From: Thelephora terrestris
Lineage: Eukaryota; Basidiomycota; Agaricomycetes; Thelephorales; Thelephoraceae
Assembly: GCA_015956445.1 (NCBI GenBank)
Contig: WIUZ02000002.1
Span: 2,046,001 to 2,110,000, forward strand
Direction: 5' to 3'
DNA: 64,000 bases
Position numbers and translations under genes: made by a program. Below the pieces are notes generated by a model. The model did not search any database. It was not told the DNA's origin and saw only the letters and a program-made list of their open reading frames with translations. Position 1 is the first letter of the stretch; each line of letters starts with the position of its first letter. Of the stretch, positions 1 to 64,000 are shown one piece after another.

Positions 1-1393
1 CTGTTTCGAGGCCACCAAAGGGCGCAGAGACGACAGCCATGCCCCACTCTCACAACACGACCACCTCCATAAATTTGCAGCCCGCCCTGAGTCCGTCCCT
101 CGAAGGGAATATAACCGATGTTTTCTTCGATAACTTTTTGTTACGATGAGTACGACGCTGTGGCGTTTTCTGTCGCTGATGGAAAGACCGACAAGAGTAT
201 TTCCAGGTCCGCGGGAAATTTCGCCATCCACGGGCCGTGCTCGTGGTTGCGATGTGGAATGTCACATCGGTTGGCTACGGTGCCTTTGTGCATGTACGGC
301 AGGAGTGGGAAGACCCGGTCGAGCGGTGGGGTCTGGCCCGCCTGGAAGGGCATATCGGTCGTGGTCTATCGAGAGAGATTACATGCGATGGTTGGGTACG
401 GTCGGGATGGGACTGGGAGGACGTTAGATTCGGGACGGCGATTTTGCAGGAACCGAACCGGGGGAGATGGCCACGAGAATCAGGTGGGGTCGCTGGGTCA
501 GAGTGATTAGAAAAGCGAACGAAGAGAAGTCACCAACATCAGAAACTTAACGACGCGGTAAAAAAAGAGGAGACCGCCCATGTCATGGAATCTGGCGTCT
601 GTCCCGCGCAAAGCCGCCGGATGGCTGAATGAAGCGACACATCCTTCATCTCGCTAAAACGTTGGTCGAAACATCCGAGCATGGCCGATTTCAATGACCA
701 CCGCTCAGAACGACACTGTGTGGGGAACTATTGCGTTGGAGCTGGCGCTTGGTACATGGATGTGGATGGGCCGCAGTGATAGTGATGTCATGATGGTGGG
801 GGACCAGTCCTTGGGCCCGGGAAACAGGGACGGCCATGATAGATCGGCGTCGAAAAGGTGGGTACAGTTGGGAAGATGGGGTGAGGATGTGGGTTGCCAA
901 TGTGTGGCATTATGATTGGGGAAAGTACGGCGGATTAGTTTGATGACGAGACATAGGAAGAGATGGACGCACGACATCCCACCGGCGGTAAAAGTAAGAA
1001 TCAAAATGTTGTCGAGCGATGATTGAGAGTCGCGTTTCCTACTCGACGCGACTGATGCAGCTGGATCTGAATTTCCAGGTGTTTATAACCATGTTCACAT
1101 CAACTTCAGCGGTCATTTTCCTTGGTCTCCCCGCACTCCACGTGTCCATCAGCAAATCGTGGAAAGTCCGGCAATTGAATATATGGGTCTACGAAAGTCG
1201 TAGTCCGGTATATAGCCTTATAACGCATTACATAGATCGGCGCTAACGGTCACCTGGGAGGTATATAATGGCTTACAACGCATTATAACGGGTTATAAGC
1301 CCTTGTATGGGAGGTACCCTGATTACCAGACTTTCCTCAACTTGCTGATGTCCTTCGTCGAAATCAGTTCGTCTGGTTATACGAAACTGCGCC
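1..1393. other. no recognisable gene
   Basis: Several short overlapping frames are open on both strands (longest about 130 codons near 118-510), but none has a recognisable motif, a consistent splice pattern or a counterpart elsewhere in the window. Near 1200-1310 there is a short AT-rich stretch repeating TATAACGCATTA-like words. It may be the upstream region of the seven-transmembrane pseudogene that starts at 1394. Confidence 0.5.
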
Positions 1394-2225
1394 ATGTCTA
1401 GCCCCTCTTCGGTCAAGCTCTGGTCCAATAACGTTAATGCTCCGCAGATACCATCATGGTTGTACCTTCATGAAAAGACCAACCTTGCCGGATCATTCAT
1501 CGCTGCAATATTCTATGGTGCGGTGACCCATGCGTTCGTCCATCCGCATTGAGCTTATTTTACATATGCATTGTCCCAGGAATAATCATCACTTTGTTCT
1601 TCAAATGCATGGGTGCATTGCTGAATCCCGTTAATCGTATAAACGGAGGCGTCAAGTGGGGACTCGTGGCACACACCCTGGCCATGTTTTCGTTTGCGAC
1701 GATACTCAATACAATGAGTCTCAATTCTCAATCCAGTTCGTACATCGATAACCGGGAGTTCCCTGGTGTCAGCAAAGTGTTCCCTCCTGGACCGGTTGGG
1801 TACCAGGAGTCTCCCCTTGTCTCCAAGGCAACAACGACTCGAGTTTACATCCCTGTTTCCTTTCAACCAATGGCTACTTGACAGCCTTTTGGTCAGTCCC
1901 CTTTCAAGTCCAGTCATTTAGGTGTTTACCCCTTCAGCTGTATCGCTGCTACGTTATTTATTCCATGAACTACTGGATCATCGCCTTCCCATGCTTGATA
2001 TATTTCGCCTCTGTCGGTGCGTGATTGAATCCTCTGCAACCGTGGTCAACCCTTGGCTTATACCACTGATGCAGTGACAGGGATCGTGTACATCTAAGAG
2101 GCCATGCAACCTGAGTCGGGGTCTGTTATCTCCCAATACTACACAAGCCTTTCATACTACTCAATTTGCGTAGCGCTCAACGCCCTCCTCATGATCATGA
2201 TTGTTACACGACTTGTACTGCATAT

Positions 2226-5159
2226 TGTCAGGGCCACTCTTCGCCCTTCAGGTACCAGTGCTGTTGGTGAGTCGCAACTCCAACCAACAAGAAACAATGG
2301 GGCAAAGGGGGAACGACTTCCCTATATCCACCCAAGGTCTACGTGGTCCAAAACGCGATGGACGAGCGTTCTCCGGTAGGTTGTCCGAATTCACAGCAGG
2401 AGTGCCGAGCCTCTATCAGGTAAATCCCTGTCGTCTTCTGAGGGCAGATACAGGAGCCCGAGGATGGCGCCTCAAACTGATGACTTGATCCAAAGAGCAG
2501 TGCGGAACTCGATGTCGTGTCCGAGCTCGCTTCAAACACCGGTTAAGGATCAAGACTGAGTGAGAGAGGAGAGCGAACGGTTCAAGGAGTTACTCGATAA
2601 GCTCTTCAGTGGCCTACAGCAAATACACCGATGCTGCAAGGAGAAGAGGACTTCCCGAGATATCAAAGATGGGGAGTCCTCAGCTACTCTACTGGTACCT
2701 ATATAGGAGAGTGGCCGGGACATGGATAACCCTATCTAATAATAACTCGGAGCAAGGAAGGGCCGAGAGTAAGCTGGAACAGTAAGCGGCCCGGGATGTA
2801 GAATAGAAATGATAAAGGAATGACTAATGGGTCAGGGTTCGTGAGAAAATAAGAAAGGGGTCATGACGTCGTGTGGGAAAGGAATGACAGAGGATAATAT
2901 CACATGCAAGGGCGAACCAATGAGGGGACGACGCGTCAGCTCGTCCGATCGGGACAACAAAGGACCGAGTGGGGCGCGTAGGTCGAAGGCGAATGTATGA
3001 GGAATCTGGACCGGTGAAACGATGGGCCGAGCCAATGGCGAATAGGGCGCGGGCGCTGTCGAGGGTCGAATAAAGCGTAGCGCGAACCGGCCATTGGATC
3101 CATCCAACTCCCTTCTTCCCAAATCAACAATCCCACCAACCAACTACTCATCCATTATGCCCATGATTTCCGATCGTGTCTTCCGTGCTGAGAACAGCAC
3201 CGCTACCATTGAGTCTGCGGATCCGCGCTCCGTACAGAACAAGAGTTACTTCCTTCCGAACGCCAACGTGGCGTACCCTAGTTATCGCGAGGTGCGACGT
3301 CACGTGTCGCTGTTTGCTGGCAACAACTGACATCGCATCGTAGATCTTCGCGGTTGCCGACAAGGTGGATGCTCGACAACTGGAGGCAACGATCGCCAGG
3401 CCTCCCCTCTATTTGACCATAGATGACGAGTTGTGGTATCACAACTTGATTGACCACAAGCTACAGGAGTCTATGCGCGGGGTCACGTTTGACACCGAGT
3501 TGCGTATGCCGTGGGAGACTCCGGTGGCGTCATCGTTATGGGGTCTCCTGAAGATGGGAATCTACGATCTGGGAAACGGTGAAGGAAGGTGGCCGGGAGC
3601 GACTCGTTCGCAACACTTTACAACAGCCGTTGGTCACCGTCTCTGGTTCCTTCTGAGGACCGAACAGAAAGCGGTGAGTCGGTCTGTGCATCCCGCTTGT
3701 GGGATAACACTGACAGGCTTGTAGAATGAGCGGCTGAAGCGTGAGGTGAAGGAGGCGAAGGATGATGCCCGTAGGATGTACTCGGAAGCGTTGGACATGA
3801 AGAAGACGCTGCTCCTGATGAACGATACGCTTCGCGTCACGTTTGAGAGCGAGATGCTGGCGATGCGTGAAGAACACAATCGGTTGGTCGAGTCCTTGAA
3901 GGACCGGGACGACACCATTCAACGAGACCTGATCGAGGTCGACCGACGGCTCAACCGTCATAGAAGGGCTCTGAATGAGCTCGACACCAAGGTCGGTGCG
4001 ACTTCTCCTGGTCTTTGTCCAAGAGAGCTCATGCCATTCCTAGGTCGATACGTTGGACGATGCTTTGCCGTTGTTGGGTGCTCGGGTCGAGTCGATGAGT
4101 GAGCGGTTGTGTCACTGCCGCACTCGTTCGGTGGCTGCGGTCCGCGACGAGTCCGAGGACGAGTCGATACCTGATCGGATGGCTTCTCCCATAGGTGGGA
4201 TGTCGGTTGACATATTTGGCTTGTCCACTGACATCTCTTTCTTAGCTTCCGATGGGTCGTACCGCACACCTGCGCATACTGATGGCGGGGGGGAGGTCGT
4301 TCGCGAGACGTCTGAGGAGACGGCCGTGAATCCGGTTAGCAGTTCTCCCGAGTTGGAGTACGCGGGGGAGAACGAAGTGGCTGTTCCGATTCCGCCTCCG
4401 TCGATCTCGCCGGTGCGTGGGCAACGTTCTATTCGTGCTCGTCGTTGGGTTCCTTATCGCGGGGCACTTCGTCCAGCGCACCGCATGCGTCCCAGTAATC
4501 CCAACGTTGTCCGTCAGGGTGGAGACATCGAATCCACCGTCCTATTCCGATGCGACGATGCTACAGTGTCGCGTGGATCGCGGCGAGCTGATTCCGGTGG
4601 AGTCCGTCGACGTGAACGGCTTAACCGACCTTACGCTCTTGTCGGTCCAGCGTGCAGCGGAAGCCGTTCGCCTGGTGGCTCAACTGACCGAGAGGGTGGA
4701 GGGTTGGTCAGTCCAGAGGACTCTGGATCAGACTATGGTCGATTCAGCGAGGAACCGCCTTCGCGCCGAGGTTCAGTTGGCCGTCGCTCATCGTCTGGAG
4801 GAAGCTCGGGTCGTCGAGATGGTCGACGAGGAAGTCGACGAGAATGCCTCGGAGGGGACGGAGGAGGAGGTTGCCAGTGCTGAGGAGTATTGGCAGACCA
4901 GGTCTTGACGACCAAGGTTTGTACGCCTTAGTCCTCGCTCATAGAGTCTGGGCGGATTCAACTCCGTCGGTTTGGTAGTCTCATGTCTTCGCCGCGCGCC
5001 TTGTGTAATATCATCAGTGTCCTTGTCTGTGTTCCTTGATGACGTGTGAGTCGTGATAAAGGAAATGATAAGATAAGAAAGGGGTATAGGTAAGGAAAGT
5101 GGGCGAAAGTTGGGTGTGAAAAACGGTTCAAAAAGGGAATAAAATTCAGCACGCTGACA
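2226..5159 (+). mobile_element. TGTCA element A1, complete, 5-bp target duplication CATAT
   Basis: A 2934-bp DNA element with ends TGTCAGGGCCACTC and ...CAGCACGCTGACA. It is flanked by the direct repeat CATAT at 2221-2225 and 5160-5164 and interrupts a seven-transmembrane pseudogene exon. Two more A copies lie at 19501-20601 (partial) and 28615-31649 (complete, TSD CTCAG), which fixes the ends independently. It carries one intact spliced gene on + (3157-4908). On - there is a TATA-like CTATATAGG around 2698-2707 facing the left end, followed by the remains of an outward frame. There is no transposase-like sequence, so it is probably mobilised in trans. The perfect TSD and open gene suggest a fairly recent insertion. 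The superfamily is not certain; the ends do not fit hAT, Tc1/mariner or CACTA elements. Confidence 0.88.
3157..4908 (+). CDS. element A1 coiled-coil acidic protein, 494 aa, six exons
   Basis: Unrecognised protein with an intact predicted frame: exons 3157-3291, 3344-3673, 3725-3991, 4044-4194, 4246-4505 and 4567-4908 keep phase through five GT-AG introns (50-61 bp) and give 494 codons plus TGA context at 4908. Order: N-terminal MPMISDRVFRAENS; a helical block with DDELWYHNLIDHKLQESMRG; a long charged coiled coil (LKREVKEAKDDARRMY to LNRHRRALNELDTK); a short C-H-C motif (RLCHCRTR); a proline/acidic middle; a second helical block (AEAVRLVAQLTERVEG, RLRAEVQLAVAHRLEEA); and an acidic end EEYWQTRS. 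The gene of element C2 is clearly homologous in the DDELW block and coiled coil, and the A3 copy agrees exon for exon except for intron 4, which A3 lacks. A structural or DNA-binding accessory role in transposition is only a guess. Confidence 0.72.
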
Positions 5160-5869
5160 CATATCAGGAACATTCAAGATGCCCTGGGGCCTTCAGCCGG
5201 AGTTGGTGGATTGTACACAGCCATTATTGCCATGCTTATCGAGTCCCATGCTCCTTACGCCATCTATTTCCTACTCTATATTGGACCGCGGGCTACCAAC
5301 AGTCCCATCCAGTATATCTTCTCCCCGATCCTTTGCGAGATGCAAGTGAGTGCCGTTCTGGCATTTTTATGATACACCACGATTCCGGAAGAGAATTTCC
5401 GACCATACTTGTTTATAGGTCATCGCTCTGTTCCTCATAATTCTACGGGTAGCCAACCGAAGAGCACTGACAAGCAACATGATCACCGGGACCACTGGTT
5501 CGATCCAATTCGTAAGTGAAGGGGGGTCAATGGAAGACAACGGGACACTTACCAATTGGGACCATATGCGCTCAATGGAGACAACTAGCGAGACTCCCAG
5601 CGCGGTTGGGGTTGGGGCAGAGAATCCCGTCGAAGCAATTTTATCATGACAGGGTTTAATGGGGAAAACAATAACTAGTATTTCAAGTCCCAAACAGAGT
5701 CGACGAGTGGTGATGAGAAATATTCTGAGGGGAGCCACACGGGAAGAATGCAGAGGCTTAGGAAGTCCATGGAGCCCCTTCAGCTATCTTTTCTCCATGG
5801 GTCATGGGCCATACATCGTGACAATTCTCCATGGGTCATGGGCCATGCAACGTTGTACAACCCATGACC

Positions 5870-6330
5870 CATGGGAAATAGATAGGTATCCGTCGCCCAT
5901 GCCCCATGGGTTGTACAATGGTATATGCTGCCCATGCCCCATGGGTTGTACAACGCTATCCACTCTCCATGCCCCATGGGTTGTACAACCCTATCCGCTC
6001 TCCATGCCCCATGGGTTGTACAACCCTATCCGCTCTCCATGCCCCATGGGTTGTACAACCCTATCCGTTCCCCATGGGGCATGGGTTGTACAACGTGATC
6101 CGTTCCCCATGGGGCATGGGTTGTACAACACTATCCGTTCCCCATGGGGCATGGGTTGTACAACACTATCCATTCCCCATGGGGCATGGGTTGTACAACG
6201 CTATCCTTTTCCCATGCCCCATGGGTTGTACAACACTATCCATTCCCCATGGAGCATGGGTTGTACAATAGCATCTTGTGCCCATGGGGCATCAGTTGCA
6301 CAATGGTGTCCTTTCTCCATGTCCCATGTA
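5870..6330 (+). repeat. 35-bp minisatellite with nested palindromes
   Basis: About twelve tandem units with an exact 35-bp period: the ATGGGTTGTACAAC word falls at 5941, 5976, 6011, 6046, 6081, 6116, 6151, 6186, 6221 and 6256. Each unit joins two dyads, CCCATGGG-like and TTGTACAA, to a spacer CNCTATCCNYTCYCC. Units alternate between CATGCCCCATGG and CATGGGGCATGG forms. A few units of the same word recur inverted at 7742-7870, in the other arm of the palindrome. The array is open in several frames only because 35 bp rotates the phase; no coding role is supported. Confidence 0.85.
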
Positions 6331-6570
6331 TTGTATCACTATTCCAGGAAAGGAGATACTTCATAAATCAACCATCATAAGAGGTCCTTTATGGACAACC
6401 AACAGGAAACACTTAATGAGTTACATAACAAACTGTGTGACTTTGAAAAAATCAAACTCTGTTTGTATGCATGATAGACCACATATCAGTTTGTGGCTCT
6501 AACCTGACCCAATGTAAACCTGACCCATGACCCTAAGCTTAACCTAATTCTGAACCTGGTCTAATCCCAA

Positions 6571-6752
6571 ATCTCACCCTAACCTAACCTAACCTAACCT
6601 AACCTAACCTAATCTGACCTGAACCTAAACCTAACCTAACCTAAACCTAAACCTGACTCAACCTCAACCTAACCTAACCTAAACCTAACCTAACCTCAAC
6701 CTCAACCTAACCCAAACCTAACCTAACCTAAACCTAACCTAACCTAACCTAG
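6571..6752 (+). repeat. telomere-like CCTAA array (left arm)
   Basis: Runs of CCTAA and CCTAAA separated by occasional CCTCAACC variants. Read on the other strand this is TTAGG/TTTAGG. The usual basidiomycete telomere is TTAGGG, so this is a telomere-like satellite and not a canonical chromosome end. It is mirrored at 7399-7612. Confidence 0.8.
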
Positions 6753-7398
6753 TATGGGCAAACCTAACCCACCTATCATCTCCTATTTCAGCCTAATGTC
6801 ATATATACCAGCCAAAACTAACTTCACCCAGTTGCAAACATATGACTTGGGTCACAGGACCATAAAGCAAACTGCAGTCCCCTCAGTCTGTGCTCAACCA
6901 TCCCATAGGCCCACAGACCCACATATATATCATCAGCAACCCAGCAACATGTTTGTCACCAATGCTCAACCACAAACCACCCTCACCCTTTGTTCTGTGC
7001 CATCTCACAGACAAACCATAACTCAAGCTCATCCACCTCATTGGGCCCACAAGCAAGTGGCCTACAAACATATAGTTTATAGACCTATAACATAGTCTAC
7101 AAAAGGATTAATATGGGTGGGTGAGCTAGAGTTATGGTTAGGCTTTAAGATAGCACAGAACAAAGGGTGGGAGTGGTTTGGGGTTGAACATGGGTGACAA
7201 ACTTGTTGCTGGGTTGCTGATGATATATATGTGGGTCTATGGGCTTATGGGATGGTTGAGCACAGACTGAGGGGACTGCAGTTTGCTTTATGGTCCTGTG
7301 ACCCAAGTCATATGTTTGCAACTGGGTGAAGTTAGTTTTGGCTGGTATATATGACATTAGGCTGAAATAGGAGATGATAGGTGGGTTAGGTTTGCCCA

Positions 7399-7612
7399 TA
7401 CTAGGTTAGGTTAGGTTAGGTTAGGTTTAGGTTAGGTTAGGTTTAGGTTAGGTTAGGTTTAGGTTAGGTTTAGGTTGAGGTTAGGTTAGGTTTAGGTTAG
7501 GTTAGGTTGAGGTTGAGTCAGGTTTAGATTTAGGTTAGGTTAGGTTTAGGTTCAGGTCAGATTAGGTTAGGTTAGGTTAGGTTAGGTTAGGTTAGGTTAG
7601 GTTAGGTTAGGG
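7399..7612 (+). repeat. telomere-like TTAGG array (right arm)
   Basis: Mirror image of the array at 6571-6752: GGTTA pentamers with TTTAGG variants. The copy number is slightly higher than in the left arm, as expected if the two arrays have drifted by slippage since the palindrome formed. Confidence 0.8.
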
Positions 7613-8649
7613 TGAGATTTGGGATTAGACCAGGTTCAGAATTAGGTTAAGCTTAGGGTCATGGGTCAGGTTTACATTGGGTCAGGTTAGAGCCACAAAC
7701 TGATATGTGGTCTATCATGCATACAAACAGAGTTTGATTACCGTTGTACAACCCATGGGGCATGGGCAACAGATACCTATTTATTTCCCATGAGTCATGT
7801 GTTGTACAATGGTATCTTTTCTCCATGGGTCATGGGTTGTACAACACGTTGTACAACGTTGCATGGCCCATGACTCATGGAGAAAAGATAGCTGAACCCT
7901 GTGGTCCATGGTATTGGGGTTGAGGACACCATTGGCGGAGCTCCGTTGTGACTGATCTGGGGGCCTCGAAGGCTCAATACCTCGCTGCGGTTGGATTTCC
8001 ACTGAGGAGGACATTGAGCAAAGCGGTGATCAAATAGTATGAGATGCCGAAGTTGGATATGGCTGTGTAGTTCAACAGAGTGGTGACCCGCAGTGAGCTT
8101 TGGTAGACAGATGCAATACCCGTCACCATATTGAAAGCATGAGCCAAGGATTTCACTTTTGGCTTGCAGATGAGTCTGTGATGATTTCGCCGTTTACCCC
8201 CTTTTTATTTCCTTTATTTAACGTCTCATCACCACTAAGTCAGTTGGTGCCCTGCCCTAAACATGGCGGTAAACTGTTTATTATGCAATATGCCCTATGC
8301 TTAACGACTCAAAGTCCAATACGTGGAATGTGCTACTAGTCAAGATACCCCAGAAGACCCGAGGTATAATACGTGAACATGTACCGGCGGACCTTAATAC
8401 GAAGATCTCCCCTACCTGGCCCTCCGTTGCCCCTGAACGACCCTGAACGACTAGTAGATATTCAGGCTACCAACAACAAGGGATGTATTAATAAGTGACG
8501 CGCGTTGACCTCTCGCAGAAGTCAACCGGCTTATTAATCTGACCCTTGGATTGGACTTACGAAAACCATTATGTTTTACGACTCATGGATCATGCACAAA
8601 AAGACAAGAAAGAAGATTAATTCCAGGAGCCACAATACAAAAGAGTTAT

Positions 8650-9904
8650 CTAATCAATATCTCTGTGGATCCTTTGTATTGCCTCCAAGGCCGTCCTCAC
8701 CAACTCCTCATTCGCCCAGTTCTGCTCTCGGATCTCATTTGGGTCCACGTCCGACAGGTCCCCGTAATCTGGAAGTTCGGTATCAGAGTTTGGTTCCGAG
8801 TCAGGAACGAACTTGGCATACAGATCGAACTCCAGAGCCGGCCACCGGTTCCTCGGCAAAGTCGTATCCGTAACTGTGATCAAAGGAGTCATTCTCCTAC
8901 GAGGAACAGGAGTGTTCCTACGAACAACTCCGACATTCCTGTAGAACTCCTCCAAGTGGATCTCAACGACCTCATCATCGATAGGAACCAACCTGTTCTC
9001 ATACTGGACCACCAAACGAGCAGGCAGAGACTCGGCCCGCTCCGGAATCGGCAACTCCTCTTCCTCCACTCGAACCTCCGGCTCGCTGCACCTCCTCTGG
9101 AGATCCCGGACTTCTCCGGTCAACTCGGAGACACGACGAGTAAGGCGGACCTAAAGGAATAGGGTTAGAAGATATCAAAAACCTTCAACCCCTACCCCTT
9201 ACCTTATCGTCCTCCAATTCTCCGGTCTTATTAATCAGACCACGGACCAAGTCCTTCAACGTGATCACCTCTCCCTAAAGAAAGTTTGGATTATAAGGGT
9301 CAATTACTCCCGACCCAAACTTTCTTACCTGCAGCCTGTCAATCGCCATACCCTATTGTTCTTGCTCATCTTCGATCTTCAACATTCCCTCATGATACCC
9401 AAGCCATTCCTTCTCCAACTTCTCAATCTCTTCGCGACGACCATCAACTCGCTCATTTACATGAGCTATCTCGTCCATCAACGTAACGCCGACGTTGCTT
9501 GTATGAACAACGCTAGCATCAAGGACCGAGTTGAAGGTTTCGTTCGTTTCAGTAACAAACTCAACACCACAACCCAAGAGTTCAGCCGTATAGAGATTGG
9601 TCTCGATCCACACCAACTTACGCCGAGACACCCTCCGAGAAGCCTGGATAAAGTCCCTGAATCCTAAAAGGAGTTAGTTCGCTTTCCTAAATCGGAATGC
9701 GCAACCAGACCCCCCACCTAAGTCGGTAAACCCTTCCTCAGGGTCAGCGGTGGCAGAACGGTCCAAGACATTCCCCAAAGTAGGATAGGGACGAGCCCTG
9801 TTATCATGAGCATGGGTAAAGCGGTTGATGTTGAAGTTACTCTCCTGAACAGGAGAGTTGGAAGTGGAACGACGAGTGGGAATATGAGTAGAAGTATGAG
9901 GCAT
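8650..9904 (-). pseudogene. element B1 coiled-coil protein gene, one stop
   Basis: Counterpart of the B2 gene at 25204-26465. It begins MPHTSTHIPTRRSTS and keeps the same exon order: N-terminal exon, an exon with RRVSRRKLVWIETNLY and the helical VTLMDEIAHVNERVDGRREE, a short exon, and a C-terminal acidic exon ending ALEAIQRIHRDID. In place of the CAG codon after EDEQEQ in B2 there is TAG (near 9353), so the frame is interrupted. The first intron has a different sequence from B2's intron at the same position, whereas the second (9275-9328) is conserved with its hairpin. Function unknown. Confidence 0.65.
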
Positions 9905-10334
9905 GTTGGCTGTGTGTAACAAAGGTGGGTTTGTTGAGAGACTCAGTCATCCAACCCCCTTTGGTTATATACCAAATGCCACACCCCTTCCACGACTCAG
10001 GAGTTGAGTCATCTTTTCTATTGTTTACTGCGCATGACCCACATGACATCATATGCCCCTATTCTTAGTCATATGCTCCCCTTTTGCCATTGGCTGTTAG
10101 TCAGCCATACCCACATTCCTTCCGAACATTCTCAGGATACGTCATGCTTTGTAACTGCTTTGTAATGCTCTCAAATTGCTATTGGCCGCCACACTTTCGT
10201 TTATCAGCTGATAATTTGTAGCATTAGTCACCACGTAAAGCACAGACCATGCAGTGCTGTGCACGGACCATGTTTGTCTGTGTTTGTATCATTAGTGTAG
10301 TTACATGTCGCTGTCACGTCACAAATCTAAGTAG

Positions 10335-10342
10335 TATATATA
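10335..10342 (+). promoter_or_regulatory. outward-facing TATA box of element B1
   Basis: TATATATA facing the TGTCAGG end, about 257 bp from it, divergent from the element's own gene. The same box recurs in B2 at 24767-24774 on the other strand. No ATG lies between it and the element end, so any transcript would be non-coding or would read into flanking DNA. Confidence 0.45.
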
Positions 10343-10699
10343 CTCGGAGTAGTTTAGCTTGTACTCTTTAGATTTGTTATCATCAGACTCTCCGTGACCT
10401 CTACTGCTGTGTGCTAAAGAGCAAGAGTATCTGAAGAACCTTGTCTCCTTCTTTCTCCCCCTCTCTAATCTAGTCTGTGAAGAGACTTCCGATATCCCTG
10501 GGTTTGCAACAGGGTTATAACTGTGTGTTTGACCCCTGAGTGTGATAGGCTTGGATAGCAAGAGTGCTATTGAACTGTAGAGGTTGCGTCGGCCTGACAG
10601 AGTCGAGCACGCACCCAACGAAGCAAGAAACACCAAGCCTGATAATGTAATGGCCCAATAGTTCATAGCATAAATAACAGAACAGTGATAGTGCTAGAT

Positions 10700-11283
10700 A
10701 TACGGGCAGCCGAGTTGAACACAGAACAAACCAAAAGGCCATCACCCAGCCAGTTGTTCATGAAGGTCATAACAGCAGGAACAACACTGATCCCCTTGTG
10801 CAAGATGTGAAACTGATACCTGATAGGTCCAGGGGGCATCAGGTTGCTGGGTGAGGTGTATCAAACACAGAAAATAATTTGTATTTATGAGCCTGACTGA
10901 AATAGGGTCAGAAACCGGGGCTGTTGGGGAATTTGTGGCAAGGCAGGCATTGGGCATTGCCAAAACAGGTGGGGACAATGGTCTACACCGAAAGGGGCAG
11001 AGGGTTTCCCTACTGCAGAGAGGTAACAGGGATCCCTTGTGTCTGGGCATTGTGATCATGCTAAAGGAAGTCCAATGCACAAGAATGAGCCCAACAGGGA
11101 TCTGCATGGTGGGATGCACACCATGGTGGGTCCCTAAGTTCAACAAAGGAATGCAACCATACAAATTTTTGTAAACACCACATTCTTGGGAAGTGGGCAA
11201 TTTGTACATCAGTATATGGCTGTAGAACCACCATGAGTAACTCCAGGTGCTGAGGTTGGTCACGAGGGGTGGAAAATGTGGGG
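10700..11283. other. no recognisable gene
   Basis: Stretch between the second seven-transmembrane relic and the tRNA array. Short open frames on both strands (up to about 200 codons on -, which runs through the tRNA repeat) show no motif and no codon-level conservation. I see nothing further in it. Confidence 0.4.
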
Positions 11284-11297
11284 AAGGTGGCGAAAAA

Positions 11298-11408
11298 TAG
11301 CACCTGTAGGATTCGAACCTACGCCCCCACAGGGTAGAAGATTTCAAGTCTACACCCCATGAGGAGCAGATTTCAAGTCTGCCACCTTAACCTCTCAGCC
11401 AAAGTGCC
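11298..11408 (-). tRNA. tRNA-Ser(UGA)-like gene with duplicated anticodon/variable arm
   Basis: On - it begins GGCACTTTGGCTGAGAGG and ends with acceptor strand AGGTGCT plus A, which pairs over 7 bp with GGCACTT. The A box (TGGCTGAGAGG) and B box (GGTTCGAATCC) are intact, and TTTTT follows the 3' end as a Pol III terminator. The T stem is GTAGG/CCTAC. The anticodon loop CTTGAAA (anticodon TGA) on stem GCAGA/TCTGC is followed by a short variable-arm sequence. Then a second copy of anticodon loop (GTAGA-CTTGAAA-TCT) and variable arm (ACCCTGTGGGGG) follows 29 nt later. Either the gene carries a 29-nt intron-like insertion, or it would make a serine tRNA with two anticodon arms. Length is 111 nt against about 83 nt expected. 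Confidence 0.7.
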
Positions 11409-11487
11409 TTGGATCTGGGGTCGAGTGCATAGCCCATGTGTCATTGCAGAGTAGCTCCCCAAGCACATGGGAGAAGGTGGCGAAAAA

Positions 11488-11598
11488 TAGCACCCGTAGG
11501 ATTCGAACCTACGCCCCCACAGGGTAGAAGATTTCAAGTCTACACCCCATGAGGAGCAGATTTCAAGTCTGCCACCTTAACCTCTCAGCCAAAGTGCC
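11488..11598 (-). tRNA. second tRNA-Ser(UGA)-like gene, same duplicated arm
   Basis: Tandem copy 190 bp from the first, with the same A box, B box, duplicated anticodon module and oligo-T terminator. It differs visibly at the acceptor side (GGGTGCT instead of AGGTGCT), which turns one A-T pair into G-T. Confidence 0.7.
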
Positions 11599-11677
11599 TT
11601 GGATCTGGGGTCGAGTGCATAGCCCATGTGTCATTGCAGAGTAGCTCCCCAAGCACATGGGAGAAGGTGGCGAAAAA

Positions 11678-11737
11678 TAGCACCCGTAGGATTCGAACCT
11701 ACGCCCCCACAGGGTAGAAGATTTCAAGTCTACACCC
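11678..11737 (-). pseudogene. truncated third tRNA-Ser copy
   Basis: Keeps the 3' half (terminator, acceptor strand, B box, variable arm, second anticodon copy) and stops at TACACCC, where unrelated sequence begins. The A box and 5' half are missing, so it should not be transcribed as a tRNA. Confidence 0.75.
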
Positions 11738-12088
11738 ACATCATCAGAAAATTTACCAATCTGCTGATTGTGCTGAACTCAGCACAAATTAGCATCAATT
11801 AGCACAGATTAGCACAGATCAGCATGTTAAGCATCAACATGAAAAGCATAGAGCCCTTTTGTTCAGCATTATCTTCAAAATTTGCACTTTGTTGCATAAA
11901 GATGCTGATCAGTGCTTAATGATGCTGAACAGTGCTTGGCCAAGCACTGTTCATCATGTGGAAGACTTGAGATCCTCACCAGTCCAGTTTCCATGCAAGG
12001 TCAACACACCATCACTTTCTCAATATTAAAGCTGAAATAAACCTGTCAGGGTTGTAGGCCTGCTTACTGTTTGTGGGGCGCTAGAGGA

Positions 12089-12688
12089 TTAGCAGATGGG
12101 GTGAGGAGTGTCGGGTCTAACTTTGAAGGGGGTTCCGGGTGTAGAGGTGAGAGGAGGAGGGATATCGAGGGAGAGTGGCGACTCTGTTTGGTAAGGGTGG
12201 ACTGCTGAGTGATAGTCTTGGCAGAATCGACTTAGTTGCTGGACGAAAGGTTCGAAGTCTTGGTTGCTAAGACGTTCGAAGTTGACGAGGTATTCTATAA
12301 CTGAATAAGGTAATTCAGTTGGTACTTCCCACCAAAGAACGATGATAGCAGGGGAATGGGTGTGAATATTAGTAGTGAGATGAACACGTGGGGATGGAAA
12401 GTAGAAGGCGGGGCTTATACTGAAGTAGACGGTCACTAGGACGCTCTCAGTAGTATCCGAGTTCCAGAGGAACTGATGATCCGCTCCTAGGAGGAAAGGG
12501 GGAGTGGTGACTCCGGCGTCAAGAGCTGCAAAGGGTCGGTAGTAAGGGAAATGGGTGAGTAAACCGGCTGTTCGATTTACTTGGAGACTTCTGATAAGTT
12601 TATACTCCCAGATAGATCTCCTGGCGTCGGGAATGCTCGGACGTTGGACTGGACTGGTGGAGGGGAAAGGGTTTGGGGCACTGAACAT
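12089..12688 (-). CDS. element D outward ORF, 199 aa, unknown function
   Basis: Open from MFSAPNPFPSTSP to a stop 45 bp inside the left end of element D, about 150 bp after a TATATAAG box (12835-12842, same strand). The centre is beta-rich and hydrophobic (VLVTVYFSISPAFYFPS, SPAIIVLWWEVPTELPY), followed by helical VIEYLVNFERLSNQDFEPF and a proline-rich tail. No known domain is recognised. The layout (TATA, then ORF facing the TGTCAGG terminus) parallels the 88-codon outward frame of elements A2 and A3. The pattern ELxxYL...F near its helical part is faintly similar, but I would not call homology. Confidence 0.55.
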   Translation of the reverse strand: MFSAPNPFPSTSPVQRPSIPDARRSIWEYKLIRSLQVNRTAGLLTHFPYYRPFAALDAGVTTPPFLLGADHQFLWNSDTTESVLVTVYFSISPAFYFPSPRVHLTTNIHTHSPAIIVLWWEVPTELPYSVIEYLVNFERLSNQDFEPFVQQLSRFCQDYHSAVHPYQTESPLSLDIPPPLTSTPGTPFKVRPDTPHPIC

Positions 12689-12834
12689 ACACTGGCAGGA
12701 GGATTCCTGCTAGAATGAGTCAGAAGTAGTAAGGCGTGAGGAGAATTCCTCAGCTTACTTTGTTTATTCAAGTTGTGGGTAGAGGAGTACAGAAGAGATT
12801 GAGAATGGGGAAAAGAAAGGAGCGAACGCTCTTT

Positions 12835-12842
12835 CTTATATA
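12835..12842 (-). promoter_or_regulatory. TATA box for element D outward gene
   Basis: TATATAAG on -, about 150 bp upstream of the ATG at 12688. Together with the + box at 13229-13236 it makes a divergent promoter region between the two D genes. Confidence 0.5.
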
Positions 12843-13228
12843 CCCAATCCTCTACAGGAGTCATTATTTTACAACGAGTCAAACAGGAATCAACATGGTC
12901 TGTGCGTAGTTTAGGGTAGGTTGGGCAAGTCAGGGGAGCGGGACTTTGGAGCGACAAATGACGAAATGAAATAGGGGAACAATAGTAAAGGAGTCATTAG
13001 GAACACAATGGGGATTTCTCACGATCGATGGTGGTAATAGAAGACTGGTGGGGATTTCTCATGATCGGTAGGGATTTCTCTCGTTTCACGGTGGCAGTAG
13101 AGGACGGATGGGGATTTCTCTGAATTGATGGGATCGCGATTGGGGTTGAGGGTTTGTTTATCCTAATGAGGACGTTAATGAGTAACAGGTTATTGTTTTC
13201 CCCTTTTGGTTTTCTTTGAGTCAGGATG

Positions 13229-13236
13229 TATTTAAG
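13229..13236 (+). promoter_or_regulatory. TATA-like box for element D coiled-coil gene
   Basis: TATTTAAG on +, about 90 bp upstream of the ATG at 13328. The run between is pyrimidine-rich, as in many fungal leaders. Confidence 0.45.
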
Positions 13237-13327
13237 TCAGGGGGATTAATGATCGTTCCCCTCATCGTCTCTTTTCCACTCCCACAATTACCCTTACCAC
13301 CCTCCTCTCCAAACATCTACCACTACC

Positions 13328-14065
13328 ATGTCTGCTTTTGTTGCCAACGATGCCGTTCTCACCGCTGCCGCCACCCCCTTTACCCCGTCCTTTGAGATGG
13401 ATGCTCCCTACAATGTGGAGCAACATTTGTATGATTCCCCTGCCAACATTGCTCACGACAACAGGGTTGCCGTCGACTTCCTCACTGCTCACAACGCTCC
13501 TGCTGAATTCTGGGAGCAAGCTGGGTACGAAGACCCCAGGCTTTCTAGGCCTTGGCCTCAAGCTGGTCATCCTGGAGCCGTCCTTTTGTTGGACGCCATG
13601 GAGAGGGAGAGGGAGGATAGGATTGCAAAACTGGAGAAGCGTGTGGACCTCATGTACGTCATCATGAACAGCTTGAATGAGGACTTCTCTCACTTTGCTT
13701 TGGAACATTGGGGACCTTTCCAGGCATCTCTCTTCCGATATTTCGGACACCAGTGCCATGGGGCTTATTGCACCAACCCCCCTTGCAAGTCCCCAGTCGT
13801 CCCTTCGCCACCGCCAGGATCAGGGTGTTCCTCTCCCTCCATCCCCTCCCTGGAGTCCTGCCCCAGTTCGCCAGATGGTGGAGAGGTCCCAGAAGAAGAA
13901 GAACCGCAAGAGTCCAATGACTCGTTCTGGTCAACGTTGTCGTCCCTCCGACAAGTCACGTCAGGTTCAAATGAAGTTGAAGGTGGAAGTGGCAGGTCTC
14001 CAAGACCGCTATGGGTTCACCTTAGTGAGCGCAGCCTTGTCGGACGTGAAGCGGGAGATGCATGA
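13328..14065 (+). CDS. element D coiled-coil acidic protein, 245 aa
   Basis: Single open frame starting MSAFVANDAVLTAAA. A central coiled coil (AMEREREDRIAKLEKRVDLM, then VIMNSLNEDFSHFALEHWG) is followed by a cysteine cluster CHGAYCTNPPC, a proline/serine stretch and an acidic block GGEVPEEEEPQESNDSFW. The arrangement (N-terminal block, coiled coil, small Cys motif, Pro/acidic tail) matches the A and C element proteins (CHC and CNC after their coiled coils), though primary sequence similarity is weak. The function is unknown. The last 40 or so residues after FWSTLSSL may lie beyond a missed splice, so the C-terminus is uncertain. Confidence 0.6.
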   Translation: MSAFVANDAVLTAAATPFTPSFEMDAPYNVEQHLYDSPANIAHDNRVAVDFLTAHNAPAEFWEQAGYEDPRLSRPWPQAGHPGAVLLLDAMEREREDRIAKLEKRVDLMYVIMNSLNEDFSHFALEHWGPFQASLFRYFGHQCHGAYCTNPPCKSPVVPSPPPGSGCSSPSIPSLESCPSSPDGGEVPEEEEPQESNDSFWSTLSSLRQVTSGSNEVEGGSGRSPRPLWVHLSERSLVGREAGDA

Positions 14066-14341
14066 TAGTTTATATCATGATGTGTTGGGGTGTAGGGAGT
14101 GTTGACAGGATCCGGTGACGTGGGCGTATTCGTACTGTCCTGAGAGTGTACATAATCCTCACCACTTCGCTCATCGTTGCCCGTTTGCTCAGGACTGTGC
14201 TTGCGATGTAGATCCGTTTGTTCTTGTCTGAATTTGTAGTTCTTGCTAGCCCTCTTTGTACTACTATTACTGCGAATAAGACCAATGTCTTGAATTACTT
14301 GTGCGATTTTAGTCAATATGTCACGCGTTCGTGACAAAACC

Positions 14342-16160
14342 ATCCACAAGAAAAAGCAATAATCAATGGCCCTGTATTTTATGTTCCTAATCAAATCTCA
14401 ATCCCTAAAACTATGTCAGGCAGTTTCCACTCACACACCCAACAGTCCTTCCACTGACTCAGGAGCCTTTGTATGCTTGTTTTGATTCTGCCTAGACATG
14501 GCTGTTGCTTCATGCAGCTTGCATGGAGTGAACTCTTGACTTTCTTCCAGTGTCTTTCTCCAGTGAGTTTCTGTAATTTTCATCAGGCCATGGAAGTACT
14601 TATCCATCAAAGGGCCCCTGTTTCCATACAAGAATTCCAAAAAATTCATGGGCCTGGCCAGGTTTCCCATATTCCTGCCAGGGCCATTCTTGCTTTAGCT
14701 ACAGTTGAGCAACTCTCTACAATTCAGGTATACCCAAAAGGCTATGAGGAGGTGCTACACTATCTCTGCCCAAACAATCTACCAGAACTAATAAATTTAA
14801 CTGACTAGATTGTCCTCCAATAGATATCTGGTCTAGTTTCCTTGTCCAACACACAAAAGAGAGGCTGGGCTTCTCTCAGATGTCTCACAGAATAGACTAT
14901 TGCTAGGCCTCAAGTTCACCCGCAACACATTCAGGCAGAGAAGTTAACCTGCAATAGTAAGCCTGTTCTGTACAGAAGAAAATACAGTACTTGAGATACT
15001 GTCAAAATGGTGGCAGCTTCAGCAGTAACTAAAGGCTTCCACCAATTACAATAGCTGTTGGGGAGCAGAGGCTTGCTTCTCCATCAAATTTCCTCACTAT
15101 CAAGCTCCACTCCTCTTCTCCTGTGTCACCAGCTCCTCCTAAACAAAACCTTCTTTGTGCCAACTCTGCTGCTGTGAAGGGAAATACTAGCTGTGCTACA
15201 TGCAAGCATCTTTAGTTACATCGCACACACATAGCATATACTGATCTAAGTTCCCAAGTCCAAACCCAGCTAGCACTGCTATCATCAACAGGTTGTAGTT
15301 GACGTTCAAATACTCCAATGTGTTGACTATGGAACAGACCCACAATGTTTACCTGCCGGTGACCCGCCGTCTATTTGCTTGACCTTTGATTCAAGCACTC
15401 ATCCCGTCCCTACTCCCCCTATCCTGCTCACTACCAACTGCGCAACACCAACAACCTCCTAATCAGTCATGGAAGTGTCACACCTGCCCAAAATCCCAAT
15501 CATTGGACCATTCCTGCGATCCCCTCGATGGATGTCACCCCAACGCTACCTTTGCCTCTGTGGCCGTCCTCCCTGAATAGCATGTGATGTAAAGATCAGC
15601 CAACACTTCCCGGTCCCTTATCTTGTCTTGATGACTTTCCTCCCTCCGGTCCGGTTCCCTTCTGTCCAGACATGTGCCGTTCTGTTCCCTCGCTTGCCAA
15701 TCATCTGCAACTGCTCCCGATCTTCCGCTAGGTTACGATCTTCTGATCTCGGGCTTGTAGACTTCCCCTTTTGGTCCTGTTTCGCACACTCGCTCCATCC
15801 TCTTGTTAATACCTATCACAGTGTTGTCCCAACTTCCTGATGCCCTGTCTGTTCCCCTACCTCGAGTCAGACTCTCGTTTATCCCCTTCTATTTACTTGT
15901 TCTCATTCTCCCACCGTTTCTCCATTTGTTTGCAACATTTCCCATCTCTTTCGTGTAGATCACGCTATTTTTACCTATAAATGCTCTGTACTAGCTAGCT
16001 GAATGACCAAGAAACACCCTGGGCCTCTTCACACCTCTTTTCCTTTCTGCCTGAACGATCTGATCATCGCTAAGTCCTCACTCCTCGCTCTGCCATCAAT
16101 TCCAATAGCCCCATAGTCCAAATAGCCCCCTAGCCCACTAGTTCACTAGCCCCTTAGCCC
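14342..16160. other. no intact gene; degenerate repeat-like DNA
   Basis: A fragment on - at 14670-14431 reads MGNLARPMNFLEFLYGNRGP...TPCKLHEA and looks like coding sequence of an unidentified, probably transposon-derived protein; the frame fails on both sides. From 15386 to 16160 the + strand is pyrimidine-rich, with TAGCCC-type short repeats at 16100-16160 and a TATAAAT word at about 15972. This resembles the promoter and leader of the degenerate gene that follows. Nothing else is supported. Confidence 0.35.
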
Positions 16161-17110
16161 ATTGCCATCGTCTAGCAAGGAGTTTGCTAGTACAGAGTTC
16201 TCACTCTCATCCAGACGTCTTGCTGGCCTACCATGGCTCTCTTTCCCTTGTCCAGCTTTTCCCTCCTTCCTGACCTCTGCACAACTGGTGACCCCTCACC
16301 TTTACTCCTGCTATTCTGGTCATGTCCTGACTCCACCCAGATAGTAGCAGTTCACCGGAGTCTGGCACCTGCGGCCTGCACTTGATCTGCTCTGATGAGT
16401 GCAAGCCAATTGAGCCTATTGCAGTTTACCAGAAGGACTTCTTCCACATGCCATATTTCTCCTTTGCCAAGATCTCCTGCAGCAAAAACAACACATATGC
16501 TTGTCTTTGTGCTCCTCAGTACTTGATGGGATCTACCCTGAGGAGGAGCTTGTTAGGGTCCAGGCATTGGACCATATAGATCACCAAGCCAACCTGTGGT
16601 TGCCTGACATGGTCTTTATGAGAGGGATGTTGTTTGATTATAATAACATGCTGAATAGGGAGAACCAGCAGTTGCAAGGACTGCTTTGGGAGATGGAAAA
16701 AGAGATGGAGACCAATTAGGGATGTTGAGACTTGAAGAGGACTGTGAACCAGCTGTTGAGCAAGGTGACCACTATGGAGTCTACCTTGAATGCGGTGGGG
16801 CCTTCAGTTTGTTTCTCTTGACTAGAGCTGACTTGAGGTCTTGAAAGTATTCTTCACCCTCCCTAGGAGTGGGTCTTCAGATTATCTGACAGCCTTGTCC
16901 AATGATGGAGGTCACTTTCCAGCAGGTCCTACTCATACAGGACAGTGTGCTTGTTATGGGAAGGATAGACATGGGCCTTATAGCTGTGCAGACAGGTTAA
17001 GGAAGGGGCAGCCAATGCCCATTGAGTCAGAGGCAAGCAGGTCTGGTGAAACCTCCTACCAGTTGGTTGTGCAGACTGACAGTTCTGTGCTGTCTTCTCC
17101 CTTGCTAAGT
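16161..17110 (+). pseudogene. degenerate coiled-coil gene, unidentified
   Basis: Coding-like pieces in different frames: FFHMPYFSFAKISCSKNNTY (16440-16500) and then IYPEEELVRVQALDHIDHQA with NMLNRENQQLQGLLWEMEKE up to 16719. The second piece is a clear charged coiled coil. A TATAAAT word at about 15972 and a long pyrimidine-rich leader precede it. The layout recalls the genes of the TGTCA elements, but no element ends or target duplication were found here and sequence similarity is not convincing. It reads as an old, decayed copy. Confidence 0.35.
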
Positions 17111-18339
17111 TATACTAGAAAAATGCCGACTCACGTCGACAGAAACCTTGCTCGCTTGAAGCGGACAACAAGGTTATTTTCTTCGAACATTGCTCAGTCT
17201 TCAAACTTCACTCGCAATGATCCCCACGACCGAAAGGGAGGGGGTCGTGATTTTAGTTCGATTCAACTTTGGCTCTACAGCCTAATTTTCGTCATTATTT
17301 GAAATCATTTTTTCCCACGGTGTATTTGTGACCACACATCGGTTACAGGACTCAGACTCAAATAAATGTGCTCGACTTGTTCCATGTCCACCCTAATGAC
17401 GCTCATACTGGGGACCGCTGGCACATGCACATGCTCAAGCCATGGATTCAAAGGTGGCGAAACGCGCGTATCAACTCTCTACTGCCGGATTGTAGCTCTG
17501 TGAGCCCAGCAGGAAAACGCTCGAGCTGGGACCGCATGGAACCCTTTCTCATCGGACCAAATGGTCAAACTTCACAAATTTTGTGCATCATTCCAGTGCC
17601 GTGCATTTCTTTCTGTATTGCTTTCATGATGCGCCCTGACTGTGTGCGCCGTCCTTTCCCGCACATCCACACGATGCGCTCGGCAAAAACCTTGACCCGC
17701 TGTGGGTCAAGGTGTTGTTTTTCTGCTCATGTGTGCTCAGCCGTGCTCGTTTCGGAGCGGACCTTCCTCACTTTTGTTTATATATGTTTGTTCCTGATGA
17801 CACCATGGTTGGTGCAACTTTTCATGAGCACAGGAGGTTTGAGTGGGGGGAATTTTATTATTAAGAGGTGACTATATCAATTTAAAGAGACACAGGAACC
17901 GCCCATTGTGGACATTTTAAAATCTAAACAAGCGAAATTTTTTTAATGGACGAAACTTGAAATTTTGTGACTCAGAGCCATTTTCGTGCGGCTAGAAGAC
18001 AAGGCTGCAGAGTTTTGAGTATTCGGAATGTCTGTCGGATTTCGTGAAGTGCTGTAACTAACCGCGAAATCTTTGGGGGGCGTTCATTTTCCTTCTCATC
18101 TTTGTCATCCCTCCCGCGCTTGCTCGGAGTGAAGGATCCGAAGTAGGTGTCACGGGGTAGAATCTTCCTCCTGTGCGAAGTGGCAGGGCACGTCCCTGGG
18201 GGGGGGAGGATCACCCAATGTCGGACCCCTGGATTAATCATGATTTATTTACGATTTTTCGCACAATTAATAGTATACTTACAGCCCAAGCAAGAATATT
18301 CTATGGATAAAAGATTGTTTATTCATTTGATAAGATAAG
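17111..18339. other. no recognisable gene
   Basis: Mixed-composition DNA with short open frames on both strands (for example 17368-17871 on + and 18241-17972 on -), without motifs. An AT-rich patch lies at 17865-17965, and a GATAA/GATAAGATAAG simple repeat begins at about 18330. Confidence 0.4.
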
Positions 18340-19500
18340 GACAAATAGATAAGATAAGAGATAAGATAAGCCTGGAAAATCATGGAAAATCATGGAATTC
18401 CTTGGAGCCTACTGGAGAACACTGGAACGTATTAGAAGGTAACGGAACCTCTTAGTAGGTGATGGAATGTCACGGATGTGACCACTTGTCACCCAAAGGA
18501 ACAAGATGGAAAGCCATGGAACATGATGGAATGTCCTGGAACATTCTCCTGTAAATTAGTATATATAGACCTCAACCACACTTCTAAGGAAAAGACAGTT
18601 CACCCACTGCTCAGGGAAAATCACCAACAGCTCAGTCTTCACCTAGACTGAGGCTCTCTTTGCTAGTTTCCCCCCCACAACTTTGCATCTACCCTCTACC
18701 CCTTAGGACTGATTGGTTGAGTGATTTTGAGTAATCACATACCACTTTCAGCCTCATCCTCTGTGTGAAGAAGCACTAAGTCAGAAGTACTGATTAAGCC
18801 TAGCACACTTGTGACATCGGAGTTTTTGGTGTCTGTATTGCTGAAGTCTGATACTTTAGGCAGATAGCCCTCCACCTCAGAAGAGTGATTGTCTAGGTGA
18901 CAGCCAGATTTAGCAAGTACCACAAAGGTCTCCGACATATTCTACGACATACCGTTTTATCCCAAGTTTATTTGAAGTTATAATTGTTTGACGTACTAGG
19001 CGTCATCTGTAGCAAGTTTAAGGTATCTGACATACCTCTATAAGCTCTACGACATATCAAGCACAGCCTCAGGTGTAAGCATACATCTTCCTTATTTGGT
19101 TTAGCTTCACAACACAGCCTCAACACAGCTTTAGGTACAGCCTAAGCACAGGACTATTACGCAGCCTCAAGCACAGCCTCAAGGTCCATCCTTGAGTCAG
19201 GAACTCCATTCCTATCAGAACACAGATCCCCACGGTGAAGTTAGGTGTCTAATCAGAGTGTACAGAGCCCCTGAGTGATAACATTACTGATTCCCTGGAA
19301 TAATTACTGAGGGACACACTACTAGTAGATCCCCAGCGAACTCATCAGGACCAAGAGCCGGAAAGAGGAACCCCGCTCTACCCTGTGGAGTTGTTAGTCG
19401 AGTTCATTGACTAATCAACCAGCCTGCTTGGTTTCTATACTCTAGTCTCTAAGCAAACCAAAGGGTGTTAGTTATCTTCTGTATAGAAAATAACACTACA
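18340..19500 (-). repeat. repeat-like DNA inserted next to element A2, class uncertain
   Basis: The left side (18340-18540) repeats TGGAAnnnnATGGAA-like words. A TATATAG box on + stands near 18560. The right border at 19500 interrupts the A2 element within its first intron and, read on -, begins TGTAGTGTTATTTTC, compatible with the start of an LTR. A 67-codon frame on - (18938-18735) begins MSETFVVLAKSG. No second border, primer site or polymerase gene was found, so an LTR-type origin is only a possibility. Confidence 0.3.
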
Positions 19501-20601
19501 CTCCCCACGAACCCGACAACGTGATGTCGCACCTCTCGATAACTGGGGTATGCCACACCGGCTGCAGGAAGGAAGTACTGCTTGTTCTGCACAGCCCTGG
19601 TATCCATGGATTCAATGGTAGCAGTGCTGTTCTCAGCGCGGAAGACTCGGTCAGAGATCATGGGCATGATGGATGAGTAGTTGGTTGGTGGTAATGTTGG
19701 TTTAGGAAGAAGGGAGTTTGATGGATCCAACGGCCAGTTCACACTACGCTTTATCCAACCTTCGACAGTGCTCACGTCCTATTCGCCATTGGATCGGCCC
19801 ATTGTTTCCCCGGTCCAGACTCCCCATACATTCGTCCCGACAACGGTTACCCCATTCAAGCCCCACTCGGTCTTTTGTTATCCCAATCAGACAAGCTGAT
19901 GTGTCGTCTTCTTATTGGTTAGTCTTCACATGTGATATTGTCCTTTGTCATTCCTTTCCCACACGACGTCATGACCCCTTTCTTATTTTCTCACAAACCC
20001 TGACCAATTAGTCACTCCTTTATCATTTCTATTCTATGTTCCGGGCCGCTTACTGTTCTGGCTTACTCTTGGCCCTTCTTTGCACCGAGTTATTATTAGA
20101 TAGGATTATCTCTGTCCTGGCCACTCTCCTATATAGGTACCAGTAGAGTAGCTGAGGATTCCCTATCTTTGATATCTCGGGAAGTCCTCTTCTCCTTGCA
20201 GCATTGGTGTATTTGCTGTAGGCCACTGAAGAGCTCATCAAGTACCTCTTTGAACACGTTCGCTCTCCTCTCTCTCTCAGCCTTGCATCAAGAATCGGCG
20301 AACGCACTTACGAAAAGGAGTTCCTCGCTGCTCTCTTCATCAAGCAACAGTTCAAGGCACCATCCTCAGGCTCTTACATCTGCCCTCAGACGACGATAGG
20401 GATTTGTCAGATAGAGGCTTGGCACTCCTGTTATGAATTCGGACAACCTACCGGAGAACGCTCGTCCATCGCGTTTTGGACCACGTAGACTTTGGGTGGA
20501 TATAGGGAAGTCGTTCCCCCTTTGCCCCATTGACTCTTGTTGGTTGGAGTTGCGACTCACCAACAGCACTGGTACCTGAAGGGTGAAGAGTGGCCCTGAC
20601 A
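19501..20601 (-). mobile_element. TGTCA element A2, 5'-end fragment
   Basis: Matches elements A1 and A3 from the TGTCAGGGCCACTC terminus (20601) through the promoter region and first exon (MPMISDRVFRAENS, starting at about 19664) into intron 1, where it is cut at 19500 by other repeat DNA. Its + strand keeps the full 88-codon outward frame (20222-20488). It sits against a C-type fragment, and its expected right TSD would be TAAAG (20602-20606); the left partner is lost. Confidence 0.75.
20222..20488 (+). CDS. outward ORF of element A2, 88 codons, start not found
   Basis: Open from an acceptor-like TGTAG/GCC to TAG, reading ATEELIKYLFEHVRS, RIGERTYEKEFLAALFIKQQ, SSGSYICPQTTIGICQIEAW and ending RSSIAFWTT. 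The A3 copy at 31270-31536 has the same length, stop and mostly the same residues, which argues for a real product. No ATG lies between the TATA box and the frame, so a first exon or non-AUG start is needed, or the conservation is only due to recent copying. Function unknown. Confidence 0.35.
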   Translation, partial: ATEELIKYLFEHVRSPLSLSLASRIGERTYEKEFLAALFIKQQFKAPSSGSYICPQTTIGICQIEAWHSCYEFGQPTGERSSIAFWTT

Positions 20602-20613
20602 TAAAGAGAGATT

Positions 20614-21273
20614 GCTCACCTGACCCTTGGGTGTGGTCCCAGGTACGAAATTTCATGACCCCTATGCCCCTATTTCTTTTAGGACTAGTGTTATCGTTAC
20701 CCCTATGTTTCATGCGGACTATTGTTCCCTTATGCTTTCCTTCACACGCTAGTAAGGCCCTTTGTCCTTTATTCTCCCACGCGTCATACTTGTTCGCTTC
20801 CCTTACTTAACATTCTTACACTCCTTATCTCCCTTTGTTTTCTCTTGATAAGGGTATATTAGGGTTACTGACGTCATGGCCACTCTAGTAGTATATATAG
20901 AAACTGTGGCTGTATCGTAGTACCTTAGTTTTGTTACCTCAGGAAATCCTCTGCCCTTCTTAGCCCAGTTGCAGTTAAGGTCAAGTCAGAGTGTTCTGTT
21001 TGAACACAAGACATCCCCATCTGCTCTCCCTCCTGCTCTGCGCTTCACCTGCACCTCATAACTATAGAACCCCAGCGTTCAGAACATAGAACACCTTGAG
21101 CGTCCAGTCGAACACCTGGTGGAGTCATCAATCCTGTGGTAGGGATAAACCCTTGTTGGATAAACCTAGCAAAGCAAGGTTTAGGTTGAGTTTCCCTTTA
21201 GGATTTCGATCTGACTTGCAGTGACCTCGGACAACCTACTGGAAGAATAGAGGTGTGAACATCCTCTCACAGC
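20614..21273 (-). mobile_element. TGTCA element C1, fragment
   Basis: Nearly identical to element C2 at about 27850-28500, including CACTCTAGTAGTATATATAG (its outward TATA region) and the AACCCTTG/GGTTTAGGTTG stretch. Its TGTCAGG terminus is missing because element B3 begins at 21274. The other side abuts the end of element A2. It is thus the oldest layer of the nested block. Confidence 0.7.
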
Positions 21274-22857
21274 TGTGATGATTTCGCCGTTTACCCCCTT
21301 TTATTTCCTTTATTTTACGTCTCATCACCACTAAGTCAGTTGGTGCCCTGCCCTAAACACGGCGGTAAACTGTTTATTATGCAATATGCCCTATGTTTAA
21401 CGACTCAAAGTCCAATACGTTGAACAGGGGGTCTTCTAGGGGAGCTCCGTGGTGGCAGAGGATCAAGGCCCAGAGAGTTCCTGTGAAGGTGGGTCCTAGG
21501 TTGTACAGTGTCAAGGAACTCCAAGCAGCGACTGGGGAACAGTTGCGAAGAAAGCGCGAAGGTGGAGATACCAGAAGAGAGCTAGAGACAAAGCAAGAAA
21601 AGCAGAGAGATCGCGAGAGTTCCGAAAGAGTTCTGAGGGGTTCCGAAGGGAAGATTCAACGAGGGGAGCAGAGAACACTAGGAGAAGACACTGAGGAAAG
21701 CAAGAAGACACTGGGGACGACGAGGGGACTAGAGCAAAGCTTCAGACTAGGAGGAGGGGAACATGGCTGACTGGACTTCAATAGGATGGAGCGCAATTAT
21801 CTCCAGAGTAGCTAGTACAGGATATATATACTAAGGTCTGCTCTGAGAAGGATCCAGAGAAGAAAGGAGGGAAACTGCGAAATAGGGACCTATGATGCAA
21901 TGGTGAAGTCATAGGGGAAGAGGAGAAAAGGGGAAAGCCATCATGAAAGGGGAAAGTCATCATAAAGGGGGGAACTAAGCAAAGGGGAAAGTCTTCTGGA
22001 GAAGAGGAAGCTCCGGCGAAGGAGAGGAAGCTCCAGCAAAGAGGAAGTTTGCAAAGAGGAAGCTCTGGTGAATAGGAAGCTCTGGCGAAGAAGAAGAAGT
22101 TCCGAAGGAGGTTCCGAAGGTTCCGAAGGTTCCGAAGGTTCCGAAGGTTCCGAAGGGGAGGAAAAGCGAAGAGGAGGAATGAGGACTGAGGACAGCAAAC
22201 CTCAGAATCCCACATCCCCAGAACTGGAGGCACTACAACGTGGAACATGTTGCTAGTCAAGATACCCCAGAAGACCCGAAGTATAATACATGAACTGTAG
22301 CGGCGGATCCTCTTACGAAGATCCCCCCTACTTGGCCCTCCGTTGCCCCTGGACGACTAGCAAATATTCAGGCTACCGACAGCAAGGGATGTATTAATGA
22401 GTGTCGCGCGTTGACCGCTCGCAGAAGTCAACCGGCTTATTGATCTGACCCTTGGATTGGACTTATGAAAACAATTATGCTTTACGACTCATGGATTACG
22501 TGCAAAAGAATAAGAAAGAAGATTAATTCCGGAAGCCATCGTACAAAAGAGTTATCTAATCAATATCTCTGCGAATCCTCTGTACTGCTTCCAAGGCCGT
22601 CCTCACCAGCTCCTCGTTTGCCCAGTTCTGCTCCCTAATCTCGTTCGGATCTACACCGGACAAATCGTCATAACTAGGGAGCTCCGTGTCAGAGTTTGAT
22701 TCCGAGTCAGGAACAAACTCGGCGTACGGATCAAACTCCAGAGCCAGCCATTAGTTCCTCGGCAAAGTCATATTGGTAACCATGATAAGAGGAGTCAACC
22801 TCCTACCAGGACGAGGAGTATCCCTACGGACAACTCCAACGTTCCAATAGAACTCCT
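21274..22857 (-). mobile_element. TGTCA element B3, fragment
   Basis: Begins with the B-type terminus TGTGATGATTTCGCCG at 21274. It matches B1 and B2 through the untranslated end region and the last part of the gene (C-terminal acidic exon, complement of about 22560-22857), where it is cut by the end of element C2. A solo LTR (21421-22237) is inserted in it. The coding part differs from B2 by small changes and is incomplete. Confidence 0.75.
21421..22237. mobile_element. solo LTR (LTR retrotransposon), 817 bp
   Basis: Interrupts element B3: the B sequence CCAATACGT...GGAACATG is split by a TG...CA unit (TGAACAGGGGG to GGCACTACA) flanked by ACGT at 21417-21420 and 22238-22241. It is strongly purine-rich on + and holds about five short GGTTCCGAA repeats near 22100-22160. 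The flanking repeats look whole, and there is no internal region, so it is a solo LTR left by recombination. It is younger than B3. Superfamily not determined. Confidence 0.65.
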
Positions 22858-25138
22858 TGTCAGGAACATGGTATTTTTCAACTTTTATAACACGCTCTTT
22901 CTTCGAACTCTTCTTACCACTTCTTATGTTTTGAATGCTTCACACTCCTTATCTTTCACACCAATCATTCAAAACACACAACGCGCATACATTCACGACA
23001 ATACGGAACAACAAGGCTATACTATGCTTATACAATGTCCTCAAAAGTCAACTCGATCTACGGCAGGCCTCATGGTCATCAGCGTTCCATCTCGGAGATT
23101 GAAGAACCGGCCCCTCCTTGCAAGGATCTCTTCGAACATGGCGTCACCATCTTCCACGCTCAACTGAACCTCGAGTTCAAGCCGATAGGAAGAGATACCT
23201 TCGAGCGGACCGATCAGCCTCCCAGATGTCACCGAACTGCTGAACACCTGGTCCCACATCTCCATCACTGGGTGAGTGCTCGGCAGTGCTGTCGACATAG
23301 TCGACGAGCAACCCTCCATCTCCCTCGTCGGACCCCTGGGTGGGATCCTGTCTTGCGAGTTGAAGCTGGTGGTGAAGCTGGATCTCCGACTCAACCTGTC
23401 GGTAGGGACGGTGGACCTGATATCGGTATCCTCGTTCCGCATCTCGACCAGACTGGTCACCATCCGACTCAACTGGACGCGGGTAGGGATTAGAAGAAGG
23501 CGCCATGCGATGAGCAACACAGCGTCGAGAGCATTTACAACGCTGCCCTGTTGTCACCGGACGTACCTCAATGGCCCTCGGAACATCTTCAGCCTGGTCA
23601 ACCTCCATGACCTCATCCTCGATCTTGACCAGCTGACTGATCGGCTGCAACGGGCAACGCCGACAGTTCTCCTTGTTGGACTCAGCCAGAGTGGAAGCCG
23701 GAGCCGGAGTCGGGACAGGAACCACGTTCTCGATCGGAGGTGTCGCGTAGGACGACGGATTAGGCGATGGGAGTTCCACCTCGTCGGCGTACTCCAGCTT
23801 GAACGGGACGTCGGCAGTCCCCTGCCCAACCAAGATGGGACCTTCCTTACAGTTGCAGGTCTTGTCCTGCAAGGACGCCACCTGCGCTGTCAATACGGCC
23901 ACCACGTCCTCGAGTTGTTCAGTCTAGAAGAAGTCTCTCAGTCATTGCATAAACCAGCAAAGGCTGAAAGAACCTTTTCATCCCTCCTAGCCAACGCGCC
24001 CTTGATGTTGTTATCCCTGACCTTTAGCCCGGCGACCAACTCTTGATGGTTGGCAACCATCGCCTCCAACGCCTCGTTTGTCCCCTGCTGGAAGGTGGCC
24101 AGAGTCTCCTTCATAAGAAGACCCTCCGCCGACAGACGAAGGACGTCTGCCTTCGCCTCCTTCACCTCGCGCTCTAAACGTTCAACCTAGGCAGTTTGGT
24201 TAGTCGAGAGTCATACTCGAATATCCAAATGGAAAACCTACTCGGCTTTCCCCCTCTCGAATGAGCGACCACAACAGCGTGGTGGAAGCAGTGGCATGGC
24301 GGACGGCCCGAGGAACGGTTGCCCCGTGCTCCAACAGGTCCTGATCGTAGATCCCCCTCTGAAGGGTGTACCAGAGCTCCTTCTTGATCGGATGCTCCAG
24401 CTCCCCGAACCTACCCCTCATCTGGAAGATCACCTTCTCGGCGATCATGGACCGGACCCAGAGCTCATCGTCCCAGGTCAACCCCATCAAATGTGGGATC
24501 GTCTCCCTGATGTCAGGCCGACGCGACCTCTACAGTTCAATAGCACTCTTGCTATCCAAACCTATCACACTCAGGGGTCAAACACACAGTTATAACCCTG
24601 TTGCAAACCCAGGGATATCGGAAGTCTCTTCACAGACTAGATTGGAGAAGAGGAGAAAGAAGGAGACAAGGGTCTTCAGGCACTCTTGCTCTAAGCACAC
24701 AGCAGTAGAGGTCACGGAGAGTCTGATGATAACAAATCTAAGGAGTACAGGCTAAACTACTCTGAGTATATATACTACTTAGATTTGTGACGTGACAGTG
24801 ACATATAACTACACTATGGATACAAACACAGACAAACATGGTCCGTGCACAGCACTGCATGGTCTGTGCGTTACATGGTGACTAATGCTACAAATTATCA
24901 GCTGATAAACGAAAGTGTGGCGGCCAGTAGCAATTTGAGAGCATTACAAAGCAGTTACAAAGCATGACGTAGCCTGGGAATATTCGGAAGGAATGTGGGT
25001 ATGACTGACTAACAGCCAATGGCAAAAGGGGAGCATATGACTAAGAAATAGGGGCATATGATGTCATGTGGGTCATGCGCAGTAAACAATAGAAAAGATG
25101 ACTCAACTCCTGAGTCGTGGAAGGGGCGTGGCATTTGG

Positions 25139-25145
25139 TATATAA
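25139..25145 (+). promoter_or_regulatory. TATA box of element B2 gene
   Basis: TATATAA about 65 bp upstream of the ATG at 25204; the same GGTATATAACCAAA context is present in B1 on the other strand near 9965. Confidence 0.55.
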
Positions 25146-25203
25146 CCAAAGGGGGTTGGATGACTGGGTCTCTCAACAAACCCACCTTTGTTACACAGCC
25201 AAC

Positions 25204-26465
25204 ATGCCTTGTGCTCAAACTCGTGTTCCCACTCGTCGTTCTTCCTCCTACTCTCCTGTCCAGGAGAACAACTTCAATATTGATTGCTTCTCTCATGCTT
25301 GTCGGGATGCTTCCCGCCCTTATCCCACTTTGGGAAACGTCATGGACCGGACCGCCACCGCCGACCCTAATGAGGGTTTTACCGACTTAGGTTCGGGATG
25401 CCGGTTGACATATTTAGCATGTCTGCTGACGTTCCGCTTTAGGATTTAGGGATTTCATCCAGGCTTCTCGTAGGGTGTCTCGGCGCAAGTTGGCGCACAT
25501 CGAGACAAACCCTTATGCGACCGAACTCCTTAATAGGGGTGTCGAGTTCGTCACTGAGACCAACGAGACCTTCAACTCAGTGTTGGAGGCCAGCGTTATC
25601 CATACGGGTAACGTTGGGTCCATGTTGATGGATGAGATAGCTCATGTCAATGAGCGAGTTGATGGTCGTCGCAAAGAGATCAAGAAGTTGCAGAAGGAGT
25701 TCCTTGGATGCCATGAAGGCATTTTGAAGATTGAAGATGAACAGGAGCAGCAGGGTATGGCGATCGATAGGTTGAAGGTAAGAAAGTTTGGGTCTGGAGT
25801 AATTGACCTTTCTAACTCAAACTTTCTTTTAGGGAGAAGTGATCACCTTGAAGGACTTGGTTCAGAGTCTTGTTGCGAAGACCGGAGAATTGGAAGACGA
25901 TAAGGTACGGGGACTGGGATCGAAGATAATTGTCGTCTTCTAACCCTGTTCCTTTTAGGTCCGCCTTACTCGTCGTGTCTCCGAGTTGACCAGAGAAGTC
26001 CGGGATCTCCAGAGGAAGTGCAACGAGCCGGAGGTCCAAGTCGAAGAAGAGGAGCTGGAGGTTCCGTATCGGGCCGGGTCGCTGATAGTCCCTAACCGGG
26101 CTGAGTCGCCGCCCGCTCGTTTGTTGGTCCGTCATGAGAACAGGTTGGTTCCCATTGATGATGAGGTCATCGAGATTGGGAGTGACGAATTCTATCAGAA
26201 CGTAGGAGTCGTCTGTAGGGACACTCCTCGTCCTGAGTTCGTTTCTACTCCTTGGGGTAGTCGCCGTCAATGGCCTGCTCTGGAGTATGATCCGTACGCC
26301 GAGTTCGTTCCCGATAGTGAACCAAACTCTGATACGGAGCTTCCAGATTACGATGATTTGTCGGACGTGGACCCAAACGAGATCCGGGAGCAGAACTGGT
26401 TGAATGAGGAGTTGGTGAGATCGGCATTGGAAGTAGTACAAAGGATCCGCAGAGATATTGATTAG
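25204..26465 (+). CDS. element B2 coiled-coil acidic protein, 366 aa, four exons
   Basis: Exons 25204-25390, 25443-25777, 25833-25904 and 25959-26465 keep phase and give 366 codons. The start MPCAQTRVPTRRSS follows a TATA box at a normal distance. A basic stretch RRVSRRKL leads into a long helical region (MLMDEIAHVNERVDGRRKEI, KKLQKEFLGCHEGILKIEDE), a short exon GEVITLKDLVQSLV, the helix VSELTREVRDLQRK, and an acidic C-terminus (VPDSEPNSDTELPDYDDLSD) ending EVVQRIRRDID. No known domain. It is not obviously homologous to the A/C protein but has the same plan of helices followed by an acidic tail. Intron 1 (25391-25442) closely resembles intron 4 of the A1 gene; intron 2 can fold into a hairpin. 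A role in transposition or silencing evasion is speculative. Confidence 0.7.
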
Positions 26466-28122
26466 ATAACTCTTTTGTACTGTTGGCTTCCAATGAATCT
26501 TCTTTCTTGTCTATTGCGCGTGATCCATGAGTCGTAAAGCATAATGATTTTCATAAGTCCAATCCAAGGGTCAGATTAATAAGCCGGTTGACTTCTGCGA
26601 GAGGTCAGCGCGCGACGCTTATTAATACATCCCTTGTTGTCGGTAGCCTGAATATCTACTAGTCGTCCAGGGGCAACGGAGGGCCAGGTAGGGGGGATCT
26701 TCATATGAAGGTCCGCCGGTACATGTTCACGTATTATACCTCGGGTCTTCTGGGGTATCTTGACTAGTAGCATGTTCCACGTATTGGACTTTGAGTCGTT
26801 AAGCATAGGGCATACTGCATAATAAACAGTTTACCGCCATGTTTAGGGCAGGGCACCAACTGACTTAGTGGTGATGAGGCGTTAAATGAAGGAAAATAAA
26901 AGGGGGTAAACGGCGAAATCATCACACCTGAGACGTTCGGCGTCCACCTTCTTGACGACCTCCAAGATCTAGAAGCCGTTAGCTTGACAACAACGCCAAA
27001 AGAACGAACCTCTACCTAGAGGAAGACGTTAGTGCAAGCATAAGAAGCCCTAGATCTCCCCCATACCTGGTCATCAGTGGTATAGGGAACCCCCGCCTCA
27101 TTGGCATAGGTCTTACGGTTGGCGGCACGACGGTCGATGCGAGAGATGGTGGAGATACCATTGGCGACTTTGTAGGTATGGTTGTTGGGGAAAGACATTT
27201 TGGTAAGATGATGGGGAAGTTGCTGGTGTTGCTGATCAAGGATGGCTCCAAGAAGACGTCCTTCTTATAGCCTAGATCGGTGATCCTTCACATGACCTAC
27301 CTCAATGAACCTCATTGGTCCGGGTCACATCAACTTCCGCCCCTGTACCATCATCGTTGGCTTACTACATCAAGCTGACACCTCGGCCCGCGGGACGGCC
27401 TTGGAAGAACTTCGTTCCGGAACGCCTAGAACGCGTGCGCACTAAAAAAAATAGGTCTCAAGACCCTGATGACCCCTTCATAACATCACAAACCCCTTTT
27501 TACGACTCCCCATGACTTTACGATTACGACCAACCCTGGACCCTGATCACACACGTGAACAGTCACATCACAGTCTCCTAACCAGAGGAAGGAATCGCTG
27601 TTATTCGGAAGAAGTGCCCTAGACTCCTTTTGTTTAGCTCAGCGAATGTGGAAGTAGCCGTTAGCGTGAAACACCGGCGAATCTGTAATCCCTCATGTCC
27701 CATGAGTCTAGGCCCGACCTCCTCATGTTCGGACGTACGTTGAGGTTGCCACTAGTCCGTGATGCTGTTACCGCCTACAGACAACAAGGGATGCTGAATG
27801 GTCTCTATCTTTGGCCTCTCCAAAGGAAGCATCCAAGAAGATTCTCACCTAGCCCTTGGGTGTGATCCCCAGGAACGAACTTTCATGACCCCATGCCCCT
27901 ATTTCTTTTAGGACTAGTGTTATCGTTACCCCTATGTTTCATGCAGACATTTGTTAACTTTTATGCAGTCCTTCACACGCTAGTAAGGCCCTTTGTCCTT
28001 TATTCTCCCACGCGTCATACTTGTTCGCTTCCCTTACTTAACATTCTTACACTCCTTATCTCCCTTTGTTTTCTCTTGATAAGGGTATATTAGGGTTACT
28101 GACGTCATGGCCACTCTAGTAG

Positions 28123-28130
28123 TATATATA
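28123..28130 (+). promoter_or_regulatory. outward-facing TATA box of element C2
   Basis: TATATATA about 446 bp from the left terminus (28576), divergent from the C2 gene. The identical stretch is kept in C1 (about 20890-20897). No long ORF follows it. Confidence 0.4.
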
Positions 28131-28869
28131 GAAACTGTGGCTGTATCGTAGTACCTTAGTTTTGTTACCTCAGGAAATCCTCTGCCCTTCTTAGCCCAGT
28201 TGCAGTTAAGGTCAAGTCGGAGTGTTCTGTTTGAACACAAGACATCCCCATCTGCTCTCCCTCCTGCTCTGCACGTCGGCTGCGCCTCGTAACTATAGAA
28301 CCCCAGCGTTCATATTAGAACACCTCAAGCGTCCAGTCGATCACCTGGTGGAGTCATCAATCCTGTTGTAGGGATAAACCCTTGCTTGTTAAATCGAACG
28401 AAGTACGGTTTAGGTTGGGTTTCCCTTTAGGATTTCGACCTGACTTGTAGTGACCTCAGACAACCTACCGGAAGAATAGAGATGCGATCGTTCTCTCACA
28501 GGCTAGTTGGACTAGTGAGTACTCTGCGGAGTCGGCTCAGTGCACTGGTAGTTGTTGGGGTAGAGCGGCCCTGACAGAAGTCACCATCACCAGGTGAGGC
28601 AGGGCCCAGCTCAGTGTCAGCGTGCTGAATTTTACCCTCTTTTTGAACCATTTTCACACCCAACTTTTGCTCACTTTCCTTACCTATATCCCTTTCTTAT
28701 CTTATCAATTTCCGTTATCACGACTCCCACGTCATCCAAAAGGCACAGACAAAGACACAGATGATATTATACCGGGCGCACCCACGACGAAGACACAAGA
28801 CGACCAACCGACGGAGTTGAATCCGCACGGACTCTATGGACGAGGACTAAGGCATACAAACCCTAGTCA

Positions 28870-30726
28870 TCAAGACCTAGTCTGCCAGTACTCCTCAGCA
28901 CTGGCAACCTCCTCCTCCTCCATCCCCTCTGAGGCACTCTCGACGGTTTCCTTGACGACCATCTCGACGACCCGAGCTTCCTCCAGACGATGAGCCACGG
29001 CCAGCTGAACTTCGGCGCGAAGGCGGCTCCTCGCTGAATCGACCATAGTCTGATCCCGAGTCCTCTGCGCTGACCAGCCCTCCACTCTCTCGGTCAGTTG
29101 AGTCACCAACCTCACGGCCTCCGCTGCACGCAGGACCGACGAGAGCGTAAGGTTCATCAACTCATTCACGTTGACGGACTCTACCGGGATTAGCTCGCCG
29201 CGATCCAGGCGACACTGCAACATCATCGCGTCGGAATAAGACAGTGGATTCGATGTCTCCTCCCTGTCGGACGACGTCGGGATTACTGGGACACATTCGA
29301 TGGGCTGGACGACGAGCACCGTTGTAAGGAACCCATCGACGGGCACGGATGGAACGCTGTCCACGCACCGGAGAGATTGAAGGAGGCGGAACCGGAATGG
29401 CCACCTCGTTCTCCCCTGCGTACTACAACTCGGGCGAACTACTAACCGGGTTAACGGCCGTCTCCTCGGACATCTCGCAAACGACCTCCTCTCCGCCATC
29501 GGTACGCGCCGGCGTGTGGTACGAACCGCCAGAGGCTGGCGAAGCCATCCTGTCCGGGATTGACTCGTCATCGGACTCGTCACGAACGGCCGCCACCGAA
29601 CGAGTACGGCAATGGCACAACCGCTCGCTCATGGATTCGACCCGAGCACCCAGCAATGGCAAGGTGTCATCCAACATATCAACCTAGAAGTGGAATGAGT
29701 TCCCTCAGTCAAGCACAGGGGAACATCACACCAACCTTGGTGTCCAACTCGTTCAAAGCCCTTCTATGACGGTTGAGCCGTCAGTCGACCTCGATCAAGT
29801 CCCTCTGTATGCATCAGAATAGGTGGCAGCGACATTATTCGTTGATTATTTCACCTTATTCACCTTTTCCTCAGTTATTTCGTGATTGTTTGATGTAGGT
29901 CAAAAAATTAGGTAAAGAATAACCTCAAATAATCACAATAACCTCGTGCCACCTTTTCTGATGTGGTGTCGTCTCGCTCCTTCAGCGACTCGACCAGTCG
30001 GTTGTGTTCCTCACGCATCGCCAACATCTCGCTCTCGAACGTCACACGAAGCGTGTCGTTCATCAGGAGAAGCATCTTCTTGGTATCCAGCATCTCCGAG
30101 TACATCTTGCGGGCATCATCCTTTGCTTCCTTCACCTCGCGCTTCAAACGCTCATTCTACAAGCCAATCAGTGTTATCCCACAAGCGGGATGCACAGATC
30201 GACTCACTGCTTTCTGTTCCGTCCGCAAAAGGAACCAGAGACGGTGACCAACGGCTGCTGTGTAGTGTTGGGAGCGAGTAGCTCCAGGCCACCTTCCTTC
30301 GCCATTTCCCAGGTCGTAGATTCCCATCCGCAGAAGACCCCACAACGCTGACGCCACAGGAGTCTCCCATGGCATGCGCAGTTCAGTATCGAACATCACC
30401 CCACGCATCGACTCTTGCAGCTTGTGGTCGATCAAGTTGTGGAACCACAACTCGTCATGTATGGTCAGATACCTGGGAGGGCTAGCAATCGTCGCCTCCA
30501 GTTGACGAGCATCCACCTTGTCGGCGGCTGCGAAGATCTGCGAATGCGATGTCAGTTGACGCCAACAACCGGCGTGCGCGTGACAACGCGCCTCTTGATA
30601 ACTGGGGTACGCCACACTGGGAGCGGGAAGGAAGTATCCCTTGTTCCCTACGGATTGTGGATTCGCAGACTCGACGGTAGCAGTGCTGTTCTCAGCACGG
30701 AAGACGCGATCAGAGATCATGGGCAT
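28870..30726 (-). pseudogene. element A3 coiled-coil gene, disrupted by a MITE
   Basis: Starts MPMISDRVFRAENSTATVES at 30726 and parallels the A1 gene exon by exon to EEYWQTRS (stop at 28870). The coiled-coil exon is split by the 152-bp insertion at 29812-29963. Intron 4 of A1 is absent: the reading RMASPASGGSYHTPA is continuous, which shows intron gain in A1 or loss here. Elsewhere the frame looks maintained. Confidence 0.65.
29812..29963. mobile_element. 152-bp MITE-like insertion
   Basis: AT-rich insertion inside the A3 coiled-coil exon, absent from A1. Terminal inverted repeats CATCAGAATAGGTGGCA and CATCAGAAAAGGTGGCA match at 16 of 17 positions. The interior is non-coding. The target duplication is ambiguous (TG or ATG). 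Confidence 0.7.
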
Positions 30727-31177
30727 GGTAGGATGAGTAGTTGGTTGGTGGGAATGTTGATTTGGGAAGAAGGGAGTTTGATGGATCCAACGGCCGGTTC
30801 GCGCTACGCTTTATCCGCCCACTGACAGCGCTCGCGCCCTATTCGCCATTGGATTGGTCCATTGTTTCACCGGTCCAGACTCCCCATACATTCGCCTCGA
30901 CATTCAAGCCCCACTCGGTCTTTTGTTATCCCGATCGGACGAGCTGATGCGTCGTCCTCCTATTGGTCAGTCCGCACATGTGATATTATTCTTTGTCATT
31001 CCTTTCCCACACGACGTCATGACCCCTTTCTTGTTCTCTCACGAACCCTGACCCATTAGTCATTCCTTTGTCATTTCTATTCCATATTCCGGGCCGCTTA
31101 CTGTTCTGGCTTACTCTCGGCCCTTCCTTGCTCCGAGTTATTATTAGATAGGGTTATCTCTGTCCCAGCCACTCTCC

Positions 31178-31185
31178 TATATAAG
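31178..31185 (+). promoter_or_regulatory. outward-facing TATA box of element A3
   Basis: TATATAAG facing the TGTCAGGGCC end, about 85 bp upstream of the conserved 88-codon frame. The equivalent site in A1 (about 2698-2707) reads CTATATAGG, and A2 has a similar word near 20132. Confidence 0.5.
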
Positions 31186-31269
31186 TACCAGTAGAGTAGC
31201 TGAGGATTCCCCATCTTTGATATCTCGGGAAGTCCTCTTCTCCTTGCAGCATCGGTGTATTTGCTGTAG

Positions 31270-31536
31270 GCCACTGAAGAGCTTATCGAGTACCTCTTTG
31301 AACCCGTTCGCTCTCCTCTCTCTCTCGGCCTTGTATCAAGAATCGGCGAACGCGCTTACGAAAAGGAGTTCCTCGTCGCTCTCTTGATCAAGCAACGGTT
31401 TGAGGCGCCATCCTCGGGCTCTTATATCTGCCCTCCGACGACGAAAGGGATTTGTCAGATAGAGGCTTGGCACTCCTGCTGTGAATTCAGACAACCTACC
31501 GGAGAACGCTCGTCCATCGTGTTTTGGACCACGTAG
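31270..31536 (+). CDS. outward ORF of element A3, 88 codons, start not found
   Basis: Begins after a TGTAG acceptor-like site with ATEELIEYLFEPVRS, continues RIGERAYEKEFLVALLIKQR and SGSYICPPTTKGICQIEAW, and ends RSSIVFWTT at the same stop as in A2. Between A2 and A3 most differences are single residues with no frame damage over 88 codons; A1 keeps only the C-terminal half. No ATG was found, so the gene model is incomplete. Unknown function. Confidence 0.38.
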   Translation, partial: ATEELIEYLFEPVRSPLSLGLVSRIGERAYEKEFLVALLIKQRFEAPSSGSYICPPTTKGICQIEAWHSCCEFRQPTGERSSIVFWTT

Positions 31537-31654
31537 ACTTTGGGTGGATATAGGGAAGTCGTTCCCCCTTTGCCCCATTGACTCTTGTTGGTTGGAGTTG
31601 CGACTCACCAACAGCACTGGTACCTGAAGGGCAAAGAGTGGCCCTGACACTCAG

Positions 31655-32300
31655 TGCTGCACCAGCTGGGTGTTCATGTTGAGGGGCACCGCCTGGGTCC
31701 GGCTGTCATTGTCATCCAGACCCCCGCCACTGTCACTGAATCTGATATTTTTTGTCATCAAAAATCCCTTCACCAACTTGGTCAGATTGGGACAGTAGTC
31801 TACTGCAATCTGTTCTGCTGAACTCTTTCAGCAGTCAATTTATGATGGCCAGCTTCATGTTGTAGTCATCACTTCATCAAGGGGGAAATGACATGCCTAA
31901 AAACATGTGGAAAAAATATCTGGAAAACATAAAATATCCAGAAAAATCACATATCCAGGAAAAATCACAAATTTAGAAAGAAAAATATATCCAAGAAAAA
32001 AACAATACATCCAGGAAGAAAACAACATAATGAGGAAAAAAGAAATATATCCAAAAAAAAACACAAGATTATAAAATTTCTGCAAAATTAACATATTCCC
32101 AGCCACCAGGGAAGGGTATAACCCACCCCAAGCCAAGAGAAGGTGAGAAATTCTTTTACACATTGGTTTGAAGTTTCTTACCTAGGCTGGGAAAAACTAC
32201 CAGAGAGTATCACTAAAAGCTGAGGGTGGTTGAGGGGCCTGCATGGACACACAGCTATCACCAGCTCAGGAATAGTGCATGGCGTCGCTATTGCTTCACT
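31655..32300. other. no gene; AT-rich repeat stretch
   Basis: Flank of element A3. From 31870 to 32110 the + strand repeats words like ATATCCAGGAAAAATCAC, a degenerate AT-rich minisatellite. Nothing coding is supported. Sequence on either side of A3 (28577-28614 and 31650-31870) was continuous before the insertion. Confidence 0.5.
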
Positions 32301-32310
32301 AAACCTTGGG

Positions 32311-33604
32311 TCAGGAATATGGCACTATACAGTTCACAAGAGCAAAGGAAAAACAGACACTAAGCTCGACTCTCCTTGCGCCTGAAAGAGTTGAGAGGAT
32401 TAGCCAGCCTTTCTCCCTGAATTTCAGAAAGAAATCCCCACGTGAACACCGAACGGAGTTGAAAGCATCAGGACTGAACTGAAACTCGAGTTCTAATGCA
32501 TCTTCGTATCCCAACATACACAATCTTTCAACAAGCCCACACATGGCATCTTCCAGAGCTAGCCTGCTGGGGGCATCCAGCGGGAACACCACTTCATAGA
32601 GAATCTTATGAAAACTTTTGGAGGTGATTGAAGCGATGGTGGCGCATAGCCTTTCGCATGATTCTGGCTGGTAAAACACAAGCGTGTGAAGCTCCAAACA
32701 ATTCTGGAGATCCAGAGCAGTATAGTCTGGAAAAGTATTGGATTAATTCCGCCTGTGTTATTGGTGCAACTCAAACATTTAAAACACACTTACATCTATG
32801 CAGAGTCAGGGTCAGAAGGCTCTTCTCGCATGTGTTGATGAGGCGCTGGTAGAGCCGAGAGTCGAAACTCCAGAAAACCGGTTCCCGAGAGATCTCAAGC
32901 TCATCATAAGCCACCTGCATGTTGGATAGCTGATCTAAGAATATTGAGAGGTGCGCCAATGGGAATTCGTTGATGATAAGCCTCCCCCGCAGGGGCCTGG
33001 AAGGAATAATTGGCTCCCGATTGTTATCTCCCCTAAGGGGGGAAGAGATTTCGAGATTGCTGAGGTTGGGGAAGTAGCCGACGACCGCGAAGCACGAAGG
33101 CCACGAAAAACGAACACAGGAAAGTCTCAGAGACGAGAGGGTGTTTTGAAATGCTGAGAAAGGGTTTACATGCTGGAAGTAGCGGATGTTCGAGCCGCTC
33201 AGGGTCGGGGTTTGAAGTTGACGAAATGGGGGTAGTTGTCTGGGATTGATGTCACGACCATCACTGTGGTATCCATAGTAGTGGAGCGAGCGGGTGTGGT
33301 CGAAAAGCTCAGCTTCTCTGGGACTACTCGTTCTATTCCTCCATTCTAGGAAAGTATTCCTGCCCTGTGCCCTGTAGTAGAGCGAGCGGATGTGGTAGAG
33401 CAGTGCAGCTTTGCGGGGTCTGGTTCTTCCCTCCCATGACGGATAGGTGGCAACGTTGATAACTATATGGTAAAAGAGCAGTCTCTGGGCGGGGTATACC
33501 CACGACCGTTCCACCAACGAACACGCCCGAAGTGTTTCCTTGCCACCATATTCGCCATATATGAGGCTAAAGATTTCATCGAGTAATTCCCTGGGAAGCT
33601 TCAT
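32311..33604 (-). CDS. F-box-like protein, 408 aa, two exons
   Basis: Exons 33604-32794 and 32726-32311 join in phase (donor GTAAGTGTG, acceptor TTTTCCAG). The N-terminus MKLPRELLDEIFSLIYGE, followed by TLRACSLVERSWVYPAQRLL, is the typical F-box signature (LPxExxxxI, then CSLVxRxWxxPAQRLLF) of the very large Agaricomycete F-box family. The remainder has weak leucine-rich character (FQNTLSSLRLSCVRFSWPSC, LSNLEISSPL) and a C-terminal half with DYTALDLQNCLELHTLVFYQ. By family knowledge it would bind SKP1 in an SCF ubiquitin ligase and choose a substrate, which cannot be predicted. This is the first ordinary host gene after the repeat block. Confidence 0.75.
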
Positions 33605-34068
33605 GCTCGACGATGAGGACGAAATTCAAAAGGCCTAGCGGAGGAGCGACAGTTGGTTCGGGCAGGGAGAGATTTTTAGAAGCCGCCCTGGGGGCAGTCA
33701 CGGACGGGGTGGAAGCCTGTGAAAAGCCACGTAAGTTCACGATCGTCGTTAGATAAGACCTCGTGTACTCGGCGTGCATGGTTTACAGGCGTCGCGCCCA
33801 GCGCAAGTCAACCGAATGCTACTGGGATCTCTTACCTTTAACCAGGGATTCAGAAACCTCCGGTCTACAACGATCCGTTCTGTCGAGCTCTTCCAGAAGC
33901 GAGGGTGAATGTGTGACGATGACGAGCCTCACGTTCTTGTCGTTATCAATTCATCGAGGCCGACATGCCGACAAATGGCTTAAATAATAAAGCGCACCTT
34001 CGAGCTAGGTAAAGGTATTCGCGTTCGAGGCGAGACTCATAAACAGGCACTCCCGAAAAGTGTATTCT

Positions 34069-35702
34069 CTACTTCCCCTCAACGATCTCTATAAGCTTGT
34101 CCACCGCCGCACTCTTCCCCCCGGCCTTTCGACACGCTCCCGCCACGACCTTCGCCCGCGCCCTGAACTCCTCCGACCCTTTCCCTGGCCACACCAGTCT
34201 CGCTACCGCTTCCCCAAACTCGCCAGCTTCGATCTCTGGTGCAACCTTTTTGTTGCCATACATACCAATGCCGAGGTACTCTGCCCGGACGGCCATATCG
34301 TACAGGTCATACCACTGCGCCAGGATAATCTGCGGTAAACCCGCACTAACAAAAGATCATATCAGTTTGATCAAAATGGCGGGGGGCATGTACGAGGTAA
34401 AACTCACAGGGTGCCCTCGAAATACGAGTTCGCCCCACCGTGGTGAATCCAGGCAACAACATTAGGATGCTTCATGATGGAAGCCGGGTCTACTTCCAGC
34501 CAATCAACGATCCTAAACCTGTCCTTATCCTTCGGGTCCTTCAACGCCTCCTCAAACAAGTCCTCAAATTCAGATCTATTGGGAAGCTTCCACAGAAACT
34601 GTATGTCCGAATCGTGGGTCACCGCACTGAGGAACCCAAGAACGACCGCCTTGGCTTGAGACTCGGAGTAGTGGAAGTGAGTTCCCATACACATCAGCAC
34701 CGTCTTCCCCCTGTTCAACCACTGGTCCAATTCCGGGTCACAAACTTCGATAGGAGTTGTGTCCAACACGATCGAGCCGTACAGACCAACGCGTTCCGGC
34801 ACGACCAAAGGAAAATCTGTCTCGCGGACGCTGGGACAGATTATATGGATCGCGTTGGTTTGAGCTGACTCCATCGGTAGCCGACCTGGAAGACCTTGCT
34901 TTTTCCGGTACTTGACGAGCCGTTTGACCTCTGGTGACCTGATCACTCCCCAAATCAGCAGGATCCCGGCAATGATGTTCAGTGGCTTGTCCCTCCACGA
35001 GATTGGGTATGATATTCCGGTACCCATGCTAATTGGGAGACGTCAACACTTCCGAATGATTCAAGAGCCTAGAGAGAACGAACAGCGGGTAATGCCAATA
35101 TCCTTTCAACCAGGGTTGATCCTGCTTCGCGACATCCCCCAGCGTGTTCGGAGTGCTCATCACGAATTCCCGGTTCAGAGCGTAGCACGCGTCGAACCCA
35201 GGGGTCATGAGCATATCAACAACGATTACGCCCGGGTCTAGCTCTTCAATGACCCCCTTGATGCTATCGCATATCTGCCTATATGCTGTGCCCACGAATT
35301 AACACGACACCGTCAGACACCACGCACATCGCAAGGGGGGGAGAACAACAACATAAACGCACATTCCTCATCGTACCCGGCAAGTATGACCCCCAAGGCC
35401 CTTTTATAGACCGCAAAAACGCCAGACCTCGGACGATGCGGGAAGTCTCGTTCATGGAGCCCGTTCCCCGCGGCCATTTCCATGAAATCCTTGCCGTCCA
35501 GCGAGTGGAAGTGGACCTTCGGGCTGAGCTTCTCGACTCGCCGTTTGAGACCTGGGAAGGACGCGATGTGTACTTCCACGTCTGGCCGCGTGGAGGCTTC
35601 CAGGCCCATCGCCAGAATCGTGTTCGCTTGGCCACTCTCAGAATTCGTCACGAACAGGATTCTCTTGGTTAGAACGCCAGCGGTGCCGTTTTTTGTGTCC
35701 AT
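34069..35702 (-). CDS. UDP-glycosyltransferase (GT1), 479 aa, UGT1
   Basis: Four exons (35702-35363, 35285-35084, 35028-34408, 34345-34069) keep phase and give 479 aa, with the same exon lengths (340, 202, 621, 277 nt) as the paralogue at 60629-62243. The N-terminal acceptor half begins TKRILFVTNSESGQANTILA; the C-terminal donor half has VVAWIHHGGANSYFEGTL followed by GLPQIILAQWYDLYDMAVRA, the HGGxNS...GxPxIxxPxxxDQ-like sugar-nucleotide signature of GT1 enzymes. It should transfer a sugar from a UDP-sugar to a small lipophilic acceptor (sterol, secondary metabolite or xenobiotic). No signal peptide or C-terminal membrane anchor is evident. Two relatives lie 25 kb away on the other strand. 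Confidence 0.85.
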
Positions 35703-36064
35703 GGTTTGGGGTGAGGGTAGAGGTGTGAGTGCGACGGGAGGGGAAGGCTGCTCCCGTTGGTTTACATATTGTGGGTCGATGCGGCCGGGATGCGGTTCTC
35801 TGATTTCTTAGTCAGGAGTAGGCTTGGGCGGGCTGATGCAACATGGCGCCTGGCAAAACATTCCCTCATTGTACTGCACGGCTTCGGGGTGTTTGAGATA
35901 GCAGCTGGCCGGCGTCTTAGTGGCAGTTCCATGCAAGCCCGCGGACGCAATCAGAGTCGGCTGCATGTCAGAGCATTGATCGGGGATCCTTTATTTCCAG
36001 TCGAAGACAGTACACAAGATGATACCCCCAGGCACGTCTCGAAAAAATTAAATACGCAACAATT

Positions 36065-38931
36065 TCAGTTGGCGGCCGCGGCCGCGGCTTCTGCTCTCGC
36101 TTTGTGTTGAACCAAGGCCAGCTCCGTCTTCAACTTCTTCAGTTCATCCACAGCCTTCGCAATGATCGCCTGATGCTCTGCAGAATTGACACCCTTCGCC
36201 TTCAACTCCCTCACGATATCTCCCTGACTCCTCACTCTCTCCTCCCACTCCAACACTTCCGCCGTCTTAGGGCCCGTATCTTCTGGAGGTCCAGGGGCCT
36301 TACCCTTCGCCTTCTTCTTCGACGCAGCGGGCGCAACGTGTGTAGCATCGGGGTCCGGTCCGGTCGGTGTGGGCCTGATACCAGCGAACTTCTCCTTGTA
36401 CTCCTCAATCATCTTTTCATCAATCTTCTTGAACAGATGTTCGGGAGTCCCAATTATATGCCCAGGGAGGATATCAATCGATATAACGTCCGACACAGCC
36501 CTAGCGGGTGCGTTGAGTTGTGTCAAAACAGACTCGGAAGTGGAGGGCATAAATGGATAAACGAGAGCAGAGAGAACGTATATCAGGTTGATCGCCCGAA
36601 CGACAACTTGCGCGCAACGTCTGGAGTTTTCGGCTTTCAGAGCTTTGCTCAGCCCTGACGACTGAAGATAGAGGTTTCCTCGGGCGGACACGTGCATGAC
36701 TATTTGCAGCCCAGATCTCAGCTTGACGGCGTCCATGGCAGTGATGTAGTCTTTGAGAAGTCCATTGACGTCGGAGACGAATTCCGCATCGAGTTCGTCA
36801 TTGGGGGATAAAGGCCCTGGTTCATCGCCACTGTCCGGAATCGTGCCATCATAAACTGCGGCTACGAATTTGAGGGCACGGTTCACGAAGTTCCCGAAGC
36901 TGGGAATCTCATGTGAGCATTTGTCTACCCGCTGTGGGCGTGCTTACTTGTTCAGAAGAACACTGTTGTTTGCTGTGATCTATGGATGCGAATAAGTCGA
37001 CGGCGGCGTTGGTATACTATCTATACTTACGCAGTCACTCCAGGCGAACATCGCGTCTTGAGTTTCCGGTCGCGTCGAAACCAGGTAATACCGCCACACA
37101 GAGGCAGGGATTCCGGTATCTTTGGCGGAGGGACCGAACACACCACGCGCATGGCTCTTTGAGAACTTTCCTCCTTCGTAGTTGAGATACTCTAACACAG
37201 ATATTAGCTAGGGACACAAAGTGTAGGGTGTCACATGCCTGTTGTGGAGAGATGGTGCAGGCGTGACCAATTCCTCCCGTCAGCCCGAAGGATCGACGGC
37301 CAATATATGGTGTGGAAGTAAACATTGTCTTTTCCCATGAATTGGTAGAGTCGAACGTTGTCGGGATTCAGCCACCACTGTTTCCATTCAGGCGTATAGC
37401 TGGCAGTAATACTTGGGTATCCAAAGCAGGCATCGAACTTGTACGGAGGGTCATTTTCCATCCTCTGTCACAACGTTGGCCAATACTTACCCAAACATCT
37501 GGAAAGAGAAATTCAGAGGGATGTTTCACGACAAGAGCGTGTGCGTCTTACAGAGGACCTTTCCCTTCATACCGTGCGGATCTTCTCCATCTAAAAGCGG
37601 AACTGGGACGCCCCAAGTCAAGTCTCTCGTTACAGGGCTCGGGCGTAATCCACCCTTCAGCCTGGCATCGACGATCTCTCCTTCCGTGTTAATCACAGAG
37701 TTGGACGACCATTTCCCTGCAGCGTACGATCGCTTGATCCACTCTTGCGTCCAGTCCTGCAGCTTGTCGAGGCTCACGTACATATGCGCGGAGATTTTCG
37801 TCACCACCTTGTGAGTCTTGTTCACGAGGCAGCGAGGGTTAATTAGCTCGATGGCATCCAAGGTCCTCGTGCACACGTCGCATTGATCGCCTCGAGCATC
37901 CTTGTGAAAACTTGGGTCAGCTGCCATAAGAAGTGAAAAGCAACAGAGAGGGTACATCGGCGCCACAGTGTGGACAAATGCCCTCTACGAAACGATCCGC
38001 GAGGAACCTGGTATTTGGTCAATCCCTCACCGAGATAAAGAAAGGCTAAACCGTCTACTTTTGGCATCCTTCGCAATATGTTTGTTCCTTCTCCTGTCTT
38101 TCTAGGTATCCATTATTCTGAAGGTTGAGGTATACTTCTTGGCAGATCCTACGTGAAACGCGGGGTCAGAAACGGCGAGTTCAGCTTATGACCCGCATTT
38201 ACTCTATGTGTTCCGGAGACGATGTCCTCCCGAAGTAGTCAAAGCTGTCGTGCGATCAGCGTCCACACATCGCCATCTTATGATCACGGACGGACCCAAG
38301 TTCAAACCACTTGTATGTGTCCTCATGGACTGCGTTGTACTTGTCGCACAGTTCTTTGGGGGTGATGCCTTCCTTCAACGCCTGGGTCTCGGTTGCGGTG
38401 CCGTACTCGTCTGTTCCGCAGATATATAGCGTTCTTCTATTTCTTGTTCCTGAGCGCTCCTGTCAGCGTGCTTCAAAGCGACTCGGCGTCAGAAATCACA
38501 CGCACGCGAGTATCTGATAGAAAGCCGCGATTTAGCCTTCGATTCGCAACGGCACGATCCGGACACTCACCTACTGTACACATCTGCGCTCAAGGTACTC
38601 CCGATGATATTTCCTTTGTGGAGAGCGTCAGAGACTGGTGTGCTCACGGAGTACAAGTGTCATTACCCAAATGAGGTACATTGTTGCAATAGGGCAACGC
38701 CGATGTGATCAAGACGTTCGTCTCGCCATCCTTCGGCAGTCTAAGAGCCGCATATGTTGGATACGTTCGAAATTACGGAAGTAAACGAAACAACGGGAAC
38801 GAGTCAGCAACGTGTGAAGCGAACGAGAAACCAGCAAGAAACCAGAATCGCGGGTCGTACACTATCTGCCCGGGATCAGGGACGGATCTGAGGATCCCCT
38901 CCGCCTGTCGTATGTTCCGTTTCAGCGCCAT
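36065..38931 (-). CDS. MES1: methionyl-tRNA synthetase, cytosolic, with C-terminal WHEP-like domain
   Basis: Multi-exon gene. The class I HIGH-like motif reads [17 protein letters not shown], followed across an intron by [11 protein letters not shown] and [17 protein letters not shown] zinc-binding region [43 protein letters not shown] and the KMSKS-like loop [15 protein letters not shown] follow, then the anticodon-binding helices ([22 protein letters not shown]-type segment). The C-terminus adds a lysine-rich linker ([12 protein letters not shown]) and a WHEP-like helical pair ([20 protein letters not shown]). The start [14 protein letters not shown] at 38931 is chosen because a small exon to GQIV splices in phase to LPKDGETNV; an upstream exon is possible. 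It charges tRNA-Met for initiation and elongation. Yeast MES1 lacks such a C-terminal module. Confidence 0.85.
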
Positions 38932-39255
38932 CGAAGAGCAAACTCGATGTGGTAGTGGTGGTAGAAGACAAACGGGGATAGATCTGTCAGTGGTGAACGA
39001 GTCAAGTGCCAAATCAGAAATCTCCAAAGTCGGAAGTAGCGGCAAGGCTCGGCAAGGCTCGACTTGAGTTGGGCGTCTAAAATACTTAAATTCCATGTGA
39101 CACAATGTGACCATTCCCGACTCGATCACGTGCAATGGGCGTTTCTCCAGTCCCCGCTTCGACGACGCCACGGTCCTGGACATTTGTGCGCCTGTGGATC
39201 TGACGTTCAAACGTTCGTGCGGAAATGCCCTCGTCCCGCATGACTTCTCAGGCAC

Positions 39256-42240
39256 GGCTCTTTAGCTCCTTGGCCCATTCATAACGAACAATGGGCTCGT
39301 GTGTTCTGTCAAGAACCGACGTCCTAGCGGTGATTACGCTAATTACTACCTGGTCTAGGTGGTCTGTCCACTTGATTCCCAAATACCATATTCGGATCAA
39401 GTCGAGGGCCCCTCTTCGCTAGTGCGCAAGTAGGCTGAACAAGAGAGCCTCGGGGTCGTGGAAAACCAATCTAGATGCATGTAGAGATTTTTTCGAGGCT
39501 GGCGCGCCTCGAATCCATGTGACACCTTAGATTGACACCCTAGAACCGCACGGCGCCCAGCCTTGAATCCACCTCCCACCCACGCAGGCCGTGTGGACTT
39601 AGTGGCGAAGCTAACTTACGAAGGAAACGGCCAGGAAAGGGAAAGACACTTACCGAACAAATATATCAGACTGCTCCAGACGGAACCACCATGTGGAGGG
39701 TCGGATACTTACGACATATAATTTTGGGGGCTAAAATGAACAACTACACCACATTCACCCACCTGGTTCTCGTGCGGGCCGCCATGGCACTTTGACGCCA
39801 ATTCGTCGGCCTGGGAATTTCTCCTACCTGTTCACTGCTACCGTCGCCGACGACCCATTCTATCTGACGACGAGGCGAAAACTCCTCGAGATGCCCACAT
39901 GATGCCCACGGGCTCCCAGGCTTGAAACCCTCCGGAGGTATCACGATCGTGGCCTCTGACTTCACCGGCTAAGCAGTCTCGTCATGAAGGGTGTTTCGCA
40001 TCTCAGTGGTGCGTCTGATGGATTCGCAGTGTGGAACTCTGGAACACCACATGGTGCCCATTCACTCGGACCCAGGAGTCCACGGGGGTATCAAAGGCAG
40101 AGCTTGAGTAAGGGTGGGTCAATTGAGACGCAAAATCTATCGCTTGGAGTACCGGCAAGTGAATTCCACCGAGATCTCGTCTCGTGTCCATTTCCATCGG
40201 GAGCTGATCCTCCCGCTTCGACGTTGCACAGGCTAGTAGTATCCACAAACATCCACAAGATCGACGCGCGGGTCTAGCCCTTCTGCCTATTCTCGTCGCC
40301 GTCGCGGACTCTCTAATAGGTTTTCCATTCCTCGAATAACGGGAACTCCAGTCGATCATCCTTCCTGAGCGAGAAGCAAGTATCATTGGACCTCGTAGGT
40401 TTTCAAATCCGGAGTCAGATTCAGCGAAGGACCCAAGATTGTCTCACTCCAAGCTGAAGAGGACGTTATCTCTACTCAGTCGCACAATCTCTCTCGGGAA
40501 GCCCGCTGTATAAACCAACCTTATCGCACACGCCTTGAAATCTTCGGGGGTTTGTATATTTACAGTCAAATCTCTTTCAAATGCGGAGCGCAGGCATTCA
40601 GAAAACCCTTACAGTTCCGAGCTGAAGGTCATTCCGCAAACGATTCCTACATCTGAACAAAACGGTCGAATCTTACGAGGTTGCGTGAGGCCACCATGTG
40701 CTTAAAATACAACCAAAATATGCCTCCGGCTTCTCCGATGCTATGAATACGGTACCGACAGTACGTTCCACAACTCTTCTCGCTAGGCACGATAAGCGAA
40801 AGGTGAGAGAGAAGGGCGAGAACATGGTACTCGTTTAGAAGATTTCAGGGAGTGTTCCGCCCCGTTCCGCCCCCGATCCCACAAAATTTCCATGCATCCG
40901 TCACGATAGCCGCACGTTTACCTGTTGCTCGCCTCGACGTCCCCGCTTCCAACACACGTTCCTACTGCACTGAAATATCCTTATCATGGGCGCCGGCATG
41001 GCAAGAGAACACATGCGTCGTTACCTGTGATTACTGGGTTCACGAATAGCCGGAGGAGTCCACGACCACGTTCGAAATTCCCTCAACAATGGCAACTACG
41101 AATCGGGTGCGCACAGCCAGATCAGATTCACGTGTGGCAAATTACCTCCAGTACTCTCATGGGGCGTAGGCATCGGTTCTTCTTCACGGAAAAGGTATCG
41201 CCGGGAGAACCGAGCAACCTGTCCGAGCAACCAAGGATAGGCACGTAAATCTAAACCCAACCTGTCCAGAAATAGAACAACAAATGTCGAACTAGCAAAG
41301 AGGGCGGTGGCGTTACATACTTATGCGGGGCCGGGTTCAGGTTGTGAGAAATGGAAGGGGAAGTCACGGGTGCACGGGTGCAGCATACTCCCGCTTCCGG
41401 AAATAGGGACGGAGTAGGGGCCGGAACCTCCGGGCGGAGTAATTACTGGATTTACATCGGAAAACTGCGGATGGATCTTAATCATAATAAGTGTTTGACC
41501 GCCAGAGATTCTGGGGCCCTCGTCGAGGATTTTGAGAGCATCATACTATGGTCAGGTCTCGTAACGCCCCCTCAACAAAAACCGTACCAAAATACTGCGG
41601 GGATCATCGGAAAACGCGGTCGGATCTTGTGAGGGGGGTTACCGGAGATCTTGAGGCCCTGTCTAGGCTTTTAAGAGTCAATCGTAAAGCCGAATACACT
41701 GCCAATATACCTCGTCAATTTTTCCGATGTATGCACGCGCACCGGGGCTCAGTGGTAACCGGTACACAAAAGGGTCTTCGGGACGAAAAGCCAGGGGAGA
41801 TGCAGAAGCCGGAACGAATACCCGCCATTCGCGCCTATCCCTTCAAATCAATCGTTCGTTCGTTCGTTCGTCCAGTTCAGACTTGTTCAATCTTTATTGC
41901 TATCCTAGAGGGGAACAAAGGGAGAGGGCAGGGTGTAACGCTTCGGACCTCTCGCCCTTTACACATCTCACTCAGTACGTTACATGCGAATGATGAATGG
42001 TGAGGGGGGAAACAGGTGGTCCATAATGTATGGAATATTCGGTAAAGGAAGAGAGGTAGAAGGAGGGGTTGCGGGAGGTTTATCGCGGCTAACAAGGAAG
42101 AACAGGACGATCGATCACAGTAACTGCATATCATTACCGTTTAAACAACACGCATTGTGGTAAAAATGGACACCGCATACAGAGCACACACGAGAGAAGA
42201 GACGAAGAGGGAGAGGAAGAGAGAAAAAAATGATAACTGA
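39256..42240. other. no recognisable gene (about 3 kb)
   Basis: Open frames up to 151 codons on either strand lack motifs or plausible splicing. Features seen: a degenerate direct duplication of about 170-bp spacing (catcggaaaac...ggatctt at 41455-41500 and 41605-41630, each followed by a GAGATTCTGGGGCCCT-like block) and a TTCG tetranucleotide run at about 41848-41866. The right end (42000-42240) is purine-rich and probably 3' flank of the phosphate transporter gene. Confidence 0.45.
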
Positions 42241-42270
42241 CGGGTGAAGGAATGCCTACGCCGGTACCCT

Positions 42271-44337
42271 TCACTCGACCGTCTCTCCACGGACGAAGTT
42301 CTCCTGGTCCTCTCCAGAGAGCTCTTCGAGCGTCTTGCCCTTGGTCTCAGGGATCAAGAGGGTCGAGAAAATACCCGTCAACATGAAGAAAGCGAAGATC
42401 TCAAGACTAGATGACAAATACAATCAGGTCTCCGTCCCAGCAATGATGACGACGATTTAGGGAAACTCACATGTGCCCGACGAATGCGTTAGTGCCACCA
42501 ATGTTTCGGAGCGAGGCGAAACCGACTTGGGCGACGATAGCTCCAAGTTTTCCGGAGGCAGCGGAGATACCGTGCGCTGTGGAACGGTAACGAGTGGGGA
42601 AGACCTCACCGGGGATGACGAAGGTGGTGGTGTTGGGGCCAAAGTTTTGGAAGAAGTTGGTCAAGCAGTAGAGGAAGACGAAGGCCTTGGTTCCAGCATG
42701 GCTGGAGATCAGCTTGTCGTATCCGAAACCCATGCAGATGAAAGTGCTAGTGAGGACGCAGAAGCCCAAAAGCTGGATAGGCTTGCGTCCCCACTTGTCG
42801 ATGAAATAAAAGGCGACCCAGTATCCGGGGATGAGACCGGCGACTGAAAGGATCAAGTTACCGACGCAAATGTTCCACAAGTTGTTATAGATTTTGCGGG
42901 ATCCAGTGCCGCCTGGAGTTCCGAAACCGATGGCGGTCAAGATGATGGAGGAGTTAAGTCCGAGGCCGTAGAAAGCGATCTAAACGAGGGGTAAACATCC
43001 TATTCACATGAATTAGAAGAAAACACGTACGTCGAGAGCGAACCAAGACCAGGCGGTGCCGAACAAAACTTTTCCGTTCTTCCACTGACCAAAGTGGTTA
43101 CGGAAGTCAGCCCAAGAGGCCCTGGGGACGTCGATCTTGTGAGTGACGACACTGTTGTCGGGACCGGTTTGGATGCCTTTCCAGTTTCCGTCGACATCCT
43201 TGATCGCTTGCCTCATGTTACGCTCAATATCGAGGGTGAAACGAGGAGTCTCGGGGATAGTGAGACGGAAGTAGAGAGCAACGCAACCAGGAACGCATCC
43301 GAGACCGATGAGGAGACGCCAACAGTAGTCAACGGCCTTGGGGCTGGTGGCAGGCTCTGAGAGAATGGAACTCTTGTAGGCCGCGACGACGATGAGGGCG
43401 ATAAGGGAGGCAGCTATTGAAATGGGGGATCAATGTCTTGGCAATCTTGGTTTAATAAAAAGTTGACAAACCGAAATTGCCGAAGCCTTGGGCGGCGAAG
43501 GTAGCAGACATCATACGGCCACGAATCCGAGTGGAAGCAAACTCGGAGGAGATAACAGCGGAGAGCGGGTAGTCACCACCGATTCCAACACCCATCTGGA
43601 TTGTTGCTCAGCAGAGATCTTTGGGCAGGGATCGAGCATTCGACTCACGATGAACCGCCAGACAACAAGGACACCGATGATGTGAATGGCGGGAGCCTGA
43701 CCCGAGAGAGCCTGACCGAAAGTGGCAATGATGATGATCATGAGCTCAACGCCGTCTAGGATGATCGGTGGTAAGCGCGAGTGATTACGAAAGAGAGGTC
43801 AATCAACTCACACATCTTCTTTCGACCAACGACATCAGCCAACCAACCGAACAGGAGCTGTCCAACCAATGTACCGACGGGGGTGGCGACTTTGACGCCG
43901 AGATCCTGGTTGGTGGAGAGCTTACCACCTGTTCCAAGGATAAGCGGGGCTGCCACAAGCGATAGAAGATGTTAGACGCTTACCTACGCCGTACACATAG
44001 CCCAACATGGTGGAGGCGATGTTGATAGCGAAGATATCATAGCTATGATGAAATAAAGGTCAGCGGGGAAGCTTCGAGTCCGAGTACGTCGTAGGACTAC
44101 ATACGCGTCTGTGAAGAAACCAACACCGGCGATCAAGCAGATCCTGACATGGAACCAACTGTTGCGGAAGTTGAGAACGAGGATAAAGAATAGAGAGAGA
44201 GGTGAGTCGTACCTGAAGGCAGCATTATCGATTTCGGCGAGAGCGGCCCTTCGCTGCTCGTCAAGGTCAACATAATTTGACTGCGCTAGGACTTTGCCGT
44301 CGGTTGAGCTGCTGTGGGAGAGTTTTTCGCCAGACAT
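42271..44337 (-). CDS. PHO84: PHO84-type high-affinity phosphate:H+ symporter
   Basis: Major facilitator superfamily gene with several short introns. Order of readings: [11 protein letters not shown] (start chosen at 44337), cytosolic [58 protein letters not shown] (the MFS GxxxDxxGRKK loop), the gate-region helix around [17 protein letters not shown], and later [32 protein letters not shown] and [16 protein letters not shown], ending RGETVE (stop 42271). GGDYPLSA and the NFGPN segment are diagnostic of the phosphate:H+ symporter family. It sits in the plasma membrane with about 12 helices and should import inorganic phosphate. Expression is expected to respond to phosphate starvation by family knowledge; no specific promoter site was verified. 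Confidence 0.88.
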
Positions 44338-46030
44338 CGGGGTCGATGAGTCGTGAGGGGAAGAGGGAGGTGAGCGGCTGCAGCAAACATCTGAACGGGT
44401 GGACAAGATCGATTTAAATACGAGGTGCGGGAGTAGGAGGAGTTACAACATGGACGAACGTGCGTCGGGTAAGAGGTCAGTAAATTCCTAGATCCAATCT
44501 CAAGATCACTTTTCAAATTTGATGATGGGGGGGCTATTTTGGGGGTTAGATCGGTGCCAAGGCCAAGGGAATTCCCACGGACGCTTCCCTCCCGCGCTCG
44601 GCTGTGGCCTTGGGTGTATTGGCCACATAGGGGAGAAGCTAGGGGAACTGGGAAGAAAAATAACCCGTTGTGCGATGGGACATCCGAGTCACATAACGCA
44701 CATGCGAAACGGTCGTAATGGCTTGTGGGAAACTGGGCAAGAAACATGTGCACTACGACTCCATAGTATTCAACGCTCTAGCCTCGCTTCCTTATATAAC
44801 AGTTGCCGTCATCGGTATACTATAATTTTAAAAGAAGAAAAAAGTCATCAGTATATAATCCACCCCACTTTTTTGTGACGGTAGGAACGCGCGCCTCTTT
44901 GCATCGCTGGATGGTGATATGGCCAGGCCAGATAGACTCTCGGTCATCTTGATAATCACAGTAAGCTGGGACACCAAACACCATGGGCAAGAGTGAGATC
45001 ACGTACCACGTCGGCCGCCTTTTGGCTAGAACCTATCGTTTCGTCAACTGGTGACTGTCGAATGAGAGGTAGATCCTCTACGATGCGACGCACGTTCGTT
45101 GCGGCACTATTAATACCATATGGCTCAGAGCAGCCAAGTTGACAGTTGGTGCGCGACCGCGTGTATGAGGGCCAACGGGTCGGAAGTCGTGCCTGAATTC
45201 ACACACGCTCGTTGCCGTAGGCTTGTTTCGTTGAGATAAAGTCGGTCATCGGTTCGACGCACGCTCTCGCTGTGGTCTGCACCCTTCTGCACCCATGGGA
45301 AGGCTGAGTCCCATTGGCTCGCCTCGATCCCGGTATTCAAAATGCAGACCATCACGGCGCATCCTATTGTGATAGCAATCTGCATCCTTCTGCATCGTGC
45401 GCCGCGGCGTTGTGAGCGGTCAACCCAAAGTGGCGCTACTCAATTGCGAAGCATCCCATGCGGTGATTGACATGCAGCCAAAACGGTGCAATCTTCTAGG
45501 TTTGGGGCCCAATGACAGAAGTTAAACAATTCTTCCGGCGGTGCCTTGAGCGATCCTGAAAGTGGTCGTGTGACTGCTTTTCGGTGGGCATACAAGTTGC
45601 CTGCGATTCCACGAGCTCCATGGGAGGCTCTATGGCTGGGAAAGCGCGACAAATGGGGGGTTTCGAGCCCGGAGCGCCCAGTTCTTGTTCCGATGCTGGC
45701 GTTGCCGCGGCCACACGTCAAGACATTAGAGAGCTGGTAGTGGAAAAGCCCGCCTTCATATTACCGTAACCTAACCAGACTCGATAGGATGTGCGCACAG
45801 AGTGGCACATGCACGGGAAGCTGTCACCGAGCCGTGTGAACTCTTCCAGGGACATGAGCGAGCGACCAGCACCCATATGGGATGGCGTGCGTCACAAAGC
45901 TTTTTATCGATAAATGAGACGGGTGCTTTCGGCGACACAAAGACTCACCGAGGGAATCGATAGCGTTCGAATCTTCGATGGTGCCTCGGTGCCTTTCCGT
46001 ACCTGGTGGCCTGGAATATCACATCGAATC
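44338..46030. other. intergenic, no recognisable gene
   Basis: Shared upstream region of the phosphate transporter (-) and the first GT8 gene (+). It contains short frames without motifs and TATATAACAG near 44793. An alternative upstream ATG for the GT8 gene exists at 45914, in frame. Confidence 0.4.
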
Positions 46031-47315
46031 ATGGGACTCGACGGGGGCGGGGGAAGTTCGATCAAATACCCCGGAACGGAAGAGATGAGCTCACGACCCC
46101 ATCAGGATGTCGAGTACATCCCCCTCGACTCCGGTCCTAGCGAACCGGGCCTCACGCGCCGACCTGTCGCGTCTGCAAAATACGCTGGTCATCTGTTCCT
46201 TGCTGCCGTCTTTTTCACAGGGATTGTGGTGGGAGGGGGGATCGGTCGTTGGCTCAAAGTCCCACACGTCATCACAACCTTGATCCCTCCAATCGGCCTA
46301 GAATCTCCCCACTACGAACCTGTTGTCACCCTGTTCGATTCGTTCATCGACATGTGCGTATCCCCGCACCCACTAAGCCCTGTTCGTCAATGAGCTCGCT
46401 GACTCCGGGTTTCGTACTAGCAATCACCTTTCTCCTGCTAAATACCCCAGCCCCGCCACAACAAAACGTAACGAACGGGCAGTTGTTACTTCCCTCTACA
46501 CGGAAAGCTACTCGGTCGCCGTAGCCACTCTCGGACACGCCCTCACCAAAGTCAACACCGACGCCCGAAAAATCGTGATCTACCTCCCGGAACGGATATC
46601 CGAAACCACTCTATGTCATCTCAGAGAGGTCGGCTGGGAACTGTTCCCGGTCGACCTGATCGAACCGCCTGACCACGGAAAGGGAATCTGGCCCGCTTTC
46701 ATCGACCAGTACACCAAACTACGAGTCTGGACTCTCGACAAGATCGGGGTCAAGACCGCCGTGTACTTGGACGCGGATACCCTTGTCAGACAGAACGTTG
46801 ACGAACTGTTCGAACTCCCTTTCATTTTCGCGGCCGTTCCGGACGTGTTCTTGGATGAGAGAGGGTTCACCATCAACTTCAACGCCGGCGTCATGGTTTT
46901 CAAACCGGATTCAGAGGTCTTCGCCAACATGCTCACCAAAGTCGAGTCGGCCCATTTCGATCGCGTGGCCGCAGAGCAATCCTTTTTGAACTTGTATTAC
47001 GGATCTCAAGTCCTCAAACTTCCTCACGTGTATAACGGGAACCTCGCGATCAAGCGGAAGGCGGCGCCGTATTGGGAGGCGATCCAGGAGCAGTTGCGGA
47101 TCATCCATTACACGTTGGTCAAACCCTTCGACGTCGGACTCAAGTGTGAGAAGGAGACGTGTACTGGTGATGAAGTGTTTGGTGTCGAGAACCAAAGGGA
47201 TCACTTGGAGGTCGCCGAGAAGGCTTGGGGAGGAAATTTCGCGGCGGAGGCTAGGGAATGGGGTGCCGTTTTTGAGGAGATGATGAGAACGGTTGGAGAT
47301 AAATGCCTTGTGTAA
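46031..47315 (+). CDS. GT8-type glycosyltransferase, membrane-anchored, copy 1
   Basis: Two exons (46031-46353, 46451-47315) join in phase to 395 aa. A cytosolic N-terminus (MGLDGGGGSSIKYPG) precedes one membrane anchor (HLFLAAVFFTGIVVGGGIG), giving type II topology. The catalytic part reads AVVTSLYTESYSVAVATLGH, KTAVYLDADTLVRQNVDELF with the DxD metal/nucleotide motif (DAD), FNAGVMVFKPD, the QSFLNLYYG segment and HVYNGNLAIKRK. This is the glycogenin-like GT8 layout, probably a Golgi or secretory-pathway sugar transferase acting on glycans; donor and acceptor are unknown. It has a tandem paralogue at 47645. A start at 45914 would add 39 residues; 46031 is preferred because it gives a normal short cytosolic tail. 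Confidence 0.82.
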
Positions 47316-47644
47316 TCGCGTCTTTGGGTCTGAATAGCACAGTAGAGAGTTCTTAGTGCCAGGAATCCATCCATCTCCGTTAGCCATCGTCACCCAGCTT
47401 CACCGGGCTACCGGCCCGGTTAGCCCAAGTCCATGATGACGCGCCGCCGTCGAGCTCAAGTCGCTTCCGTGATCGACTCGTCACATACCGTCTTAGACAG
47501 GCCACACTCTTGTCATGTCTCGGAGGTTGTAGAAAGGCAAAGGTGTGTCGTGAGTACGACCAGGGTTGGTTCCTGCTTCAACTTCCGAAGTGTCTAAATG
47601 TTGGCCCACGCTCGTCACGTCATAGGCACACGACTTGTAATAAC

Positions 47645-48846
47645 ATGCAAAACGAAGATCACGCGTCATACCACCCTGGCTCATATGGTCGACGACGATT
47701 CGGTCGTAACAGGGGTAGGATCGTCGCCACAGCAGTTTTGTTCGTGGGGTTGGTCATTGGGGTTCTCTCCGGTCGATGGTCTGTCACCGATCTCGAGAGG
47801 TTCGTCGAGGAGGATCCTCCGACCGCACCGAAGGATCCGCATATGACCGTGTTGGACGAGTTTGAGGGAATGTGCGTCTGTTTCTCGTCGTTCGCTATTC
47901 CAAACGGTTTTATCATTTTGGTTCTAGAAACCTAGTTTCGCCAGTTCTGAGCCCGGACTCATACACCTCCCCAACGGCTCCAGACGAAAAAGCGATCGTG
48001 ACGTCGCTCTACACAGACGCATACGGGGTCGCGGTCTCCGCCCTCGGCTACTCGATCTCCAAAACCTCCACCTCCGCACGAAAAATCGTGATCTACCTCC
48101 CAGAAAAAGTGTCCAATTACACCCTGTGTCGAGTCCGGTCCGCAGGGTGGGAACTCCTGCCAGTGGAATATATACCCCCTCCGGACGGCGGCAAGGACGT
48201 GTTCTGGAGGTTCTTGGACCAGTATACGAAATTGAGGATCTGGACTTTGGATCAAGAACCGGCTTCGCTCAAGTCGATCGTGTATTTGGACGCGGACACG
48301 CTGGTGAGACGGAACTTTGACGAACTTTTCGATCTCCCTTTCGTCTTTGCCGCCAGCACGGACGTGTATCTCGATAACCGCGGGTTCTCGATCGGGTTCA
48401 ACGCGGGCGTGTTGGCGATCAAGCCAGACTCCGTAGTTTTCGACGACATGCTCACGAAGATCTACCGGAACGACTACAAACACAACGAAGCGGAACAAGG
48501 GTTCCTCAACCTCTATTACGGCCAGCAGGTCGTTCGGTTCCCCCACGTGTACAACGGCAACCTCGCGATCAAAACCAAGAGTCGAAAATACTGGGACGCG
48601 ATCCAGGACCAGATGCGGATCGTTCATTTCACGCTGACGAAACCGTTTGATATGGCGCCGATGTGTGGAGGGGAGGCGTGTACGGTGGAGGAGATTTGGG
48701 ATACGCGACGGCATAAAGACTTTGTGGAGACGGCGAAGATGGATAGGGATGGAGGTTTTCGGGAAGAGATCGAGTGGTGGGAGACGGTGTACGATGAGAT
48801 GATGGAGAACGTCGAGACGGATCATTGTAGCCTCACAGAGCGATGA
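47645..48846 (+). CDS. GT8-type glycosyltransferase, membrane-anchored, copy 2
   Basis: Two exons (47645-47871, 47928-48846) give 381 aa. The layout is identical to copy 1: basic cytosolic tail (SYGRRRFGRNRGR), one anchor (IVATAVLFVGLVIGVLSG), and an intron in the same place and phase after DEFEGM. The catalytic core contains IVYLDADTLVRRNFDELFDL, FNAGVLAIKPDS, EAEQGFLNLYYGQQ and HVYNGNLAIKTK. The DAD motif is intact in both. The C-terminal part keeps the CxGEAC-type cysteine pair (CGGEACTVEE; CEKETCTGDE in copy 1). Divergence is large outside the core, so the tandem duplication is old and both copies are presumably functional. Confidence 0.82.
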
Positions 48847-48929
48847 CAATAACCCTCCGCTTTCGATACCTCGATGCATATATTACATGTGGAAAGTCTG
48901 GGATACGAGTGTAGGCTATGCTTCATGAG

Positions 48930-50309
48930 CTACTCGTCCGTGGTTTCTTTTTCTAAGAGTAGGTTAATATGTTGCCGAGCGGAAATGGCGAAAAAATGAC
49001 AACGCACGTATGCAACCATGCCGAAATCGTAGTCAATCCCGGCTTCTTTCAATTTCCGTTTCCTCTGCTCCTGCCGCTTGAGCAACCGCTCGTCCACCCT
49101 GTCCTTCTCTTCCTCCGTCCTCAACTAAACCAAATGTCCAGGTCAGCTAAAACCGCTTGGAAATATGTTCTCACAAACGGACCTTGTTATGCGACACACG
49201 GTAAACCCTCGCCATGGGTACCTTTTTGAACTTACTGTCCGCTCCGATCCACAGTTCAGGGTGCACCTCCGACTTGGGGATCAGCTTGCATTTGAGGATG
49301 TGACCCATGAGGAGGTAGTTGTCCATCGTCTCCGCGACGATCTCTGCGACTCGAGAGGAATCGAATTCGATGAAACCGTAGTGTTTCGAACGTCCCGTCT
49401 GGTACGGAAAAGGTTAGAAGGTTGCGATGTAGCGAGGGGCAGGATGGGGGGTAGGTTGGCTGGTCAACGAACCTTCTTGTTGCGCGATAGCCGGAGTCGG
49501 GTAACGTCTCCGAACTGTGTGAAGTAGCTCTTCATTTGATCCTCGTAGAACCCGTGAGGTATTCTACCGAGGTAAACCACACCCCGATCCTCAGCCTACG
49601 ACGGAATCCCAGAATCAATAAGAAATGCAAAAGCAGGAAGTTACGGTGAAAAAATGATGCGTACCGGTTTTAGTTTCGCTTTTTCCAGTTTTTTCTGGAC
49701 GGTTTTGTCGTCTTTGGCGATGGTCGGAAGTTTTGAGACGTCGATACCGGGAATTTCGATTTCCTCGTCTGAGGAGTCCTGGTCGTCGTCGTCCGAGGAG
49801 AGGCCGTGTAAGAGTTCCTCCTCCTCGCTCGAGCTGCTATCCCCACTCTCAACCTCGTCTTTATGGCCTTCGCCAAATCCAACCCACTCTTCCTCACTCT
49901 CTTCGCTATCAGCTTCCACCGGTTGAGCGACGGCCTTCTGCTTCTTGCCAGCGGGTTTTTTGTGCAGGCCATCCGTAGGTTTTGCAGCGGTCAACGGTGA
50001 TTTGACCGGTTTTGACTGTGATCGCGTGCCCTTCTTGGATGTTGAGGGCTTGGCTTCATCGGCGGCGTTTTTGCTCGTCGCAGTAACAGCAGCAGTAGGT
50101 TTCTTCTTTTTGGTAGGGGTTTCTCTGGAGGGTCCGTCTACCTCCACCTCGTCCGACTCGACATTCCGTCGCTTCTTCGAACCCGCCGAAAGTGGTTTCG
50201 GAGTGCCTCCAGAAGCCTTGACAAGCTTCGGAGGTTTGGAAGAACTAGAGCCAGAAACTTTTGACTTGGCAGTGGTTTGAACAGTAGAATCTGAAGATTT
50301 TCGTCCCAT
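48930..50309 (-). CDS. NOP15: nucleolar RRM protein, NOP15/NIFK type
   Basis: Exon 1 starts MGRKSSDSTVQTTAKSK (50309) and encodes a long lysine/serine and acidic low-complexity region (ESEEEWVGFGEGHKDE, DSSSSEEEELLHG, DDDDQDSSDEEIEI). After an intron the single RRM reads DRGVVYLGRIPHGFYEDQMK (RNP2), TQFGDVTRLRLSRNKK, SKHYGFIEFDS (RNP1) and ETMDNYLLMGHILKCK, then a basic helical tail (ERLLKRQEQRKRKLKEAGID). MDNYLLMGH and the PHGFYE context are diagnostic of NOP15/NIFK, which acts in 60S subunit maturation at ITS2. The acidic/basic N-terminus is longer than in yeast. The exact C-terminus after YDF is uncertain (a further intron may exist). Its start is 15 bp from the divergent gene at 50325. 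Confidence 0.85.
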
Positions 50310-50324
50310 CGTAGATGCCAGAGA

Positions 50325-51403
50325 ATGCGAGGCCTGAGTCGGACCGCGATCGTGAAAAAAGCAGGCGCCCCGAATTGGGAAACAGACGTGATCGAGATCG
50401 AGATCCCTCCAAACACTTCGCCACCCCCTCTGCGACCCGAGCAGCCTGGGATGCGTCTTCCGAGATATCATAACCCTCAACTTAAACCAGAAGCTACTCG
50501 GATCGTCTCCAGGAAAGCCCTACAGCTCGAAGGTGACGCTGACGATGAGGTAGCACAGGACGGCAAGGTGGGCGGGATTGGGATTGGATTGGAGGAAACG
50601 GAAGTGGAAGACCTGTACGCGAAGTTGGACAAGATCGTCTCTAAGCGGCTCAAACCCAAGAGAACTCTGGAACCCTCGGAAGGGATTTTATCAGGCAAGA
50701 GACGCAAAATTCTAGCCGAGGGTAAATCCGCTGGACCCCTGGACCATCCTCAACCCGTTGGTAAGTTCACATCCCCGCGCTCACCTCGGGCAAGTCGCTG
50801 AATCATTCCCCAAGCCTTCCGTTTGGTATCGAGGTCGCTACCACCACGCGCCATTCATCTAAGCCCAAAGCCTGCCAAAGTCAAATCGTAAGTCTCCTTG
50901 CAGTCATCACCATTTGTGATAGATCTTGCTCAGTTGAACGTTTCTAGTGTCAGAGAGCCGAAATTTGAGGATACGGAGCAAGAATTCAGAGAACGCGCCT
51001 CCCGAGCCGCCCTCTCTGCTGTCGATCTGGAACAAATCGAGCGTGCATTTGGGATGGTACGCTTACGTTGCATATATGGGAATCGAGTATCTCACCCCAA
51101 TGTATGCGTTCTTACCCTCAGGCGAATGAGGGGAAACTCCCAAGACTACTCCAACCGACCCCGCCTGCGCAAACAACCCTAGCGCCGCTTCTACTCTTGG
51201 AGGTTCCCTCAATCGCACCTCCTCGTCTGCCATGGGTTAATCCACGCTTAAATGCCCATCCGAAGCCTTCACCTCACGAGTTAAATAACAAAGAGATATG
51301 CTGCCCCATTGTCTCTGCAGCCCCTCCACACGGTCTTGACACCCGCAAGAAGGGTGGGAGGAGAAGAGGGAAACCCAAGAACAAGAATAAGCTCGTTTCT
51401 TAA
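50325..51403 (+). CDS. unknown protein, divergent partner of NOP15-like gene
   Basis: Unrecognised. The first exon MRGLSRTAIVKKAGAPNWET reads to LDHPQPV (donor GTAAGTTC at about 50761). Further exons contain FVIDLAQLNVSSVREPKFED, a charged helix EQEFRERASRAALSAVDLEQ and, after a GTACGC intron, a proline-rich part with a basic end RKKGGRRRGKPKNKNKLVS (stop 51403). The exon with LPFGIEVATTTRHSSKP between 50815 and 50890 is probable. The basic tail suggests a nuclear or nucleolar protein, which would suit coregulation with the ribosome-biogenesis neighbour, but this is inference. Confidence 0.6.
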
Positions 51404-51948
51404 CTATCCCACTTTTCGTGTCTACGAACATGATACAGTGTCAATTGTGGCCACCTCATCGCCCATTCGATAAACTCCCTTCTCGCACGTACTCAACAAA
51501 TTCTTGGGTTGACAGGCCTCTGGCCCACCCATGGATCCCGGTCTCACACTGTATGCCTCCCGGGCGTGCAACTTCCTGTCGCTCTACCATGAGCATTTGC
51601 CGCCTCAAGAAGCGACCTATCGGCGGAGACAGACGGAGTAATCCACAGACGACGGAGCCTTCATTTATGGCGCACAATCTTCCTACCCTGCCACTATCTT
51701 GAAAACATGTCAAGGTCGGACTGATCATAAAACTACAGAACGACACACGAGGAAAAAACTCGAAGTACAACACTTGGGTCAGGCCAAGCCCTTGGGAGCG
51801 GGGATGCGACGGTCGGCGTTGAACGTAGAGTAATCGATCAGGTGTAGGACTTTCGGAAGGGCACAGCTAGCCAGACTTGATGGATGAGTACGAGTCGTAA
51901 CACCATTCCAAGGGACTTACCAGCTTCATTCTACCAATAGAAGATAGC
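51404..51948. other. intergenic; possible short exon on -
   Basis: A frame on - (about 51865-51780) reads CALPKVLHLIDYSTFNADRR and ends PAPKGLA at a stop, preceded by CTGGCTAG acceptor and, further up, MKL before a GTAAGTCC donor. It looks like coding sequence of a very small protein or a leftover last exon, but I do not recognise it. Otherwise nothing is seen between the + gene ending at 51403 and the NLR stop at 51949. Confidence 0.3.
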
Positions 51949-54708
51949 TCAGCTATTCATTTTCTCTTCGACCTCCCGGAGGAACTCTTTGCAATACTCC
52001 AGGAAACCTGCTGACACGGCAATCTTCTCGTACCCACCGATGATACGCACAACCTCGGACCTCGCCTCCTCAAACCGGCCTCGTTCACACCAAATACTAG
52101 CCTGTGTCATAATGACTAGGCCTAGAGCGTATGGGTCATTGATGACATGGGATTTGAGGCGCTCGAGGTAAACTTGGGCGTCATCGAGCCTGTCTTCTGT
52201 CAGAAGCAAGCGTATGAGACATCGGAGGAGCGAAACCTTCCGGTCCTGCCATTCGATAGAGTGGGCGATTCCGAGAGCCTCGTCGAGGTGACCGATTGCC
52301 GCCTCCGTCTCACCGCGAGAGCGGCATATGTGGCTAAGGATGTGAAGATGTTCACAGACTTGGGCTTTCGTGGGTTCGTCCGAGGAGAGGTTGATCGCGT
52401 GGGATGCGGACTCTTCTGCAGCGTCAATCTGATCATCTTCGGCGAGCAGCAGAGCGAGGTATTGGAGAGAGTTTGTCTGTTCCGCTGTGTCGTTGAGCCG
52501 TTCAAAGATCTCGGACGTCTCTTTCGCAAGCGGGATCGCCTCCTCGACGAGGTCCAGCTGCCAGTTTACGTGAGCTAGGGCCCTCAACGTTTGAGCGACC
52601 CAGAGTTCATCCCCCCGCTCTTTCCAGAGCTTTAAGGTGTGAGTGAGGAGCAGCCTGCTTTCCGTGTGGTTGAAGATTTCGGCGAGGAGCTGTGAAAGGT
52701 CGAATAAGCATCGTGGCTTGGAGGGATGGTCATCCGGGAGCCCTTCTATCTTGGTTCCAAGCACAATGGGTCGTCGCTTATGCCAGGATAGATGCCTCAC
52801 GAAGCCAGCGCTGGCGTCCCAAGCGTCATTTGACACCGGGTCTACGGACGTGAAGACATCAAGAAGGTGCTCGACGTTTACATCTTCCGACGTGATCCAT
52901 CGCGTTTCTTCGAAACCTGGCTTGTTGGGACTGGTGTTAACCGTCAAACGACTGAAATAACATTGTTTGGTCGTATGAAGGAGTGGAGACGAGTTTGGGT
53001 CTTTGGGGCAGAGGTAGTCCCGTAGTGGTGCCAGCATGGTGATGAAGCCGTTGCTTCGATACGTTAGAGAAAGAACACAAAATTTGTCGAAAATGTCCTT
53101 TCTATTGGTGATTGTTGGGAACAGCCAGTCAAAGTTGTTCTCGTCGACGCCGTGAGGGAAGAAAGCAACGACGCCGAGAATCTCTCGGGCGTCGGGCCCG
53201 AGCGAACGAAACATCGGCGAAGAGAGTGACAGTTCAATGGTGGCCGCGAGGCTTTGGTTATACTGCGTATGAAGGGTATTTGTTCGCCGTTTCTCCCATT
53301 CTCCTACCAGTCGGGCGGTGTCCCATTTATTGTGATAGGCAACCGTGGCGAGCAACGTGACCGACAGCGGGTGGAAGTCGAGCTGTTCCAAGATGTTGCT
53401 GACTAGATCGGTGCATCTGTCGACCTTGTATATGCGGCAGAAGGCATCTTGTGCAGCCTCCCTCGATAGTGTTGGTATCTCCAGGCTCTCGCACTCGGGT
53501 GGGACGGTGGAGATGCGGGAGGTGACGCAAAGGCAAATGTTGTTAAACCGACTCAGCTCTTCCATCAAGCCATAGATTTCCTGGGAATCCGTTATCTGTG
53601 CGTCGAGAATAGATTCAGCGTTGTCGAGGACTATAAGCATCTCTCTTGAGGACAGGGATGGCCGTAGAGGAGTCAAGTCATGAGGGCTTTCGACGCCTGC
53701 GCCGGTTACCTCCGAGAGCCGACGGAGGAAATGGGACCGTGTTGCTGGGAACTGATCACATCGAATGAACCGACGGTTTTCGCCAAATCTCTGCTTTACG
53801 TGGTTGTCGTGAAGAACGGCTAGAGCGATGGATGTCTTCCCAATTCCACCTGCGCCGATGAGAGCGATAGGTAAGAGACTGTCCGCAAGCTGAACGATTT
53901 TTTCAATCAGTTCATCGCGTCCAAACAGGGCCCTAGGCGGGGGCGGTGGTAATTCTCCATGACTAGAAAGAACATCCAGACGGCGATTTAATTAATTGGT
54001 GGGGTTGCTCACCCAGTACGAGTTTGGCCTTCATCCCTGTCCCGGATTTGCGACAAATCACGACGGATGTCAGAAACATCGCGGCAGAGTCCGGCGATGT
54101 TGCGGTGGACGTCATAAACCACGGTATTAGTGTTTATTGTCAGTTGTGTCTAACCGAAAATTGTGAGCAGTCTCCAATGAGAACCGAACTGAACCTACGT
54201 TGAAGAGTTCAAGTATGGTCTTAAGCTCCTCTCTCCATGCCGCAATGGTTTCCTTGTCGTTCCTCGCGTGGAAAACTAGTAAAATGACTCTTCCTTTACT
54301 GCAATTTTGTGCCTTCGCCTCGATCTCTGACTTGATCTGTTCTACGGTCCTGAACACGAGAGAGCGCTCAACTGAATGGAAACAGCGGGAGTATGTGGCT
54401 CAACTCACCTCCTCAGCTTTTCTATCGCCTCACGCACGGACTGACTAAGATCACTCCACCTCCTTCCGTCCGTTCCCAGTTCAAGGGCAGTGCAAATTTC
54501 AGCGCAGGCCAGCCCAAGAGCAACGTAGTCCGCTTTGTTAGCCATTGAATCCTAGGAGGTTGAGTAATGATGTCACTCGGAAATCAACAACACCGAGTAG
54601 GTAACACACCTTAATCATAGCGAGAAGGACGCCGACAGAGCCAAATACCGCCTTGGCCGGTGTGATGCTTGACACCTCCTTTGCGATGCCTAGGACATCA
54701 ATGGCCAT
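51949..54708 (-). CDS. STAND NTPase (NLR-like) with TPR-like C-terminus
   Basis: Multi-exon gene. The N-terminal helical domain (MAIDVLGIAKEVSS, ADYVALGLACAEICTALELG, then GRVILLVFHARNDKETIAAW) resembles the coiled N-terminal domain of Agaricomycete NLRs. The nucleotide-binding domain has LFGRDELIEKIVQL, Walker A ALIGAGGIGKTSIALA, Walker B SREMLIVLDNAESILD and a CVTSR sensor-like motif. The winged-helix-like region (REILGVVAFFPHGVDENNFD) is followed by helical repeats of TPR type (ELWVAQTLRALAHVNWQLDL, GETEAAIGHLDEALGIAHSI). Such proteins are thought to act in fungal self/non-self recognition or regulated cell death. The start is uncertain: upstream frame to about 54870 is coding-like (TRSAPAATVSTSG) but joins only with a shift, so M at 54708 is taken. 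Confidence 0.8.
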
Positions 54709-56028
54709 GTTCAGCGTGGAGATGGCATTATCCTCGACGCTTTTGTGGTTGAGCGTCTACGTTCATCGCCCGAAGTCGAGACAGTCGCGGCTGGTGCTGA
54801 GCGAGTCTGTTTCAAGAGCTTGGGCTGGACAAGGAGTGGTATTTGGAACGTATTGAAGGGCACTTGCCACGTTAAATCCGTCGATTGAATTTACCTGTGG
54901 GCTGTACTTCACGTGATGGAAGAACGCCCATGAAGGCAAATGAAGGAAAGGATGAGGCTTGTGGACTTACCCGCCGCATGGTCAATGCCAACAGCCTCGG
55001 CAATCATGACGGCGCCGACAGTGGGTTATTTGAAACGATGTGGCCAGTATTACGCACCCAGAACACTCGTGTCAATGGGGACCGGCAACCCGCCTTGGGC
55101 GCGCGTTCTGATGTGAAATTCATTTTTAGTGAAGAGTACCATGGCCTGTTTTCCAGCACACCAAAGGTGAGCACATCGGACTAGATACACGGAAATAATA
55201 CATGGCGTCATTGTGCACCTATCGGTGACGGGAATTTATTTAGTATGAAATACCCAGCATGAAATGTCCGTTCTGGTGGTTATAAAAGGAGTAACCTTGC
55301 TCAGCAGTCGGGGTGTTACAATCCTCGAGTTTTGCCGCATTCTGGTTCGTTGGGTGTTACACTTGACACTGAGTTTACCAACATATGGCGCATCTCACGC
55401 CAGGCCCAAGGGACGGGCTCTCTATCCCCATGGTCCCTTATACCCGGGTTACAGCCGTTGCGTTCAAGGGAGGGCTGTGGCGCAGACCCTGTCCTGTGGA
55501 GCCGCTTCACCCAGTTCGATCACTGAGATTTTGGGAAAAACCTCAAATTCCGCCGTTTGAGAAACCTTCACAAAAATCCCGTCACCAAATCGAAGCCTGA
55601 GGTACCCCCTCACGCTACATGTTTTTTAATTGAGTGTAGTATGCAACAGTCCAGAGCAAACTGGTTTCGAAAAATGCGGGCAGAGCTGAGTGTGTGGGAA
55701 TTCCGCGTGGAGCCAAAATTTGGCAGAGGGTTGCCGGTCCCCAGTGTCAAGCCTCGATCCACGATTTCCTGCATAGAACTGTTATGAATTCCTGGGTTTC
55801 GAGCTGCGAAAATCGGGAGTCCTAATATGAATCTCTGCCCCTGCAGCCCTCATGGGGAATAAACACATTCCCCGACGATTGAAGAAGGGATAAATTTGAT
55901 AGGTTAGACTGAGCACTACGCCGTAAGATTTTCCTACAATACATTAAATCAAGATTTGGGGAGCTACAAAGGTGAATAACATTGATAGAATCTGACGCGC
56001 AATCCGTTAACATGGAAGATAGAGCGGG
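54709..56028. other. no recognisable complete gene
   Basis: Just upstream of the NLR a coding-like stretch on - reads GFNVASALQYVPNTTPCPAQ and, beyond a GTAAGT donor near 54965, MIAEAVGIDHAA, perhaps additional 5' exons or a relic. From 55200 to 56028 only short frames without motifs are open. Confidence 0.4.
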
Positions 56029-59000
56029 TCAAGCAGGTGGGTCGGGAGCAGGTTGATAAATGTCAGTCAAGCCTGTCCCAGACTCCCCTGAGCTACCCGC
56101 ATTACTCAAATATTCGCTCCAATCGCCCCACCTAATGGGAGTGTGCGGCGAAGCCGAGTTCAATACTAGCGTCGGAGGTGGAGGGATGTGTAGGATTACT
56201 TACTGAAACGCTTGCGGCGCATTCGACCATCCTTGCAAATAAGCTTGCGCATTGGCCGAAAAACTCCAGTCCCCTCGCCCTTGAACTTCCTGGGCCTGCT
56301 GAGTCTGAGTCTGTACCGCCGGAGACGGGTGCGTTTCGACAGGAGGATTTGTGGGCTGGAATATGACGTGGAAGAGGTCCGCAAGATCTTCGACTGTATT
56401 CAACACTGGTACAGGCGGAAACTCCGCAGTTTGTTCAAGCGCTGTAGCAGATGTTGAAGAACCATCCCCAAAGAGTGACGAGATCGTAGAGTCCAATCGA
56501 TCTGCCGCCCGTTTGGCTTGGTCGGTGTCATCGTCGACGTACATAGACATCGCATCTGCCTGAGTAGTAGTCGTCGCTGTGGTAGAAATCGGGATATAGT
56601 TGTTTGAAGCTTCCCCTGACTCCATTGCATTGGTATAGGGCATCCAAGGGAAGGGATATTCTAGGTTTTGCCGACGAGGGAGGCCCGGGCCGGGAATTCC
56701 TCCGGTCTGAGCACCTCCGAAATCAAGGCCTCCTTGAGCCAACCCGGAGTTCGGCTGCGTGCCGCCAAGGGTAGTGGAAGGCGTGCGAGCATTGAACCCG
56801 TTTGCCATATCCCCGAAACCGGAATTCGTAGGCAGCTTGGCACCATAGTGTAGGGGTAGTCTGCCCAGATCATTCGTTGTGACTGGGATAGTATCACCAT
56901 CGAATATCACCGAAAGGCTACCGGGGGAAGAGTGATTGCTGACTTGAAAGTGGTCGGACATCTCCGGGGTTGATAAGTAACCTACTACGGGGGAAGGGCT
57001 CAGGTCCCCTCGAAAGTCTTGGGTGCTGGGGTTGGCGATCAAGGCGGGTGGAAAGGGAGCTGTGCTGTTCACGATTGAGGTCCCGCTGCTGCCGACCGAG
57101 TCGAGAGACGGGGAAACTTGATCGGAGCTGGCGAAGGGGCGGCGAACATTTAGTGGCGCCCTCAACGTGTCCTCCGGAAGGGGATCTACAGGCCCATCCG
57201 ATCCGTGGGCTCTCTTGTTGTTCTTCTCCGACGGACTTGCATGAAATTCGGGAAAATTCCCGGCTTCTGCGAGGTCGCGGAGGATATCCCAGAACCGGCC
57301 AGCAACGTGGTATCTAAGGCTCAACCGGATTAGGAACATTCAATGAGCAAGGTGAGTAAGACCGACATGGTTTCGCACGCAGATAATGCCTCCATACACT
57401 TATAGACATCTGCCATCTCTTTGGTATGGTTGAGCCTTACCCTCGCCTCCTTTGCCCCCCAAATGTTCACCAACAAGACAATTCCGGCACAGAATGTTGG
57501 CATGGAATTGAGGTGTACGACACGGCTGCCCCTTCTCATCTGATGATCAACAACGTGGCTGCAAGACCTCGCAGCGTTTGCGCAGATGGCCAGGGAGGGG
57601 AATGAAAGGGGAGAAGGTTTATCGGGTTTAGGTATGAAAGGCCGATGGATGAGGATTTGTGTTTGGTAGTAATGGGCGTAAAGAACGGCAGATTGATCGA
57701 AGAACACGCCGTTCTCCTTGGAGGGATCCCAACGCACTGAAAAACGATGATGATGAGTCGACTGTGGGAGTGAATTGAGATAGCCTACAGTGGTCCGGTA
57801 TGCTGTCGAGCCAGGTATTCAGCGCCGAGTCCAGTTGTGCGACGATAGCTTGTTGCCATTGGGGTCCAACGTAACCCAGCAACACCTTCGATCGGTTGAT
57901 AGAATACTTGTAATCGGGTTAATTGGATCCGGGCGGCATACTGAGGACTCACGATGGTGCGCAGAGCGAGAGACGTAATTTGATTCAACTTATGGGAGAG
58001 GTTGAAGAATGTGATCTGACTTGGTATTCCCGGAGGTTGCTTGAAGGGGACCTCTCCCTCTCCCGGTGTCCAATACTCATCGTCACAGTCTACGGGGAGG
58101 TCCACATCAAAGCTAAAAGCAAGATCGCGTGAGCAATTCAATGTGCTCGGGCCGGTTAACAAGAGAACATACTCTTCGTCGTGAAGCGCGGGAGACCTCC
58201 CTAATGTTATGCTGCTAACCCTGTCCAGATACACCAGACACCAGAAGGCCCTCTTCCATAGCTCACCGGCTACGGTCGGATTAGATCCATATACCTTCTT
58301 CCGATGTGCACCAACGTCCTGGATGAGTCGTAATCCGATACCGGCAGTATTCCAACACGCCTGAGGTGAGGAGCAGCCTGTCATGTAATGCCCGGCAAGC
58401 TGCACAGATTTCAATGTTATAACCATACCCGGAAAGGCCTGGGACGCACACAGTAAGTCTGAACCTCGTATATACTCGCTGATACGAGACTGGAGTTTCG
58501 TAGCAGCTGGACCTGGTCGAACCATGCCCACCCAGCCGACGCAAAATCCGATATCCCCGGCGGGAGCACTCGGGGATCGTCTGTATGCCGTGACCCCAAT
58601 GCGCAAACGAGTAAGACAACGCTACCGAATTCGCTATCGCGGAGGTGCAGCCCATCCGCAACCTGGCTTGCGAAAGTCGGTCGGTGGAGCAGCGGTAGAA
58701 ATGTGTTTACGTGGATGAAATAGTTGTCGATCAACAGCCAGAGGAAGTCTTGCGGTTGCGGAAACTTATACTCGTCCTTCACAGCTTGTAATTTAGTGCG
58801 AACCCAAGGTTGAGCTGTCCAGAATTGCGGCCTTTTCATCCAGAATTCCTTTGGTAGGTCTCCGTAGTTGTGAGTTTCAGCATATTTCTTCTTGATGTCT
58901 CTCGCGGTGGTGACGAGCACGACGCTCGAACTCTTCCCGAAGAACCTCTGGATGGTGGAATCGATCGTGAGCCTCTGCATGCCGTACATTTGATTCGCAA

Positions 59001-59683
59001 CGGCGGCCTCATCGTCACTCCCAGACAGTTCGTCTTCATCGACTTCTGGAGCGGCGCCGGGGGTGAGGAATGGAAGGGGCAGAGCGGTCTTGCCCCGCGA
59101 ATCGGTGTTGTGCTCCCCTTCCGCGAGAGCCTTTTGAGAAATGTCAGGGTTGGCGAATAAGAGACTCAAAAATCGCGCACGTACGTTATTCAGCATTCTC
59201 TCCATCTTATCTAATCGGGTTTCTGCAGTCCTATGATGTAATTTCGAATGACACTTCATCAGTCGAGGAAGGTGTCAGACACGAACCGTCCAGGAGTGTG
59301 CCTCTGGATAACCCAATATTAGGTCCAATAAAAGATGGCAAAAGGGTAGACTGACCACTTTCGACTCCACATATGTACAGCTGAGGTTTCCGTTTATGCA
59401 GTTCGTGCACCTGTTCATTGGTTTGGATGACGCATCGCCTAATATGAAAGAGAACGGGCGCAGCATGTCATAATAGCCGACCGCCAGTAAGTTGAAGCTC
59501 GCCCCAAAAAGGGGGAACAAACGCACAGCGTACTGAAGGGGGAAAAAGAATATTACTGGTTGGTCTGACAATTCTCCAAGAGTGAGTGTGGCGCTGACCT
59601 TTCCTCCGCCGACAGATGTCGCACGCCCGTTGGAGCTTGCGTTTCTTAAAGTCGGGGACGAGGACCTCTGCATGTTCGGCCAT
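56029..59683 (-). CDS. Zn2Cys6 transcription factor with fungal-specific regulatory domain
   Basis: Starts MAEHAEVLVPDFKKRK (59683). The binuclear zinc cluster spans introns: QRACDICRRRKVRC, then MNRCTNCINGNLSCTYVESK, with the six cysteines in Gal4-like spacing. A linker helix (RLDKMERMLNNVRARFLSLL) is followed by the middle homology domain: FLWLLIDNYFIHVNTFLPLL, GIGLRLIQDVGAHRKKVYG, LWKRAFWCLVYLDRVSSITL, GRSPALHDEEY. A long low-complexity activation-like region (56200-57200) ends in a small last exon reading WGDWSEYLSNAGSSGESG (stop at 56029). This last exon is accepted because CA+G restores Gln in phase across GTAAGT...ATTAG. A nuclear regulator; its target pathway is unknown, though the adjacent UGT genes are candidates. 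A scrap of its 5' part is duplicated at 62306-62440. Confidence 0.82.
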
Positions 59684-60628
59684 CCTTGTTGTCGCAGACC
59701 TATCTGGATCCAGGCAAGACTCAAGAGAGAGCAACGGCACAAGCCGATCACCGGACCGGTCCTTGCCCCGCTCCCGGCTACCCGGTTCTTCACGATCACC
59801 GAACCGCTCTGTTAGTAACTGCAACGTCGACTCAATGCAAAATGTCGAAATGTCCGCCAGCCTTTTGGTCTGACGCGGTGTGTGCTTGCTGGGCCAACGA
59901 GTTCATTGGTGGTTCCAACTTGTCTAAATGTCTGCGGTAGATAGAGTGGGTTCTTGCGAAGCCATACAGACTGTGCAAGTTGAATGGATATGAAGATCAG
60001 CGATCTGATTTCATCCTCTTCATCTCGCTCTGCCTTAAAGTTCTTACCCCAACTCTTGAACTCTTGACTGTCCCGACCGATGTCACGATGAATTCGCTGA
60101 GCAAAATCACTGATTTCTAGACGTTCCCCTGACGTCCGGCAAAGGCCGCAAGGTTGATGGCCGGATATACTGGCGATTTCGTGGATCTGTCAAATGTCTC
60201 GAAGTGACCTCATCTGTAACGATCTGTTTCAAACAGGCCGGATGATCGTTCATGGACCCCATTGATCCGGGAAGCACTTACCATCAGGCACAACACTGAA
60301 CGAGCGCCGCGGGCATTTCACCACTGGGCGTGGCGCAACTGCCATTGAGAGCCCAACGCCGACTGTTCGGGCCCCCAAGGGTGTTCAATCAAGTTTCAGT
60401 TCGGTTCAGCTCAGTTCGCGGCAACACTACTATTGAGAGCCTGACGCCGACTTATTCGGGCCCTCAAGGCCTCCATTGGCCCCATGGTAGAGGAGGAAGT
60501 CCGCCAGCGTGAAAGCAGGTTTGCGCCGGTGAGGCCGAGGATCTCACGATCCCGCAGAAGATTCGTAGACCGCTCTGCGTAGCGCCAGAAGCCTTTCACT
60601 CAAACCACACATCCCATCCAGACCAACT

Positions 60629-62243
60629 ATGGCTACCAACAACGGGCACGCTGACACTCGAACCAAGAAGATCTTGTTCATGACGCACACGGAGAATGGC
60701 CAAGCGAACACAATTTTGGCCATGGCTCTTGAGGCCTCAATGCGCCCATATGTAGAGGTCCACATCGCTTCCTTCCCGGTCCTCAAGGGGCGCGTCGAGA
60801 GACTCAGTCCGAAGCTCCACTTTCATCAGATAGATGGTAAGGACATGACCGAGATGTATCAGTCGCACGGATTTTTAGAGCAGGATGTCTGCCACCCCCC
60901 CACGACCAAAAGTTTCAAAGCCTACGGTAGGGGGATGGCGCTGGCGGTCGCAACGTGGGACGGAGAGTGTACGTGATTCCATCCTCACTTACGTGCGCGG
61001 CGCCTGATGGCGCCCCCTTCTGTTTCAGCTCACGTACGGATATGCGACAGCATCAAAAACGTGATTGGAGAATTAGACCCGGGGATTGTGGTTGTGGACA
61101 GCCTCTTAAATGTGGCATTGGATGCGTGCTACTCCTTGGGCCGGAGGTTCGTGCTCAATAGCCCAAACACTCCGTTAGACGTAGCAAGAGCGCAACAACC
61201 GTGGTTGAAAGGGTTTTGGTACTACCCATTGTCCGTCCGTTCATTAACCGAATCCACACTCCCACTGAGATTTTCGCCTTTCGATTAGGCTCGGTACGGG
61301 GATATCGTTCCCGATCTCATTCATAGATATCTTCTACAACATAATGGCCGCCATCGCGCTCATTTGGATGACTGAAACCTCACCAGAGATTATCGAGCTT
61401 AACAAGTACCGTAACACACATGGTCTCCCAGGTCGCCTACCTATGGAGTCGGCTGCTACCCGCGCAGTCCACGTCATCTGCCCCGGTGTTCGCGAGACCG
61501 ACTTTCCTCTTTTTATACCAGACTACCTTGGTCTCTACGGCCCAATCGTCTTGGACCCGACTCCCGTCGATATTTCCGACCCGGAACTCAATGTATGGTT
61601 AAACAGAGGCGAGACTGTGCTGATGTGCATGGGGTCTCATTTCTGCTACACTGAGTCTCAAGTCAAGGCCGTCATCAATGGCTTTCTCAGTGCAGTACCC
61701 CACGACTCAAATATCCAGTTCCTTTGGAAGCTTCCAAAAAAATCAGATTTCAAAGATCTGCTCGAGGAGGCTTTGGAGGAACCAAGGGATAAGGACAGAT
61801 TCAGGGTCGTCGAGTGGCTGCAAGCTGACCCTGCTTCCATAATGAAACACCCTAATGTAGTTGCTTGGATCCACCACGGCGGGGCGAACTCGTATTTCGA
61901 AGGTACCCTGTGAGTAAATCACATTGATGTCCCCCTATTCGTGGAGTCTGATTTGCGGCGTTCCAGTGCGGGATTACCACAGATTATACTTGCTCAGTGG
62001 TACGACCTGTATGATATGGCCGTCCGGGCGGAGTATCTAGGCATCGGGATATACGGAAACAAGAACGCTGCACCAGACTTCGAAGCGGTCGAGTTTGGAA
62101 CGGCGGTGGCGAGACTGGTATTGCCAGGGAAGGAGTTGGAAGAGTTCAGGACGCGAGCGAAGGTGGTCGCAGAGGCGTGTCGAAAGGCTGGGGGGAAGCG
62201 GACTGCGGTGGACAAGCTGATAGAGATCGTTGACTGCAAGTAG
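60629..62243 (+). CDS. UDP-glycosyltransferase (GT1), 479 aa, UGT2
   Basis: Exons 60629-60968, 61029-61230, 61289-61909 and 61967-62243 (340, 202, 621, 277 nt) in phase; 479 aa. It begins TKKILFMTHTENGQANTILA, has ELDPGIVVVDSLLNVALDAC, and the donor-site signature VVAWIHHGGANSYFEGTL continuing GLPQIILAQWYDLYDMAVRA, ending KLIEIVDCK. Introns are at exactly the same positions as in UGT1 at 34069-35702, but their sequences differ. It transfers sugar from a UDP-sugar to an unknown small acceptor. It is followed directly by a tandem copy, UGT3. Confidence 0.88.
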
Positions 62244-62305
62244 GTTACACACACCCATGGCAGCTCATCGATCCTTTACGGGCCAGCCAGTGGAAGTGGC
62301 AGAGG

Positions 62306-64000
62306 TTTCCGTTTATGCAGTTCGTGCACCTGTTCGTCGGTTTGGATGACGCAACGCGTCCTTGTTGTCGCAGACCTAAGTTAAGTATCTGGATCCAGGC
62401 AAGAGAGAGCAGCGCGGCACAAGCCGATCACCGGGCCGGTTGTTGCCGGCAACGCTCACGGCTACCCGGTTCTTCACGATCGCCGAACCGCAGCGAACCG
62501 GTGGCCTCTGCCAATGGCAACGATCCAATGCAAAACGGTGGCATGCCGTGCCGTTTGGTCTCGCTAGGCTAATGGGTCCATTGGTGGGTCCAAGCGGTCT
62601 ATAAGTCTGAGGGCCTTGCGAAGCCACACAGACTGTTCAATTGAATGAGAGCGATAAGGTTTCATGTTGTTCATTTCCGGTTCACGGTATCTTACCCCGC
62701 CCCTCAGGCCTCAGAGTCTAATTTTGCTGAGCGAATCCATACTTAGTGACATCGGTCGCCGGACAGTCGACTGATTTCCTGAAGTTCTCCCGACAATCAC
62801 CCTCGGCAAGGGCCACAACGTCGATAGCCGACTCTGCTGCCGATGCCAGCCTGTCAAACTCCTCCAAGTGACCTCATCCGTTCCAGACAAGCCGAATGAT
62901 TCATGGACCCCATTGGTGCGGGAAGTACTTACCATCAGGCAACACCGGACGGGTTCGCCGGAATTCCACCATTTGGCGTTTTGTTATTGCCATCGAGAGC
63001 CCAAAACCGAGTGTTCGCGCCCTCAAGGCGTCCATTGATCACGTTTTGGAGGCGGAAGTCCGCCAGCGTGAAACCAGACTTGCGGCGGCGGGGCCGAGGA
63101 TCCCACGATCCCGCAGAACATTCATAGAGCGCTCGAAGTCCACGTAGCACCAGAACCCTTTCCCTCGAACCACACATCCCAGACTATGGCTACCAGCAAC
63201 GGGCACGCTGACACTCGAACCAAGAAAATCTTGTTCATAACGCACACGGAGAATGGCCAAGCGAACACAATTTTGGCCATGGCTCTTGAGGCCTCGATGC
63301 GCCCTTACGTAGAAGTACACATCGCTTCCTTCCCGGTCCTCAAAGGGCGCGTCGAGAGGCTCAGTCCGAAGCTCCACTATCATCAAATAGACGGAAAGGA
63401 CATGACCGAGATCTATGCGTCGCACGGATTGTCAGAGCAGGATGTCCCCCACCCCCCGACGACCAAAAGTTTCAAAGCCTACGGCAGGGGGATGGCGTTC
63501 GCGCTCGCGACTTGGGACGGAGAGTGTGCGTGTTCCCTCTTCGCTGGCGTGTGACACCTGACAGTGCCCCTTTCGTCTCAGCCCACGTGCGGATATGCGA
63601 CAGCATCAAAAAAGTGATTGAAGAATTAGACCCGGGTATCGTGGTTGTGGACAGCCTCTTCAATCTCGGGTTGGATGCGTGCTACTCCTTGGGCCGGAGG
63701 TTCGTGTTAAATAGTCCAAACACTCCGTTGGACGTGACAAGAGCGCACCAACCGTGGTTGAAAGGGTTTTGGTATTACCCATTGTTCGTCCGTTCATTAA
63801 CCGGACCACACTCGCACTGAAATTTGCCTTCGCCTTGATCAGCACCGGTACAGGGATATCGTTCCCGATCTCATTCATAGATATCTTCTACAACATAATG
63901 GCCGCCATCGCGCTCATTTGGATGACGGAAACCTCACCGGAGGTTACCGAGCTCAATAAGTACCGTAACGCTCATGGTCTCTCAGGGCGTCTACCCATGG
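62306..64000 (+). repeat. second copy of a duplicated block (regulator scrap + UGT)
   Basis: Sequence from GAGGTTTCCGTTTATGCAGTTCG (62306) corresponds to 59383 onward in the first copy, with a deletion joining the region after GGATGACGC to TGTTGTCGCAGACCT (59690 area). The copy then runs through the intergenic block (62860-63180 matching about 60235-60630, including CATTGnTnCGGGAAGnACTTACC) and UGT3 up to the window edge. The regulator scrap lacks its zinc-cluster exons and cannot be functional. Confidence 0.75.
63186..64000 (+). CDS. UDP-glycosyltransferase (GT1), UGT3, cut by window end
   Basis: Exons 63186-63525, 63582-63783 and 63843 to beyond 64000 have the same lengths as UGT2 so far (340, 202 nt). 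It begins MATSNGHADTRTKKILFITH; identity to UGT2 is very high across exons. The frame is open to the end of the window, where it reads AHGLSGRLPM. The donor-binding half lies outside the window, so activity cannot be judged. Two nearly identical neighbouring UGTs suggest a recent dosage or substrate-range expansion. Confidence 0.85.

Follow-up and report, generated by a model that had tools for sequence, protein, structure and literature searches.

Analysis of a 64-kb window of the Thelephora terrestris genome (the whole stretch of DNA considered here) revealed six elements, A1, A3, B1, B2, D and E, which are probably giant LTRs (2.3-3.3 kb) of several LTR-retrotransposon families, all complete copies seen being solo; this degree of confidence applies to the explanation as a whole, including the cycle proposed below. 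They appear to carry an unusual gene that is spliced, lies within the putative U3 and is antisense to LTR transcription. The first-pass annotation had described these sequences as a superfamily of TIR elements; its picture of mobile sequences that have 5-bp target site duplications (TSDs) and related ends, maintain a gene and depend on an outside enzyme holds, but their placement among DNA transposons is not supported.

Ends, target duplications and promoters of the elements

The elements and the related fragments are distributed as follows.

2226-5159 (2934 bp), minus strand: element A1, TSD CATAT at 2221-2225 and 5160-5164, putative U5 end at 2226
8177-10599 (2423 bp), plus strand: element B1, TSD GAGTC
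12044-14336 (2293 bp), minus strand: element D, single copy, TSD AAACC
19519-20601, plus strand: A2, 3' portion of an A-type element with putative U5, promoter and exon 1, truncated at 19519 by an LTR-like sequence
20602-21273, plus strand: E2, piece of another E-type element comprising the promoter and putative U5, with C interrupting it
21274-22857, plus strand: C, B-type fragment beginning TGTGATGATTTCG, cut by E at 22858
22858-28576, plus strand: element E, TGTCAGGAAC...GGCCCTGACA, about 3.3 kb once B2 is subtracted
24511-26926 (2416 bp), minus strand: element B2, TSD CCTGA, within an exon of E
28615-31649 (3035 bp), plus strand: element A3, TSD CTCAG

An 817-bp insert (21421-22237) divides fragment C, which is nested, like element E, inside a cluster extending from 19.5 to 31.6 kb. 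Each of the five insertions initially claimed (A1, A3, B1, B2 and D) is indeed flanked by a perfect 5-bp duplication. The ends of A1, A3, B1 and B2 are independently fixed, because homology between copies stops there, and four matching TSDs out of four, at 1/1024 apiece, are therefore not due to chance. The ends of D, a single copy, were chosen by motif; for 184 TGTCA/TGACA pairs lying 1.5-4 kb apart, 0.18 chance duplications were expected and three were found (A1, D and A3), so that the D insertion is likely real, if less secure than those of types A and B. Both ends of E are visible, and its flanks (CTCCT and GAAGT) do not match; recombination may account for this, the right end possibly coming from E2. 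A duplication within the 4-6 bp range of LTR elements, always of 5 bp, hence surrounds five elements out of six.

In silico excision of B2 along with one CCTGA restored the E exon (VDAERLRETIPHL), which aligns with A1 (VDARQLEATIARP), and provides one clean empty site. Excision of A1 with one CATAT left an open frame, as did the join keeping both copies, and this site is consequently not a test of insertion and was abandoned as proof of a clean one; the host peptide joined across it had no Pfam match. The flanks of B1, A3 and D offer no judgeable reading frame across the empty site. A Fungal_trans domain is also present in the window and, along with introns of fungal appearance, points to a fungal source.

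All six elements have TG...CA termini (TGT...ACA), in which the inverted repeat is 3-7 bp long. The first end reads TGTCAG, TGTGATG (B) or TGTCACG (D) and the opposite end ...CCTGACA. In agreement with the divergent promoter noticed at the outset, a TATA box oriented away from the gene was found in A, B, D and E, at 264-799 bp from the end that it faces, and in all four types this end is the one reading ...CCTGACA.

2698-2705, minus strand: TATA box of A1, TATATAGG, facing the 2226 end at a distance of 480 bp
10332: TAGTATATATA of B1, facing the 10599 end
about 12842, minus strand: divergent TATA box of D, TATATAAG
24767-24777, minus strand: TAGTATATATA of B2, facing the 24511 end
28120: TAGTATATATA of E
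31178: TATA box of A3

An ACGTCA site is located about 160 bp upstream of the A1 TATA box. The 11-mer TAGTATATATA occurs six times in the 64 kb, against 0.00 expected, and all six copies are inside these elements or two LTR-like neighbours and are directed at the CA end. Because B1/B2 and E/E2 are copies, these occurrences represent four sequence families rather than six, namely B, E, the sequence at 18.2-19.5 kb and the 817-bp insert, which have no similarity to one another; the A and D families possess different TATA boxes. Judging by sequence, the elements would have a Pol II promoter directed toward the 3' (CA) end, in the U3-R-U5 order of an LTR. TGT...ACA ends, a 5-bp duplication and a TATA box pointing to the CA end together make up the layout of an LTR, and copies with their own TSD are therefore most simply viewed as solo LTRs; A1, for one, is interpreted as a minus-strand solo LTR.

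A promoter that points away from the gene toward the CA end is an LTR feature; in a DNA transposon it would serve no obvious purpose. Non-autonomous TIR transposons that hold a captured or accessory gene and rely on a DDE transposase acting in trans would leave this TATA box and the long stretch behind it unexplained, as well as the core promoter that B and E have in common with LTR-like sequences. Such transposons would naturally lack an internal enzyme, retain introns and have partly inverted ends, and the inverted repeat does reach TGTCAG in A and TGTCAGG in E, but it is reduced to TGT, just 3 bp, in B. Target duplications of 5 bp are reported for hAT5, and of 2-5 bp for the CMCT clade, in the part of PMC12730594 available to us; the comparison with hAT5 gave an agreement in TSD length, an inverted repeat of only 3-7 bp and no transposase match in six element proteins. 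The KDZ/Plavaka enzymes put forward earlier as first candidates for the mover were rejected on TSD length, since the same excerpts give 2-3 bp for Plavaka (with TGT..ACA or CATCA..TGATG ends) and 7-8 bp for the KDZ group of Kyakuja, Dileera and Zisupton, with 7 bp in Kyakuja and 8 bp in Zisupton (PMC12730594). On balance we consider a TIR transposon unlikely and retain the LTR reading.

Genes carried by the elements and their maintenance

The following genes and open frames were recognized.

3157-4908, plus strand: A1 gene, running opposite to the LTR, with exons 3157-3291, 3344-3673, 3725-3991, 4044-4194 and from 4246, the tail frame stopping at TGA 4908
9904 to about 8650, minus strand: B1 gene, one in-frame stop
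13328-14065, plus strand: open frame of D
23041-27198, minus strand: E gene, homologue of the A gene, modelled with four introns and split by the B2 insertion
25204-26465, plus strand: B2 gene, 366 aa, fully open; exons 25204-25390, 25443-25777, 25833-25904 and 25959-26465
from 30726, minus strand: A3 gene, disrupted by a 152-bp insert at 29812-29963

Both A1 and B2 had been presented as fully open. This is true of B2; in A1 the last joint near the 3' end is ambiguous. The fourth intron of A1 (4195-4245), which the splice model read through, was set by comparison with A3. The encoded proteins are organized in a helical N-terminal part, a predicted coiled coil and an acidic tail, the latter bearing a net charge of -11 in A1 and -13 in B2 over a late 60-residue stretch, as had been proposed. 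An AlphaFold prediction of A exon 2 from three sequences consists of four helices but is a poor model (pLDDT 51.5).

The same layout is shared by four sequence types, as first stated; these are however A, B, D and E, of which A and E are homologous at the protein level (35% identity). Three intron positions, all in phase 0, are common to A and E, where the shared first E intron assumes a donor earlier than that of the splice model with an unchanged acceptor. No homology was detected between B and A/E by blastp (best match E 0.041), and profile comparison of B or D to A/E indicated no relation (hhalign probability 0.5 and 1.1).

Six element proteins, of which two are partial, were compared with Pfam up to E = 1, with filters that drop most matches above 0.1, and every match obtained was under its curated cut-off; no transposase was among them, which bears out the initial observation, and neither was a DNA-binding domain or TRP28 (PF04195). 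A profile search of PDB gave a single match, at E 0.53. In viral_contigs no relatives of the A, B, A+E and D proteins were found and the two LTR end patterns were absent, and genome_contigs contained no relatives of the A+E proteins, neither collection being one of fungal genomes as such.

The genes of types A and B have evolved under purifying selection, and the earlier claim that the encoded proteins are maintained is upheld by dN/dS values of 0.06 for A1/A3 (291 codons) and 0.21 for B1/B2 (356 codons). Between copies about one third of third codon positions differ, and the non-coding LTR of the same copies differs by 4-12%.

Selection of this kind, together with a layout kept by four sequence types, might point to a new self-contained class in which the coiled-coil protein is needed for movement alongside a host or retroviral-type integrase; it would be equally expected of a regulator inside an LTR, however, and with proteins devoid of any family match we regard such a class as quite improbable. 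Still less credible to us are ordinary solo LTRs that copied unrelated host genes by chance, with a protein of no role in the element. Capture is common in mobile DNA and the B and D proteins are unrelated to A/E by profile comparison, but A, B, D and E are alike in antisense position and divergent layout, A and E descend from a common ancestral gene, and dN/dS is low both in A (0.06-0.28 by region) and in B-type pairs (0.10-0.21).

A probable giant LTR with an antisense gene, and known systems

The LTR assignment is indirect, given that neither an intact element nor a reverse transcriptase was seen: no direct pair of LTRs is present within the window, and no PBS, PPT, RT or integrase of these families was identified, the six-frame Pfam analysis covering 14337-18217 and returning no match. 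A region at 17.1-18.2 kb, called by eye as a Gypsy pol remnant, was dropped on that result. The ends, the 5-bp TSD and the absence of a transposase would all fit an LTR element inserted by an integrase of retroviral type. The full element would have gag-pol between two such LTRs; the TATA box of the 5' LTR would drive an RNA to be reverse transcribed, a retroviral-type integrase would insert the copy with a 5-bp stagger, and recombination between the LTRs would afterwards leave a solo copy. As the gene runs opposite to the genomic RNA, its introns would stay unspliced there and survive each cycle, and the antisense placement could in this manner account for introns outlasting reverse transcription. 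As to its origin, we propose that the polypurine tract, by which the 5' edge of U3 is set, shifted past an antisense accessory gene, which thereby came to lie inside U3 and be copied into both LTRs. Since the protein gene and the LTR promoter share an intergenic region, our best guess is that the protein is a trans-acting regulator of the LTR promoter.

What seems to be new is the carriage of a spliced antisense gene inside the LTR, antisense accessory genes themselves being already known. In fungi, Boty-like elements of Botrytis cinerea reportedly carry an antisense gene, brtn, a finding ascribed to Zhao et al. in 2011. The part of PMC8365987 at hand mentions an 'additional ORF' in the Boty-like element of Botrytis. 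By description, rather than by brtn sequence or position, this element resembles ours: an LTR retrotransposon of a fungus in which a further gene is carried antisense. In plants, the antisense aORF-3R genes include Grande gene23, RIRE2, Retand TRP28 and PvRetro13; according to the excerpts consulted, their function is obscure, they are suspected regulators and some have Smc-type domains (PMC7264820, PMC11963269). Like the genes described here, they are extra genes antisense to gag-pol, and gene23 of Grande has its own promoter; by these same excerpts they lie between pol and the 3' LTR, whereas the present gene is inside the LTR. In A, B, D and E the gene likewise points away from the TATA box and is antisense to the putative retroelement transcript.

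Giant LTRs of about 3 kb are found in Retrosat2, RIRE3 and RIRE8 of rice, and in Retrosat2, which has more solo LTRs than full elements, the LTR exceeds 3.2 kb and ends in TGTCACACCC-GGGCGTGACA (TGTCA...TGACA); these rice elements differ in having 10-bp inverted ends and an ORF0 upstream of gag-pol, outside the LTR, as far as the accessible text of PMC3485330 indicates. The Helenus TRIMs of fungi are LTR elements that also have 5-bp TSDs, and several of their families are known from fragments and solo LTRs alone, but their LTRs bear a tRNA-like sequence, according to the portion of PMC10886601 consulted. An Rfam scan at gathering threshold found no tRNA in our elements and a tRNA solely at 11298-11598, outside them, and an identity as Helenus-type TRIMs was discarded. 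HTLV HBZ and MMTV sag are comparable, being genes of retroelements that an LTR either expresses or contains; sag is sense, and the HBZ coding sequence is mostly outside the LTR. The HTLV antisense promoter is located in the 3' LTR, in the available text of PMC7264820. Among the titles and opening lines of abstracts covered by our literature search, no spliced antisense gene within an LTR was found described.

Possible implications for LTR retrotransposons of fungi

If this explanation is true, an apparent orphan superfamily of DNA transposons becomes a set of LTRs, and a new arrangement is added, in which the LTR itself incorporates a conserved gene with introns. Repeat annotation could mistake elements of this sort for TIR transposons or for host genes whose function is unknown. 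More tentatively, and with somewhat less than even confidence, we suggest that some fungi may carry LTR retrotransposons with a complete spliced regulatory gene in U3, present in two copies per full element and persisting in each solo LTR as a free-standing gene equipped with a promoter; gene and LTR backbone would evolve separately, with gene versions looking as if swapped into a common, continually homogenised backbone, and solo LTRs could act in trans after loss of the element. Solo LTRs are normally viewed as dead promoters; these would instead be surviving genes, perhaps still able to control their own family or host genes.

Repeat families and insertion sites

Self-comparison of the window revealed two sharp-edged repeat families, A and B, and a repeated block from a third type, E, an element with two visible ends that is interrupted by B2. 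The block covers the promoter and U5 part of E, U5 being the stretch behind the promoter.

2226-5159 and 28615-31649: family A (A1 and A3)
19519-20601: partial family A copy (A2)
8177-10599 and 24511-26926: family B (B1 and B2)
21274-22857: partial family B copy (C)
20604-21272 and 27835-28501: type E, promoter/U5 part

The first-pass annotation had proposed five insertions with 5-bp target duplications, and all five (A1, A3, B1, B2 and D) were picked up by a scan for TGT(C/G)A...T(G/C)ACA pairs required to have equal flanking 5-mers; the other four of its nine pairs lie on the edges of no repeat. Since the A and B ends are fixed by homology between copies, each of their four matching duplications is an independent test with a chance probability of 1/1024, while the ends of D were picked by motif, a type of search for which 0.18 chance pairs are expected. 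The flanks of E differ (CTCCT vs GAAGT), and its right end may come from an older E copy via recombination, after the insertion of C and E there.

With B2 and one CCTGA removed, an E exon is restored, in which the residues VDAERLRETIPHL align without gaps to VDARQLEATIARP of A1. When A1 is removed with one CATAT an open frame remains (...MIVTRLVLHIRNIQDALGPSAGVGG...), which presumably resembles fungal membrane proteins. The join that keeps both CATAT copies is also open, in a shifted frame, and the joined peptide has no Pfam match, so the A1 site is only suggestive of a clean insertion. For B1, A3 and D, the flanking sequence offered no frame fit for judging, and the empty site was properly checked by frame restoration at one of the five insertions (B2).

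Common layout and class of the elements

Along the TATA strand, A, B, D and E share one order: a start motif (TGTCAG, TGTGATG or TGTCACG), a gene on the opposite strand, an intergenic region, a TATA box and a CA end (...CCTGACA) located 264-799 bp from the TATA box. TATA and ATG lie about 430-490 bp apart in A, B and D, against 926 bp in E. Terminal inverted repeats measure 6 bp in A1 and A3, 3 bp in B1 and B2, 5 bp in D and 7 bp in E. The 11-mer TAGTATATATA has six exact occurrences in 64 kb against 0.00 expected (B1, B2, E, the second E-type fragment E2, and the two LTR-like sequences listed first below), and faces the CA end at every one of them. Because B1/B2 and E/E2 are copies, these count as four independent families, not six; the TATA boxes of A and D differ from this 11-mer.

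21421-22237: 817-bp insert in C with TG...CA ends, flanked by a 4-bp duplication (ACGT) and carrying a TAGTATATATA copy; probably a solo LTR of the ordinary kind
18219-19518: LTR-like sequence, ends TGTCGG...CCGACA, with a G-rich tract directly upstream; it cuts A2 at ACGTG, and no pol domain was found beside it (Pfam, six frames, 14337-18217)
6450-7739: large 1.3-kb palindrome, about 89% self-complementary; each arm contains long CCTAA/TTAGG runs
5791-6370: 35-bp minisatellite (CCATGGGGCATGGGTTGTACAAC...), with related sequence at 7742-7845
11279-11741: 190-bp unit repeated in tandem and containing tRNA genes (two reach the Rfam gathering threshold, a further copy is partial; ARAGORN detects none)
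51949-53991, minus strand: 680-aa open frame, STAND-type NTPase with TPR repeats

Neither long LTRs nor solo LTRs are unusual. Judged from sequence, the A, B, D and E elements together appear to show what solo LTRs show: inverted repeats of minimal length at TG...CA ends, 5-bp duplications, a promoter that points to one end and is followed by an R-U5-like stretch, no recognised enzyme, and a core promoter common to ordinary-looking LTR-like neighbours. No intact copy with two such LTRs turned up in the self-comparison of the window. Their ends are similar to those of the long Retrosat2 LTR (over 3.2 kb, TGTCACACCC-GGGCGTGACA), as described in the available part of PMC3485330. The elements had been annotated as a terminal-inverted-repeat superfamily without transposase; no recognised enzyme was indeed found in them, and we prefer the solo-LTR reading to the inverted-repeat one. 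KDZ and Plavaka, suggested as the first candidate enzymes, do not match in duplication length (5 bp here), going by the available text of PMC12730594.

The antisense genes and their divergence

Gene structures were taken from a splice model, in which the B2 gene is fully open (366 aa), the E gene has four introns and the A1 gene three, with 4195-4245 read through; we take the latter as a fourth intron because it is absent from A3. A blastp comparison pairs the A1 protein with that of E at 2e-29 (35% identity in alignment), and their first three introns lie at corresponding places, all in phase 0, given a donor for the first E intron earlier than the model's and an unchanged acceptor. Near its 3' end, A1 requires one further joint, but no convincing splice site was found for it, so that the description of A1 and B2 as fully open with good splicing plainly holds only for B2. 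The B1 gene has one in-frame stop and the A3 gene is broken. D, a single copy, has a candidate coding gene, judged by an open frame and by the layout common to all types; one alternative frame has just two stops. Nothing usable came from Pfam and PDB profile searches with the element proteins, or from comparing B and D with A/E at the profile level.

29812-29963: 152-bp insert (CATCAGAA...TTCTGATG) interrupting the A3 gene, with an apparent 2-bp duplication TG; its ends resemble those published for PlavakaB (PMC12730594, available text)
4195-4245 (A1 intron 4) and 25391-25442 (B2 intron 1): introner-like pair in unrelated genes, sharing GGGATG(T/C)CGGTTGACATATTT and 84% identity over 43 bp, the only two copies in the window; A3 has no intron at the first place and B1 a dissimilar one at the second

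Selection on the A and B genes, and with it the maintenance of the encoded proteins, was confirmed by dN/dS between copies (Nei-Gojobori, gapped codons skipped uncounted). At the three codon positions, A1/A3 show 29/293, 16/293 and 92/292 substitutions, and B1/B2 show 64/358, 42/358 and 122/358.

dN/dS between copies
A exons 1-4: 0.06, 291 codons (one stop-containing codon dropped; segment extended one codon into intron 4)
A middle part: 0.11, 53 codons (one dropped)
A1 tail, conserved frame: 0.28, 129 codons (the two alternative frames give 0.59 and 1.4)
B1/B2: 0.21, 356 codons (two dropped)
B-type tail against C: 0.15 (B2) and 0.10 (B1), 91 codons (two dropped per comparison)

At third positions, A1 and A3 differ by 32% and B1 and B2 by 34%, against only 10-12% and 4-7% in the non-coding DNA of these pairs, a ratio of 2.5 to 3 in the A pair and 5 to 9 in the B pair; raw counts are used here because Nei-Gojobori dS exaggerates the mismatch where transitions dominate. 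In the B pair, identity drops near the ATG, from 39/40 directly before it to between 23/40 and 33/40 soon after, and the drop stops about 80 bp past the stop codon. The same pattern is seen in C (91.5%, 420/459, in 3' non-coding DNA vs 78-79% in the coding tail). Among introns, one in A stands at 94% and two at 65-79%, and those of B at 91%, 75% and 40%. An unusually constrained backbone is the less likely explanation of this mismatch; more likely, recombination has homogenised the backbone and left old gene lineages in place.

Proposed cycle and role of the gene

The sequence shows the ends, the duplications, the orientation of the TATA box, spliced antisense genes and, in A and B, selection on them; the cycle proposed here is inferred from these. 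As solo LTRs, the elements would derive from transcripts running from the TATA box through U5 into an internal region, followed by reverse transcription, integration and finally LTR-LTR recombination. Being antisense, the gene would have its introns protected from removal, since the genomic RNA does not contain them as introns. The gene could have entered U3 through a shift of the polypurine tract to the far side of the gene.

An LTR retrotransposon of Botrytis reportedly carries an antisense accessory gene, brtn. Such genes are also known from plant LTR retrotransposons, according to the available parts of PMC7264820 and PMC11963269. Among the titles and abstract openings listed for papers on such elements, none described a conserved spliced gene located within the LTR. 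We therefore regard this gene within the LTR as the apparently new part, antisense accessory genes themselves being already known. Its predicted helical N-terminal part, coiled coil and acidic tail, beside the shared intergenic region, suggest that the protein may be a regulator, which is likewise the guess of the authors who described the plant antisense accessory proteins, some of which have Smc-type domains (PMC7264820, PMC11963269, available parts).
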